Positions 1-64,000 of a stretch of 64,000 bases of DNA are shown piece by piece. Positions within the stretch are counted from its first letter, which is position 1, and each line of letters opens with the position of its first letter. This DNA is from Nocardioides aquaticus (GTDB taxonomy: Bacteria; Actinomycetota; Actinomycetes; Propionibacteriales; Nocardioidaceae), in NCBI RefSeq assembly GCF_018459925.1, contig NZ_CP075371.1:992001-1056000 (forward strand). The letters are read 5' to 3'. The notes below the pieces were generated by a model, which saw only the letters and a program-made list of their open reading frames with translations, was not told where the DNA came from and ran no database searches. The position numbers and the translations under genes were made by a program.

Positions 1-578
1 TGGGCCGCGAGTCCGACCTCGAGGTGGTCGCCGAGGCCTCGACCGCACCCGAGGCGCTGGTCGTCGTGCGCCACGCCCGCCCGCAGATCGTGCTGCTCGA
101 CCTCAAGCTCTCCACCTCCTCCGACGCCGAGGGCCTCGAGCTGTGCGCGCAGCTGGTGGCCGAGCACCCCGAGGTGCGGGTGCTGGTGCTGACCACGTTC
201 CTCGACGAGCAGCTGGTGCTGACCGCGATCCGGCTCGGTGCGAAGGGCTACGTCGTCAAGGACGTCGACACCACCGGCCTGATCCGCGCCATCCGCGACG
301 TCGCCCGCGGCGAGAGCGCCTTCGACCCCCGCTCGGCCGCGGCGATGGTGCGGGGCCTGAATGCCCCGGCGCCCCAGGAGACCACCTCCTCGCTGACGGC
401 CCGCGAGACCGAGGTGATGGCCCTGCTGGCCCGGGGCCAGTCCAACGGCGAGATCGGGAGGTCGCTCTACATCTCCGAGACCACCGCGAAGTTCCACGTC
501 GGCAACATCCTGCGCAAGCTCGGCGTCTCCCGGCGCGCCGAGGCGGTCTACGAGGCCAGCAAGCTCGGCGTGATCTGA
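1..578 (+). CDS. NarL/LuxR-family response regulator (5' end outside window)
   Basis: C-terminal ~190 residues of a two-component response regulator; reading in frame from base 3 gives GRESDLEVVAEAS, so the true start lies before the window. The receiver part shows the phospho-acceptor strand IVLLDLKL and the conserved lysine in GAKGYVVKD. The last ~65 residues form a LuxR-type HTH (LTARETEVMALLARGQSNGEIG...). It converges on the next gene, 5 bases away. In mycobacteria, as I recall, an alcohol/propanediol dehydrogenase locus containing mno and mftM is controlled by a LuxR-type regulator, MnoR. Its position near mno and mftM here makes that role possible, but it is inferred from context. Its histidine kinase is not visible. 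Confidence 0.85.
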   Translation, partial: GRESDLEVVAEASTAPEALVVVRHARPQIVLLDLKLSTSSDAEGLELCAQLVAEHPEVRVLVLTTFLDEQLVLTAIRLGAKGYVVKDVDTTGLIRAIRDVARGESAFDPRSAAAMVRGLNAPAPQETTSSLTARETEVMALLARGQSNGEIGRSLYISETTAKFHVGNILRKLGVSRRAEAVYEASKLGVI

Positions 579-583
579 GCCGC

Positions 584-1606
584 TCACGCGCCGGCGTGCC
601 ACCGTTCGAGCGCCTCGCGCTCGGTGATCTCGGCCTCGACCCACGGCGCCGGCGGGGTGACGACCCAGCGCCGCGGACCGCGCGAGACCAGGGCCCGCGC
701 CCGGGCGCGGACCAGGCGGGCCACGACCAGGTCGGGGTCGTGCAGGTCCCGGCCGGTCACCCGGGTGACCTCCAGGCCGGCGTCCCGGAGGTCCTCGTCC
801 TTGACGGCGTCGCGCGACGACCGACGGTCACCGCGGTGCTCTGCGCCGTCGTACTCCACGACGAGCCCGGCCTCCTGGTCGAGCAGGTCGGCGACCCCGA
901 GGAGGCGACCGGCCGGGTCCCGCACGGCGCAGTTGACCAGGACCGCGGCGGGCAGGCCCGCGCGGCCGACGGCGAGGAGCCGTAGACGGGTCTCGGCGGG
1001 GGAGCGGCTGTGCTCGGAGGCGAGACGAAGCGCCGCCCGTACCTGACGCAGCCCGGGCAGCCCCGGTCGGGCCAGGAGCTCGCGCGCGAGGCGTACGGGG
1101 CTGCTGATCGCGGCGGCCATCGCCATGTCGGCTGCCACGACCGCCTCGACGAGGTCGGGAGCCAGCCGCATCGCGTCGACGACCGCGCGGTCGCGTCGGG
1201 TGCGGCGGGCTGGCCCGCGGGTCACCTGCTCGGGCCCGAGACGGGTACGGACGACCAGTGCACCCGCCCCGGGGCGGAGCCGGGCGACGGGTCCGAGGTC
1301 GAGGGGGACCGGGAGGCGGGTCCGTCCGTCCGGGGCGAGCCCGTCGAAGAAGCTCCCGCCCCACAAGCGGCAGGCGGCCCACCCCGTCACAGCACCCCCG
1401 GGCGGCAGCCGGGCGGCCTGCTCGGCGATCCGCTGCTCGGGCAGCTCGTCGCTCACGCTGCTCGGGACGAACAAGCCTCGCGACGTCCGCCGCCAGCCCG
1501 GTCCGGCAGCCTGGCCACGCGTCGGCCCCGCCCGGCCCGCGGGGTCGACCGGGACCGGGTGGACGACGTCGTCCCGGGGCGGGCATCGGGGGTCCCAGCG
1601 GTGCAT
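584..1606 (-). CDS. DUF559-like PD-(D/E)XK nuclease-fold protein, function unknown
   Basis: About 340 residues. The N-terminal half resembles the AbiEi-like winged-helix region found in many actinobacterial DUF559 proteins (WRRTSRGLFVP...). The C-terminal half has a Vsr/DUF559-type core: GVADLLD followed by LVVEYDG and a late basic RVTGRDL, the usual D...ExD layout of this nuclease fold. Activity is unproven and many relatives are simply annotated hypothetical. I chose the ATG at 1606 over an upstream GTG because CAGGCT (1613-1618), a -10-like hexamer, lies six bases before it and the longer version would begin inside a strong inverted repeat. It separates the response regulator from the mno operon and is not obviously part of either. 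Confidence 0.7.
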   Translation of the reverse strand: MHRWDPRCPPRDDVVHPVPVDPAGRAGPTRGQAAGPGWRRTSRGLFVPSSVSDELPEQRIAEQAARLPPGGAVTGWAACRLWGGSFFDGLAPDGRTRLPVPLDLGPVARLRPGAGALVVRTRLGPEQVTRGPARRTRRDRAVVDAMRLAPDLVEAVVAADMAMAAAISSPVRLARELLARPGLPGLRQVRAALRLASEHSRSPAETRLRLLAVGRAGLPAAVLVNCAVRDPAGRLLGVADLLDQEAGLVVEYDGAEHRGDRRSSRDAVKDEDLRDAGLEVTRVTGRDLHDPDLVVARLVRARARALVSRGPRRWVVTPPAPWVEAEITEREALERWHAGA

Positions 1607-1663
1607 CCCCCGAGCCTGTCGGGTCGTGGGGCGAGCTGCCGCGCTCGTCCACAGGGTTCCCGT

Positions 1664-1724
1664 CCGCGTTGACACCGCACGCAGGCGCCGCGCCCTCCAG
1701 GACCTGCGAGCGGTGTCAACGCGG
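1664..1724. repeat. Large inverted repeat between two leftward genes
   Basis: Arms 1664-1685 and 1703-1724 pair over 22 positions with one mismatch, leaving a 17-base loop. The outer 15 bases (CCGCGTTGACACCGC and its complement) are perfect. It lies just past the end of mftM and before the DUF559 gene, so a terminator for the mno operon is the simplest role. Each arm contains TTGACA, but no convincing -10 follows on either strand. Confidence 0.6.
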
Positions 1725-1756
1725 GGCGTACCCCTGTGGAGGACCCTCCGGGTGCC

Positions 1757-2701
1757 TCAGCGGTCGAGGACCAGCCACCCGCCGTGGTGCTCGTCGACGG
1801 CGTACGCCCGGGCGCGGCCGTCGCGGACGGCGGCCTCGCCCCAGGTGACCAGGTCGGCGACGCCGACGGTCCGGACGTGGCCCCAGGTCTCGTCGGCCTC
1901 GTCCTCGAGGGGAACCGCGACGACCACGCGGTGGCGGGCCAGGCGCAGCGCCTCGGCGACGACGCGGTCGCCGTGGTCGGGCTCGAGGTGCTCGAGCAGG
2001 TGCAGGGCCAGGACGGTGTCGGCGCCACGGTCCGGGCCGGGGTAGTGGGCGGCGTCGGCGACCACGGTCGTCAGCGGCACCGCCAGGCGCGTGGCCACCC
2101 GGTCGAGCAGCGCCACGGTGCCGGACGAGACGTCGGAGGCGGTCACCCGCCACCCGGCGCGGGCCAGGCGCAGCGAGAGGAACCCGAAGCAGGAGCCCAG
2201 CTCGAGGACGTCGTGCCCGACGACCAGGGAGGTGGCGCGCTCGTAGACCGGGGCGTACTCCTCGATGGTGCCGTGCCCGGAGCCGCCGGCCGCCACGGCC
2301 GAGTCCCGCGCGACCTCCTCCTCCACGCGCGCCATCGTCGCGCGGTAGAACCCCTCCCAGGCCGTCAACGGGTCGGCCTCGCCCGAGAGCACGATCCCGG
2401 TGAAGAGCCGCTCGAAGAGGTCGGCGCCGCGCAGCCAGCCCGGTCCGAACAGCTCGGCCGCCAGCAGCCCGGCCAGGTCGTCGTCGACCTCGGCGGGGGC
2501 GAGGACGTGCTCCAGGTGGACCAGGTCGCCGCGGACCGCGAGGTCGAAGTGCGTCGTACGCACGGTGCGCAGCGCCCGGCGCGGACGCTGCGGCCCGACG
2601 GCCCGCACCTCGACCAGGCCGTCGCGGTAGACGCCCCGCTCGCCCGGGAGGGCGGGGGCGAGGGGGTCGATCGGCGGCACGGGGCCGGGGGCCAGGCTCA
2701 C
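1757..2701 (-). CDS. mftM: Mycofactocin oligosaccharide methyltransferase (MftM-like)
   Basis: A 314-residue SAM-dependent methyltransferase. Motif I is DVLELGSCFGF (residues ~164-174), followed by an acidic loop (TASDVSS) and LHLLEHLEPDHGDRVV. The ~150-residue N-terminal extension before the Rossmann fold matches the MftM layout rather than a generic methyltransferase. MftM methylates the glucose chain that decorates mycofactocin. The GTG start overlaps the stop of the VWA gene as GTGA, so the longer reading into that gene was rejected. It is last in the mno-moxR-vwa-mftM operon, and mftF (which builds the same glycan) lies divergently upstream. The identification rests on sequence layout plus neighbourhood; a general methyltransferase is the alternative. 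Confidence 0.75.
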   Translation of the reverse strand: MSLAPGPVPPIDPLAPALPGERGVYRDGLVEVRAVGPQRPRRALRTVRTTHFDLAVRGDLVHLEHVLAPAEVDDDLAGLLAAELFGPGWLRGADLFERLFTGIVLSGEADPLTAWEGFYRATMARVEEEVARDSAVAAGGSGHGTIEEYAPVYERATSLVVGHDVLELGSCFGFLSLRLARAGWRVTASDVSSGTVALLDRVATRLAVPLTTVVADAAHYPGPDRGADTVLALHLLEHLEPDHGDRVVAEALRLARHRVVVAVPLEDEADETWGHVRTVGVADLVTWGEAAVRDGRARAYAVDEHHGGWLVLDR

Positions 2702-4248
2702 GACGCCCCCGTCACCCGCAGCGAGGTCGACGCCTTCTCCAGCCCGGACAGGTTGCGCACGACCTGGACCCGGTCGCAGTACTCGGCGTAGGCCGGCAGG
2801 TCGCACCCGCCCAGGCCCCAGCTGTAGCGGGGCTCCGGGGTGAGCCAGATGGTCGACCGGGCGCGGCGGGTGAGCTCCTCAAAGGCGCGCATGCCGGGGT
2901 CGTTGCCGTTGCCGCGCCCGTCGCCGAGGACCAGCAGGGTCGTGCGGCGGGTGACCACGGAGCCGTACTGCTCGAGGAAGGTCTCGAACGCCGAGCCGTA
3001 GTCGGAGTCGGCGTCCACGTCGAGCACGCCGCCCGCGGGCAGGCCGGCCATCACCAGCGACAGCGCCTCCTCGATCCGGTGCTCGGCGAAGAGGTCGCTG
3101 ATCTCGACGAGGTCCTGGACGAAGGCGAAGCTGCGCACGGACGCGGCCACCGACTGCAGGCTGTGCACGAGGTGGAGGGTGAAGCGGGCGGTCGAGCGGA
3201 CCGAGAGCGAGACGTCGGCCAGCACCAGCAGGCGCGGCCGGTCCTCGACCTTGGCCACGGTCACCGGACGGAAGGGGACGCCGTCGTACTTCATGTTCGA
3301 GCGCATCGTGCGCCGGCCGTCGACGACGCCCCGGGCGGCCGCGCGACGCCGCGGGCGGGGCGCGCCGTGCAGGCTGCGCAGCAGGCGCCGCAGCGCCTCC
3401 TCGAGGTCGGCGCGCTCGCGCTCGTCGACGGTCTCGGCCTGGGCGGCCTCGATCTCGCGGCCCTCCAGGTCGCGGTCCAGCGACATCAGCCGCTCGAGGT
3501 GGTCGCGCAGGGTCTCGGGCAGCTTCTCCATCCACGGGGCCAGCGCCTCGCGGAGGGCGGCCAGGCTGGCGCCCTTCTCGTCGTCGGTCGTGTCCTCCTC
3601 GGAGATCTCGTTGACCCGCTCGTCGATCCACGACAGCAGCGCGATCTCCTCGGCCACCGACAGCTCGACGTCCAGGCGCAGCCCGGGGGCCGAGACGAGG
3701 TCGCCGGGGTTGCCGGGGTTGTGCATCCGGCTGGTCGACAGCTGGACCCGGGCCATCTCGCCGGCCTGGTCGGTGGTGTCGTTGGACAGCACGATCTCGT
3801 CGGTCAGCGCCGCGACGTCGATCTTGTTGGCCTCCTGGTGCAGGTTGAACTGCTGGGCCATGTCCTCGGGCTTGAAGAACTCCTTGATGTCGTCGGGCTT
3901 GCCGTGCGAGTGGCCGTCCTCGGGGACGTCGCCGGGCTCCTCCGAGAGCGTGAAGTCGTGCAGGTCGCCGTCGTCGGTGAGGTCGTCGTGGGCGTGGCCG
4001 TGACCGTGGCCGGTCTCGTCCTCGACGACGGCGCGCAGGCCGAAGAACTTGTCGAAGACGTCGTCGAAGACCTCCTGGTCGCGGCGGTCCTTGACCAGGC
4101 TCACCGCGAGCGCGGCGTGCAGCACGCTCCGCTGCTCGAGCACGCTGGGCTGGGCCACGGCGTGCATGGCGTCGATCACCTCGGCGGTGCTGATCCGGAC
4201 CCCGTGCAGCCGCAGCAGGCGGACGAAGCGGTGCAGCGCGCCCTCCAC
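2698..4248 (-). CDS. CoxE-like VWA domain protein
   Basis: 516 residues. The C-terminal third is a von Willebrand A domain of the CoxE family with the MIDAS signature DVSLS (residues 345-349). The middle is a long acidic helical region. The N-terminal part carries histidine-rich stretches: HGHGHAHDD near residue 81 and DGHSHGK near 112. CoxE-type proteins work with a MoxR-type AAA+ ATPase to mature or activate metal enzymes, and the partner is encoded 13 bases upstream. Because mno heads the same operon, activation or metal loading of that dehydrogenase is a reasonable inference; service to the nearby Cox-type hydroxylase is an alternative. The stop overlaps the mftM start by 4 bp. Confidence 0.85.
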   Translation of the reverse strand: MEGALHRFVRLLRLHGVRISTAEVIDAMHAVAQPSVLEQRSVLHAALAVSLVKDRRDQEVFDDVFDKFFGLRAVVEDETGHGHGHAHDDLTDDGDLHDFTLSEEPGDVPEDGHSHGKPDDIKEFFKPEDMAQQFNLHQEANKIDVAALTDEIVLSNDTTDQAGEMARVQLSTSRMHNPGNPGDLVSAPGLRLDVELSVAEEIALLSWIDERVNEISEEDTTDDEKGASLAALREALAPWMEKLPETLRDHLERLMSLDRDLEGREIEAAQAETVDERERADLEEALRRLLRSLHGAPRPRRRAAARGVVDGRRTMRSNMKYDGVPFRPVTVAKVEDRPRLLVLADVSLSVRSTARFTLHLVHSLQSVAASVRSFAFVQDLVEISDLFAEHRIEEALSLVMAGLPAGGVLDVDADSDYGSAFETFLEQYGSVVTRRTTLLVLGDGRGNGNDPGMRAFEELTRRARSTIWLTPEPRYSWGLGGCDLPAYAEYCDRVQVVRNLSGLEKASTSLRVTGAS

Positions 4249-4261
4249 GAGCCGGCGCCCC

Positions 4262-5464
4262 TCAGACCGGCCGGCGGCGGGTGGGGAACGAGCGGGCGCC
4301 CTGGCTGCTGGGGACCTTCTTGGCCGGGGCGCTGCCGGCGGGCTTGGTCGGCCGCCCGTTGTAGCCGCCCTCGTGCCGCCCGGGCTGGTCCTTGGCCGCG
4401 CGCTTGGCCTTGCCGTCGACGTCGCCGTCGTCGGCCACCGGGGTCCGCGCGGGCGCGGCCGGGGCGGGCTCGTCGTCGTGGCCGTGGCCGTGACCGTGGC
4501 CGTGACCGGTCAGCGAGTCGGGCACCGTCGCGTTCGGGTCGACCATGCGCGGGATCGCGTCGAGGGCCTTGGTGAGGTCGCGCTCGTACTTCACGACGAC
4601 GTTGAGGGTGGAGGAGAGGACCTCGGCGGTCAGCTCCTCGACACCCAGGACCGCCAGCGTGCGGGCCCAGTCGATGGTCTCGGAGATGCTCGGCGCCTTG
4701 CGCAGCTCCAGCTCGCGCAGGGAGCGCACGATGCCCACCAGGCGTACGGCCAGCGACTCCGACAGCCCGGTGTCCTTGGAGCGGATGATCTCCAGCTCGC
4801 GCTGGGCGCCGGGGTAGTCCAGGAACAGGTGCAGGCAGCGCCGCTTGAGCGCCGCGGACAGGTCGCGGGTGTTGTTGGAGGTGAGCACGACGTACGGCTT
4901 GTGCTTGGCCACGACCGTGCCGATCTCCGGGATGGAGATCTGGAACTCGGCCAGCAGCTCGAGCAGCACCGCCTCCAGGGCCTCGTCGGCCCGGTCGACC
5001 TCGTCGATCAGCAGCACGCAGGGCTGGTCGGAGTCGATCGCCTCGAGCAGCGGTCGGGGGGCCAGGAAGCGCTCGGAGAAGAACACCGAGTCCTGGGCCG
5101 CGATCTTGTCGACGGCCTCGGCCAGCGTGTTCGTGTCGGCGACGACCTGGCCGATCTTCTCGCGCAGGATCTGGGTGTAGAGCAGCTGCTTGCCGTAGTC
5201 CCACTCGTAGAGCGCCTTGGTCTCGTCCTGGCCCTCGTAGCACTGCAGCCGCAGCAGCCGGCGCCCCGTGGCCTGGGCCAGGCTCAGCGCGAGCTGCGTC
5301 TTGCCGACCCCCGCGGGTCCCTCGAGCAGCACCGGCTTGTCGAGCCGGGTCTGCAGGAAGACCGTCGTGGCCAGCCGGTCGTCGACCAGGTAGCCGTGCT
5401 CGGCGAAGCGGGCCTTGGTGTCGGCGACGTCGGCGAAGTCGGGGGCGGGGTCGGCGAGGGTCAA
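4262..5464 (-). CDS. MoxR-family AAA+ ATPase (CoxD-like)
   Basis: 400 residues. Walker A GPAGVGKT (49-56), Walker B LLIDEVD (151-157), sensor I VLTSNNTRDLS and the arginine motif LKRRC are all present, giving an intact MoxR-type AAA+ module. After the ATPase core is an unusual C-terminal tail with an alternating Gly-His run (residues 320-329) followed by a basic, disordered end. Such ATPases act with VWA partners as assembly chaperones; the CoxE-like gene follows directly. The start is a TTG with GGAG six bases upstream; no better ATG or GTG is in frame. It lies 85 bases after mno. The His run matches a His-rich stretch in the VWA partner, which suggests shared metal binding. Confidence 0.87.
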   Translation of the reverse strand: MTLADPAPDFADVADTKARFAEHGYLVDDRLATTVFLQTRLDKPVLLEGPAGVGKTQLALSLAQATGRRLLRLQCYEGQDETKALYEWDYGKQLLYTQILREKIGQVVADTNTLAEAVDKIAAQDSVFFSERFLAPRPLLEAIDSDQPCVLLIDEVDRADEALEAVLLELLAEFQISIPEIGTVVAKHKPYVVLTSNNTRDLSAALKRRCLHLFLDYPGAQRELEIIRSKDTGLSESLAVRLVGIVRSLRELELRKAPSISETIDWARTLAVLGVEELTAEVLSSTLNVVVKYERDLTKALDAIPRMVDPNATVPDSLTGHGHGHGHGHDDEPAPAAPARTPVADDGDVDGKAKRAAKDQPGRHEGGYNGRPTKPAGSAPAKKVPSSQGARSFPTRRRPV

Positions 5465-5549
5465 CGTCAGCTCCGGGAAGTGGTGGGGGTGGTGGTGCGG
5501 GAGACGGGTCGGGCGGCGCCGCGGTGCGGCGCCGCCCGGGGAGGACGGC

Positions 5550-6842
5550 TCAGATGAGCAGGTCGTCCAGGTCGCCGTTCATGCAGTGGTCGACCACGGG
5601 CTGCACCGTCTCGAAGGTGCACTCCTTGGCGTTGCCGGGCGTGCAGGCGTCGCCCAGGACGTGGTTGGTGATCCGGGCCACGTCGGCCTCGTCGCCGCTG
5701 ATCACCTTGGCGTTCTCGTAGAACGCGGTCGGGCCCTGGCCCAGGCGGTTCTTGGAGTAGCTGTCGGCGGTCACGTCGACGAACCGCTCGGTGATCCCCA
5801 CGTCGCGCAGCAGCCGGATCGAGGCGGCGAGCGCGGCGTCGGCGGCCTGGATGTCGGTCATGCCGTGGGTGTCGATGTCCATCGCGCGGGCGATGTCGGC
5901 GAACCGCTTGTACTGGCTGGGCATGTTGAACGCCCAGACCCGCGGCAGCGCGATCGCGTTGTTGAGGCCGTGGTGGGTGTCGTAGAAGGCGCTCACCGCG
6001 TGCGAGATCGAGTGGATGATGCCGAGGCCGCCGGAGTTGAACGCCTGGGCGGCGATGTACTGGGCGTACATCATCCCCTCGCGGCCGGCGAGGTCCTGGC
6101 CGTTCCACACGGCCTGGCGCAGGTGCTCGTTGGTCAGCTTGATCGCGTGCAGCGCGTTGCCGAGCGAGGGCTGGAAGTTCAGCCGGGAGACGTACGGCTC
6201 GGAGGCGTGCGCGAGCACGTCGAACCCGCACTGGGCGGTGTAGTCGACCGGGCAGTCGAAGTAGAGCACCGGGTCGTCGATCGCCAGCGAGGTCACCGAG
6301 GCGTCGTCGAAGGCGACGTACTTGTGCGGGTTGTCCGGGTCGGTCGTGGTGTCGGTGATGACGTAGGCCCAGGACGTCTCCGAGCCGGTGCCGGCCGTGG
6401 TGGAGACCGCGATGTGCGGCGGGTTCTTCGGGTTCTCGGACATGTTGAAGCCCTCGAACTCGTTCACGTTGCGGCCGTCGTGGGCCACCGAGACGCGGGC
6501 GCCCTTGCAGGCGTCGTGCGAGGAGCCGCCGCCGATGGAGACGAACGAGTCGCAGGCGTTCTCCTGGTAGAGCTTCACCGAGTCCATGACGTTGTAGTCC
6601 TTGGGGTTGGACTCGACCTTGTCGTAGACCACCACCTCGAGACCGTGGTACTTCATCGACTCGACGATCTTGTGCACGATGTCGGTGCCGCGCAGGCCCG
6701 ACGTCATGACGAGGGTCTTGCGGAAGCCCATCTTGAGGGCCTCCGGGCCGATCATCTCGTGCGCCCCCGGCCCCATCAGGGCTCGGGGGAACGGGTGGAA
6801 CTCCTTGATCGGGAACGGCTTGAGCAGCTCGTCGACCTGCAT
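5550..6842 (-). CDS. mno: NDMA-dependent methanol/alcohol dehydrogenase, iron-type ADH family
   Basis: 430 residues of the group III iron-type alcohol dehydrogenase family. It shows the dinucleotide motif GGGSSHDACKG, STTAGTGSETSW, a metal-ligand aspartate/histidine region (CGFDVLAHASE) and GIIHSISHAVSAFYDTHHG. Members of this branch oxidise methanol or other primary alcohols with a tightly bound NAD(P)H that is re-oxidised by an external carrier: NDMA in vitro and mycofactocin in vivo. The start is supported by AGGAGG seven bases before the ATG; a longer upstream reading was rejected. It heads the operon with moxR, vwa and mftM, and is divergent from mftF. The exact alcohol substrate cannot be read from sequence. 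Confidence 0.9.
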   Translation of the reverse strand: MQVDELLKPFPIKEFHPFPRALMGPGAHEMIGPEALKMGFRKTLVMTSGLRGTDIVHKIVESMKYHGLEVVVYDKVESNPKDYNVMDSVKLYQENACDSFVSIGGGSSHDACKGARVSVAHDGRNVNEFEGFNMSENPKNPPHIAVSTTAGTGSETSWAYVITDTTTDPDNPHKYVAFDDASVTSLAIDDPVLYFDCPVDYTAQCGFDVLAHASEPYVSRLNFQPSLGNALHAIKLTNEHLRQAVWNGQDLAGREGMMYAQYIAAQAFNSGGLGIIHSISHAVSAFYDTHHGLNNAIALPRVWAFNMPSQYKRFADIARAMDIDTHGMTDIQAADAALAASIRLLRDVGITERFVDVTADSYSKNRLGQGPTAFYENAKVISGDEADVARITNHVLGDACTPGNAKECTFETVQPVVDHCMNGDLDDLLI

Positions 6843-6882
6843 GTCGGATCCTCCTGGGGGTGTGGCGATGGGCTCTCGGCGG

Positions 6883-6911
6883 ACGCTAGGAGTGACCCAC
6901 CCCACACGCCA
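6883..6911 (-). promoter_or_regulatory. Candidate promoter of the mno operon
   Basis: Read leftward, TAGCGT (6883-6888) fits a TANNNT -10 element, with TGGCGT 17 bases upstream as a weak -35. This gives a leader of roughly 30 bases containing the AGGAGG ribosome site. The poor -35 suggests an activator. Confidence 0.35.
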
Positions 6912-6950
6912 GACGAGGATCCGAAGACTCCTCCGCGGGCGGGGGCCGAC

Positions 6951-6968
6951 CCTGCCCGTCCGGGCAGG
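6951..6968. promoter_or_regulatory. Palindrome in the mno/mftF divergent region
   Basis: CCTGCCCG and CGGGCAGG flank TC: perfect 8-bp arms midway between the two divergent genes. It could be an operator or a small hairpin; nothing else distinguishes the two. Confidence 0.35.
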
Positions 6969-7043
6969 TGCCCCGGGTCCCACGGACGGCGCGCCCCGGG
7001 GCCCGGTGGTCGGGGCGGCGGGGACCGGTCACGATGGCCCGCG

Positions 7044-8537
7044 ATGACCACGCCGCCCCCCGCCTCCACGCCCGTCCCCGAGGGCACCGGTCTGCGCCTG
7101 CTGCCCGGTGCCCGGCTGGGCTCCCGCGCGCCGGACGGCAGCCGGACCCTGACGGGGTACGGCGCCGACCGCGTCCTGCGGCTGGTGCCCCGCGCGGCCG
7201 GGATCGTGGCCGGGCTGCCGGCCCTGCTCGAGGACCCGGTCGGCCGGCGGCTGGCCCGCACCCTGCTGGACGCGGGCGTGGCCGAGCCGTGGTGGCCCGA
7301 CGCGGCGCCCGCCGACGACGCCGAAGAAGCCGGCGACGCCGGGGCCGGGGCCGGGGCCGGCGTGACCGTCGTGGTGCCGGTGCACGACCGCCCGGACGAG
7401 CTGGCCCGGCTGCTGGCCGCGCTGCCGGGAGGCCCGGGTGGGGTGCCGGTCGTGGTCGTCGACGACGCCTCGGCCGACCCCGGCCCGGTCGCGGCCGTCG
7501 CCGCGGCGCACGGCGCCCGGCTGCTGCGGCACCCGGTCAACCGCGGGCCGGCCGCGGCGCGCAACACCGGCCTGGCCGCCGTCACGACCCCGCTGGTGGC
7601 CTTCGTCGACTCCGACGTGGTGCCCGAGCCGGGCTGGCTGGGGACCCTGCGCCGCCACCTCGACGACCCCCTCGTGGCGGTGGCCGCCCCCCGGGTGCTC
7701 GCGCTCGAGGGGCTCCCGTCGGCGGACCGCCTGGCGCGGTGGGTGGGGGCGTACGAGACCGACCGCTCGTCGCTCGACCTGGGACCCCGCGCCGCCCAGG
7801 TCCGCCCCCGGGCGCCGGTCTCCTACGTCCCGAGCGCCTGCTGGCTCGCGCGGGTCGAGGCGCTCGGGGACGGGTTCGCCGAGGAGCTGCGCAGCGGCGA
7901 GGACGTCGACCTCGTCTGGCGCCTGGTCGCCGCGGGCTGGCGGGTGCGGTACGAGCCCGCGGCGCGGGTGCGCCACGACCACCGTGCGGGGCCGGCGGCC
8001 TGGCTGCGGCGCAAGGCGTTCTACGGCGGCTCGGCGGCCGACCTCGCCCGCCGCCACGGCGACGCCGTGGCCCCGGTCGTGCTGACGCCGTGGGCGGCGG
8101 TCACGGCCGTCGCCCTGCTGGCCCAGCGCCGCTGGTCCGTGCCGGTCGCGGCGGCGGCGTGGGGCACCGCGACCGTCGTGCTCGCCCGCCGGCTGCCCGG
8201 CGAGCGACCCGCCGCGGACGCCGCCGTGCTGGCCTCCCGCGGGGTCGGGGCGGTGCTGACCCAGACCGCCGCGTCGCTGACCCGCCACCACTGGCCGCTG
8301 GCCGTCCTGGCCGCCACCCGCTCCCGGCGGGCCCGCCGGGCGCTGCTGGTCGCGGCGCTGGGGGAGGGGCTGTGGGACCACCACCGGGTCGGGGCGACGC
8401 AGTCGCCGGCGGCCTACGTCGTCGCCCACCGTCTCGACGACCTCGCCTACGGCGCAGGGGTCTGGGTCGGCGCGGTGCGCGCCCGCTCGCCCCGGGCGCT
8501 GCTGCCGGTGCTGCTGCGCCGGCGCACGGGTGGCTAG
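7044..8537 (+). CDS. mftF: Mycofactocin system glycosyltransferase MftF
   Basis: 497 residues. The central GT2 domain opens with VTVVVPVHDRPDEL (~107) and carries the metal-binding DSD (189-191), the loop VSYVPSACW, and GEDVDLVWRL (285-294) followed by RVRYEPAARVRHDHR. The C-terminal half (RRKAFYGGSAADLARRHGDA..., RLDDLAYGAGVWVGA) is the hydrophobic extension characteristic of MftF, which adds the beta-1,4-glucan chain to premycofactocin. The ~100-residue N-terminal region is also typical. The gene stands alone, divergent from mno, without mftA-E nearby. A CACGAT hexamer eight bases before the ATG and no Shine-Dalgarno suggest a leaderless transcript. A Gly-Ala-Asp-rich linker near residues 88-106 is low complexity. 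Confidence 0.88.
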   Translation: MTTPPPASTPVPEGTGLRLLPGARLGSRAPDGSRTLTGYGADRVLRLVPRAAGIVAGLPALLEDPVGRRLARTLLDAGVAEPWWPDAAPADDAEEAGDAGAGAGAGVTVVVPVHDRPDELARLLAALPGGPGGVPVVVVDDASADPGPVAAVAAAHGARLLRHPVNRGPAAARNTGLAAVTTPLVAFVDSDVVPEPGWLGTLRRHLDDPLVAVAAPRVLALEGLPSADRLARWVGAYETDRSSLDLGPRAAQVRPRAPVSYVPSACWLARVEALGDGFAEELRSGEDVDLVWRLVAAGWRVRYEPAARVRHDHRAGPAAWLRRKAFYGGSAADLARRHGDAVAPVVLTPWAAVTAVALLAQRRWSVPVAAAAWGTATVVLARRLPGERPAADAAVLASRGVGAVLTQTAASLTRHHWPLAVLAATRSRRARRALLVAALGEGLWDHHRVGATQSPAAYVVAHRLDDLAYGAGVWVGAVRARSPRALLPVLLRRRTGG

Positions 8538-8578
8538 TCCGGCGCGCGAACGCGTGAGGCCCGTCACAGGTCCGGTGC

Positions 8579-8584
8579 TAGGTT
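8579..8584 (+). promoter_or_regulatory. Candidate -10 element for the GAF regulator
   Basis: TAGGTT in the context GTGCTAGGTTCG, 34 bases before the ATG; GGGAGA lies just before the start as a ribosome site. No clear -35 is visible. Confidence 0.35.
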
Positions 8585-8618
8585 CGCCAGGACCGAGGTA
8601 ACGGCACCGGGAGAGTCG

Positions 8619-9893
8619 ATGGGGACAGACGAGCTGCACACCCGGAAGGTCCAGACGCTCAAGGCGTGGACCTCCTTCGTGGAGAACGGCGACTCGGCCG
8701 ACTCGCTGGTGCGGCCCGAGATCCTCTCCAGCTGGACCCGCTCGGTGGCCGCGGTGCCCACCGGGGTCGAGGCGGCGCCGATGGCCGACGAGGACGAGAC
8801 CGCGTCGCTGTGGCAGGACTCCCCGCTGCAGGAGGCGGTGGCCGGGGTCGAGGCCGAGCTGCGGCGCACCGCCGCGGACGGCGACCTGGTCCTGGCCGTG
8901 ACCGACGCCCAGACCCGGATCCTGTGGACCTACGGCGGACGCGTGATGCGACGCAAGGCCGAGGCCGTCAACTTCGCTCCCGGCGCTCGCTGGGACGACC
9001 AGTCGGTCGGCACCAACGCCCTGGACCTGGCCACCCGGATGGCCACCCCGTCGATGGTGTTCTCCGCCGAGCACTACGCCCCGATCGTGCACAACTGGGT
9101 GTGCTGGGCCGCGCCCGTCTTCGACCCCCACAGCGGGCGCCAGATCGGGGTCATCGACCTGTCGACCACCTGGGACCGCAGCCACCCCATCGGGCTGGCC
9201 ACCGCCCGGGTGATGGCGCGGCTGATCGAGTCGGCGATGCCGCGCTCGGCCCACCAGCCGACCGCGCTGGAGGACCTCATCGGCCAGGGCGACGACGCCG
9301 GCCCGGTCGGCGGCGCGCTCGAGGCCGAGCCGGGCCTGGTGATGCGCCTGCTCGGCACCGCCGAGGTGCGCCACGACGGCCAGCGGCTGCTGCTCAACCG
9401 TCGCCAGACCGAGATCCTCGCGCTGCTCGCGCTGCACCCCGAGGGCCTCTCGCTGGACCGGCTGCACGCGCTGGTCTACGGCGACCAGGCCGTCACGCTC
9501 TCCACGCTCAAGGCCGAGGTCTCGCACCTGCGGGCCGCGCTCGGGGGCCAGCTGGCCTCGCGGCCGTACCGGCTCACGATGCCGGTGACCACCGACGTCG
9601 ACCGGGTGCTGGACCTGCTGCGCGCGGGCCAGGTCGCGCGCGCCGTCCGGGCCTACGGCGGCGACCTGCTGCCCGGCACCAACAGCCCGGCGCTGTCCGA
9701 GCTGGCCGACTACGTCGCGGTCGCCCTGCGCGAGGCGCTCCTGGTCGACCCGGAGCCGGCCGCGGTGCTGCGCTACTCCGACCTCGCCCCGTACGACACC
9801 GAGGTCGTCGAGACCTGCCTGTCGGTCCTGGGGGACCGGCACCACCCCGCGAAGCCCCTGCTCAAGGGCAAGCTCGCGGCCGCCTCGCGCTGA
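8619..9893 (+). CDS. AcoR-type GAF sensor fused to winged-helix DNA-binding domain
   Basis: 424 residues. The N-terminal ~210 residues look like the sensory part of AcoR-type activators: the helix EILSSWTRS (34-42), then a GAF domain with DDQSVGTNALDLAT and HNWVCWAAPVFD. AcoR itself continues into a sigma-54 AAA+ module, which is absent here. Instead residues ~245-320 form an OmpR/SARP-like winged helix (LLNRRQTEILALLALHPEGLS...TLKAEVSHLRAAL), followed by ~100 residues of helices. It is therefore a one-component sensor acting through the main sigma factor. It sits just before coxSLMG and is the obvious candidate regulator; the coxS upstream region has tandem 11-bp repeats of the kind such winged helices bind. 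The ligand is unknown, possibly an alcohol or aldehyde. Confidence 0.82.
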   Translation: MGTDELHTRKVQTLKAWTSFVENGDSADSLVRPEILSSWTRSVAAVPTGVEAAPMADEDETASLWQDSPLQEAVAGVEAELRRTAADGDLVLAVTDAQTRILWTYGGRVMRRKAEAVNFAPGARWDDQSVGTNALDLATRMATPSMVFSAEHYAPIVHNWVCWAAPVFDPHSGRQIGVIDLSTTWDRSHPIGLATARVMARLIESAMPRSAHQPTALEDLIGQGDDAGPVGGALEAEPGLVMRLLGTAEVRHDGQRLLLNRRQTEILALLALHPEGLSLDRLHALVYGDQAVTLSTLKAEVSHLRAALGGQLASRPYRLTMPVTTDVDRVLDLLRAGQVARAVRAYGGDLLPGTNSPALSELADYVAVALREALLVDPEPAAVLRYSDLAPYDTEVVETCLSVLGDRHHPAKPLLKGKLAAASR

Positions 9894-9912
9894 GCCCGGG
9901 CCGCCGCGGCAC

Positions 9913-9945
9913 CCCAACCATCGGCCAACCGTCGCGACCTAGCGT
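9913..9945 (+). promoter_or_regulatory. Candidate coxS promoter with two tandem 11-bp activator repeats
   Basis: CCCAACCATCG (9913-9923) is followed directly by GCCAACCGTCG (9924-9934), matching at 9 of 11 positions. TAGCGT (9940-9945) fits a -10 element 5 bases after the second repeat. Direct repeats spaced one helical turn apart just upstream of -10 are how SARP-type winged helices activate. No proper -35 is present. Confidence 0.5.
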
Positions 9946-10032
9946 CAGCATCACGAGAGACCCACGTCACACGCGGGTCCGGTGACCGCCCGTGCTCACG
10001 CACGGCAGCCCACGCAAGGGAGCGAGCAGGCC

Positions 10033-10535
<503 letters not shown>

Positions 10536-10539
<4 letters not shown>

Positions 10540-13022
10540 CCACCACCCAGGACCGTCCCGTCGTCGCCAAGGAGATCGGGCAGGAGCGCCGCCGCAAGGA
10601 GGACCAGCGCCTGATCACCGGGCGTACCCGGTGGACCGACAACATCGTGCTGCCCGGGATGCTGCACCTCGCGATGGTGCGCAGCCCCTTCGCCCACGCG
10701 AAGATCACCTCGATCGACAAGACCGAGGCGGAGGCCTCGCCCAACGTGGTCGCGGTGCTGACCGGCGCCGACCTCGGCGAGAGCCAGGGCGTGCTGATCA
10801 ACGCCTGGGCGATCACCACCGACCAGGTCACCCCGACCCACCTGCCGTGCCCCAGCGACAAGGTCAGCTTCGCCGGCGAGATCGTGGCCGTCGTGGTGGC
10901 CCGCACGCAGGCCGAGGCCCGCGACGCCGCCGAGCTCGTCGACGTCGAGTACGAGGAGCTCCCGGCCGCGCTGGACCTGAAGAAGTCCGCCAACGACGAG
11001 GTGCTCGCGCACCCCGACCTGGGCACCAACAAGTCCGCGTTCTGGAAGTTCGACTCCCTCGAGGCCGGCACCGGCAGCGGCATCGACGAGGCGATCGAGA
11101 AGGCCCGTTCCGACGGCGTCGTGATCGAGCGCGAGTACCGCCAGCAGCGCCTGATCCCGGCGTTCATGGAGCCCCGCTCCACGGTGGTCGACCCGACCGG
11201 CGAGCAGATCACCATGTGGTCGGCCACCCAGGTGCCGCACATCCTGCGCTTCGCGCTGGCCGCGACCACCGGGGTGTCGGAGTCCAAGATCCGCGTGATC
11301 GCCCCCGACGTGGGCGGCGGCTTCGGCGGCAAGCTCCAGACCACCCCGGAGGAGTGGCTGACCTTCGCCATCGCCAACCGCCTGGGCAAGCCGGTGAAGT
11401 TCACCGAGACCCGCTCGGAGAGCCTGATGGTGGCCCACCACGGTCGCGACCAGTGGCAGAAGCTGACCCTGGCCGCCGACAAGGAGGGCAACGTCCTCGG
11501 CCTCAAGGTGGACCTGCTCGCCGACCTCGGGGCGTACGTGTCCCTCGTCGGCGGCGGCGTGCCGGTGCTCGGCGCGTTCATGTTCAACGCCATCTACAAG
11601 TTCCCGGCCTACCAGTTCAACTGCCAGACGGTGCTGACCAACAAGACCTGGACCGACGCCTACCGCGGCGCCGGACGGCCCGAGGCCACCTTCGGCATCG
11701 AGCGGATGATGAGCGAGCTCGCCGCCGAGCTCGACATGGACCCGCTCGAGCTGCGCGAGAAGAACTGGATCAAGCACGAGGAGTTCCCCTTCACCACGGT
11801 GGCCGGGCTCGAGTACGACACCGGCAACTACGAGGCCGCCACCGCGCTTGCCCGCGAGATGTTCGGCTACGACGACCTGCGCGCCGAGCAGAAGCGTCGT
11901 CGCGACGCCGGCGACAAGGTCCAGCTCGGCATCGGCATCTCCACCTTCACCGAGATGTGCGGCCTGGCCCCCTCCCGGGTGCTCGGGCAGCTCAACTACG
12001 GCGCCGGCGGCTGGGAGCACGCGTCGGTGCGGATGCTGGCCACCGGCAAGGTCGAGGTCGTGACCGGTGCCTCCGCGCACGGCCAGGGCCACGAGACGGC
12101 GTTCAGCCAGATCGTGGCCGACCGGCTCGGGGTCGCCTTCGACGACGTCGAGGTGCTGCACGGCGACACCCAGATCGCGAGCAAGGGCCTGGACACCTAC
12201 GGCTCGCGCTCGCTGGTCGTCGGCGGCGAGGCGCTGGTCAAGGCGGCCGACAAGGTCATCGAGAAGGCCAAGCCCGTCGCGGCCCACCTGCTCGAGGCCT
12301 CGGTGGACGACATCGAGTTCGAGGGAGGCCGGTTCACGGTCCGGGGCACCGACCAGGGGATGGCCATCGGCGAGATCTCCGCGGCCATGTTCTCGGCGCA
12401 CGACTACCCCGAGGGCATGGAGCCGTCGCTGGACTCCGAGGCCACCTACGACCCGGTGAACTTCAACTACCCCCACGGCACGCACCTGTGCGCGATGGAG
12501 GTCGACACCGAGACTGGTGCGGTCAAGATGCGCAAGTACGTCTGCGTGGACGACATCGGCAACGTGATCAACCCGATGATCGTCGCGGGCCAGGTCCACG
12601 GCGGCCTGGTCCAGGGCATCGCGCAGGCGCTCTGGGAGGAGGCGGTCTACGACGACGCCGGGACCCTGGTCTCCGGCTCGTTCGTCGACTACCTGCTGCC
12701 GACGGCGGCCGACACGATGAACTACGAGGTCGACCACACCACCACCCCGTCGATCACCAACACGCTCGGCACCAAGGGCGTGGGCGAGGCGGGCACGATC
12801 GCCTCCACCCCGGCCGTGGTCAACGCCGTGGTCGACGCCGTGCGCCACCTCGGCGTGAACGACATCCAGATGCCCTGCACGCCCGAGCGCGTCTGGAAGG
12901 CCGTCAACGGCGTCGGAGCGGGGGGCGAGGACCCGACCGAGGGTGCCGCCGCCGCGCACTTCGACCCGGCGACCGGCATGGAAGGCACCACCGACCGCAC
13001 CACTGGAGGGACGCAGGCATGA
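10536..13022 (+). CDS. coxL: Form II CoxL-type molybdopterin hydroxylase large subunit
   Basis: 828 residues of the xanthine dehydrogenase/CODH large-subunit family. It shows the molybdopterin loop [10 protein letters not shown] (~264), the active-site loop AYRGAGR (375-381) and the catalytic glutamate in KGVGEAG (E751). True aerobic CO dehydrogenases (form I) carry AYRCSFR with the Cu-binding cysteine; that cysteine is missing here, so this is a form II enzyme. Form II members are mostly uncharacterised, and aldehyde or aromatic heterocycle oxidation is more likely than CO oxidation. Placement beside an alcohol dehydrogenase island favours an aldehyde oxidoreductase role, which is inference. 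Overlaps of 4 bp on both sides tie it to coxS and coxM. Confidence 0.9.
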
Positions 13023-13873
13023 TCCCCGCACCGTTCGAGTACCTCGCGCCCACCACGGTCGAGGACGCCCTCGCGGCCCTCGCCGAGCACGGCGACGACG
13101 CCAAGATCCTCGGGGGCGGCCAGAGCCTCCTGCCCGTGCTCCGGATGCGCCTCAACGCACCCGAGATGGTCATCGACCTCGGCAAGATCGAGTCGATCCG
13201 GGGCATCCGCGACGACGGCGACGCGATCGTCATCGGCGCGATGACCACCCACGCGGCGGTCGGCTCCGACCCGCTCGTGGCCGAGCACGCCGCCCTGGTG
13301 AGCAAGGCCGTCGAGCACCTGGCCGACGCCCAGATCCGTCACCGCGGCACCTTCGGCGGGGCCCTGGCCCACGCCGACCCGGCCGGCGACCTGGGGGCCC
13401 CGGCGCTCGCGCTCGGCGCCCAGTTCGTGATCGCCGGTCCGGGGGGCACGCGCACCGTCGAGGCCGACGACTTCTTCGTCGACCTCTTCGAGACCGCCAT
13501 CGGCGAGGACGAGATCCTCACCGAGGTCCGCATCCCCAAGCACACCGGGTGGGGCGCGCACTACGAGAAGTTCGTGCGGGTCGCGCACCAGTGGCCGATC
13601 GTGGCCGTCGCCGCGGCGGTCCGGGTCGAGGGCGGCGTGATCGCCGAGGCCCGCGTCGGGCTGACCAACATGGGCAACACCCCGCTGCGTGCGCGCAGCG
13701 TGGAGGCGGCCCTGGTCGGCGTGCAGGCCACCGAGGACGCGGTGCGGGAGGCGGCCGGCAAGGCCGCCGACGGCACCAACCCGCCCTCGGACCTGAACGG
13801 CGAGTCGTCGTACCGCAAGCACCTGGCCACCGTGCTGACCCGGCGCGCCGTCGTGACCGCGGCGGGGGGCTGA
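13019..13873 (+). CDS. coxM: Molybdenum hydroxylase FAD subunit (CoxM-like)
   Basis: 284 residues. FAD-binding motifs AKILGGGQSLLP (~28-39) and HRGTFGGALAHADPAGD (~108-124) are typical of the medium subunit. C-terminal CO_deh_flav_C features follow (VGLTNMGNTPLRA). The ATG overlaps the coxL stop. It completes the SLM heterotrimer. Length and motifs are normal for the family. Confidence 0.93.
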   Translation: MIPAPFEYLAPTTVEDALAALAEHGDDAKILGGGQSLLPVLRMRLNAPEMVIDLGKIESIRGIRDDGDAIVIGAMTTHAAVGSDPLVAEHAALVSKAVEHLADAQIRHRGTFGGALAHADPAGDLGAPALALGAQFVIAGPGGTRTVEADDFFVDLFETAIGEDEILTEVRIPKHTGWGAHYEKFVRVAHQWPIVAVAAAVRVEGGVIAEARVGLTNMGNTPLRARSVEAALVGVQATEDAVREAAGKAADGTNPPSDLNGESSYRKHLATVLTRRAVVTAAGG

Positions 13874-13880
13874 TCACTCG

Positions 13881-14624
13881 ATGGACCTGTCCCACTCGTT
13901 CACCGTCCCGACCCCGGTCGACGCCACCTGGGCGCACTTCCAGGACCTGGGCGCGCTCGCGGAGTGCTTCCCCGGGGCCACCATCGGCGACTACGACGAG
14001 CAGAACTTCTCCGGCACGGTGAAGGTCAAGCTCGGTCCGATCGCCCTGGTGTACTCCGGGAGCGGCACCTTCGTGGAGAAGGACGACGAGGCCCACCGGT
14101 TCGTGGTGGACGCCAAGGGCAAGGACAAGCGAGGCAACGGCACCGCCGGCGCCAAGGTGACGCTGTCCATGCAGGACGCCGACGGCGCCACCGACGTGCA
14201 GGTCCTCACCGACCTCAACGTCACCGGCAAGCCGGCGCAGTTCGGCCGTGGCGTGATGCAGGACGTCTCCGACAAGCTGCTCGGCCAGTTCGTGGCCTGC
14301 TTGGAGAAGACGCTGTCGGACGGACCCGCCGAGGCCCCGGCCGCGGCGGGGACGGAGTCGGTGGCGGGGACCTCCGCCGGCGACGAGGCGCAGGGGGAGC
14401 CGGCCGTCGTGGCGGCCTCCCCGGCGGCCTCCGGGGGCGAGGCCCCGGCGACGGCTCCGGCCGCCCCGCGGCCGGCGGCGCCCCGCCCGGCACCGGCGAA
14501 GGAGGACGACGCGCTGGACCTCGGCGCGGCGGTCATCCCGATCCTGGTCAAGACCTACGGACCGCAGGCCGCGATCGCCCTCGTGATCGCGGTGCTGGCC
14601 TACCTGGCGGGCAAGCGCCGCTGA
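13881..14624 (+). CDS. coxG: CoxG-like SRPBCC protein with C-terminal membrane anchor
   Basis: 247 residues. Residues 1-~150 form an SRPBCC/CoxG domain (FTVPTPVDATWAHFQDLGALAECFPGA...). A ~70-residue Ala/Pro-rich linker then leads to one predicted transmembrane helix near the end (AAIALVIAVLAYLAG) and a KRR tail. CoxG proteins recruit CODH-type enzymes to the membrane; the anchor here fits that. It starts 7 bases after coxM and is followed by a strong hairpin, so it is the last gene of the operon. Confidence 0.88.
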   Translation: MDLSHSFTVPTPVDATWAHFQDLGALAECFPGATIGDYDEQNFSGTVKVKLGPIALVYSGSGTFVEKDDEAHRFVVDAKGKDKRGNGTAGAKVTLSMQDADGATDVQVLTDLNVTGKPAQFGRGVMQDVSDKLLGQFVACLEKTLSDGPAEAPAAAGTESVAGTSAGDEAQGEPAVVAASPAASGGEAPATAPAAPRPAAPRPAPAKEDDALDLGAAVIPILVKTYGPQAAIALVIAVLAYLAGKRR

Positions 14625-14630
14625 CACGCA

Positions 14631-14693
14631 GACAGTCCCTGACGAGCTCGTCGCGGATCACCTCGATCCAGCACGACCTCGTCAGGGACTGTC
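14631..14693. terminator. Bidirectional terminator-like hairpin between coxG and gnd
   Basis: Perfect 16-bp inverted repeat GACAGTCCCTGACGAG / CTCGTCAGGGACTGTC separated by 31 bases, lying between convergent genes. The first arm also overlaps a second perfect palindrome GACGAGCTCGTC (14641-14652), so two mutually exclusive hairpins are possible. No T-run follows, as is common in actinobacteria. Confidence 0.65.
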
Positions 14694-14722
14694 GCTGTCT
14701 CAGCCCTGGACGGGGGGTCCGG

Positions 14723-16180
14723 TCAGGACTGGTCCTCCTCGGACAGGTCCCCGGCCCACAGGGTGTGGAACGTGCCCTCGCGGTCGGTGCGCCCGTAGGT
14801 GTGCGCGCCGAAGTTGTCGCGCAGGCCCTGGATCAGCGCGGCCGGCAGCCGGTCGCGGCGCAGCGCGTCGAAGTAGGCCAGCGACGAGGCGAAGGCCGGG
14901 GTCGGCACGCCCACCCGCGCGGCCGTCGCGACCACCTCGCGCCAGGCCTCCAGCCCGTCCCGCACGGCGTCGGCGAAGTAGGGGTCGACCAGCAGCGAGG
15001 GCAGGTCGGCCCGCTCGGCGTAGGCGTCCACGATCCGGTTGAGGAACTGGGCCCGGATGATGCAGCCGCCGCGCCAGATGGTGGCCATGTCGCCGAGGTC
15101 GACGTCCCAGTCGTTCTCCTCGCTGCCGGCCTTGATCTGGTCGAAGCCCTGGGCGTAGGCGACCACCTTGGAGGCGTACAGCGCCGCGCGGACCTGGTCG
15201 ACGAACGTGTCCCGGTCGACCTCGACGCGTGCCAGGTCGGAGCCGAACGTCTGGGCCGCCGCCGCGCGCTGCTCGGTGTGGCCGGAGATGCTGCGGGCGA
15301 AGGTGGCCTCCGCGATGCCGGTGACCGGCACGCCAAGGTCGAGGGCGCTCTGCACGGTCCAGCGCCCGGTGCCCTTCTGCTCGGCGGCGTCCCGCACGAC
15401 GTCGACGAAGGGTGCCCCGGTGTCGCCGTCGGTGTGGGCGAGCACGTCGGCGGTGATGTCGATGAGGAACGACTCGAGGTCGCCGTCGTTCCACTCACGG
15501 AAGACCTGCGAGATCTCGGCCGGCTCCAGCCCGCCGACGGTGCGCAGCAGGTCGTACGACTCCGCGATCAGCTGCATGTCGGCGTACTCGATGCCGTTGT
15601 GCACCATCTTGACGAAGTGCCCGGCTGCGCCGGGGCCCACGTGGGTGGTGCACGGGGTGCCGTCGACCTCGGCGGCGATCGAGGTGAGCACCGGGCGCAG
15701 GCGCTCCCAGGCGTGCTCGGAGCCGCCGGGCATGATCGAGGGGCCGTTCAGCGCGCCCTCCTCGCCGCCCGAGACGCCCATCCCCACGAAGTGGAGGTCC
15801 TTCTCGGCCAGGGCGGCCTCGCGGCGCACGGTGTCGTCGTAGTGGGCGTTGCCGGCGTCGACGACGATGTCGTCGGGGTCCAGCAGCGGGACCAGCTCGT
15901 CGATCACCGCGTCGGTGGGGGCGCCGGCCTTCACCATGATCACGATGGCGCGAGGCCGCTCGATCGCGGCCACGAACTCCTCGAGGGTCTCCGTCGGCAC
16001 GAAGTCGCCCTCGTCGCCGAACTGCTCGACGAGGCTCGTCATCTTCTCGGTGGTCCGGTTGTGCACCGCGATGGTGTGGCCCTGCCGGGCGATGTTGCGC
16101 GCGAGGTTGCGGCCCATCACCGCCAGGCCGGTCAGGCCGATGGTGGCGCGGGCGTCGGTCGTGGAGGTGGTGTCAGCCAT
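14723..16180 (-). CDS. gndA: 6-phosphogluconate dehydrogenase, decarboxylating
   Basis: 485 residues, the long (E. coli-like) class. The NADP fold begins IGLTGLAVMGRNLARNIA. Substrate motifs FVGMGVSGGEEGALNGPSIMPGG and the catalytic lysine/asparagine segment HFVKMVHNGIEYADMQ are intact, as are C-terminal sugar-binding features (QAQR-like FGAHTYGR). It catalyses the oxidative decarboxylation of 6-phosphogluconate to ribulose 5-phosphate with NADPH production in the pentose phosphate pathway. It is a single gene, convergent with coxG; a palindrome lies just upstream. Confidence 0.95.
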   Translation of the reverse strand: MADTTSTTDARATIGLTGLAVMGRNLARNIARQGHTIAVHNRTTEKMTSLVEQFGDEGDFVPTETLEEFVAAIERPRAIVIMVKAGAPTDAVIDELVPLLDPDDIVVDAGNAHYDDTVRREAALAEKDLHFVGMGVSGGEEGALNGPSIMPGGSEHAWERLRPVLTSIAAEVDGTPCTTHVGPGAAGHFVKMVHNGIEYADMQLIAESYDLLRTVGGLEPAEISQVFREWNDGDLESFLIDITADVLAHTDGDTGAPFVDVVRDAAEQKGTGRWTVQSALDLGVPVTGIAEATFARSISGHTEQRAAAAQTFGSDLARVEVDRDTFVDQVRAALYASKVVAYAQGFDQIKAGSEENDWDVDLGDMATIWRGGCIIRAQFLNRIVDAYAERADLPSLLVDPYFADAVRDGLEAWREVVATAARVGVPTPAFASSLAYFDALRRDRLPAALIQGLRDNFGAHTYGRTDREGTFHTLWAGDLSEEDQS

Positions 16181-16224
16181 GTCCGGTCCAACCGCGCGGG
16201 GCCCGCTGGTGTTCCGGACCGCCG

Positions 16225-16242
16225 GCCACCGGGCCCGGTGGC
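16225..16242. terminator. 18-bp palindrome between alkB and gnd
   Basis: GCCACCGGGCCCGGTGGC is a perfect palindrome five bases after the alkB stop, able to form a 7-bp stem with a 4-base loop. A terminator for alkB is most likely; an operator for gnd is possible. Confidence 0.4.
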
Positions 16243-16246
16243 GGGG

Positions 16247-16888
16247 TCAGAACACGTTGAACGGGCGGAACTGGACCGACAGGCGCGGCCCGGCGGAGGC
16301 CACCTTCGGCACCGCGTGCTCCCACGTGCGCTGGCAGGACCCGCCCATCACCACGAGGTCGCCGTGGCCCATCTCGAAGGACCGGGACGCCCCGCCGCCG
16401 CGCGGGCGCAGGGCGAGCCGGCGCGGGTCGCCGACCGAGACGATCGCGACCATCGTGTCGTGGGTGCTGCCGCGGCCGATCGTGTCGCCGTGCCAGGCCA
16501 CCGAGTCGCGCCCGTCGCGGTAGTAGCAGCAGCCGGCGGTGCGGAACGGCTCGCCGAGCTCGGGCAGGTAGTGGGCGCTGAGCGCCTCGCGCGCCGCGGT
16601 CAGCACCTCGTGGGGGAGGTCCTCGTCGATCATGTAGGTGTGCACCAGACGGGGCACGTCGACCAGCCGGTCGTACATCTGGCGCCGCTCGGCGCGCCAC
16701 GGCACCTCGCGCACCAGCGCCGCCATCACCTCGTCGGCGCTCGGCAGCCAGCTGCGGCGGACGTCGACCCACGCCCCGTCGCCGAGCACGACCCGCTCGA
16801 CCCCGTCGAGCACGAGGTGACCCCCTGCCGGGCGGGCCTGGTCGGCCTCGTCGGCGGCGTCGGCGAAGAGCGTGGTCTGGAAGTCCAT
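16247..16888 (-). CDS. AlkB-like 2-oxoglutarate/Fe(II) dioxygenase, SOS-controlled
   Basis: 213 residues. The iron ligands are visible: HGD in SVAWHGDTIG and the later histidine in QRTWEHAV. RLSVQFR supplies the arginines that hold 2-oxoglutarate. YYRDGRDSVAWH is the typical substrate/iron loop of AlkB homologues, which remove alkyl groups from N1-adenine and N3-cytosine by oxidative demethylation. The start at MDFQTTLF is favoured by a TACGAT -10 hexamer exactly six bases upstream and an SOS box in the -35 area, so the transcript is probably leaderless and LexA-repressed. The longer in-frame upstream extension has no support. Confidence 0.88.
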   Translation of the reverse strand: MDFQTTLFADAADEADQARPAGGHLVLDGVERVVLGDGAWVDVRRSWLPSADEVMAALVREVPWRAERRQMYDRLVDVPRLVHTYMIDEDLPHEVLTAAREALSAHYLPELGEPFRTAGCCYYRDGRDSVAWHGDTIGRGSTHDTMVAIVSVGDPRRLALRPRGGGASRSFEMGHGDLVVMGGSCQRTWEHAVPKVASAGPRLSVQFRPFNVF

Positions 16889-16894
16889 GCGACG

Positions 16895-16925
16895 ATCGTA
16901 CGCCTCGGGTCGAACAGGTGTTCGA
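16895..16925 (-). promoter_or_regulatory. LexA (SOS) box and leaderless promoter of alkB
   Basis: TCGAACAGGTGTTCGA (16910-16925) matches the actinobacterial/Gram-positive SOS box TCGAAC-N4-GTTCGA at every defined position. Read leftward, TACGAT (16895-16900) is a good -10 and is followed by six bases and the ATG. The box therefore covers roughly -22 to -37 and should block RNA polymerase when LexA binds. Confidence 0.75.
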
Positions 16926-16959
16926 CGCAGGTCTCCGCGTGTCGGCCCGGGTGGGCCGG

Positions 16960-17385
16960 TCAGCCGAGCGAGCGCTGGATCTGCTCGACCGTCTCGTCGG
17001 CGAGCGCCTCGACCCTCCGCCGGATCACCAGCGGCACGACCACCTTGAGCGGGAAGGAGAAGTCGAAGGTGGCGCGGTAGCGCACCGCCGTCCCGGTGCC
17101 GTCGGCCTCGAACCACAGGTGGTCCGTGGCGGTCGTCCGCCCGTTGCGCCCCCGCAGCTCCACCTCGGACGGCGGCCGGTGGGTGACGGTCTCGTAGACC
17201 AGCTCGACGCGGCGCCCGAGGAACTCCGAGGTGTTCGCCCACGTCGTGCCGGCCCCGCCGTCGCCCGCCAGCCGGGTGGTGGTCACCGTGCCGGGGTCCC
17301 ACTCCTGGGTCGTGGTGAAGTCGGCGAAGTAGGCGAAGACCTCCTCGACGGGGCGGGGGACGGTGAACCGACGCTCGACGTGCAT
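16960..17385 (-). CDS. SRPBCC (polyketide cyclase-like) family protein
   Basis: 141 residues forming one SRPBCC/START-like domain: MHVERRFTVPRPVEEVFAYFADF at the start, TTQEWDPGT, and a long C-terminal helix (IRRRVEALADETVEQIQRSL). These domains bind hydrophobic ligands; the ligand is unknown. TAGTCT six bases before the ATG and no ribosome site suggest a leaderless mRNA. It is divergent from the phosphotransferase gene and upstream of alkB, but the SOS promoter between them makes co-transcription with alkB optional. Confidence 0.8.
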   Translation of the reverse strand: MHVERRFTVPRPVEEVFAYFADFTTTQEWDPGTVTTTRLAGDGGAGTTWANTSEFLGRRVELVYETVTHRPPSEVELRGRNGRTTATDHLWFEADGTGTAVRYRATFDFSFPLKVVVPLVIRRRVEALADETVEQIQRSLG

Positions 17386-17453
17386 GCCGTGAGACTAGGG
17401 CGCCGACCCGATGACGGGTGGTCCGTGTCGCGCCCCGGTGGGATCCTGGTCCC

Positions 17454-18353
17454 GTGACCACCATCGAGTCCGCGCTCGACCTGGCTGCCGCGCACGGGCT
17501 GCACCTGGTCGCCGAGGGGGCCACGGTCGACGAGGCAGGCCTGGACTACCGGGTCGTCAAGGCCGCGGACGACGCCGGTCTCCGCTGGGTGCTGCGCCTC
17601 CCGCGTCGCCCCGACGTCTCCGCGGGGATGGCTGCCGAGGTACGCATCCTCGACCTGGTCGCCCCGGTGCTCGCCGCCGGTGGCGTCGCGGTGCCGGACT
17701 GGCAGGTCTGTGCCGCCGACCTGGTCGCCTACCCGCTGCTGCCCGGCGCGCCCGGTCTGACGCTGTCGGCGAGCGGCGAGCCCGTGTGGCACATGGACCC
17801 CGCCAGCCCGGACTACGCCGCCCGCCTGGGACGTCTCCTGGCTCGCCTGCACGACGTGTCGCCCGAGCAGGCCGCGGCGGCGGGGGTGGAGGTGCGCACC
17901 CCGGCCCAGGTCCGGCAGGCCTGGCGGGACGACGTCGCGAGGGTGCACGACGCCTTCCCCGTCGCGGCCGGGACGGCCGCGAGCTGGGAGGACTGGCTGG
18001 CCGACGACGCCTGCTGGCCCGAGGAGACCGTGATGACGCACGGCGAGATCTACCCCGCCCACGTCCTGCTCGACGACGACGGCGCCGTCGTCGGTGTCCT
18101 GGACTGGACCACGGCCCGCGTCGACGACCCGGCCCGCGACCTGTCCGCCCAGTACGGCGCGGCGGGCCCCGACCTGCTCCGGGCCACCCTGGAGGCCTAC
18201 GCCGACGCCGGCGGGCGCGTCCACCCCGGTCTGGCCGACCAGGCCAGGCACCTCTGGGACGCCGCCCCGATCGCCTACGCGCTGCACGCGCTGCTCACCC
18301 GGGACGACGGCGATCTCGCGGCCGCGGCCGCGCTGCTGGACCCGCGGGGCTGA
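17454..18353 (+). CDS. Macrolide 2'-phosphotransferase-like kinase
   Basis: 299 residues in the aminoglycoside/macrolide phosphotransferase fold. The N-terminal lobe has DYRVVKAADDAGLRWVLRLPRR. The catalytic loop is VMTHGEIYPAHVLL (H196, E198, H203), the variant normal for Mph enzymes rather than the HGDxxxxN of APHs. The metal-binding aspartate is in VLDWTTARVDDP (D217). Family members phosphorylate the 2'-OH of macrolides with GTP, but chromosomal actinobacterial copies can be intrinsic genes with other substrates. The GTG start is supported by GATCCT six bases upstream. A MacB-like ABC pair follows on the same strand. Confidence 0.8.
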   Translation: MTTIESALDLAAAHGLHLVAEGATVDEAGLDYRVVKAADDAGLRWVLRLPRRPDVSAGMAAEVRILDLVAPVLAAGGVAVPDWQVCAADLVAYPLLPGAPGLTLSASGEPVWHMDPASPDYAARLGRLLARLHDVSPEQAAAAGVEVRTPAQVRQAWRDDVARVHDAFPVAAGTAASWEDWLADDACWPEETVMTHGEIYPAHVLLDDDGAVVGVLDWTTARVDDPARDLSAQYGAAGPDLLRATLEAYADAGGRVHPGLADQARHLWDAAPIAYALHALLTRDDGDLAAAAALLDPRG

Positions 18354-18403
18354 GCCGCCCACGGGGTGGCCACCGGTCAGGGGGGACCGGGCAGGCTGGG
18401 GGC

Positions 18404-19171
18404 ATGACCACCGCCCACGAGGCCGCCCCGCAGGTCGCCGCCCGGGTGCGGAACCTGACGAAGTCCTACGGCTCCGGCGACGCGCGCGTCGTCGCCCTCG
18501 ACGACGTGAGCGTCGACCTCGAGGCCGGCCGCTTCACCGCGGTCATGGGCCCGAGCGGGTCGGGGAAGTCGACGCTGATGCACTGCTGCGCGGCGCTCGA
18601 CCGGGGTGACTCCGGGTCGGTGGTGATCGGGGAGCAGGACCTGACCACGCTGAAGGACGCCGCGCTGACCCGGCTGCGGCGCGAGGAGGTCGGGTTCGTC
18701 TTCCAGTCCTTCAACCTCGTGCCGACCCTCACGGCGCGGGAGAACATCCTGCTGCCGCTCTCCATCGCGGGCCGCAAGCCGGACCCGGGCTGGTTCGACG
18801 TCGTCATCGACACCGTCGACCTCCGCCCACGGCTGACCCACAAGCCGAACGAGCTCTCCGGCGGCCAGCAGCAGCGCGTCGCGGTCGCCCGGGCGCTGAT
18901 CAGCCGCCCGCGGATCGTCTTCGCCGACGAGCCCACCGGCAACCTCGACTCGCGCTCGGGCGCCGAGGTGCTCTCGCTGCTGCGGGCCGCGGTCGACGAC
19001 CACGGCCAGACCGTGGTGATGGTGACCCACGACCCGCTCGCGGCGGCGTACTGCGACCGCGTGCTCTTCCTCGCCGACGGCCGGGTGGTGCACGACCTCG
19101 AGCGGCCCGACCGCGAGCAGGTCCTGTCGGTGATGGCCGACCTGGCCGCCGCGCCCCCGCAGGTCGGCTGA
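18404..19171 (+). CDS. MacB/LolD-type ABC transporter ATP-binding protein
   Basis: 255 residues. Walker A GPSGSGKST (49-57), signature LSGGQQQR, Walker B IVFADEPTGNLD and the switch histidine in MVTHD are all intact. The SYGSGDARVVALDDVSVDLEAG beginning and EPTGNLDSRSG are typical of the FtsE/LolD/MacB class that powers FtsX-type permeases. The ATG is preceded by CAGGCT six bases upstream, giving a likely leaderless start and an independent promoter. The permease gene starts 4 bases after its stop. The substrate is unknown: drug, lipoprotein or peptide. Confidence 0.92.
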   Translation: MTTAHEAAPQVAARVRNLTKSYGSGDARVVALDDVSVDLEAGRFTAVMGPSGSGKSTLMHCCAALDRGDSGSVVIGEQDLTTLKDAALTRLRREEVGFVFQSFNLVPTLTARENILLPLSIAGRKPDPGWFDVVIDTVDLRPRLTHKPNELSGGQQQRVAVARALISRPRIVFADEPTGNLDSRSGAEVLSLLRAAVDDHGQTVVMVTHDPLAAAYCDRVLFLADGRVVHDLERPDREQVLSVMADLAAAPPQVG

Positions 19172-19175
19172 GCGC

Positions 19176-21728
19176 GTGCTCGTCGCCAGCCTCAAGAGCC
19201 TGCTCGGGCGCAAGGTGCGCCTGGTGATGAGCACGTTCGCGATCGTCCTGGGCGTCGCCTTCGTCGTCGGGTCGCTGGTCTTCTCCGACACCCTCGACCG
19301 CAGCTTCACCGCGCTCTTCGACGCCACCGTCGGTGACGTCGTGGTCCGGCCCGCCGGCGGCGGCGGGACCGACGGCGTGCCGGGCACGGTGACGGTGCCG
19401 GCCGGCCTGGTCGACGAGCTCGCCGCCCTGCCCGGCGCCGCGCGAGCCGACGGCAACGTCGCGGCGATCGGGGTCTACGTCGTCGGCGCCGACGGCAAGG
19501 TCGTCGGGGGCGTCGGCCCGCCCGCGCTCGGGGAGAACTTCAGCGACGCCCCGGCCGCCGGCGGGCTCGAGGGCCTCAGCATCGTCGAGGGCCGCGCGCC
19601 CGCCGCCGAGGGCGAGGTCGTGCTGGACACCCGCACCGCCGAGCAGGCCGGGTACGCCGTCGGCGACAGCGTGCCGCTGCTCACCGCGACCGCCACGCCC
19701 CGGCTCGAGGTCGAGCTGGTGGGCCTCTCCGGGTTCCCCGGCGGTGGCTCCCTGAACGGCGCCACGCTGGCCTCGTTCGCCACCCCGGTGGCCCAGGACC
19801 TGTTCCTGCAGGGCGAGGACGCCTTCAGCGACGTGTGGGTCACCGCCGCCGACGGCACCTCCCAGGAGGAGCTGGCCGCGCAGGCCTCGGCGGTGCTGCC
19901 CGACGACGTCGAGGCCGTGACGGGGGAGCGGGCCGCCGACGAGGCCGCCAGCGGGCTGCTCGAGGCGGTGTCGTTCCTGACCACCTTCCTGCTGATCTTC
20001 GCCGGCATCGCGCTGGTCGTCGGCGCCTTCCTGATCGTCAACACCTTCTCCATCCTGGTCGCCCAGCGCAGCCGGGAGCTGGCCCTGCTGCGGGCCCTGG
20101 GCGCCTCCCAGCGCCAGGTGACGGGCTCGGTGCTCCTCGAGGCGCTCCTCCTGGGCCTGCTCGGCTCCACCCTGGGCCTGGGGCTCGGGGTGCTGCTGGC
20201 GCTCGGGATCCGCGCCGTCTTCAGCCGGGTCGGCCTCGACCTCGCCGGGCAGGGCCTGGTCTTCGAGCCCCGCACGGTCGTGGCGGCGTACGGCGTGGGC
20301 GTCGTCGTCACCCTCCTCGCGGCCCTGCTCCCGGCGCTGCGCACCGCGCGGATCGCCCCGGTCCAGGCGATGCGCGACGACGTGGCACTGCCCGAGAGCT
20401 CGCTGCGCGCCCGCTTCCTCGGCGGGGTCGCCCTGGCCGTCGTCGGGGCCGGGGTGCTGGCGGCCGGGCTGTTCGCGACCGTCCCGCGGCCGGGCTGGTG
20501 GGTCGGCGCCGGCGTGCTCCTGGTCCTGCTCGGGGTGGCCGCGGCCAGCCCGGTGCTCAGCCGCCCGCTGCTGCTGGGTGCCCGCGCGGCGTACGCCCGG
20601 GCCTTCGGCAGCATCGGCAACCTGGCCGGGCAGAACTCCCTGCGCAACCCCCGGCGGACGACCGCGACGGCCTCGGCGCTGATGATCGGCCTGACCCTGG
20701 CCTGCACGATGGCGATCATCGGCGACTCCGCGAAGGCGTCGGTCGACCGCGCCGTCGAGGAGGGCTTCGTCGGCGACTTCGTGGTCAGCAACGTCTTCGC
20801 CGGCGCCTTCTCCCCGTCGGTGGCCGACGAGATGGCCGACGTCGACGGCGTCGCGGAGGTGGTGCGCCAGCGCGTGGTCCGCGCCGAGGTCGGCGGGGTC
20901 GGGACCCAGGGCGTCGTCGGCACCGACCCCGGCAGCCTGGTCACCCTCGAGGTGGACGTGGTGGACGGCGAGACGGACCTCGCCCGGGGCACGGTGCTGC
21001 TGGAGGAGGGCTTCGCCGCCGACGAGCGCCTCGGCGTCGGCGACGAGCTCACGGTCGACGTGCCGGCGGGGGAGCGGTCCTGGCGGGTCGCAGGGCTGTT
21101 CGCCGAGAACCCGATCGTGTTCTTCCCGGTGCTGACCTCGGTGGCGACGCTCGACGGCGCCGGCTTCACGCCGCAGGACAACCTGGTCGTGGTCGACGCC
21201 GACGACCGCCTCGACGCCGCCGGGCGCGACGTCGTGCAGTCCGACCTCGAGGCCGTGGTGGCCGACCAGCCGATCGTGACCGTCAAGGACCAGGCCGCGT
21301 TCGCCGCCGAGCAGCGCGAGCCCGTCGACCAGTTCGTGCTGCTGATCTTCGCCCTGCTCGGCCTGGCGCTGCTGATCGCCGTGCTCGGGATCGTCAACAC
21401 CCTGGCCCTGTCGGTCCTGGAGCGGACCCGCGAGATCGGGCTGCTGCGGGCGATCGGGGTCACCCGGGTCCAGCTGCGCTGGATGGTGACCCTGGAGTCG
21501 GTGGTGATCTCCCTGCTCGGCGCCGTGCTCGGCGTGGTCCTCGGCGTGGTGTTCGGGATCGCGCTGATGTACGCGCTGCGCGAGGAGGGCCTGGAGGTGA
21601 TCAGCGTGCCGGTCGGACAGCTCGCGCTGTTCCTCGCGCTGTCGGTCCTGGTCGGGATGCTCGCCGCGGTGCTGCCGGCCCGACGGGCCGCCCGCCTCGA
21701 CGTGCTCGGGGCGATCGCGACCGAGTGA
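19176..21728 (+). CDS. FtsX-like (MacB-type) ABC transporter permease
   Basis: 850 residues with two tandem FtsX modules. TM1 is at residues ~15-38 (VMSTFAIVLGVAFVVGSLVF), followed by a large extracytoplasmic MacB_PCD-like domain. Three helices lie around residues 265-395 (FLLIFAGIALVVGAFLIVN...), then a central pair, a second extracytoplasmic domain and a final three-helix FtsX bundle (LLIFALLGLALLIAVLGIVN..., LLGAVLGVVLGVVFG). The GTG start lies four bases after the ATPase stop. This family usually does not move small molecules through the membrane but uses ATP-driven motion to act on periplasmic or surface substrates. Being next to a macrolide kinase hints at, but does not prove, antibiotic defence. 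Confidence 0.9.
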   Translation: MLVASLKSLLGRKVRLVMSTFAIVLGVAFVVGSLVFSDTLDRSFTALFDATVGDVVVRPAGGGGTDGVPGTVTVPAGLVDELAALPGAARADGNVAAIGVYVVGADGKVVGGVGPPALGENFSDAPAAGGLEGLSIVEGRAPAAEGEVVLDTRTAEQAGYAVGDSVPLLTATATPRLEVELVGLSGFPGGGSLNGATLASFATPVAQDLFLQGEDAFSDVWVTAADGTSQEELAAQASAVLPDDVEAVTGERAADEAASGLLEAVSFLTTFLLIFAGIALVVGAFLIVNTFSILVAQRSRELALLRALGASQRQVTGSVLLEALLLGLLGSTLGLGLGVLLALGIRAVFSRVGLDLAGQGLVFEPRTVVAAYGVGVVVTLLAALLPALRTARIAPVQAMRDDVALPESSLRARFLGGVALAVVGAGVLAAGLFATVPRPGWWVGAGVLLVLLGVAAASPVLSRPLLLGARAAYARAFGSIGNLAGQNSLRNPRRTTATASALMIGLTLACTMAIIGDSAKASVDRAVEEGFVGDFVVSNVFAGAFSPSVADEMADVDGVAEVVRQRVVRAEVGGVGTQGVVGTDPGSLVTLEVDVVDGETDLARGTVLLEEGFAADERLGVGDELTVDVPAGERSWRVAGLFAENPIVFFPVLTSVATLDGAGFTPQDNLVVVDADDRLDAAGRDVVQSDLEAVVADQPIVTVKDQAAFAAEQREPVDQFVLLIFALLGLALLIAVLGIVNTLALSVLERTREIGLLRAIGVTRVQLRWMVTLESVVISLLGAVLGVVLGVVFGIALMYALREEGLEVISVPVGQLALFLALSVLVGMLAAVLPARRAARLDVLGAIATE

Positions 21729-21730
21729 CC

Positions 21731-21754
21731 CGGGCGACCGGGCGACCGGGCGAC
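21731..21754 (+). repeat. Three tandem copies of an 8-bp sequence
   Basis: CGGGCGAC is repeated three times directly after the FtsX permease stop codon, followed by CCCCGGGG. This is simple-sequence expansion in the 210-base gap before the GntR gene; the rest of that gap shows no gene and no convincing terminator. Confidence 0.6.
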
Positions 21755-21927
21755 CCCGGGGATGCCCCCCTGGGTGTCGGTCGCCACCACCCCGGTCCCG
21801 CCGGCGAGACCGGGGACCGGTGTTCCCGCGTCGTGCCCTGCTGACCTGCGAGGACGTGGTCGTCGGCCGGTCCGTCAGGGGTGGACGGGCTTGTGCGGTT
21901 CTGGTGACGGGGGCGCCTCCGCGCGCC

Positions 21928-21933
21928 TAGGGT
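21928..21933 (+). promoter_or_regulatory. -10 element of a leaderless GntR transcript
   Basis: TAGGGT is followed by six bases and the GTG start; no ribosome site is present. Confidence 0.45.
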
Positions 21934-21939
21934 GGCGAC

Positions 21940-22662
21940 GTGACCGAGACGACCACCGATCGCCGCGCCGACGGCCGGGCCCTGAAGCACGTGCAGGTGC
22001 GCGAGTACGTCCGCGACCTGGTGGCCGGGGCCGCACCCGGTGCGGCGGCGCCCTCCGAGCGCGAGCTGGTGGCGATGTTCGGCGTGGCCCGGATGACCGT
22101 GCGCCAGGCCCTGGACACCCTGGTCACCGAGGGCGTGCTGGAGCGGATCCCCGGCCGGGGCACCTTCGTGGCCCGCCCGCAGCGCAACCGCGGCCGGATC
22201 AGCGGCTTCACCGAGGACCTCCGTCGCCGCGGCGTCCTCGCCGAGTCCCAGACCCTGCTGGCCCGCCGCGAGCAGGCCGGTCCCGGCGTCGCCCGCGCGC
22301 TCAGCCTGACCGAGGGCGACGCCGTCATCCACTGGCGCCGGCTGCGTCGCGGCGACGGCACCGTGGTCTGCGTCGAGGACGCCTACCTCACCGAGATCCT
22401 GCTGCCCGGCTTCCTGCAGCAGGGCATGCCGACCAGCCTGTACGCCGACCTCGAGGCCCGCGGGCTGCGCCCGACCTGGGCCGAGGACTCCATCACCGCC
22501 GACGTCGCCGGGCCCGAGGAGGCCGCGCTGCTCGAGATCGAGCCCGGCTCGGTCGTGCTGCGCCACTCGCGCCGCGCCGTGTCCGGCGAGAAGGTCGTCG
22601 AGGTCTCCCGCAGCGTCTACCGCGCCGACCGCTTCACGCTCTGGCTCCAGATCTGCGGCTGA
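21940..22662 (+). CDS. GntR/HutC-family transcriptional regulator
   Basis: 240 residues. The N-terminal GntR winged helix contains PSERELVAMFGVARMTVRQALDTLVTEG and IPGRGTFVARP. The C-terminal UTRA domain begins ISGFTEDLRRRGVLAES, typical of HutC/DasR-type regulators that sense sugars or amino-acid derivatives. No transporter or sugar-enzyme gene is adjacent, so its targets are elsewhere. It probably has a leaderless mRNA. The next gene converges, with a dispersed repeat element in between. Confidence 0.88.
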   Translation: MTETTTDRRADGRALKHVQVREYVRDLVAGAAPGAAAPSERELVAMFGVARMTVRQALDTLVTEGVLERIPGRGTFVARPQRNRGRISGFTEDLRRRGVLAESQTLLARREQAGPGVARALSLTEGDAVIHWRRLRRGDGTVVCVEDAYLTEILLPGFLQQGMPTSLYADLEARGLRPTWAEDSITADVAGPEEAALLEIEPGSVVLRHSRRAVSGEKVVEVSRSVYRADRFTLWLQICG

Positions 22663-22666
22663 CCCG

Positions 22667-22728
22667 CCGAGATAACGCTCGCGGACAGCCGAGATGGCGG
22701 TTCCGGCGCCTCGAGGTGACGGCTCCGG
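22667..22728. repeat. Dispersed 3 x 22-bp intergenic element, copy 1 (degenerate)
   Basis: Units begin at 22667, 22689 and 22711. The first is CCGAGATAACGCTCGCGG; the second and third carry several changes (GCGGTTCCGG, GACGGCTCCGG). It lies between convergent genes. Confidence 0.8.
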
Positions 22729-22734
22729 CGGGGC

Positions 22735-23091
22735 TCAGCCGCGCCACGACCCGAGCGCGCCGAGCGGGGCCGCGACGGTGTCGGTCTCCTCGCAGACCCA
22801 GTGCGCGTCCGGCCCGCCGAGGTCGGGCTGGATGTAGAGCGCGTGCTCCGGGGCGTCCTCGCAGCCCAGGCACAGCGGCCACCGGCCGACCGTGTCGAGC
22901 AGCGCGTCCTGGACGTCCTGCGCGACGAGCCCGGCGACGTACACCTCGCCGGCCGGCCACTGCTCGGCCCACCAGGTACGCGAGGAGCAGGCCTCCTCGA
23001 GCGCGGAGACGGCGGCGGGGCTGGCCTGGCGCCGCGCCTCCAGATCGGCCAGGACGCGCGCGCGGGCGGCGAGGATGAGGGCGACGTCCAT
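22735..23091 (-). CDS. Conserved-looking hypothetical protein
   Basis: 118 residues; no family recognised. The first ~45 residues are helical (ALILAARARVLADLEARRQAS...), followed by a Trp-rich stretch (RTWWAEQWPAGEVYVAGL) and a C-terminal part with four cysteines, including CLGCED and HWVCEETD, which could bind a metal. A CAGACT hexamer six bases before the ATG supports this start and a leaderless mRNA. It is divergent from cutC. Its coding status rests on frame, start context and base use; its function is unknown. Confidence 0.65.
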   Translation of the reverse strand: MDVALILAARARVLADLEARRQASPAAVSALEEACSSRTWWAEQWPAGEVYVAGLVAQDVQDALLDTVGRWPLCLGCEDAPEHALYIQPDLGGPDAHWVCEETDTVAAPLGALGSWRG

Positions 23092-23145
23092 GGGCCAAGT
23101 CTGCGTGGCCGGGCAAGGCGCCCCGGCGAGCGGCCCGCGACGGCC

Positions 23146-23151
23146 TACCCT
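23146..23151 (+). promoter_or_regulatory. -10 element of a leaderless cutC transcript
   Basis: TACCCT is followed by six bases and the ATG of cutC, with no Shine-Dalgarno. Confidence 0.45.
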
Positions 23152-23157
23152 GGCGCC

Positions 23158-23949
23158 ATGAGCGACGTCGCGGCCGGGGGCCACCCGGGCTCCGCCGGGC
23201 CGCTGCCGGTCCGGGGCCTGCTGGAGGTCGCCGTGACCCACCCGCGCGACGTGCCGGGGTGCGTCGAGGGCGGGGCCGACCGGCTCGCCGTGGTCGCGCC
23301 GGGGGCGTCGTACGCCACCGCGCCCGAACCGGCCCTCGTCTCGGCCGTCGCCCGGTCCAGCGGGCTGCCGGTACGCGCCCTGCTGCGCCTGCCGCCCGCC
23401 GACGGCGCCGCACCGTACGCCGCCGACCCGGCCTCCCTGGACCAGCTCGCGGACCTCGCCCGGGAGTACGTCGCGCTGGGCGCCGAGGGCGTCGTGCTCG
23501 GCTTCCTCGACGCCGACCTCGAGGTCGACGTGTGGGCCTGCCGCCGGCTGCTGGCCGCGGTGCCGGGGACGCCCTGGACCTTCCACCGCGCCATCGACGA
23601 CACCCTCGACCCGGTCCGCTCCTGGGGCCGCGTGGTCGACCTGCCCGGGGTCACCTCGGTGCGCTCCGGTGGCTCCCCGCAGGGCCTCGCGCACGGCTAC
23701 GAGGACCTCCTCGCCCTGGCCCGGCGGTCCCTCGAGGTCGCCCGGCTGCTGATGCCGGCCGGCGGGCTGTCCGCCGAGCACGTCCCGTGGTTCGCCCGCG
23801 AGGGCGTCCGCCAGCTCCACCTCGGCACCCAGGTCCGCCCCGGTGCGAGCTACCGCTCCTACGTCGACGCGGGGTACGTGCGCTCGTGGCGGCGCCTGCT
23901 CGACGACGCCGTCGACCGCGACCAGCGCACCGACTGGGCCGGCACGTGA
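23158..23949 (+). CDS. cutC: CutC family protein
   Basis: 263 residues with the CutC TIM-barrel signatures: LLEVAVTHPRDVPGCVEGGADRLAV at the N-terminus, EGVVLGFLDADLEVD, TFHRAIDDT and SVRSGGSPQGLAHGYEDL. It is named for copper homeostasis, but the biochemical role is not established. A ~15-residue extra N-terminal segment precedes the barrel. Its stop overlaps the next gene by GTGA. Confidence 0.87.
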   Translation: MSDVAAGGHPGSAGPLPVRGLLEVAVTHPRDVPGCVEGGADRLAVVAPGASYATAPEPALVSAVARSSGLPVRALLRLPPADGAAPYAADPASLDQLADLAREYVALGAEGVVLGFLDADLEVDVWACRRLLAAVPGTPWTFHRAIDDTLDPVRSWGRVVDLPGVTSVRSGGSPQGLAHGYEDLLALARRSLEVARLLMPAGGLSAEHVPWFAREGVRQLHLGTQVRPGASYRSYVDAGYVRSWRRLLDDAVDRDQRTDWAGT

Positions 23950-24206
23950 TCCTGATCGACCCCCCGCTGGTGGAGTGGCGCGGGAAGCGGTGGTCGCACC
24001 TGGCCTCCGACACCTCCTTCGAGGAGCTGCACGCCTTCGCCCGGGAGGCCGGGATCCCCGAGCGCGGCTTCGACCGCGACCACTACGACGTGCCCGAGGA
24101 GTGGCACGCCGACGTCGTCGCACGCGGCGCCGTCGAGGTGACCTCGCGGGTGCTGGTGGTCGCGCTGGTGCGCGCCGGGCTGCGGCGCCGCAAGAGCCAG
24201 GCCTGA
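23946..24206 (+). CDS. DUF4031 domain protein
   Basis: 86 residues: MILIDPPLVEWRGKRWSHLASD, ELHAFAREAGIPERGFDRDHYDVPEEW. This is the whole DUF4031 domain, a small family of unknown function found in many actinobacteria. The GTG start overlaps the cutC stop by 4 bp, so the two are co-translated. Confidence 0.82.
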   Translation: MILIDPPLVEWRGKRWSHLASDTSFEELHAFAREAGIPERGFDRDHYDVPEEWHADVVARGAVEVTSRVLVVALVRAGLRRRKSQA

Positions 24207-24214
24207 GGGCCCGT

Positions 24215-24228
24215 CGACCGGCCGGTCG
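24215..24228. terminator. 14-bp palindrome between convergent genes
   Basis: CGACCGGCCGGTCG is a perfect palindrome in the 35-base gap between DUF4031 and the HD gene. A weak bidirectional terminator is possible. Confidence 0.3.
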
Positions 24229-24241
24229 CCCCGGCCCGGGG

Positions 24242-24913
24242 TCAGGCCCGGGAGACCACCACCTCGGGCTGCAGCCGGTCGAGCTCGGCGAGCACGTTGG
24301 ACCGCGCGGTCTCCTCCCACGCCGCAGCGGCGCGGGCGGTGTGGAAGAGCCGCGGCTTGGCGAGCAGGTCGACCAGGACCGCGGCCCGCCCCCGGGCGAA
24401 GTCCTCGTCCCCGACGTGGGCGTACTCCCGGCGCACCGCTGCGACGTACTCGGCGTACCGCTCCGGCCCAGCCGCCAGGATGGCCAGGTCGGCGTCCGAG
24501 AGCGCGCAGCCCGCGGCGTCGTCCTCGGCGGGCGCGTGGGTCTCGGTCATCCGGACCAGGCGGGCGACCTCGGCCACCACGTCGTCGGCCACGAGGCCGG
24601 GCAGGGCGTGCTCGGCCCAGGAGGCCGAGCGCTCCTCGGCGTCGCGCTCGCCGTCGTACACGCCGTCGTGGAACCACGCCGCGAGGCGGACGGCGGTGTC
24701 GTCGGCACCGGGATCCTCGGTCAGGTCGTCGAGCCGGGCGAGGACCTCGTCGAGGTGGCGCAGGTCGTGGTAGCTGCGGTCGCTGCCGCCGTAGGCCGCC
24801 AGCAGCTCGGCCCGCAGCGCCTCGGCGGCGGGGTCCGGGTGGTCGGCCAGCGGCCAGGGCAGGGCGTGCGGCGCGCGCGGGCGGTCCCGCGGGGGATGGT
24901 CGGCGTCGGGCAT
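24242..24913 (-). CDS. HD-domain metal-dependent phosphohydrolase-like protein
   Basis: 223 residues. HDLRHLDEVLARLDDL and RLAAWFHDGVYDGERDAEERSA give the H...HD metal-binding core; MTETHAP follows further on. This small-HD group is widespread in actinobacteria and uncharacterised; nucleotide hydrolysis is a family-level guess. The ATG follows the MpaB-family stop by 8 bases with AGGA close upstream, so it is the second gene of a pair. Confidence 0.82.
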   Translation of the reverse strand: MPDADHPPRDRPRAPHALPWPLADHPDPAAEALRAELLAAYGGSDRSYHDLRHLDEVLARLDDLTEDPGADDTAVRLAAWFHDGVYDGERDAEERSASWAEHALPGLVADDVVAEVARLVRMTETHAPAEDDAAGCALSDADLAILAAGPERYAEYVAAVRREYAHVGDEDFARGRAAVLVDLLAKPRLFHTARAAAAWEETARSNVLAELDRLQPEVVVSRA

Positions 24914-24921
24914 CGTCCTAT

Positions 24922-25791
24922 TCAAACAGCCTGGGGCTCCTCGAGCGCAGCCGGCGGCGACATCGCCCAGCGGATCGTGCCGGTCGCCACGGACCCGAGG
25001 ACGCGGACCACGGTCCGCTCGGTGACCGGCAGCCGCGGCAGCCGCAGGGGCAGCCGCGTCCAGCCCGGCATCAGGCCGACGGCGGCGGCGCACAGCACGG
25101 CGTACGGAGCCCGCGCGGCCAGCGGGAGCGGAGGCTTCAGCAGCAGGTAGCGGACGGCCTCCCGGGCCTCCTGGGTCCCGCGCAGCTCGGGTCGGAAGGC
25201 GGCCATCCGCTCGTCCAGCTCGGCCTCGGTCCGCGGCGGGTCGACCACCCCGAGACGGGCGGCGACCTCGCCGACCTGGGCCACGTAGGTGTCGCGCTCG
25301 TCCTGGGTCAGCGTGGCCGCGCCGTAGACGGTGAAGGCGTGGAGGAAGCTGTCCACCTCGGCGACGTGCACCCACATCAGCAGGTGCGGGTCCGAGGCGG
25401 CGTAGGCCGAGCCGTCGGGCATCGTCCCGGTGACGCGGCGGTGGATCGAGCGCACGACGTCGACGGAGCGCTGCGCGTCCTCGGCGGTGCCGAAGGTGGT
25501 CACCGCGAGGTAGTGGCTGGTGCGCGCCAGCCGCCCCCACATGTCGCCGCGGTAGCCCGAGTGGTCCGAGACGGCCTTCATCGCGGCCGGGTGCAGCGTC
25601 TGCAGCAGCACCGCCCGCAGGCCGCCCACGAACATGGAGGCGTCGCCGTGGACGACGTGGATCGGGCTGCCGGGCTCGAACCAGCGCTCGCCCTCGGAGC
25701 CGTGGATCCGCTCGCGGTGCTGCGGCCCGTCGGGTCCGGCCACCCGGGCGAAGATCGCCTCGCCGAGCCGGTTGCGCACGCCCTGCATCAT
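24922..25791 (-). CDS. Oxygenase MpaB family (DUF2236) protein
   Basis: 289 residues with the DUF2236/latex-clearing-protein-like core: VHGDASMFVGGLRAVLLQTLHPAAMKAVSDHSGYRGDMWGRLART, where histidines are potential haem ligands, and DPHLLMWVHVAEVDSFL. Members include rubber oxygenase Lcp and fungal MpaB; most bacterial ones are unassigned. I chose the ATG at 25791 because TAGCGT lies seven bases upstream. Longer starts would run into the rtcB terminator hairpin. Confidence 0.83.
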   Translation of the reverse strand: MMQGVRNRLGEAIFARVAGPDGPQHRERIHGSEGERWFEPGSPIHVVHGDASMFVGGLRAVLLQTLHPAAMKAVSDHSGYRGDMWGRLARTSHYLAVTTFGTAEDAQRSVDVVRSIHRRVTGTMPDGSAYAASDPHLLMWVHVAEVDSFLHAFTVYGAATLTQDERDTYVAQVGEVAARLGVVDPPRTEAELDERMAAFRPELRGTQEAREAVRYLLLKPPLPLAARAPYAVLCAAAVGLMPGWTRLPLRLPRLPVTERTVVRVLGSVATGTIRWAMSPPAALEEPQAV

Positions 25792-25805
25792 GCTCACGAC
25801 GCTAC

Positions 25806-25855
25806 CCGTCGCCACCACCACCCCCGGCGGCCGTCAGGGGTGGTGGTGGCGACGG
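25806..25855 (-). terminator. rtcB terminator hairpin
   Basis: A perfect 19-bp stem (CCGTCGCCACCACCACCCC and its complement) with a 12-base loop begins 23 bases after the rtcB stop. It is among the strongest hairpins in the window and also limits how far upstream the next gene can start. Confidence 0.75.
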
Positions 25856-25877
25856 TGGGGCGCGGTCCGGGGTCGGC

Positions 25878-27047
25878 TCAGTCGCCCTTGACGTTGACCA
25901 GCTGGCGCAGCACGTGGCGCACCTCGACCAGGTCGGCGGCGTCGGCCATCACCTGGTCGATGTCCTTGTAGGCCGCCGGGATCTCGTCGAGGAACGCCTC
26001 GCTGTCGCGCCACTCGATCCCGGTCATCGCCTCCCGCAGCTGCTCGCGGCTGAAGGTGCGCCGGGCCCGCGAGCGGGAGTACGCGCGACCCGCGCCGTGG
26101 GGCGCCGAGCGCAGCGCGACGGGGTCGCCGCGACCCGTGACGACGTACGACGCGGTGCCCATCGACCCGGGGATCAGCCCGGGCCTCCCGGCGGAGGCGT
26201 CGATGGCGCCCTTGCGCGAGAGCCACACGTCGCGCCCGAAGTGCCGCTCGCGCTCGGTGTAGTTGTGGTGGCAGTTGACCTCCTCGGTGCGCTGCACCGC
26301 GGTGCCGGTCCACTCCTCCACCTGCCGCACGACCCGGTCCATCATCTCCTCGCGGTTGAGCAGCGCGTAGTGCTGCGCCCACCGCATCTGGGCGACGTAG
26401 GCGTCGAACGCGTCGGTGCCCTCGACGAGGTACGCCAGGTCGCGGTGGGGCAGCGGCACCCACCACTGCTCGCACAGCCGGCGGGCCACGCCGATGTGGT
26501 GCTGGGCGATCTTGTTGCCCACCCCGCGCGAGCCGGAGTGCAGGAACAGCCAGACGCGGTCGACCTCGTCGACGGAGATCTCGATGAAGTGGTTGCCCGA
26601 GCCGAGGGTCCCCAGCTGCAGCTCCCACCGCTTCGCGTAGGTCGCGGGGTCGAAGCCGGCCTCGGCGGCCGCGGCGGCGAGGACCTCCAGGCGGGCCCGG
26701 GTGTGCTCGCGGCTGACCGTGCGGTTGGCGCCCCCGGCGGAGACCGGGACAGCCCGCTCGACCTGCTGGCGCACGGTGCCGAGGTCCTCGGGCAGCTCGT
26801 CGCGGGTCAGCTGGGTGCGGACCGCGATCATGCCGCAGCCGATGTCGACGCCGACCGCGGCCGGCATGATCGCGCCGAGGGTCGGGATGACCGACCCGAC
26901 GGTCGCGCCCAGGCCCAGGTGGGCGTCGGGCATCAGCGCGACGTGGGGGTGCACGAACGGCATCGAGGCCGTCGTCACCGCCTGCTCGCGGGTGCCCTGC
27001 TCGAGCTCGGAGGCCCAGCTCAGCAGGGTGGGGGTGATCTTCTCCAT
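25878..27047 (-). CDS. rtcB: RtcB family RNA-splicing ligase
   Basis: 389 residues. Metal- and GTP-binding motifs are intact: ALMPDAHLGLGATVG, VGVDIGCGM, LGTLGSGNHF, LHSGSRGVGN, VNCHHNY and SAPHGAGRAYSR, which holds the histidine that becomes guanylylated. RtcB joins 2',3'-cyclic phosphate (or 3'-phosphate) RNA ends to 5'-OH ends in tRNA repair. No archease or rtcA gene is adjacent. GGAAGG precedes the ATG, so unlike many neighbours this gene has a leader. A terminator follows. Confidence 0.93.
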   Translation of the reverse strand: MEKITPTLLSWASELEQGTREQAVTTASMPFVHPHVALMPDAHLGLGATVGSVIPTLGAIMPAAVGVDIGCGMIAVRTQLTRDELPEDLGTVRQQVERAVPVSAGGANRTVSREHTRARLEVLAAAAAEAGFDPATYAKRWELQLGTLGSGNHFIEISVDEVDRVWLFLHSGSRGVGNKIAQHHIGVARRLCEQWWVPLPHRDLAYLVEGTDAFDAYVAQMRWAQHYALLNREEMMDRVVRQVEEWTGTAVQRTEEVNCHHNYTERERHFGRDVWLSRKGAIDASAGRPGLIPGSMGTASYVVTGRGDPVALRSAPHGAGRAYSRSRARRTFSREQLREAMTGIEWRDSEAFLDEIPAAYKDIDQVMADAADLVEVRHVLRQLVNVKGD

Positions 27048-27104
27048 GGTCCTTCCGTCCTGTCACGCCGGTGGCGGGCCCGCCGGGCGCGGGCACGGTC
27101 GGAG

Positions 27105-27141
27105 AACCTAGGAGGGGGCAAACCGGTTGCGCACGTGGTTT
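27105..27141 (-). promoter_or_regulatory. Candidate rtcB promoter with AT-richer imperfect palindrome
   Basis: Read leftward, TAGGTT (27105-27110) is a good -10. Upstream, AAACC...TGCGCA...GGTTT (27120-27141) is an imperfect palindrome centred on TGCGCA in the -35 area, a possible operator. The start codon is ~58 bases beyond. Confidence 0.35.
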
Positions 27142-27168
27142 CCCCGGTGCTCCGGTCCCGGACCGCCC

Positions 27169-27218
27169 GGGTCGTGTGCCCCAGCACGCTCCAGGGGTCG
27201 GCCTCAGGCACACGACCC
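27169..27218 (-). terminator. Inverted repeat after serA
   Basis: Perfect 12-bp arms GGGTCGTGTGCC / GGCACACGACCC with a 26-base spacer, 16 bases past the serA stop. A terminator is the likely role; the long loop leaves room for doubt. Confidence 0.5.
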
Positions 27219-27234
27219 CACGGCTCGGGACCAC

Positions 27235-28443
27235 TCAGGCGGCGGGGGCGCTCATCGTGCGCAGCAGCACCGTCTGCGGCATCGCCCGCAGGGCCTCGAC
27301 CGTGCCGTCGTCGAGCGGGGCGGCGACGTCGGTGACGACGTAGCCCTGCTCGCCGCGGGTGGCCAGGGCCTGGCCGAGGATGTTGACGCCGGCCTCGGCG
27401 AAGGCGTGGTTGACCTCGGCCAGCACCCCGGGGACGTTCTGGTGCAGCAGCGTGACGCGGTGCGTGCCGGGCTCCGGGGCGGTGCCGGCCGTCGGGAGGT
27501 TCACGCTGAGCTCGGTGGAGCCGTGGCGGGCGTAGCCGACCAGCTTGCCGGAGACGAAGTGCCCGATCTCCTCCTGCGCCTCCTGGGTGGAGCCGCCGAC
27601 GTGCGGGGTGAGGATCACGTTGTCCAGGCCGCGCAGCGGCGAGTCGAACCGGTCGCCCTGCGCCTTGGGCTCGATCGGGAAGACGTCCATCGCCGCGCCC
27701 GCGATGTGGCCCGACAGGATCCGCTCGCGCAGCGCCTCGGTGTCGACGAGCATCCCGCGGGAGGCGTTGATGAACAGCGAGCGCGGCTTCATCAGGTCGA
27801 AGAAGACGGGGCCGAAGAGCCCGGCGTTGCCCGGGCGGCCGTCGACGTGCAGGGAGACGACGTCGGCGGTGGCCAGCAGCTCCTCGAGGCTGCCCATCCG
27901 GCGGGCGTTGCCGTGGGCGAGGCGGTCGGCGATGTCGAAGTAGACCACGCGCATCGCCAGCGCCTCGGCGACGACCGAGAGCTGCGAGCCGATGTTGCCG
28001 TAGCCGACGATGCCGAGGGTGCGTCCGCGGATCTCGTGGCTGCCGGCGGCCGACTTGTCCCAGATGCCGTCGTGCATGCGGGTGGTCTTCTCGGCCAGGC
28101 GCCGCGCCAGCATGATGATCTCGCCGATGACCAGCTCGACCACGCTGCGGGTGTTGGAGTGCGGGGCGTTGAAGACCGCGACGCTGTGGGCGGTGGCCGC
28201 GGGCAGGTCGACCTGGTTCGTGCCGATGCAGAAGCAGCCGACGGCGTCGAGGTCGGGCGCGCCGGCGAAGACCCGCTCGGTCAGGTGGGTGTTGGACCGG
28301 ATCCCCAGCAGGGAGACCCCCGGCAGCGCCGCGAGCAGCTCGTCCTCGCTCATCGACGCCTTGCGGAGCTCGACCTCGTAACCGGCGTCCTCGAGACGGG
28401 CGACGGCGGCGGGGTGGATGTTCTCGAGCAGCAGCGCCTTCAT
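27235..28443 (-). CDS. serA: D-3-phosphoglycerate dehydrogenase
   Basis: 402 residues, the E. coli-like class with a single C-terminal ACT domain. NAD motif LGIVGYGNIGSQ, catalytic arginine in NASRGMLVD, glutamate in AMDVFPIEP and histidine in TPHVGGST are present. HRVTLLHQNVPGVLAEVNHAFAEAGVNI is the ACT serine-sensing domain. It carries out the first step of serine synthesis. A TAGGTT hexamer seven bases before the ATG indicates a leaderless transcript and rules out the longer in-frame start. It stands alone. Confidence 0.94.
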   Translation of the reverse strand: MKALLLENIHPAAVARLEDAGYEVELRKASMSEDELLAALPGVSLLGIRSNTHLTERVFAGAPDLDAVGCFCIGTNQVDLPAATAHSVAVFNAPHSNTRSVVELVIGEIIMLARRLAEKTTRMHDGIWDKSAAGSHEIRGRTLGIVGYGNIGSQLSVVAEALAMRVVYFDIADRLAHGNARRMGSLEELLATADVVSLHVDGRPGNAGLFGPVFFDLMKPRSLFINASRGMLVDTEALRERILSGHIAGAAMDVFPIEPKAQGDRFDSPLRGLDNVILTPHVGGSTQEAQEEIGHFVSGKLVGYARHGSTELSVNLPTAGTAPEPGTHRVTLLHQNVPGVLAEVNHAFAEAGVNILGQALATRGEQGYVVTDVAAPLDDGTVEALRAMPQTVLLRTMSAPAA

Positions 28444-28450
28444 GGGGCCA

Positions 28451-28456
28451 AACCTA
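28451..28456 (-). promoter_or_regulatory. -10 element of a leaderless serA transcript
   Basis: Read leftward, TAGGTT is followed by seven bases and the ATG of serA. Confidence 0.45.
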
Positions 28457-28525
28457 GGGGCTCCGCGGGCCGCACCCCGCAACGGGACGCCATCCGGACG
28501 CCACCCCCGGGAGGCGTACGGGTGC

Positions 28526-29217
28526 TCAGCCTGGCAGCCGTGCGGTCAGCAGGTGCTGCAGCCGGGGCTCGTGCCCCGGGGCCGCGCCGGTCTCCCGGTC
28601 CAGCTCCAGCAGGGCGTGCAGCGGGGTCACCTCGACGTCGACGAGCCCGCTGTCGCGCAGCAGGTCCGCGGTCGGCTCGATCGACCCGGCCTCCGCGAGC
28701 GGCAGCACCCGCCGGACGCGGTCGTCGTACGCCGCCCCGAACGGCCCCTCGGCGCCGGGCAGGCCCCCGGGGAACCACGCGCTGTCGACCATCGCCAGCC
28801 GCCCGCCCGGGCGCAGCAGCCGCTGCCACCGGCGCACGGCGGCCTCCGGCTCGCGCAGGGTCCACAGCAGGTAGCGGCTGACGAGTACGTCGAACGTGCC
28901 CGGGAGGTCGGGGTCGGCGGCGTCACCGACGACGAACCGGGGCGGGTTGGCCATCCCGCCGGCCCGGCGCCTGGCCAGCCGGACCATCTCGGTGGACAGG
29001 TCGAGCCCGGTCACCCGGTGGCCCAGGCGGGAGACCGCGATCGCGGCGTGCCCGCTGCCCGTGCCGAGGTCGAGCACGTCGACCGGGTCGGCGGGCAGCG
29101 CGGAGGACCAGACGTCGGCCCAGAGGTCGGCCTCCGCGTCGCGACCGGGCCGGTGCTGGGCGGCGTCGTACGCCGGGGCGCGGTCGTCCCAGTAGGTGGT
29201 GATCTGCTGCTGCACGC

Positions 29218-29221
<4 letters not shown>
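28526..29221 (-). CDS. Class I SAM-dependent methyltransferase in ABC import operon
   Basis: 231 residues. Motif I VDVLDLGTGSGHAAIAVSRLG, the acidic loop TGLDLSTEM, and VSRYLLWTLREPEAAVRRWQRLLRPGG show a complete UbiE-like fold. Its ATG overlaps the stop of the ABC ATPase gene, so it is the fourth gene of the import operon. It may modify the imported compound or something made from it; the substrate is unknown. The start MSVQQQITTYWDDRAPAYD is typical of this group. Confidence 0.83.
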
Positions 29222-30056
<835 letters not shown>

Positions 30057-30060
<4 letters not shown>

Positions 30061-31055
30061 GAGCCGGCGCCGGGAGCGGTGGCGTCGATGATCCGCTCGA
30101 GGCCCTCGACCGCCAGGGGCGACGGCGGCTCGGTGAAGTTGAACAGCTGGGTGACCAGGGCGTCCTCGCGGACGGCGGTGAGGTCCTCCGCGCCCGGCAG
30201 GGACGTCACCGCGTCCTCGACCGCCGCCGGGTCGCCGGCGCTGTGCAGCAGCACGAGGACGTCGGGGTCACGGCCGAGGAGCTCCTCGGGGCCGACCTCG
30301 AAGACGCGCTCGTCCACGTCGTCGAAGACGTTCTGGAAGCCGGCCGCCTCGAGCTGGGGCTGGGCCATCGACCCGGTGCCGTACGCGTAGGTCACGCCAC
30401 CACCCACCGTCGGGTAGAGCACCGCGGCGGTGCGGGTCGGCCGGTCCGCGACCTCGGCCTCGAGGTCGGCCAGCCGCTCCTGCATCGCAGCGACGGCCTC
30501 CTCGGCCCGCTCGGGCTCACCGAACACCTCGCCGTAGAGCGCGGTCTGCGACCAGACGTCGTCGAAGGACGGCCGTGCACCCCCGGTGTCGCACAGCGCC
30601 GGCTCCTCGACCAGCGGCACGTCCACGGCCTCCAGCGCCCCGCGGGACAGGTTGTCCACCTCGCCGAGGACGAGGTCGGGGCGCTGGGCCACGACGACCT
30701 CCTTGCTGATCTGGAGGTGCCCGGAGGTGTCCAGCTCGTCGGTGAGCAGCGGGACGTCCTCGAGCTCGGCCAGGGTGGCCTCGTCGTAGTACTCGGCGGG
30801 GAACTCACCGGCACGGGCCACGACCCGGTCCATCGCGCCGAGCTCGTGCAGGAACGGCACGGCCGCGCTCTTGAGCATCACCACGCGCTCGGGCGGGGCG
30901 TCGAAGGTCAGCTCGGCACCGCAGTTCTCGACCGTCACCGGCTCGGGGAAGGCGGTGCCGGCGGACGCGCCGTCCGAGGCGGCACCGGCGCCGCAGGCCG
31001 AGGCCAGGGCGGTGGTGGCCAGCACGGCCGTGGGCAGGAGCGGTCGTCGGGTCAT
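30057..31055 (-). CDS. FecB-type substrate-binding lipoprotein
   Basis: 332 residues. Signal peptide MTRRPLLPTAVLATTALASAC with a lipobox ending ALASAC, so it is probably a lipid-anchored binding protein. The mature part is a periplasmic-binding-protein class III fold: PPERVVMLKSAAVPFLHELGAMDRVVA, QRPDLVLGEV, FDDVWSQTALYGEVFG, and GRDPDVLVLLH. GAGGAG precedes the ATG. The ligand is an iron-siderophore, haem, corrinoid or possibly F420-0-like compound; the sequence alone does not decide. It lies between the permease and ATPase genes. Confidence 0.87.
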
Positions 31056-31078
31056 CGGGGGTCTCCTCGGGATCGGGG

Positions 31079-32188
31079 TCAGGCGCTGGCGGCGTGCAGG
31101 CGACGGATGAGCACGAGCAGGAACGGGGCGCCGACGACCGAGGTGATGATCCCGATCGGGATCTCCTGCGGCGCCAGCAGCGTGCGGGCCGCGACGTCGG
31201 CCCAGACCAGCAGCACCGCGCCCATCAGGGCTGCCACCGGCACCACGCGGGCGTGGGTCGAGCCGACCGCGCGGCGGGCCAGGTGCGGCACCACCAGGCC
31301 GACGAAGCCGATGCTGCCGGCGGCGGCCACCACCACGGCCACGCAGAGCGAGACCACGACGAGCAGCAGCGTGCGGAACCGGTCGGGGCTGATCCCGAGG
31401 GTGTGGGCCGTCTCGTCGCCGACGGCGAGCGCGTCCAGGCCGCGGCCCCACAGGGTCAGCACGGCGGTCGACAGCAGCACCACGACCACGACGGCGCCCA
31501 GCGGGCCGTCCCACTGCGCCAGGCCGAGGGAGCCGAGGAGCCAGAACAGCACCGACCTGGCGCCCTCGGCGGAGCCGGAGGCGAAGACCAGGAAGCTGGT
31601 CAGCCCGGACAGCGCGTACCCGACGGCGACGCCGGCCAGCAGCATCCGGATCGAGGTGACCCGCCCGCCGCTGCGCGCCACCAGGAAGACCAGCATCGAG
31701 GCGGCCAGCGCCCCGAGGAAGGCGCTGAGCGAGAGGGCGTACTGGCCGAGGCCGGCCAGTGCGCCGAACAGGATGGCCGCCGCGGCGCCGCTGGAGGCGC
31801 CCGAGTTGATCCCGAGCAGGTACGGGTCGGCCAGCACGTTGCGGACCATCGCCTGCAGCGCCACCCCGCAGACCGCCAGGCCACCCCCGACGGCCACGGC
31901 GAGGAGCACTCGCGGCAGGCGCACCTGCCAGATGATCGCGTCCGCCGACGGGTCCCAGGTCACCTCGCCCGGGAGGCCGACCAGGTGGTGCCCGAGCACC
32001 CGCACGGTCGTCAGCGGGTCGACCGCGACGGCCCCCGCCGCGACCCCCGCCACGACGGTGAGGGCCAGCGCCGCGCCCAGGCCGACGAGCCAGGCGGTCG
32101 TACGCCGGGAGCGCGCGCGCAGGCCCAGCGGGTCGTCCGGGGCATCGGTGCGTCCGGGGGCGGGCGCCGGGAGCGTGTTGTTGCGCAT
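31079..32188 (-). CDS. FecCD-family ABC permease
   Basis: 369 residues, about ten transmembrane helices. Family motifs: RLPRVLLAVAVGGGLAVCGVALQAMVRNVLADPYLLGINSGAS and GSIGFVGLVVPHLARRAVGSTHARVVP (the ATPase-coupling loop). Only one permease gene is present, so the channel should be a homodimer. It heads the operon. The ATG lies inside an AT-rich palindrome; there is no ribosome site, and TACGTT lies ten bases upstream, so the mRNA is likely leaderless or nearly so. Confidence 0.9.
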   Translation of the reverse strand: MRNNTLPAPAPGRTDAPDDPLGLRARSRRTTAWLVGLGAALALTVVAGVAAGAVAVDPLTTVRVLGHHLVGLPGEVTWDPSADAIIWQVRLPRVLLAVAVGGGLAVCGVALQAMVRNVLADPYLLGINSGASSGAAAAILFGALAGLGQYALSLSAFLGALAASMLVFLVARSGGRVTSIRMLLAGVAVGYALSGLTSFLVFASGSAEGARSVLFWLLGSLGLAQWDGPLGAVVVVVLLSTAVLTLWGRGLDALAVGDETAHTLGISPDRFRTLLLVVVSLCVAVVVAAAGSIGFVGLVVPHLARRAVGSTHARVVPVAALMGAVLLVWADVAARTLLAPQEIPIGIITSVVGAPFLLVLIRRLHAASA

Positions 32189-32204
32189 AATGTGCAACAA
32201 CGTA
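32177..32204 (-). promoter_or_regulatory. AT-rich operator-like palindrome over the permease start codon
   Basis: GTTGTTGCGCAT-A-ATGTGCAACAAC (32177-32201) pairs at 11 of 12 positions around a central A. It covers the start codon, and the -10 candidate TACGTT (32199-32204) overlaps its edge. A repressor bound here would block transcription of the whole import operon. It does not match the DtxR/IdeR or Zur boxes I know. Confidence 0.6.
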
Positions 32205-32251
32205 TCGGGTGCACTAACGTGGCTCACCTGGTGGTGGGCTCGCCACCGACA

Positions 32252-32288
32252 CCGTCCGCCCCGGGGCCTGGAGACCCGGGGCGGACGG
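32252..32288 (-). terminator. XPB gene terminator hairpin
   Basis: Perfect 14-bp stem CCGTCCGCCCCGGG / CCCGGGGCGGACGG with a 9-base loop, ~35 bases past the XPB stop. Confidence 0.7.
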
Positions 32289-32321
32289 CGCCCCCACCGC
32301 GGCGGTGAGGCGGTGAGGCGG

Positions 32322-33962
32322 TCAGGCCGGCAGGTCCTCGGCGTCGACGATCCGGTAGGCGTACCCCTGCTCGGCCAGGAAGCGCTGCCGGTTCTGGGCG
32401 AACTCCGCGTCGACGGTGTCGCGCGCCACCACCGCGTAGAAGCGGGCGGTCTGGCCACCGGCCTTGGGCCGCATCAGCCGACCGAGGCGCTGGGCCTCCT
32501 CCTGGCGCGAGCCGAACGAGCCCGAGACCTGGATCGCCACCTCGGCCGAGGGCAGGTCGATGGAGAAGTTCGCGACCTTGCTGACCACGAGCAGGCCGAT
32601 CTCGCCGGAGCGGAACGCCTCGAAGAGCCGTTGGCGCTCCTTGACCGTGGTGTCGCCCTTGATCAGCGGGGCGTCGAGGGTGGCGGCGAGCTCGTCGAGC
32701 TGCTCGATGTACTGCCCGATCACCAGGGTCGGCTGCCCCCGGTGGCGCTCAACCAGCTCACGGACCACGCCGGTCTTGTGGGGCGTGCAGGCGGCCAGGC
32801 GGTAGCGCTCCTCGGGCTCGGCGGTGGCGTAGACCAGCCGCTCGTTCTCGGGCAGCGTCACCCGGACCTCGACGCAGTCGGCCGGGGCGATCCAGCCCTG
32901 CGCCTCGATGTCCTTCCACGGGGCGTCGTACCGCTTGGGGCCGATCAGGCTGAACACGTCGCCCTCGCGGCCGTCCTCGCGCACCAGCGTCGCGGTCAGG
33001 CCGATCCGGCGGCGGGCCTGGAGGTTCGCGGTCATCCGGAAGATCGGTGCCGGCAGCAGGTGCACCTCGTCGTAGACGATCAGGCCCCAGTCGCGGGCGT
33101 CGAGCAGCTCGAGGTGGGGGAAGACGCCCTTGCGGCGCATCGTCAGGACCTGGTAGGTCGCGATGGTGACCGGGCGGACCTCCTTGACGGCCCCGGAGTA
33201 CTCCCCGATCTCGTCCTCGGTGAGGCTGGTCCGCTTGATCAGCTCGTCCTTCCACTGCCGCGCGCTGACGGTGTTGGTGACGAGGATCAACGTCGTGGCC
33301 TTGGCGTGGGCCATCGCGGCCGCGCCCACCATCGTCTTGCCGGCGCCGCAGGGCAGCACCACGACCCCGGAGCCGCCGTTCCAGAAGGAGTCGGCCGCGT
33401 CGCGCTGGTAGTCCCGCAGCTGCCAGGAGGTCTCGTCGAGGTCGATCTCGTGCGCCTCGCCGTCGACGTAGCCGGCCCAGTCCTCGGCCGGCCAGCCCAG
33501 CTTGAGCAGGGCCTGCTTGAGGTTGCCGCGCTCGGAGGCGTGGACGACCACCGTGTCGTCGTCGAGCCGGGCGCCGAGCATGCCCTGGACCTTCTTGGCG
33601 CGCAGCACCTCCTCGAGCACGGGCCGGTCGGTGCTCGACATCACCAGGCCGTGGGTGGGGTGCTTCTCCAGGCGCAGCCGGCCGTAGCGCGCCATCGTCT
33701 CGGCCACGTCGACCAGCAGGCTGTGCGGCACGCTGTAGCGGCTGAACTCCAGCAGCGTGTCGACCACCTGCTCGGCGTCGTGCCCGGCGGCGCGGGCGTT
33801 CCACAGCCCCAGCGGGGTCAGCCGGTAGGTGTGCACGTGCTCGGGGGAGCGCTCCAGCTCGGCGAACGGCGCGATCGCCTTGCGGCAGTCCGCCGCCCGC
33901 TCGTGGTCGATCTCGAGCAGGAGGGTCTTGTCCGACTGGACGATGAGGGGGCCGTCGTTCAC
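32322..33962 (-). CDS. XPB-type DNA repair helicase
   Basis: 546 residues. The N-terminal ~180 residues include the damage-recognition-like region; then WQLRDYQRDAADSFW (Q/Walker lead-in), Walker A GAGKT (206-210), DEVH box (298-301), GLTATLVRE and motif VI QEEAQRLGRLMRPK. This is the bacterial XPB (3'-5' superfamily 2) helicase of actinobacteria and some others. TAGGCT six bases before the GTG marks a leaderless start. The Helicase_C_3 gene upstream on the same strand is its usual partner, though a repeat element separates them and this gene has its own promoter. Confidence 0.92.
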   Translation of the reverse strand: MNDGPLIVQSDKTLLLEIDHERAADCRKAIAPFAELERSPEHVHTYRLTPLGLWNARAAGHDAEQVVDTLLEFSRYSVPHSLLVDVAETMARYGRLRLEKHPTHGLVMSSTDRPVLEEVLRAKKVQGMLGARLDDDTVVVHASERGNLKQALLKLGWPAEDWAGYVDGEAHEIDLDETSWQLRDYQRDAADSFWNGGSGVVVLPCGAGKTMVGAAAMAHAKATTLILVTNTVSARQWKDELIKRTSLTEDEIGEYSGAVKEVRPVTIATYQVLTMRRKGVFPHLELLDARDWGLIVYDEVHLLPAPIFRMTANLQARRRIGLTATLVREDGREGDVFSLIGPKRYDAPWKDIEAQGWIAPADCVEVRVTLPENERLVYATAEPEERYRLAACTPHKTGVVRELVERHRGQPTLVIGQYIEQLDELAATLDAPLIKGDTTVKERQRLFEAFRSGEIGLLVVSKVANFSIDLPSAEVAIQVSGSFGSRQEEAQRLGRLMRPKAGGQTARFYAVVARDTVDAEFAQNRQRFLAEQGYAYRIVDAEDLPA

Positions 33963-33968
33963 CCCGGA

Positions 33969-33974
33969 AGCCTA
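33969..33974 (-). promoter_or_regulatory. -10 element of a leaderless XPB transcript
   Basis: Read leftward, TAGGCT is followed by exactly six bases and the GTG start. Confidence 0.5.
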
Positions 33975-34008
33975 CGAGCCCCGCAAGCCGCCCGGTCACC
34001 CGTGAACG

Positions 34009-34070
34009 CCGAGATGACGCTCGCGGACAGCCGAGATGACGCTCGCGGCGCGTCGAGGTGACGCTCGCGG
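34009..34070. repeat. Dispersed 3 x 22-bp intergenic element, copy 2
   Basis: Units at 34009, 34031 and 34053; the first two are identical (CCGAGATGACGCTCGCGG), the third is TCGAGGTGACGCTCGCGG. It directly abuts the stop codon of the helicase-associated gene. Confidence 0.9.
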
Positions 34071-36365
34071 TCAGTCCGGGACGGCCTGGACCGAGTGGAT
34101 CCGGTGCACCGCGAAGGAGCGGACGTCGTCGGCGCGGTGGTCGTAGGCCACCAGGCTGCCGCCCTCGACCGAGCGCGGGTCGACCAGCCGGTCCGAGCGG
34201 GTGCCCTGGTTGTCGACGTAGGTGATCAGCACCGCCTCCCCGGCCTCGACGGCCTCCCGCAGCGCGGTGAGCGCCCCCGACGGCGTGAGCGAGGCCGGTG
34301 CGGCGCCGACGGACCCGGCGTCGCCGCCCGTACGCACGCGTCCGGCCCGGTCGCCGGAGCGGACCGCGCTGACCACGGCCCCGGCGGCGGCGCCCTGGCG
34401 GGCCGAGCGCACGGCGGTCGTCCGTTCCCTTGGGGCCCGCGCCCGCAGCAGGTCGGGCCGCGTCACCTGCACGGTGCCGTCGGCGGCCTCGACCACGGGC
34501 GCCGCGCCGAGCTCGCGCAGCCGGGGGAGGAGGACGTCGAGCGGGGTGTCGCTGACGACCACGGTCGGGGCGATCCGGCGCAGCCCGAGCGCGCCGGCCT
34601 TGGGGTGGTGGACCAGCGTGGTGAGCGCGGCCTCGTCGTCGGAGCGCAGGAACGCCTCGGCGTGCCCGAGCCGGACCGTGCCGTAGGTGCGGACCGTGTC
34701 GTCGACCAGGTAGGTCAGCGGCTGCGGCACCGGGGTCCGCGAGATGGTGCCGAGGAACTCGTGCACCTCCGCGGCCGACCAGCCCACGTCGAGGGCGCGG
34801 CGCACCGAGGCCGGGGTGAAGCGGTAGGTGGTGGCGCCGCCGCGCGACTCCACGTCGGCCAGCAGCTGCAGGCGGCGGGCCAGCGACGACTCCAGCGGGC
34901 CGGGAGCGACGGCGGTGAGGTCGGCCTGCACCAGGACGTGGTCGACCGGCTCGGGCAGCAGGTCGTCCAGGACCGGGCCCGGGTCCTCCCCGGCGACGAG
35001 CAGCGCCGCGTACGACGCGAGCCCGCCGAGCGCGACCAGGCCCAGCGACGCGGCCTCGGTGAGGGCGTCGGCGAGCTCCTGCTCGCGTGCCGCCGGCCGC
35101 CGGGGACGCAGCCACCGCACCCGGGAGACCAGGGAGGGCACGCCGGTGCCCGCGGCCAGCACCGTGCCGTCCTCGAGACCGTGCAGCGCGGCCAGGGCCA
35201 TCGCGCGGGACTCGGTGACGGTGCGGCTGGTCAGGCCCGGGGCCAGCGCGTTGCGGGGCTTGTCGGCCTCGTCCCGGCTGCCGACCAGCGCGGGGGCGCG
35301 CGGCGTGGTCAGCCAGGCCCGGGCCAGCGCGGCCCAGCGGGTGGCGGTGACCTGGGTCGACCAGGCGTCGAAGGCGTCGGTGGGCACCCACAGGGCGTTG
35401 CCGTCGCCGCCGGCGCGCTGGGCCAGCAGCCCGGCCGCGCCCGCGACCTCGACCAGCAGCGCCGCGGTCGGCTCGTCGACGTGCAGCAGCCGCGCGGTGG
35501 CCTTGAGGTCGCGCACCCCGAGCCCGCCGCTGCGCAGCGCCGGCGCCGGGTCGGTGCCCCAGTGGTCCAGGAGCAGCTCGACGCGGCGCACCGTCTCGAA
35601 CGCGGCGCCCGCGGCGGTGCGGTCGACCAGGGCGGGGGAGCGCTCGGCGGTCGCGAGCGGGGGGACGGTGTCGACCGGGTCGCGGGTGGTCCGGGCGCCG
35701 CGGAGGGCCAGGCCGACCTGGCCGGGCAGGACCACCGCGGACCCGCCGCGGGAGACCAGCAGCCGTCGGGCCAGCAGCTCCTCGGCCGGGGTGGCGGCCT
35801 CCTCGGTCGTCACCCGCAGCCGCGAGGCGCCGGACGTCGCCTGGCCGCCGGAGCCCTCGACGTGGTCAAGCAGGGCCCGCGCGGGCGCGGAGAGCTGGGC
35901 GAGCAGCGCCGGAACCTCGTCCGCCGCGGGCGCCTCGGCGGCCGGCGGGAGCAGCCCGCTCACGGCCGCCCAGGTCGGGGCGAGGGCCAGGCCCTCGGCC
36001 ACGCCGGACAGGGCCCGCACCCCGGTCGGCGTCCACCAGGCCAGGGCCAGGTCGACGACCCGGTCCAGCGCGGCGCCGGCCGCGGCCTCGTCGGCGTGCA
36101 CGACCGCGAGCACCTCCTCGCGGGTGGCGGGGCCGACCACGGCGACCGCGTCGAGCACGTGCAGCTCGAGCCGGTCGAGCAGGTCCAACGCCCGGAGCAG
36201 CGAGACCCGTACGGTGGCCCTCGACGCCAGCTGACCGAAGTCGTGAGGAGCCGGGGTGGCCAGATCGGGACGTGCGAGGAGCAGCCGGGTGAGACGTTCG
36301 TCGTCCCACCCGCGCAGCTGGTCGGCCAGGGAGCGGTGCCCCGGGGCCTCGGTCGGAGTGCCCAT
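34071..36365 (-). CDS. Helicase-associated (Helicase_C_3 / XPB-Ssl2-like) protein with WYL-like C-terminus
   Basis: 764 residues. The N-terminal half is helical and carries repeated winged-helix-like segments. The middle has the Helicase_C_3 region (VLVQADLTAVAPGPLESSLARRLQLLADVESRGGATTYRFTPASVRRALD). The last ~70 residues (ALREAVEAGEAVLITYVDNQGTRSDRLVDPRSVEGG...HRIHSVQ) resemble a WYL ligand-binding domain. No ATPase motifs are present, so it is an accessory, not a helicase. It pairs with the XPB gene just downstream in many actinobacteria. TAACGT seven bases before the ATG supports the start at MGTPTEAPGHRS; a much longer in-frame reading upstream crosses PP2C and FHA coding and was rejected. 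Confidence 0.85.
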   Translation of the reverse strand: MGTPTEAPGHRSLADQLRGWDDERLTRLLLARPDLATPAPHDFGQLASRATVRVSLLRALDLLDRLELHVLDAVAVVGPATREEVLAVVHADEAAAGAALDRVVDLALAWWTPTGVRALSGVAEGLALAPTWAAVSGLLPPAAEAPAADEVPALLAQLSAPARALLDHVEGSGGQATSGASRLRVTTEEAATPAEELLARRLLVSRGGSAVVLPGQVGLALRGARTTRDPVDTVPPLATAERSPALVDRTAAGAAFETVRRVELLLDHWGTDPAPALRSGGLGVRDLKATARLLHVDEPTAALLVEVAGAAGLLAQRAGGDGNALWVPTDAFDAWSTQVTATRWAALARAWLTTPRAPALVGSRDEADKPRNALAPGLTSRTVTESRAMALAALHGLEDGTVLAAGTGVPSLVSRVRWLRPRRPAAREQELADALTEAASLGLVALGGLASYAALLVAGEDPGPVLDDLLPEPVDHVLVQADLTAVAPGPLESSLARRLQLLADVESRGGATTYRFTPASVRRALDVGWSAAEVHEFLGTISRTPVPQPLTYLVDDTVRTYGTVRLGHAEAFLRSDDEAALTTLVHHPKAGALGLRRIAPTVVVSDTPLDVLLPRLRELGAAPVVEAADGTVQVTRPDLLRARAPRERTTAVRSARQGAAAGAVVSAVRSGDRAGRVRTGGDAGSVGAAPASLTPSGALTALREAVEAGEAVLITYVDNQGTRSDRLVDPRSVEGGSLVAYDHRADDVRSFAVHRIHSVQAVPD

Positions 36366-36404
36366 CGGGCCAACGTTACCGACTCCCCGGGGCGGGGTCG
36401 CAGG

Positions 36405-37247
36405 GTGAGTGCCCCCAAGCAGGTCCGCCTCCTCCACGGCGCGACCTCCCACGTCGGCCTGGTCCGCGAGGCCAACGAGGACTCCCTGCTGGTCAGCCCA
36501 CCCGTCTTCGTGGTCGCCGACGGCATGGGCGGCCACGACCGCGGTGAGGTGGCGAGCGCGCTCGCCGTCGAGGCGCTGGCCGTGGTGGCCGGCCAGGAGC
36601 CGGGGGACGCCCGCGCCACCGCGGACGCCGTCGACGCGGCGCTGCGGGACGCCCAGCAGCGGGTGGCGGCCTACGACGCGGAGCAGCGGGCCGCTGGTGC
36701 GCGCCGCTTCGCCTCCGGCACGACGGTGGTCTCCGCGGTGCTGAGCACCTACGACGGTGCGCCGGTGTGGGTGGTCAGCAACCTCGGGGACTCCCGGGCG
36801 TACGGCACCGACGGCACGTCGCTGGTGCGGCTCAGCGTGGACCACTCCCTGGTGCAGGAGCTCCTCGACGCCGGCTCGATCACCCCCGAGGAGGCCCGGG
36901 TGCACCCCGAGCGGCACGTGGTGACGCGTGCGCTGGGGGCCTCGGGCGCGGTCGGGGCCGACCACGTGCTGGCGCGCCTCGACGTCGCCCCCCGGCTGCT
37001 CCTGTGCTCCGACGGCATCACCGACCTCGTCGACGACGACACGATCGCCCGGCTGCTGGCCGCTGCACCCGGGCCCCAGGAGGCGGCCGACGCCCTGGTG
37101 GCGGCCGCGCTGGCCGCCGGCGGGATCGACAACGCGACCGCGGTCGTGGTCGACGTGGTGGGATGGACCTCCCCCGACGCGGGACGCCGCGACGTGCCCC
37201 AGGTCGTGACCGACGCCGCGACCGTGCCCATGCCCGTGCTCGACTGA
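36405..37247 (+). CDS. PP2C-family Ser/Thr protein phosphatase
   Basis: 280 residues. All PP2C motifs are present: GLVREANEDSLL, VADGMGGHDRGEVAS, SGTTVVSAVL, VSNLGDSRAYG, LLLCSDGITDLVDD and GGIDNATAVVVDV, including the metal-binding aspartates. There is no membrane helix, so it is a cytosolic PstP-like enzyme without the usual anchor. It is divergent from the helicase-associated gene (39-base gap) and followed 24 bases later by an FHA protein. No protein kinase gene is next to them. Confidence 0.9.
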   Translation: MSAPKQVRLLHGATSHVGLVREANEDSLLVSPPVFVVADGMGGHDRGEVASALAVEALAVVAGQEPGDARATADAVDAALRDAQQRVAAYDAEQRAAGARRFASGTTVVSAVLSTYDGAPVWVVSNLGDSRAYGTDGTSLVRLSVDHSLVQELLDAGSITPEEARVHPERHVVTRALGASGAVGADHVLARLDVAPRLLLCSDGITDLVDDDTIARLLAAAPGPQEAADALVAAALAAGGIDNATAVVVDVVGWTSPDAGRRDVPQVVTDAATVPMPVLD

Positions 37248-37271
37248 GCGCTTCCGAGAGCGGAGACCCCG

Positions 37272-38291
37272 GTGACCGACACCACCCCGACCTGGTCCTA
37301 CGAGCCGGGGGAGCACCTCGCGGTGCTCGGCCCGCACCTGGCCGTCGTCGTGCCCGCCGACCAGCGCGCCCTCGCCGCCCGGATCTGGCGCGTGATGGAC
37401 GCCGGCGGGGACCTGCTGGCGGTCGTCGACGTGCTGGCCGCCGGTGGCCTGGGCGCGCTGGCGGGCGCGGCCGTGGTGGCGTGGGAGGGCGAGGACCGGC
37501 TGACGGTGCTGGCCCGCGGCACGGACCCCCAGGTCGTCGTACGCAGCGGCGAGGGCACCGCCCTGGTCGACGGCACGGGTGTCCGCACCTGGACCGAGCG
37601 CTCCTTCGACCGGGTGCGGTCGGTGTCGGTGCTGGCCGGCGACCGTGGGTCCGAGGAGCAGGACGGGCCGGGCGAGGTGCTCGGTCTCGGCGCGGGTCTG
37701 GTCCGCGTCTCCCGGGTCGCGCGGACCGTGGCCGACCCGCTCGGCGGACGCAGGCTGCTGGAGGCCGCGGGACTCGGGACCGACCCCGACCCCGACCCCC
37801 CGACCGAGCCGGACCCGGTCAGCGCCCCGGTGGCGCAGGGCCCGGTCGAGCCGCCCCAGCCGACGCTGGCCCCGGCCGACCAGCCGACCGAGGCGCACGC
37901 CGTGCTGCCGGGCCCCTGGGGCCCCGCCGAGGCGCGTACGCCGCTCCTGCGGGTCTCGGACGGGCGGGAGGTGGTCGTCGACGCGGTGGTCGTGGTCGGT
38001 CGCTCGCCCGGGCCGCGCGACCGGCACGCGGGGGCACCGCCGCGGATGCTGCGCCTGGAGAGTCCCCAGCAGGAGATCTCGGGCACCCACCTCGAGGTCC
38101 GTCCCGGCACCGGCCCGGACGCCGGCGCCGCGGTCGTGACCGACCTGGGCTCCACCAACGGCACGGTCGTCGAGCACGCCGACGGCGCACCGGAGGCCCT
38201 GGTGCCCGGGGTGGGCGTCGCGCTCGGGCCGGGCGCGGTGGTGCACGTCGGTGACGGGGTCACCCTGACCCTGCTGAGCCCCGCGGACTAG
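37272..38291 (+). CDS. FHA-domain protein with uncharacterised N-terminal region
   Basis: 339 residues. The C-terminal ~110 residues form an FHA phosphothreonine-binding domain: VVVGRSPGPRD..., SPQQEISGTHLEV, DLGSTNGTVV and a terminal VHVGDGVTLTLL. Residues 1-~160 are a beta-rich domain I do not recognise (EHLAVLGPHLAVVVPADQ...VRTWTERSFDRVR). A Pro/Asp-rich linker near 165-215 joins them. Directly following a PP2C gene, it probably reads the phosphorylation state that the phosphatase resets. Confidence 0.85.
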   Translation: MTDTTPTWSYEPGEHLAVLGPHLAVVVPADQRALAARIWRVMDAGGDLLAVVDVLAAGGLGALAGAAVVAWEGEDRLTVLARGTDPQVVVRSGEGTALVDGTGVRTWTERSFDRVRSVSVLAGDRGSEEQDGPGEVLGLGAGLVRVSRVARTVADPLGGRRLLEAAGLGTDPDPDPPTEPDPVSAPVAQGPVEPPQPTLAPADQPTEAHAVLPGPWGPAEARTPLLRVSDGREVVVDAVVVVGRSPGPRDRHAGAPPRMLRLESPQQEISGTHLEVRPGTGPDAGAAVVTDLGSTNGTVVEHADGAPEALVPGVGVALGPGAVVHVGDGVTLTLLSPAD

Positions 38292-38292
38292 A

Positions 38293-38310
38293 CGCGCCGC
38301 CCCCGGCGCG
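38293..38310. terminator. Hairpin between convergent FHA and lepB genes
   Basis: CGCGCCG / CGGCGCG with a CCCC loop, two bases after the FHA stop codon; it can serve both directions. Confidence 0.45.
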
Positions 38311-38325
38311 GACCGGCCCGGGGGC

Positions 38326-39054
38326 CTACTCGGCCGCGCTGGGTGCCGGCACGTCGGCGAAGGCGTCCGGGCGGGAGACGAAGCGCGCGTGGCTCGGGGG
38401 CCAGGCCAGGGCGAAGACCTTGCCGACCACGAGGTCGTCGTCGACGTAGGCGTCGGACTCGTCGCAGTCACCGCCCGGCCGCACGCACAGGCGTACCGAG
38501 GAGTCGGCCGAGGCGCTGCGGTTGTCGCCCATCACGAACAGGGAGCCCTCCGGGACCGGCCCGGCCTCCCAGCGGCAGGAGCCGCCGCCGGGCATGGGGC
38601 CGTCGCAGAGGCGTTGCGGCGCGATGAAGCCGGACTCGTCGACCGGCTCGCCGTTGATCTCCAGGCGGCCCTGCTCGTCGCAGCAGCGGATCACGTCGCC
38701 CTCGACGCCGATCACCCGCTTCACCAGGTGGCCGCCGGAGGGGTAGAGCCCGATCGCGGACAGCGCCCGGGTCGGCAGGGAGGTGGGGCCGGAGTCCTCG
38801 CTGGGGCCCAGCCAGTCGCCCGGGTCCTCGAAGACGACCACGTCGCCACGCTCGGGGGTCCCGCTGAACCAGTAGGACGGCTTCTCGACCAGGATCCGGT
38901 CGTTGACGACCAGCCCGGGCCGCATCGAGGACGACGGGATGTAGAAGGCCTGGACGAAGAAGGTCTTGATGACCAGCGCGAGGACCACCGCGACGACCAG
39001 CAGGACGATGGTCTCGGCCCAGAGCGGCAGCTTGCGGCGGGCTCCGGAGGTCAC
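38326..39054 (-). CDS. lepB: Signal peptidase I
   Basis: 242 residues. A single N-terminal membrane helix (LWAETIVLLVVAVVLALVIKTFF) is followed by the catalytic serine box IPSSSMRPGL, box C DRILVEKPSYWF, RGDVVVFEDP, the catalytic lysine in HLVKRVIGVEGD and box E MGDNRSASADS. It removes signal peptides outside the membrane. Its usual actinobacterial neighbours (rplS, rnhB) are not here, so this may be a second copy. The GTG is preceded by TACGCT eight bases upstream, consistent with a leaderless start. Confidence 0.93.
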   Translation of the reverse strand: MTSGARRKLPLWAETIVLLVVAVVLALVIKTFFVQAFYIPSSSMRPGLVVNDRILVEKPSYWFSGTPERGDVVVFEDPGDWLGPSEDSGPTSLPTRALSAIGLYPSGGHLVKRVIGVEGDVIRCCDEQGRLEINGEPVDESGFIAPQRLCDGPMPGGGSCRWEAGPVPEGSLFVMGDNRSASADSSVRLCVRPGGDCDESDAYVDDDLVVGKVFALAWPPSHARFVSRPDAFADVPAPSAAE

Positions 39055-39135
39055 GGGGGCAGAGCGTACGTCACCGCACGGCGGCTCGGAGGCGGTACGC
39101 GCACCTCGCCCGGCGGCTGGCTACCGTGGTCCGGC

Positions 39136-39717
39136 GTGACCCAGGTCTGGTACGTCTCCTACGGCTCGAACATGTCCGCGGCCCGCCTCGCCTGCTACCT
39201 CGAGGGCGGCTGCCCGCCGGGCGGCTCGGCGGCCAACCCGGGCGCGCGCGACCGCACCCTGCCGACCCGCTCGGTGCCGGTGGACCTGCCCGGGACGACG
39301 TACTTCGCCGGCGACTCGCCGCAGTGGGGCGGCGGGGTGGCGTTCTACGACCACGACACCCCGGGGCGGACGGCCGCGCGCGGCTACCTGGTCACCCGCC
39401 AGCAGCTCGCCGACATCGCCGCGCAGGAGATGTACCGCGTCCCCGCCGACGGCGACCCGCTCGAGCAGGTGCTCCTCGAGCCGCTGCCGGCGGGCCGGCA
39501 CACCGTCGGCCCCGGCCACTACGAGACGCTGGTCGAGGTGGGCCGCCACGAGGGCCTGCCGATGATCACCTTCACCTCCCCGCACGGCACCCACGCCGTG
39601 GAGCACGTCGCGCCGGGCCAGGCCTACCGCGACACCCTGGCCACCGGGCTGCGGGAGAGCCGTGGGTGGGACCAGGCGCGCTCGGCGGCCTACCTGGACG
39701 CCCTCCTGCCGAGATGA
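39136..39717 (+). CDS. YGSNM-type protein (gamma-glutamylcyclotransferase-fold-like)
   Basis: 193 residues. The N-terminus VWYVSYGSNMSAARLACYLEGG carries the YGSN(M) motif of the gamma-glutamylcyclotransferase fold, but the rest (ALYDHDT-like VAFYDHDTPGRTAARGYLVTRQQLADI) is its own actinobacterial group. Some relatives carry odd automatic names. Activity is unknown. TACCGT lies eight bases before the GTG, suggesting a leaderless mRNA. The stop codon TGA lies inside the first unit of a dispersed repeat element, so the last codons come from the repeat. Confidence 0.75.
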   Translation: MTQVWYVSYGSNMSAARLACYLEGGCPPGGSAANPGARDRTLPTRSVPVDLPGTTYFAGDSPQWGGGVAFYDHDTPGRTAARGYLVTRQQLADIAAQEMYRVPADGDPLEQVLLEPLPAGRHTVGPGHYETLVEVGRHEGLPMITFTSPHGTHAVEHVAPGQAYRDTLATGLRESRGWDQARSAAYLDALLPR

Positions 39718-39770
39718 CGCTCGCGGACAGCCGAGATGACGCTCGCGGACGGTCGAGGTGACGCTCGCGG
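39709..39770. repeat. Dispersed 3 x 22-bp intergenic element, copy 3
   Basis: Units at 39709, 39731 and 39753, nearly identical to copy 2; the third is followed by ACAGCCCCGG. It overlaps the 3' end of the YGSNM gene and supplies its stop codon. Confidence 0.9.
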
Positions 39771-39798
39771 ACAGCCCCGGCGACGTCAGGGGCTGGCA

Positions 39799-40311
39799 TC
39801 AGGGGCGGCGGCGCGGAGGCTTCCGGGCGGTGACGACCACCGCGCCCGGGGCGGGCTCGCCCGGAGCCGCCGCCGTCACGACCACCTCGTCGAGCAGCGC
39901 CTCGCCGAGGGCGGCGACCACCCGCCCGGCCGCGGCCGCGGGCACGGTGGCGACCAGGCGGCCGTACGGGCGCAGGCCCGCGCGGGCCATCCGCGCGGTG
40001 CGCACCGGGTCGGGGGTGCTCGCCAGCACCCCGGGCGCCCACGCGAGGTCGTAGGCCTCGAAGGGGAGCCTGGCCTGCTCGAGGTCGGCCTGCTCGAAGA
40101 GGACCCGGTCCTGGCCGTCGCCCGCGCGGGGGGCGAGGGCGCGGGCACGGTCCAGCGCGTCGGGGTCGAGGTCCAGCGCGAGCACCGAGCGTGCGCCGGC
40201 ACCGACCAACCACCGGGCGGCCGCTCCGTCGCCGCAGGCCAGGTCGACGACGTCGGCGCCCGCCACGTCGCCCAGTGCGGCGGCGAGCTGCTCGAGGGCG
40301 CCGGGGGTCAC
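39799..40311 (-). CDS. Small class I SAM-dependent methyltransferase
   Basis: 170 residues. Motif I ADVVDLACGDGAAARWLVGAG, acidic loop LALDLDPDALDRA and LAWAPGVLASTPDPVRTARM give a minimal Rossmann methyltransferase lacking large additional domains. The GTG start overlaps the subtilase stop (GTGA), so it is co-translated with a secreted protease, an unusual pairing. Substrate unknown. Confidence 0.75.
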   Translation of the reverse strand: MTPGALEQLAAALGDVAGADVVDLACGDGAAARWLVGAGARSVLALDLDPDALDRARALAPRAGDGQDRVLFEQADLEQARLPFEAYDLAWAPGVLASTPDPVRTARMARAGLRPYGRLVATVPAAAAGRVVAALGEALLDEVVVTAAAPGEPAPGAVVVTARKPPRRRP

Positions 40312-42479
40312 GGCGCGACGACGACCGGGATCCGGGACCGGCTGCGGTCACCACCGCGCCACACGACGTAGCCGTCGTCGGCGCGCGCCGGACCCGTGCG
40401 GGTGACCGTGAAGGTGGCCGACTCACCCGGTCCGAGGCGCACGGCGAGCGGCCGGACCTGGACCGGGGTGGAGAAGCCCCGCGCCTCGGAGGAGAAGTAG
40501 AGGGCCTCGTCGGCGGTGTTGCGGATCGTCCGGGTCGCGACGCGGTCGCTCCCGCCCAGCAGCACCGAGGGGGTGTTGGGCGCCCGCCCGTCGCCGTCCA
40601 GCCAGGCGCGGTAGCCGCCGACGGGCTGCGGGTAGTCGAGCCGTACGTCGGCGGCACGGTCGAGGTCGACCCGCCCGGCGCCCGAGTCCGACGGCGACCC
40701 GCCCGCGGTGGGCAGCGCGCGGGTGGCGAGCGCCGAGCGGACGCGCACGGCGTCCCAGCCGGGCTCGCGGGCCCGCAGCGCGGCCGTCGCGCCCGCCGCC
40801 CAGGCCGTGGCCGCGGAGGTGCCGGTCACGACGCCCCACCCCGGGTCGCCGTCGGTGGCGGGGACCGCGCCCAGCAGGCCGCTCGCGGGGGCCGCCACGT
40901 CCGGTTTGAGGACCGGCCCCGCGGGGTCGCCCGCCGCGGACCACGCCGACGGGCCCGAGGGGCGGTCGCGCCCGGTGACGACCAGGGCCGCGCGGGCCTC
41001 CGGCGTACGCCGCAGCGCGCGCAGCAGGGTGCGGCCGTCGGCGGCCGTCAGGTGGACGGTGGGCACGGCGTGGAAGTCGGCGAACAGCGACCGGCCGGTC
41101 CGGTTGACCAGCACCATGCCGGCGCCGTCGGCGAGGGCGACGGTGCCGGACTTGTCGACGCGCCCGACGGCGCCGCGCTCGCACACGACGACCGCCCCGG
41201 ACACGACGGCGGCGTCCAGCGACCCCGGGGCGCACACCGCCGCGCGACCCGGAGCGGCGCCCTCGGCCGCCGCCGCGCGGCCGGTGACGAGGGGGGCCGG
41301 CGGCAGCCCGTCGCGCGCGGCGGTCAGCCCGCGCAGGACGGGCCCGTCCACGACGCGGACCAGGCCGACCGGCTCGAGCCCGGGAGCGGCCCCGACCGTG
41401 GTCACCCAGGCGACGTCGTGCGCCGCGGGGAGCGCCGGGTCGTTGCCGGCGGCCGCGAGCACCGCGACGTCGGCCTCGGCCGCGCCGAGCAGGGCCCGCT
41501 CGAGGGTGTCGACCGCGGCGCGGGCGGTCCCGCCGGCCACCGAGAGGCTCAGCACATCCACGCCGTCCGCGACCGCACGGTCCACCGCGGTCACCAGGTC
41601 GGCCGTCGAGCAGCCGTCGTCCTCGGGGTCCGGGGCGCTCCAGCACGCCTTGTAGACGGCCAGGCGCGCGTCGGGTGCCTGCCCCCCGGTCGTGGTGGGC
41701 AGCTGTCCGGGAACCCGGACCGGCACGCCCGCGTTGCCGGCCGCGATCGAGGCCATCTGGGTCCCGTGGCCGAGGTCGTCGCGCGGCGAGAGGCTGCTGC
41801 CCGAGCGGAGGTCGTCGCGCCCGAACCCCTCGACGAACCACTGGGCGGCCGCGACCTTGCCGCCGCAGTCCGACGGGGCCCACCCGGGGTCCGTGCCGCC
41901 GGCGCAGCCGCCGACGAAGTCCGCCGGCTCCCGGCCGAGCGAGGGGAGCGTGGTGAACGAGGCCGAGCGCGGCGCGATGCCCGAGTCGACGACCCCGACG
42001 ACCGTGCCGCGCCCGCCGCGGGCGGGCCCGCCGCCCCCGGGCCCGGGGCCGACGGCGGTCCCCGGGCCGACGGCGGCCAGGGGGCGTACGGCGTCGGCCT
42101 CCACCAGGGTCACCCGCGGGTCCGCGGCGAGCAGGCCGGCCTGGTCGGGGTCGAGCCGGACCGCGACGCCGTCGAGCGCGGTCGTCCAGCGGTAGACCGG
42201 GGCGGGCGCGCCCACGGTGGCCAGCACCGCGTCCTGGCGGTCCCGCATCCGCTCGCGTGCGGCCGCGTCGCTGCCGGGCTGCCCGGAGGTGCCGGGGCCG
42301 GACAGCGTCACCAGGTGCAGCCGGGCGCCGGTGTCGGCGCTCCCGGTCGCGTGGTCCGCGCCGGCAGGGCCCGCGGTGACCAGTCCGGTCCCGAGCGTGC
42401 CGGCCAGGGTGGTGACGAGGGCGGCCGCGAGGATGGCGCGCGTGCGACCCGCCCCGGTCGTGCCCGCGGTCCGTCCCAC
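40308..42479 (-). CDS. Secreted S8 (subtilisin-like) serine protease
   Basis: About 723 residues. A signal peptide (RTRAILAAALVTTLAGTLGTGLV, cleavage near AGPAGA) is followed by an inhibitor-I9-like propeptide. The catalytic triad is D165 (VVGVVDSG), H238 (DDLGHGTQMAS) and S555 (TGTSAATAWAAG), with oxyanion asparagine in AAAGND. A protease-associated insert lies at ~405-500, and an Fn3-like domain forms the C-terminus, the layout of large PA-containing subtilases. The GTG at 42479 has AGGGGG just upstream, and CACAAT (42539-42544) may be the -10; starts at 42509 or 42578 are possible but less well supported. Confidence 0.87.
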   Translation of the reverse strand: MGRTAGTTGAGRTRAILAAALVTTLAGTLGTGLVTAGPAGADHATGSADTGARLHLVTLSGPGTSGQPGSDAAARERMRDRQDAVLATVGAPAPVYRWTTALDGVAVRLDPDQAGLLAADPRVTLVEADAVRPLAAVGPGTAVGPGPGGGGPARGGRGTVVGVVDSGIAPRSASFTTLPSLGREPADFVGGCAGGTDPGWAPSDCGGKVAAAQWFVEGFGRDDLRSGSSLSPRDDLGHGTQMASIAAGNAGVPVRVPGQLPTTTGGQAPDARLAVYKACWSAPDPEDDGCSTADLVTAVDRAVADGVDVLSLSVAGGTARAAVDTLERALLGAAEADVAVLAAAGNDPALPAAHDVAWVTTVGAAPGLEPVGLVRVVDGPVLRGLTAARDGLPPAPLVTGRAAAAEGAAPGRAAVCAPGSLDAAVVSGAVVVCERGAVGRVDKSGTVALADGAGMVLVNRTGRSLFADFHAVPTVHLTAADGRTLLRALRRTPEARAALVVTGRDRPSGPSAWSAAGDPAGPVLKPDVAAPASGLLGAVPATDGDPGWGVVTGTSAATAWAAGATAALRAREPGWDAVRVRSALATRALPTAGGSPSDSGAGRVDLDRAADVRLDYPQPVGGYRAWLDGDGRAPNTPSVLLGGSDRVATRTIRNTADEALYFSSEARGFSTPVQVRPLAVRLGPGESATFTVTRTGPARADDGYVVWRGGDRSRSRIPVVVAP

Positions 42480-42591
42480 CGTCGCCCCCTGGGTCTCCGT
42501 CGGGCCCACGGCGGGCCCGGCTGTCGTCGGAACCTCCCATTGTGTCCCACCCGCCCCACCGGCGCACCGGATCGCCACCTGACGGGCCTTC

Positions 42592-42597
42592 TAGGCT
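42592..42597 (+). promoter_or_regulatory. -10 element of a leaderless HAD transcript
   Basis: TAGGCT is followed by seven bases and the GTG start; no ribosome site. Confidence 0.45.
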
Positions 42598-42604
42598 GGT
42601 GGGC

Positions 42605-43234
42605 GTGCGCACCACGATCGGGTTCGACCTCGACATGACCCTGATCGACACCCGCCCGGGGTTCCGGGCGACGCTGGCCGCGCTCGGCGACGAGCTCGGG
42701 GTCGCCCTGCCGCTCGACGACCTCTCGGAGCGCCTCGGTCCGCCCCTGGACGCGACGCTCGGGCCCTACATCGACGCCACGCTCCTCCCGGCCGCGATCG
42801 CCCGGTTCCGCGTGCTGTACGTCGACCACGCGATCGCGCCCGTGCCGGTGCTGCCCGGCGCGCACGAGGCCCTGGCCGCCGTGCACGACCGCGGGGGGCG
42901 GGTGGTGCTGGTGACCGGCAAGTACGCCCCCAACGCCCGCCGCCACGTCGAGCACCTGGGGCTCGCGGTCGACGTCCTGCACGGGGAGGTCTGGGGCGTC
43001 GGCAAGGCGGACGCGCTGCGGGCCGAGGGCGCGGTGGCCTACGTCGGCGACCACGTGCACGACGTCGAGGGCGCACGGGCCGCCGGCGTGCTCAGCGTGT
43101 CGGTGCCGAGCGGGGGGTGCGACGCCGCGGAGCTGCGCGCGGCCGGGACCGACGTGGTGCTCCCCGGCCTGGCCGACCTCGCCGCCTGGCTGGACACCGG
43201 GTGGCCGGGTGGGCTCGCCACGACCGGCCGGTAG
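42605..43234 (+). CDS. HAD-superfamily hydrolase (phosphoglycolate phosphatase-like)
   Basis: 209 residues. Motif I FDLDMTLIDTR, motif II LVTGKY, motif III lysine in GVGKADAL and motif IV YVGDHVHDVEGA form a complete HAD phosphatase with a small helical cap. The substrate is not predictable; Gph-like phosphatases are the closest look-alikes. The GTG start is set by a -10 hexamer seven bases upstream. It is divergent from the subtilase and followed by a cold-shock gene whose -10 overlaps this gene's stop. Confidence 0.87.
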   Translation: MRTTIGFDLDMTLIDTRPGFRATLAALGDELGVALPLDDLSERLGPPLDATLGPYIDATLLPAAIARFRVLYVDHAIAPVPVLPGAHEALAAVHDRGGRVVLVTGKYAPNARRHVEHLGLAVDVLHGEVWGVGKADALRAEGAVAYVGDHVHDVEGARAAGVLSVSVPSGGCDAAELRAAGTDVVLPGLADLAAWLDTGWPGGLATTGR

Positions 43235-43237
43235 GCT
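43232..43237 (+). promoter_or_regulatory. Candidate -10 of the cold-shock gene
   Basis: TAGGCT overlaps the TAG stop of the HAD gene and gives a leader of ~42 bases containing GGGAGG before the GTG. Confidence 0.35.
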
Positions 43238-43285
43238 GCGAGGTCGTTCCCGGTCCCGGGGGCGTCAGACCGGGAGGATGCCGCC

Positions 43286-43681
43286 GTGCCCACTGGCAAG
43301 GTCAAGTGGTTCGACACCGAGAAGGGCTTCGGGTTCCTCTCGCACGCCGAGGGCCCGGACGTCTACGTCCGCGCCGAGGCGCTGCCCGAGGGCGTCACCA
43401 CGCTGAAGGCCGGCACCCGGGTCGAGTTCGGCATCGCCCAGGGCCGCCGCGGCGACCAGGCGCTGCAGGTCCGGGTGCTGGACGAGCCCACCTCGGTGGC
43501 GCGCAACCAGTCCCAGGCCAGGCGGCGCCGCCCCGACGAGATGGTCCCGATCGTCGAGGACCTGATCCGCCTCCTCGACGACGTGGGGGAGTCCTACCGC
43601 CACCAGCGGCACCCCGACCCGCGGACGGCGCGCCCCACGGCCAAGCTGCTGCGCGCGCTGGCCGACCAGCTCGAGCAGTAG
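43286..43681 (+). CDS. Cold-shock-domain protein with C-terminal extension
   Basis: 131 residues. Residues 1-65 are a cold-shock domain with RNP1-like KGFGFLSH and RNP2-like VYVRAEAL; the normal RNP2 VFVHFSAI is clearly diverged. A further ~65 residues (RRRRPDEMVPIVEDLIRLLDDVGESYR...LLRALADQLEQ) form a basic then helical tail absent from standard ~67-residue Csp proteins. It is therefore a CspB-like long type known in actinobacteria. A normal Shine-Dalgarno precedes the GTG. Confidence 0.87.
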   Translation: MPTGKVKWFDTEKGFGFLSHAEGPDVYVRAEALPEGVTTLKAGTRVEFGIAQGRRGDQALQVRVLDEPTSVARNQSQARRRRPDEMVPIVEDLIRLLDDVGESYRHQRHPDPRTARPTAKLLRALADQLEQ

Positions 43682-43702
43682 GACCCGCGCCCGCCCGAGG
43701 GC

Positions 43703-45490
43703 TCAGAGCGGGGCCAGCCGGCCCTGGTCGGCCTGCGAGCGCGGCCGTCCGAGGAGCACGAACACCGACCAGGCGACCAGCACCGCGCACGCCAGGCCCA
43801 GCCCGAGCTGCGGCACCAGGGGCAGCACGATCCCCACGAAGCCGCCGACGACCCAGGCCAGCTGCAGCGTGGTGTCGCTGAGCGCGAACGCGCTGGCCTG
43901 CACCCGGGCCGGGACGCTCTCCTGGATCGTGGCGTCGAGCGACACCTTGCCCAGCGACTGCGCGAGACCGGCCACCAGCCCGAGGCCGAACAGCGTCGGC
44001 AGGCCGTAGAACAACGCGCCGAGCAGGGCCATCCCGGCGTCGGCGAGCAGCGCGACGACCACCATCACGGCAGGGTCGATCCGCTTGGCCAGCGACGCCG
44101 CCAGGATCCCCAGGGCGTTGCCGATCCCGGCGCCGCCGGCCACCACGCCGAGCAGCAGCTCGGGACGGTCCTCCCAGCCGGCGATCGGGTTCTCGCGCAG
44201 CAGGAACGCCATGAACATGATCAGGAACCCCGACATCCAGCGCGGCCCGCAGTTGGCGCGCAGCGCGAACGCCACCGACGCCGGGATCCGCGTGCTGCGG
44301 CGCTCCCGGGCGCGTCGCCAGGCGGCCTCGCGGCGCGTCTCGGACGGCGCCGGTGCAGGGTCGGGGAACGAGCCGGGCGGCTGCTCCAGGGTCGGGTCGG
44401 CGGCCTCGTCGCCGGCCTCGTCGCCGGCCTCGTCGGCGGACAGGTCGGCGGACAGGTCGGCGGGGTGGGGGTCCGGCTCGCGCGCGGCGTCGGGGTCCAG
44501 CGGCCCCCCGTCGTACGACGCGGGGACCACCTGGAGGGGCACGGTCGGCTCGGCGGCCGCCGCGTCGCGCCGCTCCACCCCGGCGTCCGGCCGCGGGACG
44601 GGGTCCGGCTGCTCGCGCATCGACATCGCCGTCTCGCCCTCGGAGGAGTCGACCCCGCCGGGCAGGAGGATGGCCAGCACGGTCGCGACCACGAACAGCA
44701 GGAACGCGTAGCGCAGCGCCCACTCCGAGCCCGCCGTCGCCGCCAGCGCGGCGATCGGGGCGGAGACCAGCGCGCCGACGATGCCCGACAGGGAGACCCG
44801 GCCGTTGGCCTTGACCAGCGTCAGCGACGACGGCAGCAGCCGTGGGACGGCGGCGGCGCGGGTCACGCCGTACGCCTTGGAGGCCACCAGCACGCCCAGG
44901 GCGGCGGGGAACAGCAGCGCCGAGTCGCTGGTCACGGCACCGGCCAGCACCCAGCAGAAGAAGGCGCGCAGGGCCATGGTCGCCCCGATGGCCCACCGTC
45001 TGCCGTGGCTGAAGCGGTCCAGGAACGGTCCGATCAGGGGGGCGACGACCGCGAACGGCAGCATCGTCAGGACCAGGAAGAGCGTGACCTGGCCGCGGGC
45101 CTCGCCGGTGGGGACCTGGAAGAACAGCGTGCCGGCCAGGGCGATCGCGACCGCGGCGTCGCCGGCGGTGTTGAAGGCGTGCATCTCGATCAGCCGCGAG
45201 AGCCCGGACTGGTCGGCGCCCTCCGCTCGCGCCGCACGCCGAGCCTGGAAGACGGTGAAGCGACCGGCGCGCCCGGTCACCCGGGCCGCGCTCCCCACGC
45301 CGCGACCGGTCGCCCGGACGCCGCCGGCCACGCCGCTGCCCAGGCCGCGGGCGACCCGGCCGGCCCGCGCCGACCTGCTGGTCCCCGGCGTGGTGGGCGC
45401 CTCCGGCCCGGACGCCGGTCCGGACGCGGGGTCCCCGCGCGGACCCCGGTCGGTCCCGGGAGCGGAGGTGCCGGGGCGGTCCGAGCTCAT
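43703..45490 (-). CDS. Major facilitator superfamily transporter with long cytoplasmic loop
   Basis: 595 residues. About twelve membrane helices in two halves. Before the first helix is an ~80-residue Gly/Arg-rich cytoplasmic segment (GRVARGLGSGVAGGVRATGRG...), and between the halves is a ~130-residue acidic, repetitive loop (ADLSADLSADEAGDEAGDEA...) ending in RRERSTR-like basic residues. The membrane parts (MHAFNTAGDAAVAIALAGTLFFQ, PLIGPFLDRFSHGRRWAIG) look like drug or metabolite exporters. CAGGAT six bases before the ATG at 45490 favours this start over a GTG 42 bases upstream. It is divergent from DUF3027. Confidence 0.83.
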   Translation of the reverse strand: MSSDRPGTSAPGTDRGPRGDPASGPASGPEAPTTPGTSRSARAGRVARGLGSGVAGGVRATGRGVGSAARVTGRAGRFTVFQARRAARAEGADQSGLSRLIEMHAFNTAGDAAVAIALAGTLFFQVPTGEARGQVTLFLVLTMLPFAVVAPLIGPFLDRFSHGRRWAIGATMALRAFFCWVLAGAVTSDSALLFPAALGVLVASKAYGVTRAAAVPRLLPSSLTLVKANGRVSLSGIVGALVSAPIAALAATAGSEWALRYAFLLFVVATVLAILLPGGVDSSEGETAMSMREQPDPVPRPDAGVERRDAAAAEPTVPLQVVPASYDGGPLDPDAAREPDPHPADLSADLSADEAGDEAGDEAADPTLEQPPGSFPDPAPAPSETRREAAWRRARERRSTRIPASVAFALRANCGPRWMSGFLIMFMAFLLRENPIAGWEDRPELLLGVVAGGAGIGNALGILAASLAKRIDPAVMVVVALLADAGMALLGALFYGLPTLFGLGLVAGLAQSLGKVSLDATIQESVPARVQASAFALSDTTLQLAWVVGGFVGIVLPLVPQLGLGLACAVLVAWSVFVLLGRPRSQADQGRLAPL

Positions 45491-45582
45491 GGGTCCATCC
45501 TGCCCCTCGCCGGGGACGTCGTCGTGGGACACCCCGACCCCCGCGCTGGAACCGTCCGGTCCGATCCGTCAGACTCTGCGGC

Positions 45583-46356
45583 GTGAGGACCCTGACGCGA
45601 CGCCCGCCCGACGCGACCGCCGCCGGTGCGGTCGACCTCGCCCGCTCGGCGCTGCTCGAGGAGGTCGGGAGCGGTGACGTGGGCGAGCACCTCGGCACCG
45701 ACAACGAGGGCGACCGCCTGGTCACGCACCGCTTCGGCTGCACCCGCACCGGCTACCGCGGGTGGCACTGGTCGGTCACCGTGGTCCGCGCCTCCCGCCA
45801 GAAGAACGTCACGGTCGACGAGATCGTGCTGGTGCCCGGCGACGAGGCCATCGTGGCCCCGGCCTGGGTGCCCTACCGCGAACGGATCCGCCCCGGCGAC
45901 CTCTCCCCGGGCGACCTGCTGCCGGTCGAGGAGGAGGACCCCCGCCTGGTCCCGACCTACTCCTTCGGCGACGACCCGCTCGACACCGACGAGAAGGCCC
46001 AGGTCCGTCAGGTCGCGGGCGACCTCGGCCTCGGCCGGGTCCGCACGCTCTCGCCGGAGGGTCGCGACCTCGCCGCCGAGCGGTGGTACGACGGTGACCC
46101 CGGTCCCGAGGCTCTGATCGCGAAGTCCGCGCCCCAGTCCTGCGACGGCTGCGGCTTCCTGGTGCGCCTGGCCGGACCGCTCTCGCTCATGTTCGGGGTG
46201 TGCGCGAACGGCGACGCCAACGACGACGGCCGCGTGGTCTCCCTCGACCACGGCTGCGGCGCGCACTCGGAGGCCTCCCTCGGCCGCAAGCACGACCCGC
46301 AGCCGCTGCCCGAGCACGTGCTCGACACGCTGCTGGACGACGTCGAGACCTTCTAG
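45583..46356 (+). CDS. DUF3027 family protein
   Basis: 257 residues, an actinobacterial family of unknown function: HRFGCTRTGYRGWHWSVTVVRASRQKNVTVDEIVLVPGDEAIVAPAWVPYRERIRPGDLSPGD in the core. The C-terminal part has SCDGCGFLV, FGVCANG and LDHGCGAHSE, whose cysteines and histidine suggest a metal site. GACTCT lies five bases before the GTG. It often neighbours an MFS or cold-shock gene, as here. Confidence 0.85.
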   Translation: MRTLTRRPPDATAAGAVDLARSALLEEVGSGDVGEHLGTDNEGDRLVTHRFGCTRTGYRGWHWSVTVVRASRQKNVTVDEIVLVPGDEAIVAPAWVPYRERIRPGDLSPGDLLPVEEEDPRLVPTYSFGDDPLDTDEKAQVRQVAGDLGLGRVRTLSPEGRDLAAERWYDGDPGPEALIAKSAPQSCDGCGFLVRLAGPLSLMFGVCANGDANDDGRVVSLDHGCGAHSEASLGRKHDPQPLPEHVLDTLLDDVETF

Positions 46357-46378
46357 GTCCGCAGGGGCCGCAGGCGCG

Positions 46379-47008
46379 TCAGGCGCGGTCGGTCCCGCGG
46401 GCGAGCACCCACACGACGTACGAGTCCGTCGGCGGGTGCAGCTCGTAGGAGCCGTACCGGGCGTCGACGTGCAGGCCCGCGGCCGTCGCGTCGGCGACGA
46501 AGTCCGCGGGCGCGTAGTCGCGGCTGGTGGTGGGGCCGTCCACCGGGTGGAAGCCGAGGAGCACCCGGCCGCCCGGTGCCAGCAGGTCGTGCAGGCGGCG
46601 CAGCACCGCCACCTCGGTGCCCTCGGCGACGAAGACCATCACGTTGCCGACGGCGACCACGAGGTCGAAGGCCTCCGGGGCGCCCGCCGCCGCCAGCATC
46701 CGGGCGTCCACGTCGAGGACATCGACCGGCAGCACCGGCAGGTCGGGGTACGTGGCCTGCGCCCGGGCGACCAGGCCGGCGTCGGGCTCGACGGCCAGCA
46801 CGTGGTGACCCCGCTGCTGCAGCGCCGCCGCGACCCGCCCCATGCCGGCGCCGGCGTCGAGCACCCGTGCGCCCCGCGGGCACAGGGCGTCGGCCAGCCG
46901 GGCCTCGCCCTCGACGTCCTCGCCCTCGGCGACCAGCGCGGCGAAGGTCTCGGCGTAGTAGTCGTTGTCCGACCCGCCGGCGGCCCAGCGGGTGGGGCGG
47001 GCCGTCAC
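46379..47008 (-). CDS. Class I SAM-dependent methyltransferase
   Basis: 209 residues. ARVLDAGAGMGRVAAALQQRGHHVLAVEPDAGLVARA and DLVVAVGNVMVFV with LLAPGGRVLLGFHP give a complete methyltransferase fold of the small-molecule class. The GTG overlaps the DUF2530 stop (GTGA), so it is the second gene of a pair. Substrate unknown. Confidence 0.83.
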   Translation of the reverse strand: MTARPTRWAAGGSDNDYYAETFAALVAEGEDVEGEARLADALCPRGARVLDAGAGMGRVAAALQQRGHHVLAVEPDAGLVARAQATYPDLPVLPVDVLDVDARMLAAAGAPEAFDLVVAVGNVMVFVAEGTEVAVLRRLHDLLAPGGRVLLGFHPVDGPTTSRDYAPADFVADATAAGLHVDARYGSYELHPPTDSYVVWVLARGTDRA

Positions 47009-47364
47009 GGCTGCGGGTCCGCCGGGTCGGCGGGCAGCGGGGGCTCGGGGGCGACCGCCGTCGCGGCCTCGGCCGCCCCGAGGTGCACCTCGCGGGTCTG
47101 GCGCAGGTGCCGCCGACGGCGGCAGTACTCCAGGCCGAGGAAGCCGAGGCCGACCCCGGCCAGGCAGGTCCACAGCCACCACAGCCGGTCGGAGGACTCC
47201 AGCCGGCCGTAGAAGGGGAGCAGGGCCACGAAGGCCACCACGAACAGGCCGATGCCGACCTCGACCGTGCGCACCCCGTCGACGTCCAGCGGCTCGACGT
47301 CGGCGACGAGGTACGTACGACGGCCGATCTCGTGCGCCACCGGTCCGTCGTCGCGCAGCTCCAC
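47005..47364 (-). CDS. DUF2530 small membrane protein
   Basis: About 119 residues. VEPLDVDGVRTVEVGIGLFVVAFVALLPF and WWLWTCLAGVGLGFLGLEYCRRRR form two membrane helices, the DUF2530 layout; the tail is Pro/Ala-rich. I chose the GTG at 47364 (residue 4 of the longest reading) because TAGCGT ends seven bases before it, whereas the upstream GTG would overlap that hexamer. Function unknown. Confidence 0.78.
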   Translation of the reverse strand: MELRDDGPVAHEIGRRTYLVADVEPLDVDGVRTVEVGIGLFVVAFVALLPFYGRLESSDRLWWLWTCLAGVGLGFLGLEYCRRRRHLRQTREVHLGAAEAATAVAPEPPLPADPADPQP

Positions 47365-47429
47365 GCCCCGCACGCTAGCCGAAACACGCCCGTCACCAGC
47401 GCGGTGGCCGGTTCTGGCACCCTGCTGCC

Positions 47430-48908
47430 GTGACGCACACGCCCAGCGCCCCCGCCGCGCGCCCCACCGGCCTGGACCGGTTCTTCTCCATCTCGGTCCG
47501 TGGCTCCACCCTCGGCCGCGAGCTGCGCGGGGGAGTGGTGACCTTCGTGACGATGGCCTACATCGTGGTGCTGAACCCGCTGATCCTCGGGTTCGTGCCC
47601 GACATCGACGGGCAGTACCTCGGGGGCGGCACCGAGCCCAACCTCCCCGCGATCGCCGCCGGTACGGCGCTGGTGGCCGGGGTGATGAGCATCCTGATGG
47701 GCACGGTGGCCAACTTCCCGCTGGCGATCGCCACCGGGCTCGGGCTGAACGCGTTCGTCGCGGTCGCCATCGCGACCCAGATGACCTGGGCCGACGCGAT
47801 GGGCCTGGTGGTGATCGAGGGCCTGCTGATCCTGGTGCTGGTGCTGACGGGGTTCCGGGCGGCGGTCTTCCGGGCCGTGCCCGGGCAGCTGAAGGTCGCC
47901 ATCTCGGTCGGGATCGGGCTGTTCATCGCGCTGATCGGCTTCGTCGACGCCGGTTTCGTCTCCCGCATCCCCGACGTCGCGCAGACCACCGTCCCGGTCC
48001 AGCTCGGCACCGGCGGGCAGCTGCAGGGCTGGCCGGTCGCGGTCTTCGCGATCGGGCTCGTCCTGGTCGTCGCGCTGTGGGTGCGCCGGGTGCGGGGGGC
48101 GATCCTGATCGCGATCGCCGCCGCGACCGTGCTGGCCGTGGTGGTCGAGGCCGTGCTCGACCTGGGCTCGGCCGCGGACAACGGCCCCGGCGGCTGGATC
48201 CTGACCGTGCCGAGCCTGCCGGACTCCGTCGGCTCCCTGGCCGCGCTGCCCGACTTCGGCACGCTGGGGGAGTTCAACCTGCTGGGGTCCTTCGACCGGA
48301 TCGGCCTGGTCGCCGCGCTGCTGCTGGTCTTCAGCCTGATGCTGGCCGACTTCTTCGACACCCTCGGCACGATGACCGCGATCGGGGCCGAGGCCGGGCT
48401 CCTCGACGAGGACGGCGCGCCCCCGCGCACCCAGCAGATCCTGGTCGTCGACTCCGTGGCCGCGGTCGCCGGCGGCGTCGGTGGGGTCTCGTCCAACACC
48501 AGCTACATCGAGTCCGCCGCCGGGGTCGGCGAGGGCGCCCGTACGGGCCTGGCCTCGGTGGTCACCGGCGTGCTGTTCCTGCTGACGGTCTTCCTGGCCC
48601 CGCTGGTCGCGGTCATCCCGTCGGAGGCGGCCGTCCCCGCCCTGGTGCTGGTGGGCTTCCTGATGATGCAGCAGGTCGGCGAGATCACCTGGTCGGACCC
48701 GGAGATCGCGATCCCGGCCTTCCTGACCATCGTGCTGATGCCGTTCACCTACTCGATCAGCGTCGGCATCGGCGCCGGGTTCGTCGCCTACGTGCTGATC
48801 AAGCTGGTGCTGGGCAAGCCCCGCGAGATCCACCCGCTGATGGGCCTGGTGGCCGTGCTGTTCCTGGTCTACTTCGCGATCGAGCCCCTCACCGCGCTGC
48901 TCACCTGA
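47430..48908 (+). CDS. NCS2-family purine (adenine/guanine/hypoxanthine) permease
   Basis: 492 residues, about twelve to fourteen membrane helices. AzgA/PbuG-type motifs: GGVVTFVTMAYIVVLNPLILG, NFPLAIATGLGLNAFVA, VGIGLFIALIGFVDAGFV, MLADFFDTLGTMTAIGAEAGL and GVSSNTSYIESAAGVGEGARTGLASVVTG. It imports purine bases by proton symport. CACCCT six bases before the GTG suggests a leaderless transcript. A dispersed repeat follows the stop. Confidence 0.92.
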   Translation: MTHTPSAPAARPTGLDRFFSISVRGSTLGRELRGGVVTFVTMAYIVVLNPLILGFVPDIDGQYLGGGTEPNLPAIAAGTALVAGVMSILMGTVANFPLAIATGLGLNAFVAVAIATQMTWADAMGLVVIEGLLILVLVLTGFRAAVFRAVPGQLKVAISVGIGLFIALIGFVDAGFVSRIPDVAQTTVPVQLGTGGQLQGWPVAVFAIGLVLVVALWVRRVRGAILIAIAAATVLAVVVEAVLDLGSAADNGPGGWILTVPSLPDSVGSLAALPDFGTLGEFNLLGSFDRIGLVAALLLVFSLMLADFFDTLGTMTAIGAEAGLLDEDGAPPRTQQILVVDSVAAVAGGVGGVSSNTSYIESAAGVGEGARTGLASVVTGVLFLLTVFLAPLVAVIPSEAAVPALVLVGFLMMQQVGEITWSDPEIAIPAFLTIVLMPFTYSISVGIGAGFVAYVLIKLVLGKPREIHPLMGLVAVLFLVYFAIEPLTALLT

Positions 48909-48911
48909 CCG

Positions 48912-48973
48912 CCGAGATGACGCTCGCGGACAGCCGAGATGACGCTTGCGGCGCGTCGAGATGCCGTTCGCGG
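48912..48973. repeat. Dispersed 3 x 22-bp intergenic element, copy 4
   Basis: Units at 48912, 48934 and 48956, with single changes in the second (GCTTGCGG) and several in the third. It follows the permease stop by 3 bases and precedes the BAAT-like gene. Confidence 0.9.
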
Positions 48974-48990
48974 CGTGCCAGGCTGGCCCG

Positions 48991-49814
48991 GTGCTGCCCG
49001 CGACGTGCCTGAGCCTGCACCGGCCGACCCGCCCCACGGGTGCCGCGGTGCTGGTCCTCGCCGGCTCGAGCGGAGCACGGGAGGACGAGCGGGCCGGTCT
49101 CCTCGCCGAGCACGGCGCCGTGGCGCTGGCGCTGCGGTGGTTCGGCGGCCCGGGACAGCAGCCGGGGCCGTACGAGGTCCCGCTCGAGACCTTCCACGAG
49201 GCGGTCGACCTGCTCGAGCAGGAGGGTGAGCGCCTCGGGGTCCTGGGCTCGTCCTTCGGCGCGGAGGCCGCGCTCCTGGCCGCAGCCCGCGACCTCAGGA
49301 CGGTCCACGTCGCGGCGCTGGCCCCCACCCCGGTGGTGTGGTCCGGCGTCGACGAGGTCACCGGGCGGGGGACCTCGCACTGGACCTGGGGCGGGGAACC
49401 GGTGCCGTACGTCCCGTTCGACGCGGCGTGCTCGCCGAGCACCGACCCGCCCTCCTTCCGCCCCCTCTACGAGCAGAGCCTGCGCACCGCCGCGGACCGG
49501 GTCCCCGCCGCGACCATCGCCGTCGAGGAGATCGGCGGCGACGTGCTGGTGGTCGGTGGCGAGGACGACCAGGTCTGGCCGGGGGCCGACTTCGCCCGGG
49601 CGGTGGCCGACCGGCGGAGCCCCACGGGCTCGACACCGCGGTGGTCACCGCGCCCGCGGCCGGCCACCGGGTCGTCCTGCCGGGGGAGCGTCCCGTACGC
49701 CGGGGGCGCGTCATGACCCGCGGCGGCACCCCGGCCGCCGACGCCGCGCTCGGCCTCGCGGCCTGGCCGCACCTGTGCCGCGTGCTCGGGCTCCGGGCCG
49801 AGGGGGCCCGATGA
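48991..49814 (+). pseudogene. Acyl-CoA thioesterase/BAAT-like hydrolase with one-base frameshift
   Basis: An alpha/beta hydrolase of the bile-acid-CoA:amino-acid acyltransferase (BAAT) C-terminal family. The nucleophile elbow is LGSSFGAEAALLAA and the acid loop VVGGEDDQVWPGADFARAVADRRSP. After a C-run at 49620-49623 the open frame turns to unrelated residues and stops at 49716. The -1 frame instead continues HGLDTAVVTAPAAGHRVVLPGE...GGTPAADAALGLAAWPHLCRVLGL to 49814, which is the expected family end with the catalytic histidine, and its stop overlaps the GNAT ATG as ATGA. One added C would restore a ~274-residue enzyme. It is either a sequencing error in a homopolymer or a real inactivation. 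The GTG start has CAGGCT six bases upstream. Confidence 0.8.
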
Positions 49815-50299
49815 CCACCCCGCTCGCCACGCTCGACCCGGGCCCGCGCCGCTACGCCGTGCACCGCGCCCGCCGCGCGGACGTCCCGGCCCTGGTCGCC
49901 CTGCTGCGCGACGACCCGCTCGGCCGTACTCGGGAAGGAGTCGACCTCGGACCGTACGAGACCGCCTTCGAGGCCGTCGACCGCGACCTGGCGCACCTGC
50001 TGGTCGCCGTCCGGGACACCGACGACGCGGTGGTCGCGACCCTCCAGCTCACGCTGCTCCCGGGGTTGTCGCGCGCGGGCGCGACCCGCCTGCAGGTCGA
50101 GGGCGTGCGCGTCCGCGCCGACGCCCGCGGCGCAGGACTGGGCGCGGCGCTGCTGACCTGGGCGGTCGCGTGGGGCCGGGACCACGGAGCGACGCTGGCC
50201 CAGCTGACGACCGATGAGCAGCGCCCCGCCGCCCGCCGCTTCTACGAGCGGCTCGGCTGGGTGGCCACCCACACCGGCATGAAGCTCCCCCTGGTCTGA
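49811..50299 (+). CDS. GNAT-family N-acetyltransferase
   Basis: 162 residues. RYAVHRARRADVPALVALLRDD at the start, then VEGVRVRADARGAGLGAALLTWAVAWGRDHGA, the acetyl-CoA-binding R/GxGxG/A loop, and QLTTDEQRPAARRFYERLGWVATHTGMKLPL. This is a complete small GNAT of the RimI/marbostat-like class with unknown substrate. The ATG overlaps the stop of the restored BAAT frame by 4 bp, showing the two were one operon. Confidence 0.87.
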   Translation: MTTPLATLDPGPRRYAVHRARRADVPALVALLRDDPLGRTREGVDLGPYETAFEAVDRDLAHLLVAVRDTDDAVVATLQLTLLPGLSRAGATRLQVEGVRVRADARGAGLGAALLTWAVAWGRDHGATLAQLTTDEQRPAARRFYERLGWVATHTGMKLPLV

Positions 50300-50361
50300 C
50301 CGCGAGCGTCACCTCGGCGCGCCGAAACCGTCATCTCGGCTGTCCGCGAGCGTCACCTCGG
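50300..50361. repeat. Dispersed 3 x 22-bp intergenic element, copy 5 (reverse orientation)
   Basis: Units at 50300, 50322 and 50344 read as CCGCGAGCGTCACCTCGG; the middle one is degenerate. It starts immediately after the GNAT stop. Confidence 0.88.
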
Positions 50362-50367
50362 CGGGAA

Positions 50368-50394
50368 TGCTTAGCAAGGGCAATGACTTATGCT
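50368..50394 (+). promoter_or_regulatory. marR promoter and operator
   Basis: TATGCT (50389-50394) is a good -10, six bases before the ATG at 50401, so the mRNA is likely leaderless. TGCTTAGCA (50368-50376) is a palindrome in the -35 area, in an unusually AT-rich patch. Similar TTAGCAA-type sites precede many actinobacterial marR-MFS pairs and would allow self-repression. Confidence 0.5.
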
Positions 50395-50400
50395 CACGAC

Positions 50401-50844
50401 ATGCCGACCGTCGCCCACGCCGCCCGCACCGACGCGGGGCTCGCCTCCGAGCTCCGCCTCTCCGTCATGCGCCTGCGGCGACGCCTCGCCACCGAGCGGC
50501 ACCCCGACAACGAGCTCTCGCTCGGGGCGATGACCGTCCTCGGCTGCCTCTTCCGCCACGGCGACCTGCCGGTCGGCGAGCTCGCGGCACGCGAGCTGGT
50601 CCGGCCGCCGAGCATGACCCGCACCGTCAACGCCCTCGCCGACCTCGGCCAGGTCGAGCGACGACCCCACGACACCGACCGCCGCCTGGTCGTGGTCCAC
50701 CTCACCGACCTGGGCCGCGCCACGGTCCTGGCCGACCGCCGTCGCCGCGACGCCTGGCTCGCCCGCCGCCTGCGCGACCTGACCCCCGAGGAGCGCGAGG
50801 TCCTGCGCCGGGCCGCCCCGCTCCTGGAGAGGCTGTCCAGCTAA
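50401..50844 (+). CDS. MarR-family transcriptional regulator
   Basis: 147 residues. The winged helix is NELSLGAMTVLGCLFRHGDLPVGELAARELVRPPSMTRTVNALADLGQVERRPHDTDRRLVVVHLTDLGRA, with dimer helices at both ends. The exporter gene starts at the very next base after its stop, so it almost certainly regulates that transporter and itself. I prefer the ATG at 50401 over one 18 bases upstream because of the -10 element position. Confidence 0.88.
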   Translation: MPTVAHAARTDAGLASELRLSVMRLRRRLATERHPDNELSLGAMTVLGCLFRHGDLPVGELAARELVRPPSMTRTVNALADLGQVERRPHDTDRRLVVVHLTDLGRATVLADRRRRDAWLARRLRDLTPEEREVLRRAAPLLERLSS

Positions 50845-52128
50845 GTGAGCCCCACCTTCCGCTCCCTGGCCCACCCCAACTACCGCCGCTACGCCGCCGG
50901 CAACCTGATCTCGAACACCGGGACCTGGATGCAGCGCGTCGCGCAGGACTGGCTGGTCCTGCTGCTGGCGACCAACGACGCCGCCGCCATCGGGATCACC
51001 ACCGGGCTGCAGTTCCTGCCGTTCCTGCTGCTCTCGCCGTTCGCCGGCCTGGTCGCCGACCGGATGCCCAAGCGCCGGTTGCTCCAGCTGACCAACATCG
51101 GCATGGCCGCACCCGCGGTCGTCCTGGGCCTGCTCGCCGTGACCGGGACCGCCCAGCTCTGGCACGTCTACGTCCTGGCCTTCCTGCTCGGCGTGGCCTC
51201 GGCCTTCGACGCCCCCGCCCGTCAGTCGTTCGTCTCCGAGATCGTCGACGCCGACGACCTCTCCAACGCCGTGGGCCTGAACTCCGCCGGGTTCAACGCC
51301 GCGCGGCTGATCGGCCCGGCGGTCGCCGGCCTGTCGATCGCCGCGCTCGGCTCCGGCGTCCAGGCCACCGGTGCGGTGATCCTGCTGAACGGGCTGTCCT
51401 ACGCCGCCCCGGTCTGGTGCCTGGCCGCGATGGACCCCCGGCTGCTCCACGTGGCCACCCCGGTGGGTCGCAGCCCCGGCCAGATCCGCGAGGCCGTCGC
51501 CTACGTCCGCGGCCGCCCCGACCTGCTGCTGATCATGGGCGTGGTGCTCTTCGCCGGCATGTTCGGGCTGAACTTCCAGATGACCTCCGCCCTGATGGCC
51601 ACCGAGGTCTTCGACAAGGGCTCGACGGAGTTCGGCCTGCTCGGGACCTTCCTGGCGGTCGGCTCCCTGGGCGGGGCGCTGGTCGCGGCCGGCCGCGTCC
51701 GCGTCCGCCACCGGCTGGTCGTCGGGGCCGCGCTGACCTTCGGCGCCGTCGAGGTCGTCGCCGGGCTGGCGCCGGCCTACTGGGTCTACGCCCTGCTGTG
51801 CCCGGTCCTCGGCCTGACCGCGCTGACCATGATGACCAGCGCCAACACGTTCATGCAGATGAACACCGACGACGGGATGCGCGGGCGGGTGATGGCGCTC
51901 TACCTGATGATCTTCATCGGCTCGACGCCGATCGGCGCCCCCCTGATGGGCTGGGTCGGGGAGGTCCTCGGGGCCCGCTGGACCCTGATCGGCGGGGGAG
52001 CGGCCACGATGGTCGGGGTGGCCGCGACCAGTGCGGTCTACCTGCTGCACCACCGCCGTACGCTCGCCCGTGGCGGGCCGGCCGCCGGCGACCGCGACGA
52101 GGCCCAGGCGGCCGCAGCCGCGTTTTGA
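50845..52128 (+). CDS. MFS exporter (EntS-like) controlled by MarR
   Basis: 427 residues with about eleven to twelve membrane helices. Family features: HPNYRRYAAGNLISNTGTWMQRVAQDWLVL, LLLSPFAGLVADRMPKRRLL (the A-like loop), VASAFDAPARQSFVSEIVDADDLSNAVGLNSAGFNAARLIGPAVAG and LTALTMMTSANTFMQMNTDDGMRGRVMALYLM. This is the enterobactin-exporter-like group of drug/metabolite exporters. The GTG follows the MarR stop with no gap. The stop codon lies inside the -35 box of the str promoter. Confidence 0.88.
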   Translation: MSPTFRSLAHPNYRRYAAGNLISNTGTWMQRVAQDWLVLLLATNDAAAIGITTGLQFLPFLLLSPFAGLVADRMPKRRLLQLTNIGMAAPAVVLGLLAVTGTAQLWHVYVLAFLLGVASAFDAPARQSFVSEIVDADDLSNAVGLNSAGFNAARLIGPAVAGLSIAALGSGVQATGAVILLNGLSYAAPVWCLAAMDPRLLHVATPVGRSPGQIREAVAYVRGRPDLLLIMGVVLFAGMFGLNFQMTSALMATEVFDKGSTEFGLLGTFLAVGSLGGALVAAGRVRVRHRLVVGAALTFGAVEVVAGLAPAYWVYALLCPVLGLTALTMMTSANTFMQMNTDDGMRGRVMALYLMIFIGSTPIGAPLMGWVGEVLGARWTLIGGGAATMVGVAATSAVYLLHHRRTLARGGPAAGDRDEAQAAAAAF

Positions 52129-52153
52129 CCCTCCTGTTGCCGCCCGGTAGCCT
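52125..52153 (+). promoter_or_regulatory. Main promoter of the str (rpsL-rpsG-fusA-tuf) operon
   Basis: TTGACC (52125-52130), a 17-base spacer and TAGCCT (52148-52153) form a near-consensus housekeeping promoter. The -35 box overlaps the TGA of the upstream exporter gene. Transcription should start near 52160, giving a ~190-base leader before rpsL. Confidence 0.7.
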
Positions 52154-52163
52154 CGGTTCTCGT

Positions 52164-52180
52164 GTCTGGGTCACCCAGAC
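52164..52180 (+). promoter_or_regulatory. 17-bp palindrome at the start of the rpsL leader
   Basis: GTCTGGGT-C-ACCCAGAC is perfect and begins ~4 bases into the predicted transcript. It could be an operator or a 5' stabilising hairpin. The rest of the leader (to 52352) shows no gene. Confidence 0.4.
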
Positions 52181-52352
52181 CGTCGAGCGCGCCCCAGGGT
52201 CCCGAACCGGGTCCCACCCGCAGATCTGACGAGTCCGGCCGAGCAGGCCGCTCGCGGGCGGGGTGCGGTCCGAGGCACACAGCAGCAACGCAGTACCGCC
52301 GTGCCCGGCAGGTCGCCGGGTTCTGATGAGCAACAGGAAAGAGAACCACCAG

Positions 52353-52727
52353 GTGCCCACCATCAACCAGCTGGTCCGCAAGGGCCGTGCCGACAAGGTG
52401 TCGAAGAGCAAGACGCCTGCGCTCAAGGGTTCGCCCCAGCGCCGCGGTGTCTGCACCCGCGTCTACACCACGACCCCGAAGAAGCCGAACTCCGCCCTGC
52501 GCAAGGTCGCCCGCGTGCGCCTGTCCAGCGGCGTCGAGGTCACCGCCTACATCCCCGGGGTCGGCCACAACCTCCAGGAGCACTCCATCGTGCTCGTCCG
52601 CGGCGGCCGGGTGAAGGACCTCCCCGGCGTCCGGTACAAGATCATCCGCGGCTCGCTGGACACCCAGGGCGTCAAGAACCGTAAGCAGGCCCGCAGCCGT
52701 TACGGCGCGAAGAAGGAGAAGAGCTGA
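52353..52727 (+). CDS. rpsL: 30S ribosomal protein S12
   Basis: 124 residues, normal length. [11 protein letters not shown] at the start, [22 protein letters not shown] and [27 protein letters not shown]43 and K88 are the streptomycin-sensitive residues. The GTG gives the canonical start; an ATG nine codons upstream is in frame but would add a foreign MSNRKENHQ segment. It is the first gene of the str operon. Confidence 0.98.
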
Positions 52728-52728
52728 C

Positions 52729-53199
52729 ATGCCGCGCAAGGGTCCCGCTCCGAAGCGCCCGATCGACATCGACCCGGTCTTCGGGTCCCAGCTGGTCAGC
52801 CAGCTCGTGTCGAAGGTGCTCGTCGACGGCAAGAAGCAGGTCGCGCAGCGCATCGTCTACACCGCGCTGGAGGGCTGCCACGAGAAGAACGGCACCGACC
52901 CGGTGGTCACGCTCAAGCGTGCGCTGGACAACGTGAAGCCGGCCATCGAGGTCAAGTCGCGCCGCGTCGGCGGCGCCACCTACCAGGTCCCGATCGAGGT
53001 CAAGGGCACGCGAGGCACCACGCTCGCGCTGCGCTGGCTCGTCGGCTACGCCGCGGACCGTCGTGAGAAGACGATGTCCGAGCGGCTCATGAACGAGATC
53101 CTCGACGCCTCCAACGGCCTCGGTGCCGCGGTGAAGAAGCGCGAGGACACCCACAAGATGGCCGACTCCAACAAGGCCTTCGCCCACTACCGCTGGTGA
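52729..53199 (+). CDS. rpsG: 30S ribosomal protein S7
   Basis: 156 residues, full length: [49 protein letters not shown] and the C-terminal [15 protein letters not shown]. The ATG lies one base after the rpsL stop. It binds the 3' major domain of 16S rRNA and, in other bacteria, feeds back on str operon translation. Confidence 0.98.
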
Positions 53200-53285
53200 C
53201 CACCGGGCGCCGGCCCCCGCCGTACGACCCGGGCCGGCCGGCCCCGACCACCCCCGTCCTCGACGCAAAGGAAGCGTGAGCCCTC

Positions 53286-55397
<2,112 letters not shown>

Positions 55398-55465
55398 CGT
55401 CCGCGTTCCTCGGCACACGCACACCCGTACGAGTCAGTCAACAGACACATCAGGAGGAGCCACAA

Positions 55466-56662
<1,197 letters not shown>

Positions 56663-56694
56663 CGAACCCCGCGACCTAGTCGCACCTGCACCAC

Positions 56695-56731
56695 CACGAG
56701 AGGCCTCGCCCGTCGGGCGGGGCCTCTCGTG
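56695..56731 (+). terminator. str operon terminator
   Basis: A 17-bp stem with one G-U wobble (CACGAGAGGCC..., ...GGCCTCTCGTG) and a 3-base loop, 33 bases after tuf. It is a strong intrinsic-type hairpin without a long T-run. Confidence 0.8.
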
Positions 56732-56799
56732 CGTCCCGCCCCGTACGACGTCCCGCCCGTACGCCGCCCGAGCAGCACGCCCGCCCCGTGAGGAGCCAG

Positions 56800-57522
56800 A
56801 TGACCGAGCACGCCACGCCTCCGCGTCCGCACCACAAGCTCACCGAGGACGGTCGGCGGATGCGGGAGGTCCTCAGCTACTCGCGCCGCGGGGCCCGGTT
56901 CACCCCGCGCCAGCAGGCCGCCTGGGACCTCCACCACCACCGGTGGGTCCTCGCCGAGGAGACCGTGGCCGCCGACGGGTTCGCCTGGGAGCAGGCGTTC
57001 GGGCGCCGGGGCCCGATGGTCGTGGAGATCGGCTCGGGCGTGGGGGAGGCCACCGCCGCCCTGGCCGCGACCCGTCCCGAGGTCGACGTGCTCGCCCTCG
57101 AGGTCTGGAACCCCGGGGTGGCCGACACGCTCTGGAAGCTCGCGGACGTCGGCGCCGAGAACGTACGGCTCTGCACCCTCGACGCCGCCTGGACCCTCGC
57201 CCACCGGGTGCCCCCGCGCAGCCTCGAGGAGGTCTGGACGTTCTTCCCCGACCCGTGGCCCAAGACCCGCCACCACAAGCGTCGGCTGGTCCGTGCGGAC
57301 TTCGCCCGGATGGTCGCCGACCGGCTGGTCCGTGGCGGGACCTGGCGCCTGGCCACCGACTGGGGCGACTACGCCACCCAGATGCGCGAGGTGCTCGACG
57401 CCGAGCCCGGGCTGGTCGGGGGCGTGGTCGAGCGGTGGGACGAGCGGCCGGTGACCCGGTTCGAGCGCAAGGGCCTCGACGTCGGGCGCGCGATCACCGA
57501 CCTGGCCTACACCGCCCGCTGA
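56800..57522 (+). CDS. trmB: tRNA (guanine-N7-)-methyltransferase
   Basis: 240 residues. SYSRRGARFTPRQQ, VVEIGSGVGEATAALAATRPEVDVLALEVWNPGV (SAM-binding), and the TrmB signature FFPDPWPKTRHHKRRLV followed by TRFERKG. It makes m7G46 in tRNA. I chose the ATG with AGGAG five bases upstream over another ATG 12 bases earlier. Its 3' end overlaps the RDD gene by 16 bases on the opposite strand. Confidence 0.93.
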   Translation: MTEHATPPRPHHKLTEDGRRMREVLSYSRRGARFTPRQQAAWDLHHHRWVLAEETVAADGFAWEQAFGRRGPMVVEIGSGVGEATAALAATRPEVDVLALEVWNPGVADTLWKLADVGAENVRLCTLDAAWTLAHRVPPRSLEEVWTFFPDPWPKTRHHKRRLVRADFARMVADRLVRGGTWRLATDWGDYATQMREVLDAEPGLVGGVVERWDERPVTRFERKGLDVGRAITDLAYTAR

Positions 57523-58364
57523 CGGGTCAGCCGCTCGCGGAAGGCCCGCTCACGGCCCAGCCGCGCCTGGTCGCGCTCGCGCCTGGTCGCGACCACGGCG
57601 GCCAGCACGGCCGCCGGCGGCGCGTCGGCCGGCGGGGGCGGGGCGACGTACGGCGCGACCTGCGCCCACAGCGCGTCACCGACGCGGGTGCGGGAGACCG
57701 GGTCCATGGTGGCCAGCCGCCCGAGGTACTGCCGGACGGCGAGCGCGAGGCCGGTCGGCAGGGCGGACACGTCGGCCGCGCGGGCCCACCCGGCCAGCGG
57801 CGGCGGCATCGCCGGCGGCGCGGGCAGGCTGAGCCGGAACCGGTCGCGCACGACGTACGTGCCGGCCGCCAGGTCGCCGAGCCGCTTGCCGCGACCGTTG
57901 ACCAGCGCGGTGAAGAACGCCGGGGTGCCGAGCAGCACGTAGAGCTCCACGACGCCGATCAGCGACCGGGTGAACGCGTGCTGGAAGGAGATCGGCCCGG
58001 CGTCGTCGCGCACGGTGCGCAGCCCCAGGGCGAGCTTGCCCAGCGTGCGGCCCCGGGTGAGGGTCTCCATCGTGGTCGGGAAGACCAGCAGCACCGACAC
58101 GAGGGTGCCGATCGAGGCCACGGTCAGCAGGGCCTCGTCGGTCTGCAGCGCGGCCAGCGTGAAGACGAACAGCGCCACCAGCAGCAGCACCAGCGCGACC
58201 ACCAGGTCGATCGTCCCGGACGCGATCCGCGCCCCGAGGCCGGCCGGCGGGAGGTCGAGCGCCACGGCCTCGCCGGTGACCAGGTCGTCGCTGGTGACGG
58301 TGGCGAGCTCGGGCGCGCGGGGCGCGGTGGCGGGTCCGGCCGGAGGGCCTGCGGGCGTCGACAT
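57507..58364 (-). CDS. RDD-family membrane protein
   Basis: 285 residues. The RDD domain begins PPAGLGARIASGTIDLVVALVLLLVALFVF and continues with a second helix, TRGRTLGKLALGLRTVRDDAG and RSLIGVVELYVLLGTPAFFTALVNGRGKRLGDLAAGTYVVRDR. The ~110-residue C-terminal part is a cytoplasmic helical region (VRQYLGRLATMDPVSRTRVGDALWAQV). The family is linked with SpoIIM, MoxR and DUF58 genes; all are here within 6 kb. It is divergent from the SpoIIM-like gene with 20 bases between. Confidence 0.88.
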   Translation of the reverse strand: MSTPAGPPAGPATAPRAPELATVTSDDLVTGEAVALDLPPAGLGARIASGTIDLVVALVLLLVALFVFTLAALQTDEALLTVASIGTLVSVLLVFPTTMETLTRGRTLGKLALGLRTVRDDAGPISFQHAFTRSLIGVVELYVLLGTPAFFTALVNGRGKRLGDLAAGTYVVRDRFRLSLPAPPAMPPPLAGWARAADVSALPTGLALAVRQYLGRLATMDPVSRTRVGDALWAQVAPYVAPPPPADAPPAAVLAAVVATRRERDQARLGRERAFRERLTRQRAV

Positions 58365-58372
58365 GGTGGACC

Positions 58373-58379
58373 TAGGCTA
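58373..58379. promoter_or_regulatory. Shared -10 elements for divergent RDD and SpoIIM-like genes
   Basis: CCTAGGCTAG (58371-58380) supplies TAGGCT on the + strand, six bases before the GTG at 58385, and TAGCCT on the - strand, nine bases before the ATG at 58364. Both transcripts should start at or near their start codons from overlapping -10 boxes. Confidence 0.55.
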
Positions 58380-58384
58380 GCGGC

Positions 58385-59380
58385 GTGGACCTCGACGCGT
58401 ACGTGCTCGAGCACGCCGGCCAGTGGCAGCGTCTCGAGCAGCTCACCCGGCGCGGCAGGCTGACCGGTGCCGAGGCCGACGAGCTGGTCGAGGCCTACCA
58501 GCGCGTCGCCACCCACCTCTCCGTGGTGCGCACGCAGGCGCCGGACGCCCAGGTCGTGGCCTACCTGTCGGTGCTGCTCGCCCGGGCGCGGACCCGGGCC
58601 GCGGGCACCCGGGTCGGCACCTGGCGGGCCGTGCGCAGCTTCGTGACCGAACGGTTCCCGGCTGCGCTCTACCGGCTGCGCTGGTGGTGGCTGGGCTGCC
58701 TGGCCGGCAACGTCGTGGTGACCGGCGTGATGATGCTGTGGCTGCTGGCGCACCCCGACGTCGAGCAGAGCCTGCTCAGCCCGGCCGAGATCGACCAGCT
58801 GGTGCAGGAGGACTTCGCGGGCTACTACAGCCAGTACGCCGCGGGCAGCTTCGCCACCCAGGTCTGGGTCAACAACGCCTGGGTGACCGCGCTGTGCCTC
58901 GCGCTCGGGGTGCTCGGCCTGCCCGTGCTCTGGTTGCTGTTCCAGAACATGGCCAACCTGGCGGTGATCGGCGCGATCATGACGCGCAACGACGCGGGCC
59001 TGCAGTTCTGGGGCCTGCTGCTGCCGCACGGGCTGCTGGAGCTCACCGCGGTCTTCGTGGCCGCCGGGGTCGGGCTGCGGCTGTTCTGGTCCTGGGTGTC
59101 CCCGGGCAGCCTGAGCCGGAGCCGCTCGATGGCCCGCGAGGGGCGTACCGCCGCGACCGTGGCCCTCGGCCTGGTCGGGGTGCTGCTCGTCAGCGGGCTG
59201 ATCGAGGGGTTCGTGACGCCCTCGGGACTGCCCACCTGGGCCCGCCTGGCGATCGGCGTGCTGGCCGAGCTGGTCTTCCTGGCCTACGTCTTCGTCCTCG
59301 GCCGGGCCGCCGTCCGCCGCGGCCACACCGGCGACCTCGGCGCCGACCTGCTCGAGGACACGGTGGCCACGCGTGCCTGA
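58385..59380 (+). CDS. Stage II sporulation protein M-like membrane protein
   Basis: 331 residues. An N-terminal cytoplasmic helical region (WQRLEQLTRRGRLTGAEADELVEAYQRVATHLSVVR) precedes about six membrane helices, including WWWLGCLAGNVVVTGVMMLWLL and QFWGLLLPHGLLELTAVFVAAGVGLRLFWSWVSPG, the SpoIIM signature. Outside spore formers the role is unknown; it may regulate cell-envelope or compartment hydrolases. The stop overlaps the next ATPase start by 8 bases, so the three genes form one operon. Confidence 0.88.
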   Translation: MDLDAYVLEHAGQWQRLEQLTRRGRLTGAEADELVEAYQRVATHLSVVRTQAPDAQVVAYLSVLLARARTRAAGTRVGTWRAVRSFVTERFPAALYRLRWWWLGCLAGNVVVTGVMMLWLLAHPDVEQSLLSPAEIDQLVQEDFAGYYSQYAAGSFATQVWVNNAWVTALCLALGVLGLPVLWLLFQNMANLAVIGAIMTRNDAGLQFWGLLLPHGLLELTAVFVAAGVGLRLFWSWVSPGSLSRSRSMAREGRTAATVALGLVGVLLVSGLIEGFVTPSGLPTWARLAIGVLAELVFLAYVFVLGRAAVRRGHTGDLGADLLEDTVATRA

Positions 59381-60386
59381 CCCCAGCGCCCCATCGCCCG
59401 GGGCCGCCGTGGAGGTCCGCGACCTCGTCAAGCGCTACCCGAAGCGCCCGACCAACGCCGTCGACGGCGTCTCCTTCGCCGTCGCACCCGGGGAGATCTT
59501 CGGGCTGCTCGGGCCCAACGGCGCGGGGAAGACCACCACGATCGGGATCCTGACCACCCGGGTGGCGCTGACCTCGGGCTACGCCGGGGTCGGCGGCGTG
59601 GACGTGGCGGCGGACCCGGTCCGGGCGCGCACCGTGATCTCGGTCGTGCCCCAGCGGCCCAACCTCGACCGGTCGCTGAACGCCCGGCAGAACCTGCTCT
59701 TCCACGCCGCCTACCACGGGATGGGACGGGCCGAGCGGGGCCGACGGGCCGACGAGCTGCTCGAGCGGATGGGCCTGGGCGACCGCGGCAAGGACAAGGT
59801 CGACAACTACAGCGGGGGGATGGCGCAGCGCCTGCTGATCGCCCGCGCGCTGATGCACCGGCCGCAGGTGCTGTTCCTCGACGAGCCGAGCACGGGGCTG
59901 GACCCGCAGGCGCGGCTCTTCGTCTGGGACCAGGTGCGCGAGCTCCGCGCCGCCGGGACGACCGTGGTGGTCACCACCCACGACATGGACGAGGCCGCCG
60001 AGATCAGCGACCGGGTCGGGATCATGGACCACGGCACCCTGCTCGCCCTGGACACGCCCGACGCCCTGACCCGCACGCTGCCCGGGGACTCCACGGTCGA
60101 CCTCGTGCTGGGCGACGTCGCCGCCGCCCGGGAGCCCGACCTGCGCGACGCGCTGGGCGGCCTGACCGGCGTACGACGGGTGGAGGACGTGGGCGGGGAC
60201 GCCGCCCGGCCGCCGGGGGAGCGGGACCTGCGGGTACGGCTCTACCTCGACGTGCCCGGGGCGTCGGTGCTCGGGTCCGCCGCGGAGGCGGTCGAGCGGC
60301 ACGGCGCGCGGCTGCTGTCGGTGGCCCTGGGCGAGCCGACCCTCGAGGACGTCTTCATCTCGCTCACCGGGAGGGACCTGCGATGA
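59373..60386 (+). CDS. DrrA-type ABC transporter ATP-binding protein
   Basis: 337 residues. Walker A GPNGAGKTTTIGIL, signature NYSGGMAQR, Walker B VLFLDEPSTGLDPQAR and the switch VVTTHDMDEAAEISDRV. The C-terminal ~100 residues (RDALGGLTGVRRVEDVGG..., GEPTLEDVFISLTGR) are the DrrA-type extension. Such ATPases drive drug or polymer export with a two-part permease encoded next. GTG start. Confidence 0.9.
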   Translation: MPDPSAPSPGAAVEVRDLVKRYPKRPTNAVDGVSFAVAPGEIFGLLGPNGAGKTTTIGILTTRVALTSGYAGVGGVDVAADPVRARTVISVVPQRPNLDRSLNARQNLLFHAAYHGMGRAERGRRADELLERMGLGDRGKDKVDNYSGGMAQRLLIARALMHRPQVLFLDEPSTGLDPQARLFVWDQVRELRAAGTTVVVTTHDMDEAAEISDRVGIMDHGTLLALDTPDALTRTLPGDSTVDLVLGDVAAAREPDLRDALGGLTGVRRVEDVGGDAARPPGERDLRVRLYLDVPGASVLGSAAEAVERHGARLLSVALGEPTLEDVFISLTGRDLR

Positions 60387-61210
60387 CCGCGCCCACGGAA
60401 CCCGAGGCCGCCGCACTGGTGCCGGCGGCCCCACGCAGCCCGTCGGTCGGGAAGGCGTTCCTTGGCCTGCTGGGACGCGACGTCTTCGTCACCGGACGCG
60501 AGCTGGGCAGCTTCCTGGCCCAGGTGCTGCTGCAGCCGATCTTCCTGCTGTTCGTCTTCGGCAAGGTCCTCGGCGACCTCGGCTACGTCCAGGGCGGGTT
60601 CGAGCTGGTCCTGCTGCCGGGCGTGATCGCCTTCACCGGCTTCCTGACTGCGCTCCAGAACACCGCGCTGCCGCTGGTCATCGACTTCTCCTTCACCAAG
60701 GAGATCGAGGACCGGCTGCTCGCACCGCTGCCGACGTCCCTGGTGGCGGTCGAGAAGATCGTCTTCGCGACCCTGCGCGGGCTGATCGCCTCGGCGATGA
60801 TGTTCCCGCTCGGGCTGCTGATCCTGGGCTCGGTGCCGATCACCTGGGCGGCGGTGCCGCTGGTCTCGCTCGGGCTGGTCCTCGGCTCCCTGGTCGGGGC
60901 CGCGCTCGGGCTGGTCCTCGGCACGCTGGTCACCGCGTCGAAGATCAACGTGGTCTTCGCGGTCGTGCTGACGCCGCTGCTGTTCACCGGCTCGACCCAG
61001 TTCCCGTGGAGCCAGCTCGACGGCCTGCGGTGGTTCCAGGTGGTCTGCGCGCTCAACCCCCTGACGTACGTCAGCGAGCTGGTCCGCGGCCAGATGGTGC
61101 CGCAGGTCGAGTCGATCCCGGCGTGGGTGTGCCTGCTGGCCTGCGTGGGCTTCCTGGTGCTGTTCACCGCGGTCGGCCTGCGCGGCTTCCGCCGCCGCGC
61201 GGTCGACTGA
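60383..61210 (+). CDS. ABC-2 type export permease (DrrB-like)
   Basis: 275 residues, six membrane helices. After a short N-terminal region comes FLAQVLLQPIFLLFVFGKVLGDL, DFSFTKEIEDRLLAPLPTSLVAVEKIVFATLRGLIASAMMFPLGLLIL and LTPLLFTGSTQFPWSQLDGLRWFQVVCALNPLTYVSELVRG, the ABC2_membrane signature. The ATG overlaps the ATPase stop. Substrate unknown. A dispersed repeat follows. Confidence 0.9.
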   Translation: MTAPTEPEAAALVPAAPRSPSVGKAFLGLLGRDVFVTGRELGSFLAQVLLQPIFLLFVFGKVLGDLGYVQGGFELVLLPGVIAFTGFLTALQNTALPLVIDFSFTKEIEDRLLAPLPTSLVAVEKIVFATLRGLIASAMMFPLGLLILGSVPITWAAVPLVSLGLVLGSLVGAALGLVLGTLVTASKINVVFAVVLTPLLFTGSTQFPWSQLDGLRWFQVVCALNPLTYVSELVRGQMVPQVESIPAWVCLLACVGFLVLFTAVGLRGFRRRAVD

Positions 61211-61225
61211 GGGACGGTCCGGGCG

Positions 61226-61287
61226 CCGCGAGCGTCACCTCGAGGCGCCGCGAGCGTCATCTCGGCCGGTCGGGAGCGTCACCTCGT
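61226..61287. repeat. Dispersed 3 x 22-bp intergenic element, copy 6 (reverse orientation)
   Basis: Units at 61226, 61248 and 61270 read as CCGCGAGCGTCACCTCGA, CCGCGAGCGTCATCTCGG and a diverged third copy. It fills the gap between the convergent ABC permease and DUF58 genes and touches the DUF58 stop codon. Confidence 0.9.
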
Positions 61288-62579
61288 CAGAGCAGGCCGC
61301 GGGCCTTCAACGACAGGTAGTGGTCGGCCAGGGCCGGGGGGAGGTGCTCGGCGTCGGCGTCGACTACGTGGACCCCGAGGCCGGCGAGCAGCTCGGCGGT
61401 GCGGACGCGTCGGCGCAGCTCCTGCTCGGCGGCGGCCGCGGCGTAGACCTCGCCCACGTCGTCGCGGCGGCGCGCCATCCGCTCGAGCTCGGGGTCGCGC
61501 ACCGAGGCCACCACGACCCGGTGGTGCGCGGTCAGCACGGGCAGCACGGGCAGCAGGCCCTGCTCGACCGCGGCCGGCTCGAGCGGGGTCAGCAGCACGA
61601 CCAGGGCGCGCTGGCGGCCCAGGGCCGACACGGCGCCGGCCAGCGAGCGCCAGTCGGCCTCGGCGATGACCGGCTCGAGGTCGGCCAGGACGTCCTGCAT
61701 CCGCCCGACCACCTCCCGCGTCCCGGCGGTACGCAGGCGGGCGCGGACCCGGCGGTCGCCGGCGACGAGGTCGACCCGGTCGCCGGCGCGGGCGGCCAGT
61801 GCCCCGAGCAGCAGCGCGGCGTCCATCGCGGAGTCCAGCCGCGGCACGTCGTCGACCCGCCCGGCCGAGGTGCGCGAGGTGTCGAGCACCAGCACCACGC
61901 GCCGGTCGCGCTCGGGCTGCCAGGTGCGGACCACGACGTCGCGGTTGCGGGCGCTGGCGCGCCAGTCGATCGAGCGCACGTCGTCGCCGCGGACGTACTC
62001 CCGCAGCGAGTCGAACTCGGTGCCCTGCCCGCGCACGCGCACGGCGGCGCGGCCGTCGAGCTCGCGCAGCCGGGCGAGCCGCGAGGGGAGGTGCTTGCGC
62101 GAGTCGAAGGGCGGCAGGGAGCGCACGGTCCCCGGCACGTCGAGGGTGGCCTGGCGTGCCACCAGCCCGAGCGGGCCGCGCGAGCGGACCGTCACGCCCA
62201 GCGCACGGAGGTCGCCGCGGCGGGTCGGCTGCAGCGCGGTGCGCAGCCGCAGCGCGGCCCCGGGTCGCAGGTCGACCAGGTGCCGGTCGTCGCCGGCGCC
62301 GGCGCTGGGCGGCCAGGCGTCGCGCACCAGCAGCCGCAGCCGACGGGTGCCGGGGTTGCGCGCCAGCACCTCGGTCGCGGTGGGGTGGCCCAGCCGGACG
62401 GGGCCGACCTCGGCGCGCTCCAGCACGACCGTCGACGGGCGGGGGGCGGCGTACCGGTCGACCGCGCACACCACGGCCACCACGAGCAGCCACAGCCACA
62501 GCGTGGAGGCCGAGGGGCGCAGCACCAGCGGCAGCAGCCCCAGCAGCACCAGCAGCGGGACCCGTCCCGAGAGCGCCAT
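61287..62579 (-). CDS. DUF58 domain protein
   Basis: 430 residues. Two N-terminal membrane helices (VPLLVLLGLLPLVL, LWLWLLVVAVVCAVD), a beta-rich middle, then the DUF58 core GTEFDSLREYVRGDDVRSIDWRASARNRDVVVRTWQPERDRRVVLVLDTSRTS, which resembles a VWA fold. It usually acts with a MoxR ATPase, encoded 3 bases upstream. Function in actinobacteria is uncertain, but envelope or stress-related complex assembly is likely. Confidence 0.9.
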   Translation of the reverse strand: MALSGRVPLLVLLGLLPLVLRPSASTLWLWLLVVAVVCAVDRYAAPRPSTVVLERAEVGPVRLGHPTATEVLARNPGTRRLRLLVRDAWPPSAGAGDDRHLVDLRPGAALRLRTALQPTRRGDLRALGVTVRSRGPLGLVARQATLDVPGTVRSLPPFDSRKHLPSRLARLRELDGRAAVRVRGQGTEFDSLREYVRGDDVRSIDWRASARNRDVVVRTWQPERDRRVVLVLDTSRTSAGRVDDVPRLDSAMDAALLLGALAARAGDRVDLVAGDRRVRARLRTAGTREVVGRMQDVLADLEPVIAEADWRSLAGAVSALGRQRALVVLLTPLEPAAVEQGLLPVLPVLTAHHRVVVASVRDPELERMARRRDDVGEVYAAAAAEQELRRRVRTAELLAGLGVHVVDADAEHLPPALADHYLSLKARGLL

Positions 62580-62581
62580 GC

Positions 62582-63628
62582 TCAGCGGGGGACGGGCACG
62601 GAGGCCAGCGCGGAGCCGAGCACCGCTCCCACGTCGACGCCCTCGAGCTCGGCCTCGGGTCGCAGCGCCAGCCGGTGCACGAGCGTGGCGTGCGCCAGCG
62701 CCTTCACGTCGTCGGGCGTCACGTAGCCGCGCCCGGTCAGCCAGGCCCAGGCCCGCGCGGCGCGGAGCAGCGCGGTGGCGCCGCGGGGGCTGACCCCCAG
62801 GCCCAGCGACGGCGACTGCCGGGTGGCCCGGGCGATGTCGACGACGTAGCCCGCGACCTCCGGCGCGACCTGCACCCGGGTCACCGCCTGCTGGCCGGCC
62901 AGCACGTCCTCGGCGCCGGCCACCGGACGGACGCCGGCCGCGGCGACGTCCCGGGGGTCGAAGCCGTCCGCGTGGCGGCGAAGGATCTCCATCTCGTCCT
63001 CGCGCCCGGGGATCGGCAGCACCACCTTGAGCAGGAACCGGTCCAGCTGGGCCTCCGGCAGCGGGTAGGTGCCCTCGTGCTCGACGGGGTTCTGGGTGGC
63101 CGCGACCAGGAACGGACGGGGCAGCGGGCGCGAGACGCCGTCCACCGAGACCTGGCCCTCCTCCATCGCCTCCAGCAGCGCCGACTGCGTCTTGGGCGGG
63201 GTCCGGTTGATCTCGTCGGCCAGCAGCAGGTTCGTGAAGACCGGGCCCTCGCGGAAGCTCAGCGCGCCCGCACCCGAGTCGATGACCATCGACCCGGTGA
63301 TGTCGCCGGGCATCAGGTCGGGGGTGAACTGCACCCGGCTGGTGCGGACCGACAGGCTGGCGGCCAGCGAGCGGACCAGCAGCGTCTTGGCCGTGCCGGG
63401 CACGCCCTCCATCAGCACGTGGCCGCCGCACAGCAGCGCGACGAGCAGCCCCGACACCGCGGCGTCCTGCCCGACGACGGCCTTGGCGACCTCGGCCCGG
63501 ACGGCGGCCAGGCGTTCCCGGGCCTCCGGGTGGGCCGGCGGCGGCGTCGGACGGGTCGCCTGCTGGGGGTCGGCGGGGACCTGCGGGGTCGGGGGTGCCG
63601 TCGGGTCGTGCTCGGGGCTGGTGCTCAC
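62582..63628 (-). CDS. MoxR-family AAA+ ATPase
   Basis: 348 residues. Walker A EGVPGTAKTLLV, Walker B NLLLADEINRTPPKTQSALLEAM, sensor VAATQNPVEHEGTYPLPEAQLDRF and the C-terminal GVSPRGATALLRAARAWAWLTGRGYVTPDDV are typical of the MoxR proper subfamily. A ~30-residue Pro-rich N-terminal tail precedes. The GTG overlaps the stop of the upstream DUF4350 gene. It is a different branch from the CoxD-like ATPase in the mno operon. Confidence 0.93.
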   Translation of the reverse strand: MSTSPEHDPTAPPTPQVPADPQQATRPTPPPAHPEARERLAAVRAEVAKAVVGQDAAVSGLLVALLCGGHVLMEGVPGTAKTLLVRSLAASLSVRTSRVQFTPDLMPGDITGSMVIDSGAGALSFREGPVFTNLLLADEINRTPPKTQSALLEAMEEGQVSVDGVSRPLPRPFLVAATQNPVEHEGTYPLPEAQLDRFLLKVVLPIPGREDEMEILRRHADGFDPRDVAAAGVRPVAGAEDVLAGQQAVTRVQVAPEVAGYVVDIARATRQSPSLGLGVSPRGATALLRAARAWAWLTGRGYVTPDDVKALAHATLVHRLALRPEAELEGVDVGAVLGSALASVPVPR

Positions 63629-64000
63629 GGGTGGCGTACCTCTCGGTCGAGCCGGTCCAGGTCCTGGGCCAGCGTGATCAGGTCGTGGTCGGTGGTGGGC
63701 GTCGGGGCGTCCGGGTCCAGCAGCGCCGCGACCCGACCGGCGTCCTGCCCGGTCGCGGTGGCCACGGCGCGGACCAGGGGCTCGACCCGGTCGGCGCCGC
63801 CACCGGCGGCGCCGAGACCGAGCCGCTCGGCCAGGCGGGCCCGGGCGGCGGCCCGCAGCGCCGTGGCCGCGTGCGGCCGGTCGCCGGCGCTGCGGTAGAG
63901 CCGCCCGCGGCTGCGGGTCGTCTCGACCGCGCGGACGACGACCGGCAGCGCCTCGACCGACAGGGGGCCGAGGCGCCGCCCGCGCCAGAGCGCGACCGCG
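63625..64000 (-). CDS. DUF4350 domain protein (N-terminal part outside window)
   Basis: C-terminal ~124 residues, open to the window edge. WRGRRLGPLSVEALPVVVRAVETTRSRGRLY and the closing LITLAQDLDRLDREVRHP are the typical end of DUF4350 proteins. Its stop overlaps the MoxR start (GTGA). DUF4350-MoxR-DUF58 is a common actinobacterial operon order, normally with DUF4129 upstream, which would lie beyond the window. Confidence 0.82.
   Translation of the reverse strand, partial: AVALWRGRRLGPLSVEALPVVVRAVETTRSRGRLYRSAGDRPHAATALRAAARARLAERLGLGAAGGGADRVEPLVRAVATATGQDAGRVAALLDPDAPTPTTDHDLITLAQDLDRLDREVRHP

Follow-up and report, generated by a model that had tools for sequence, protein, structure and literature searches.

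The genome of Nocardioides aquaticus (4,580,814 bases) carries a dispersed array, present in an estimated 140–160 copies, whose units repeat with an exact 22-bp period. Its conservation is confined to a short core, it lies at stop codons both in this species and in Nocardioides sp. AX2bis (hereafter AX2bis), and its period recurs in relatives with other units. We put at roughly even odds the reading that the array is a set of phased, sequence-specific DNA-binding sites for a putative protein at gene ends, with a boundary role as its most likely job. The window, the stretch of 64,000 nucleotides analysed here, holds six copies, and each has three units at +0, +22 and +44, exactly as an earlier note had described them. 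The units run head to tail as direct repeats of 22 bp with the core CGAG-n-TGAC-n5-CGG, followed by n5. The features are as follows.

22667..22728, plus strand: element 1, units at 22667, 22689 and 22711
34009..34070, plus strand: element 2, three units
39709..39770, plus strand: element 3, three units
48912..48973, plus strand: element 4, three units, left member of a facing pair
48961..50299, plus strand: two predicted genes (48961-49716 and 49811-50299) flanked by elements 4 and 5
50300..50361, minus strand: element 5, three units, right member of the facing pair
61226..61287, minus strand: element 6, three units, at a convergent junction

Each of the six copies lies 0–5 bp from a stop codon on one or both sides or, as at 39709, supplies it, which bears out the gene-end location first proposed for them. 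Element 1 starts 5 bp past the stop of a plus-strand gene ending at 22662 and ends 6 bp ahead of the stop of a convergent gene starting at 22735; in the outgroup genome G318 the matching stops, read by eye, are only 6 bp apart, without an element. The 3' end of element 2 abuts the stop of a minus-strand gene (34071-36365), and the order of its flanking genes is kept in five of six outgroup stretches, from genomes without the two-unit pattern. Within unit 1 of element 3, the TGA (39715-39717) is itself the stop codon of the plus-strand gene 39136-39717. Element 4 begins 4 bp beyond the stop of the plus-strand gene 47430-48908, the 3' end of element 5 abuts the stop of the plus-strand gene ending at 50299, and the 5' end of element 6 abuts the stop of a minus-strand gene ending at 61287. 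In AX2bis the site of element 3 holds four units and that of element 6 holds two. The start of gene 48961-49716 has probably been called too early, because it overlaps element 4. A search of the window with YCGAGRTGACGCTCGCGG, allowing up to three mismatches, gave 19 matches against 2.15 expected, a number reached by none of 100 shuffles. Sixteen of these matches fall on element units; the other two units of the six elements, both in the copy at 22667, exceed three mismatches.

Across the N. aquaticus genome, the unit at up to two mismatches gave 184 + 167 matches, compared with 1 + 1 for a reversed control, and the two-unit 22-bp pattern at up to three mismatches gave 127 + 100, compared with 0. 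Twenty stretches of 20 kb at even intervals (400 kb) contained 14 elements; extrapolated, with a wide error, this gives about 160. The density of the window, roughly 2.7-fold above that of the genome, is thus too high a guide to the number of copies genome-wide, which we put at about 140–160. No origin from which to read a replichore bias emerged from the GC skew of these 20 stretches. Elements were counted in 880 kb of N. aquaticus and 779 kb of AX2bis, partly picked for holding elements. Detection used a core-based pattern, which counts against the binding-site reading, although in extension it tolerated up to 6/17 mismatches per unit, looser than neutral expectation; some four-unit chains, such as that at 50300, contain a spurious last unit. 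In the 880 kb, pairs of units with up to three mismatches each were offset by 22 bp 138 times and by all other distances from 12 to 43 bp five times in total. The spacing is thus kept in copies beyond the original six.

Gene positions were taken from our own codon-usage caller rather than from annotation. The N. aquaticus copies are many, occupy short intergenic spaces and lie mostly at gene 3' ends. Where the upstream gene runs in the same direction, the 5' end of the element lies at the stop of that gene in 36 of 41 cases in N. aquaticus and 59 of 65 in AX2bis. In tandem junctions where the element follows its gene, it lies within 6 bp of the stop, or across it, in 11/13 and 20/22 cases, respectively, compared with 2.9 and 2.7 for uniform placement. 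Convergent junctions hold 28 of 66 N. aquaticus elements but make up 149 of 813 junctions (P = 1.8e-5); the corresponding figures for AX2bis, where 88 of 97 elements had a called gene on both sides, are 43/88 and 145/695 (P = 9e-8). The idea that elements insert at TGA or TAG as mere trinucleotides, whether or not these serve as stops, was rejected: a stop trinucleotide occurs in the 9 bp before the element in 27 of 41 elements with a co-oriented upstream gene but in 4 of 25 without one. Eight of the 66 elements have divergent genes on either side and no stop nearby, which speaks against a gene-end boundary. Orientation in tandem junctions is unbiased (13 versus 17 in N. aquaticus, 22 versus 15 in AX2bis), whereas a polar roadblock would predict a bias.

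This sequence family turned up in a single further species, AX2bis, with a similar number of pattern matches; the pattern is absent from the other 339 genomes of the family. Of 46 N. aquaticus sites with both flanks placed in AX2bis, 45 hold the element there, so most copies predate the split of the two species. Between orthologues with three units in both species (23 pairs), the core differs at 1.3% of positions and the rest of the element at 15.0%; in all 44 usable pairs the figures are 2.0% (28/1434) and 16.4% (235/1429), and in cross-species paralogues 1.8% and 24.5%. The difference between core and non-core positions is highly significant (Fisher P = 3.6e-25). Because the surrounding intergenic DNA is likewise 15.0% different between the species, the positions outside the core evolve as if neutral, unlike the core itself. 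Indels other than of 22 bp occur at 3.0 per kb in elements and 15.0 per kb in intergenic DNA. Unit number differs in 18 of 43 orthologous pairs, so no precise number is strictly maintained. Some homogenising recombination may have contributed, copies within a genome being similar, and breaks of synteny fall on either side of the elements, with no preferred side seen.

These data bear on two alternatives. The first, a three-frame translational stop, notes that 22 equals 1 modulo 3, so that three units place a TGA in every frame; gene ends are indeed found within elements at the three positions expected (-8, -30 and -52), in 10 of 41 cases in N. aquaticus and 21 of 65 in AX2bis. The TGA is, however, equally kept where no gene reads in (TGAC changes in 2/108, versus 4/168 where one does), and units in the relatives G018, G322, G291 and G021 lack a TGA at that position. 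These two observations largely refute the function, and we consider it very improbable. The second alternative is a selfish, MITE-like dispersed repeat, in which a transposase acting in trans would recognize the units, gene ends would be harmless landing places and there would be no host function. It would account for the many similar copies in these two species and their absence from the rest of the family, for the distinct unit sequences and sites of other species, for an AX2bis copy that is missing in N. aquaticus beside a shared one (418151), and for facing pairs around one or two genes, which resemble transposon ends. A resident copy should decay evenly, whereas decay is seen mainly outside the core; a search limited to Y1 transposases found none, and the one site looked at had no clear target duplication. 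We regard a purely selfish origin as possible, though distinctly less probable than a binding array. Even then, this would be a family, in at least these two species, with an as yet unnamed mover that lands on stop codons.

Searching related Nocardioidaceae, as the earlier note proposed, showed that the spacing outlives the sequence. Among the family's 341 genomes, 18 more matched the anchor pattern with a 22-bp period, their units having other sequences. In G018 and G322 the unit is CGAGTCGGC-n5-TGG-n5, with positions 1–9 and 15–17 at 95–100% and variable positions between, the same layout as in N. aquaticus. G280 arrays retain CGAG and GG, G291 arrays retain positions 1–9 but GG in only 74–78%, and in G021 the GG block is not kept. 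Twenty-two was the commonest of periods 13–42 in sampled stretches of each of G018, G322, G280 and G291, stretches that were chosen around array hits and whose array density is therefore no measure of the genome average. Of 33 arrays in other species that lie behind a co-oriented gene, 13 start -17 to +9 bp from its stop; placement is tight in G018 and G322, and most arrays of G280, G291 and G060 lie further away. A script assigned orientation here; the near-palindromic core leaves it ambiguous in G060 and led to a wrong call for one array of G280 (L240, about 10945). Guilt by association was tried as a route to the binding protein; genes beside arrays in different species were not shared beyond chance (one orthologous pair versus 1.2 expected).

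We next consider folding. No stable hairpin was found in 66 N. aquaticus copies, which fold slightly worse than dinucleotide shuffles on both strands (mean z +0.43 on the plus strand and +0.36 on the minus strand); the six window copies plus one reverse strand ranged from -1.23 to +1.71. A transcription terminator or 3'-UTR element acting as folded RNA would fit the position directly behind stop codons, and the 8 and 12 arrays of G018 and G322 do beat shuffles, with strand means of z from -1.6 to -2.3. Against it, z is above zero also in G280 and on the plus strand of G060, Rfam has no match in the window, and both orientations are about equally used in tandem junctions. We reject an RNA element for N. 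aquaticus, though one may apply in G018 and G322, and overall we think this explanation quite unlikely.

Facing pairs raise the further possibility that the arrays are gene-cassette ends marking inserted accessory genes, as site pairs flank mobile modules. Of 24 close pairs (300–2500 bp; a hand-made union of the N. aquaticus and AX2bis lists, with orthologous pairs counted once), 17 face each other, 7 point the same way and none diverge. The two genes between elements 4 and 5 have no tblastn match in any of six outgroup stretches, each covering the place. Nine pairs were queried in outgroups, and three were informative. Neither of the two genes inside the pair 623894/625297 has a match in four outgroups, and the genes flanking that pair are about 1.3 kb apart, that is, adjacent, in G065 and G013 (5.5–5.9 kb in G318 and G040). 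The genes within the pairs at 630415 and 954685, however, are present in all four outgroups. With elements 4 and 5 counted, two informative pairs speak for cassettes and two against; most arrays lack a close neighbour, many being single, and facing arrays in G291 touch with nothing between them. We consider cassette ends an unlikely explanation.

Exact phasing, core-only conservation and a period that recurs in other species mark the array as a structured element rather than a random duplication, and the same three sequence features lend support to the idea, raised when the copies were first seen, that it may be a protein-binding array. In the model that we infer, each unit would hold one binding site. 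Because 22 bp is about two DNA turns, neighbouring sites would face almost the same side of the helix, and a putative protein could occupy two to twelve adjacent sites cooperatively. Arrays would have been copied to gene ends in an ancestor of N. aquaticus and AX2bis, after which selection on the binding core would have maintained them. Their most likely job would be a gene-end boundary, in which a bound multimer directly behind the stop codon separates neighbouring, often convergent, transcription units. The looser stop-codon rule in other species, the GG block that is not universal and the variable unit count weigh against this model. We advance only tentatively the fuller proposal of a previously undescribed Nocardioidaceae gene-end boundary, in which a dedicated protein would multimerize on 22-bp-phased stop-codon arrays, insulate transcription units and co-diverge with the array sequence, the phasing being held at two turns. 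Repeats scattered through bacterial genomes are commonly taken for selfish debris; here conservation is confined to a core resembling a binding site, which argues, in a way that can be tested, for a chromosomal system of binding arrays at gene ends. It may also offer a natural experiment, in that a protein and its sites could have changed in step in several lineages.

Literature searches, mostly judged by title, yielded no named family for the 22-bp array, and within that scope the earlier statement that none fits stands. Among 346 papers containing a 9-base core, the 15 titles listed did not concern such arrays. A phage or plasmid origin was not favoured: one 71-base copy had no match in plasmids or phages, and the exact two-unit pattern is absent from viral contigs, one of which has an anchor-pattern array with another unit. 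CRISPR arrays differ in carrying unique spacers of 20 or more bp, whereas the variable stretches here are 5 bp and common to copies. Unlike intrinsic terminators, the 66 copies have no stable fold and those inspected have no T run in their 3' flanks. REP/BIME elements with RAYT are similarly short, numerous, intergenic, mostly behind genes and dispersed in one lineage. The suggested mobile REP-type repeat is borne out as to dispersal but not as to type: the arrays are head-to-tail direct 22-bp units without a palindromic hairpin, and Y1 transposase (Y1_Tnp, PF01797; RAYT) was found in none of five genomes, including N. aquaticus and AX2bis, with 5 of 14 control genomes positive; on these two counts we reject REP/RAYT. 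The BOX elements of pneumococcus are dispersed composites with a variable number of inner units, as here; they differ in unit length, in sequence and in their RNA-folding ends. The ends of Tn7 and Mu have several 22-bp transposase sites each and face each other, a layout that our repeated units and the facing pairs among them may resemble; our arrays are contiguous, have 2–12 units and lie at many gene ends. Mycobacterial interspersed repetitive units (MIRUs) share with the arrays an actinobacterial host, intergenic location, contact with codons at gene borders and variable unit number. A MIRU enters at a start codon and brings with it an ORF that becomes coupled to the following gene (PMC12548453). 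The arrays lie instead at stop codons, and the TGA in nearly every N. aquaticus unit closes each frame, leaving no MIRU-type inner ORF. The L5-type stoperators of mycobacteriophages are asymmetric protein-binding sites of 13–14 bp that sit in short intergenic spaces of phage genomes, are oriented with transcription and stop it (PMC9283540, PMC6550527). Our arrays of putative binding sites occupy short intergenic spaces likewise; unlike stoperators, they are phased, belong to a bacterial chromosome and point either way in tandem junctions.

All six three-unit copies that the earlier note placed in the window were present as it had stated. Each element is an array, usually of three, of 22-bp units with the core CGAG-n-TGAC-n5-CGG. 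In the Nocardioides aquaticus genome (one contig of 4,580,814 bases; the window is C1:992001-1056000), the unit at up to two mismatches matched 184 times forward and 167 in reverse, compared with 1 + 1 for a reversed control. The 5 to 30 single-unit matches in each of 87 other genus genomes are probably coding background, so we counted with phased patterns. A two-unit 22-bp pattern (up to three mismatches) matched 127+100 times in N. aquaticus, 125+107 times in Nocardioides sp. AX2bis and never in the other 339 of 341 family genomes, with reversed controls at zero. A scan of 84,980 species (one genome each, records of the source genome itself possibly left out) found the exact two-unit pattern only in NZ_LR733215.1 and NZ_LR733230.1, both AX2bis. 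Strict three-unit copies were spread unevenly along N. aquaticus (chi-square 38, 17 df); C1 at 0.5-1.5 Mb was rich in them, with 29 of 56 distinct loci in 1.0 of 4.58 Mb.

We found 66 elements in 880 kb of N. aquaticus (51 three-unit, 5 two-unit, 6 four-unit and 4 five-unit) and 97 in 779 kb of AX2bis, 67 with three units; the reversed control gave none in the same search. Among same-strand unit pairs at offsets of 12-43, the offset was 22 in 138/143 (N. aquaticus) and 222/226 (AX2bis). The canonical element is polar, with spacer ACAGC in unit 1, CGCGT or CGCCT in unit 2, and GTT often replacing CTC in unit 3. Because additional units of longer elements are mainly of the first type, this polar form points to copying of a composite of about 60 bp, with units gained or lost locally afterwards; unit number was unequal in 18 of 43 aligned ortholog pairs.

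Over 43 ortholog pairs, elements diverged by 9.4%, intergenic flanks by 15.0% and coding flanks by 8.1%, with 3.0, 15.0 and 2.1 non-22 gaps per kb, respectively. By unit position, changes numbered 3/276 in CGAG, 13/69 at the fifth base, 6/276 in TGAC, 7/69 at the tenth base, 48/276 at positions 11-14, 1/207 in CGG and 46/345 in the spacer. The core was 1.3% and the other positions 15.0% divergent in 23 three-unit pairs (20 others were excluded for unequal or other unit number), 2.0% and 16.4% in all 44 usable pairs, and 1.8% and 24.5% between paralogs. The core is thus protected eight- to elevenfold relative to the non-core. Non-core positions drift at intergenic pace and are inherited vertically, true ortholog pairing being closer than 2000 of 2000 random pairings, which argues against pure gene conversion. 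A rival reading, that the copied composite is a selfish repeat, has to be set beside this protected core, and we consider it unlikely.

The REP-type copied repeat suggested by the earlier note was not borne out: both strands of the 66 N. aquaticus copies folded slightly worse than shuffles, which also speaks against a folded RNA in this species, and a Y1 transposase was not found in N. aquaticus, AX2bis or three other species. No Rfam family reached gathering scores in the window. Phased direct repeats, a protected core, no fold in N. aquaticus and a period conserved where the unit sequence has changed have the look of binding sites for a multimerising protein, which would occupy the phased 22-bp sites. 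We regard it as an evenly balanced proposition that the elements are functional binding arrays for a putative protein.

For 46 N. aquaticus elements, both flanks were located in the sampled AX2bis sequence, and an element stood at 45 of these sites; starting from AX2bis, it was 46 of 47. The remaining elements either had flanks with no counterpart in the sampled sequence (12 and 41, respectively) or matched by a single flank or by both at different loci (8 and 9); at most of these sites the sampled sequence continues but is different. AX2bis copy 418151, which lies 12 bp away from a reverse copy present in both species, is absent from N. aquaticus (gain or loss). At the sites without counterpart, N. 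aquaticus 881151 and AX2bis 2281171, the flanking DNA also differs. A rearrangement breakpoint lies within a few kb of the latter, AX2bis-only element (G000:C1:256929-258112, N. aquaticus, versus AX2bis 2281171-2281253, stretch L093); the N. aquaticus site may be a deletion remnant, and N. aquaticus 253191 maps elsewhere (L068). At G000:C1:900973-902824, two genes, a putative regulator and a putative hydrolase, separate a conserved gene from its element. In AX2bis they are missing from this place, which implies gain or loss 3' of the element.

N. aquaticus elements occupied 28 convergent, 17 and 13 tandem, and 8 divergent junctions. Where an upstream gene read toward the element, the first unit lay 0-6 bp past its stop, or the stop lay inside the element, in 36/41 cases (59/65 in AX2bis). 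Stops inside elements (10/41 and 21/65) were at -8, -30 and -52, where the first, second and third units have their TGA. On the other side of elements that follow their gene in tandem junctions, 28-395 bp were free in 11/13 (N. aquaticus) and 16-425 bp in 22/22 (AX2bis), so this placement does not merely follow from a small gap. Without an upstream gene reading in, a stop trinucleotide preceded just 4/25 elements. TAG stops were in excess before elements (9/26 versus 115/844, P = 0.007). Outgroup G318 has the empty state of the element 1 site (window 22667..22728), with convergent stops 6 bp apart.

Of 24 close pairs (300-2500 bp, both genomes pooled), 17 faced each other (+ then -), 7 ran in the same direction and none diverged; most enclosed one or two genes. 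In part this reflects the location of each array at the end of its own gene, which does not account for the surplus of facing over same-direction pairs.

Examples of close facing pairs
G000:C1 623894/625297
G000:C1 1040913/1042278; window 48912-50361, elements 4 (+) and 5 (-)

Enclosed genes were absent from outgroups in 2 of 4 informative pairs. Facing or touching pairs recurred in the related genomes G291, G322, G021 and G280.

Among 341 family genomes, 20 in five genera matched a three-unit anchor pattern (CGAGNYGRCN5CGGN5, up to three mismatches).

Anchor-pattern counts (overlapping windows, not elements)
G363 (AX2bis) 97+84; G000 (N. aquaticus) 90+75; G018 59+39; G322 30+45
G326 8+14; G021 10+8; G291 7+11; G280 6+12; G060 9+5
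G067 3+7; G300 6+3; nine further genomes, one to four

The reversed anchor gave zero except in G370 (1), G236 (2) and G067 (17+14, 31 in all), which makes the G067 call doubtful. That genome carries long 22-bp arrays of CGAGTCGGCGGTGCGGGAGGGC (C12:453362-453510 and C27). Period 22 was the commonest of periods 13-42 in sampled stretches of every array genome examined. The unit is CGAGTCGGCnCnnnTGG in G018 and G322, CGAGTYGGnCCTCCCGGACCGT in G280 and CGAGTCGGCACTTCCGG in G291. Of four control outgroups, three lacked period-22 arrays in their sampled stretches. The fourth, G065, contains two related ones (CGACCCGGC), which shows that the anchor pattern misses part of the family. These lie at L204 19449-19547 and L205 4650-4723, with a related, CGACCCGGCGCAGATCTCGCGC-type unit.

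Across 391 genomes of the order, a core-only pattern (up to two mismatches) singled out G280 and G442, with one chance-like match in each of ten other genomes. A related pattern matched 5 of 394 class genomes (G000, G021, G266, G370 and G798, which lies outside the order and has one array); it catches just 8 windows in N. aquaticus and is therefore insensitive. Judged by the searched genomes, the family looks concentrated in Nocardioidaceae.

Single 22-bp arrays outside the family (CGAG...C.....CGG frame)
G442:C1:1670503-1670563
G798:C460:8711-8815

Viral contig IMGVR_UViG_3300035185_000025 (L254 1448-1516) holds a 22-bp-period array of a different unit that fits the anchor pattern. Genus member G288 has a different, GGTGGTTGAGGTGCGAGCGCAGCGAGCCTCGAAACCAC-type repeat (C9, L155 about 1910-2120; two copies nearby) directly behind the ortholog of the gene preceding element 4.

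In other species, 45 arrays lay between called genes. Of these, 33 came after a gene read in the same direction, and 13 of them began at -17 to +9 bp relative to the stop codon of that gene. Among such arrays of G018 and G322, 8/15 began 8 or 9 bp past the stop, behind TGACC; in G280, G291 and G060 the spacing was mostly looser. Sharing of flanking genes among species was not above chance.

Their location where genes stop, with many in convergent junctions, suggests that the arrays act as boundaries between neighbouring transcription units. It is possible, if improbable, that Nocardioidaceae have an undescribed gene-end boundary system in which a dedicated DNA-binding protein would co-diverge with its 22-bp-phased arrays; we lowered our estimate slightly because placement is looser in other species. 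A stoperator, as described in PMC9283540 and PMC6550527, is a polar roadblock, whereas elements of N. aquaticus and AX2bis stand in tandem junctions without orientation bias, which argues against a roadblock of that polar kind.
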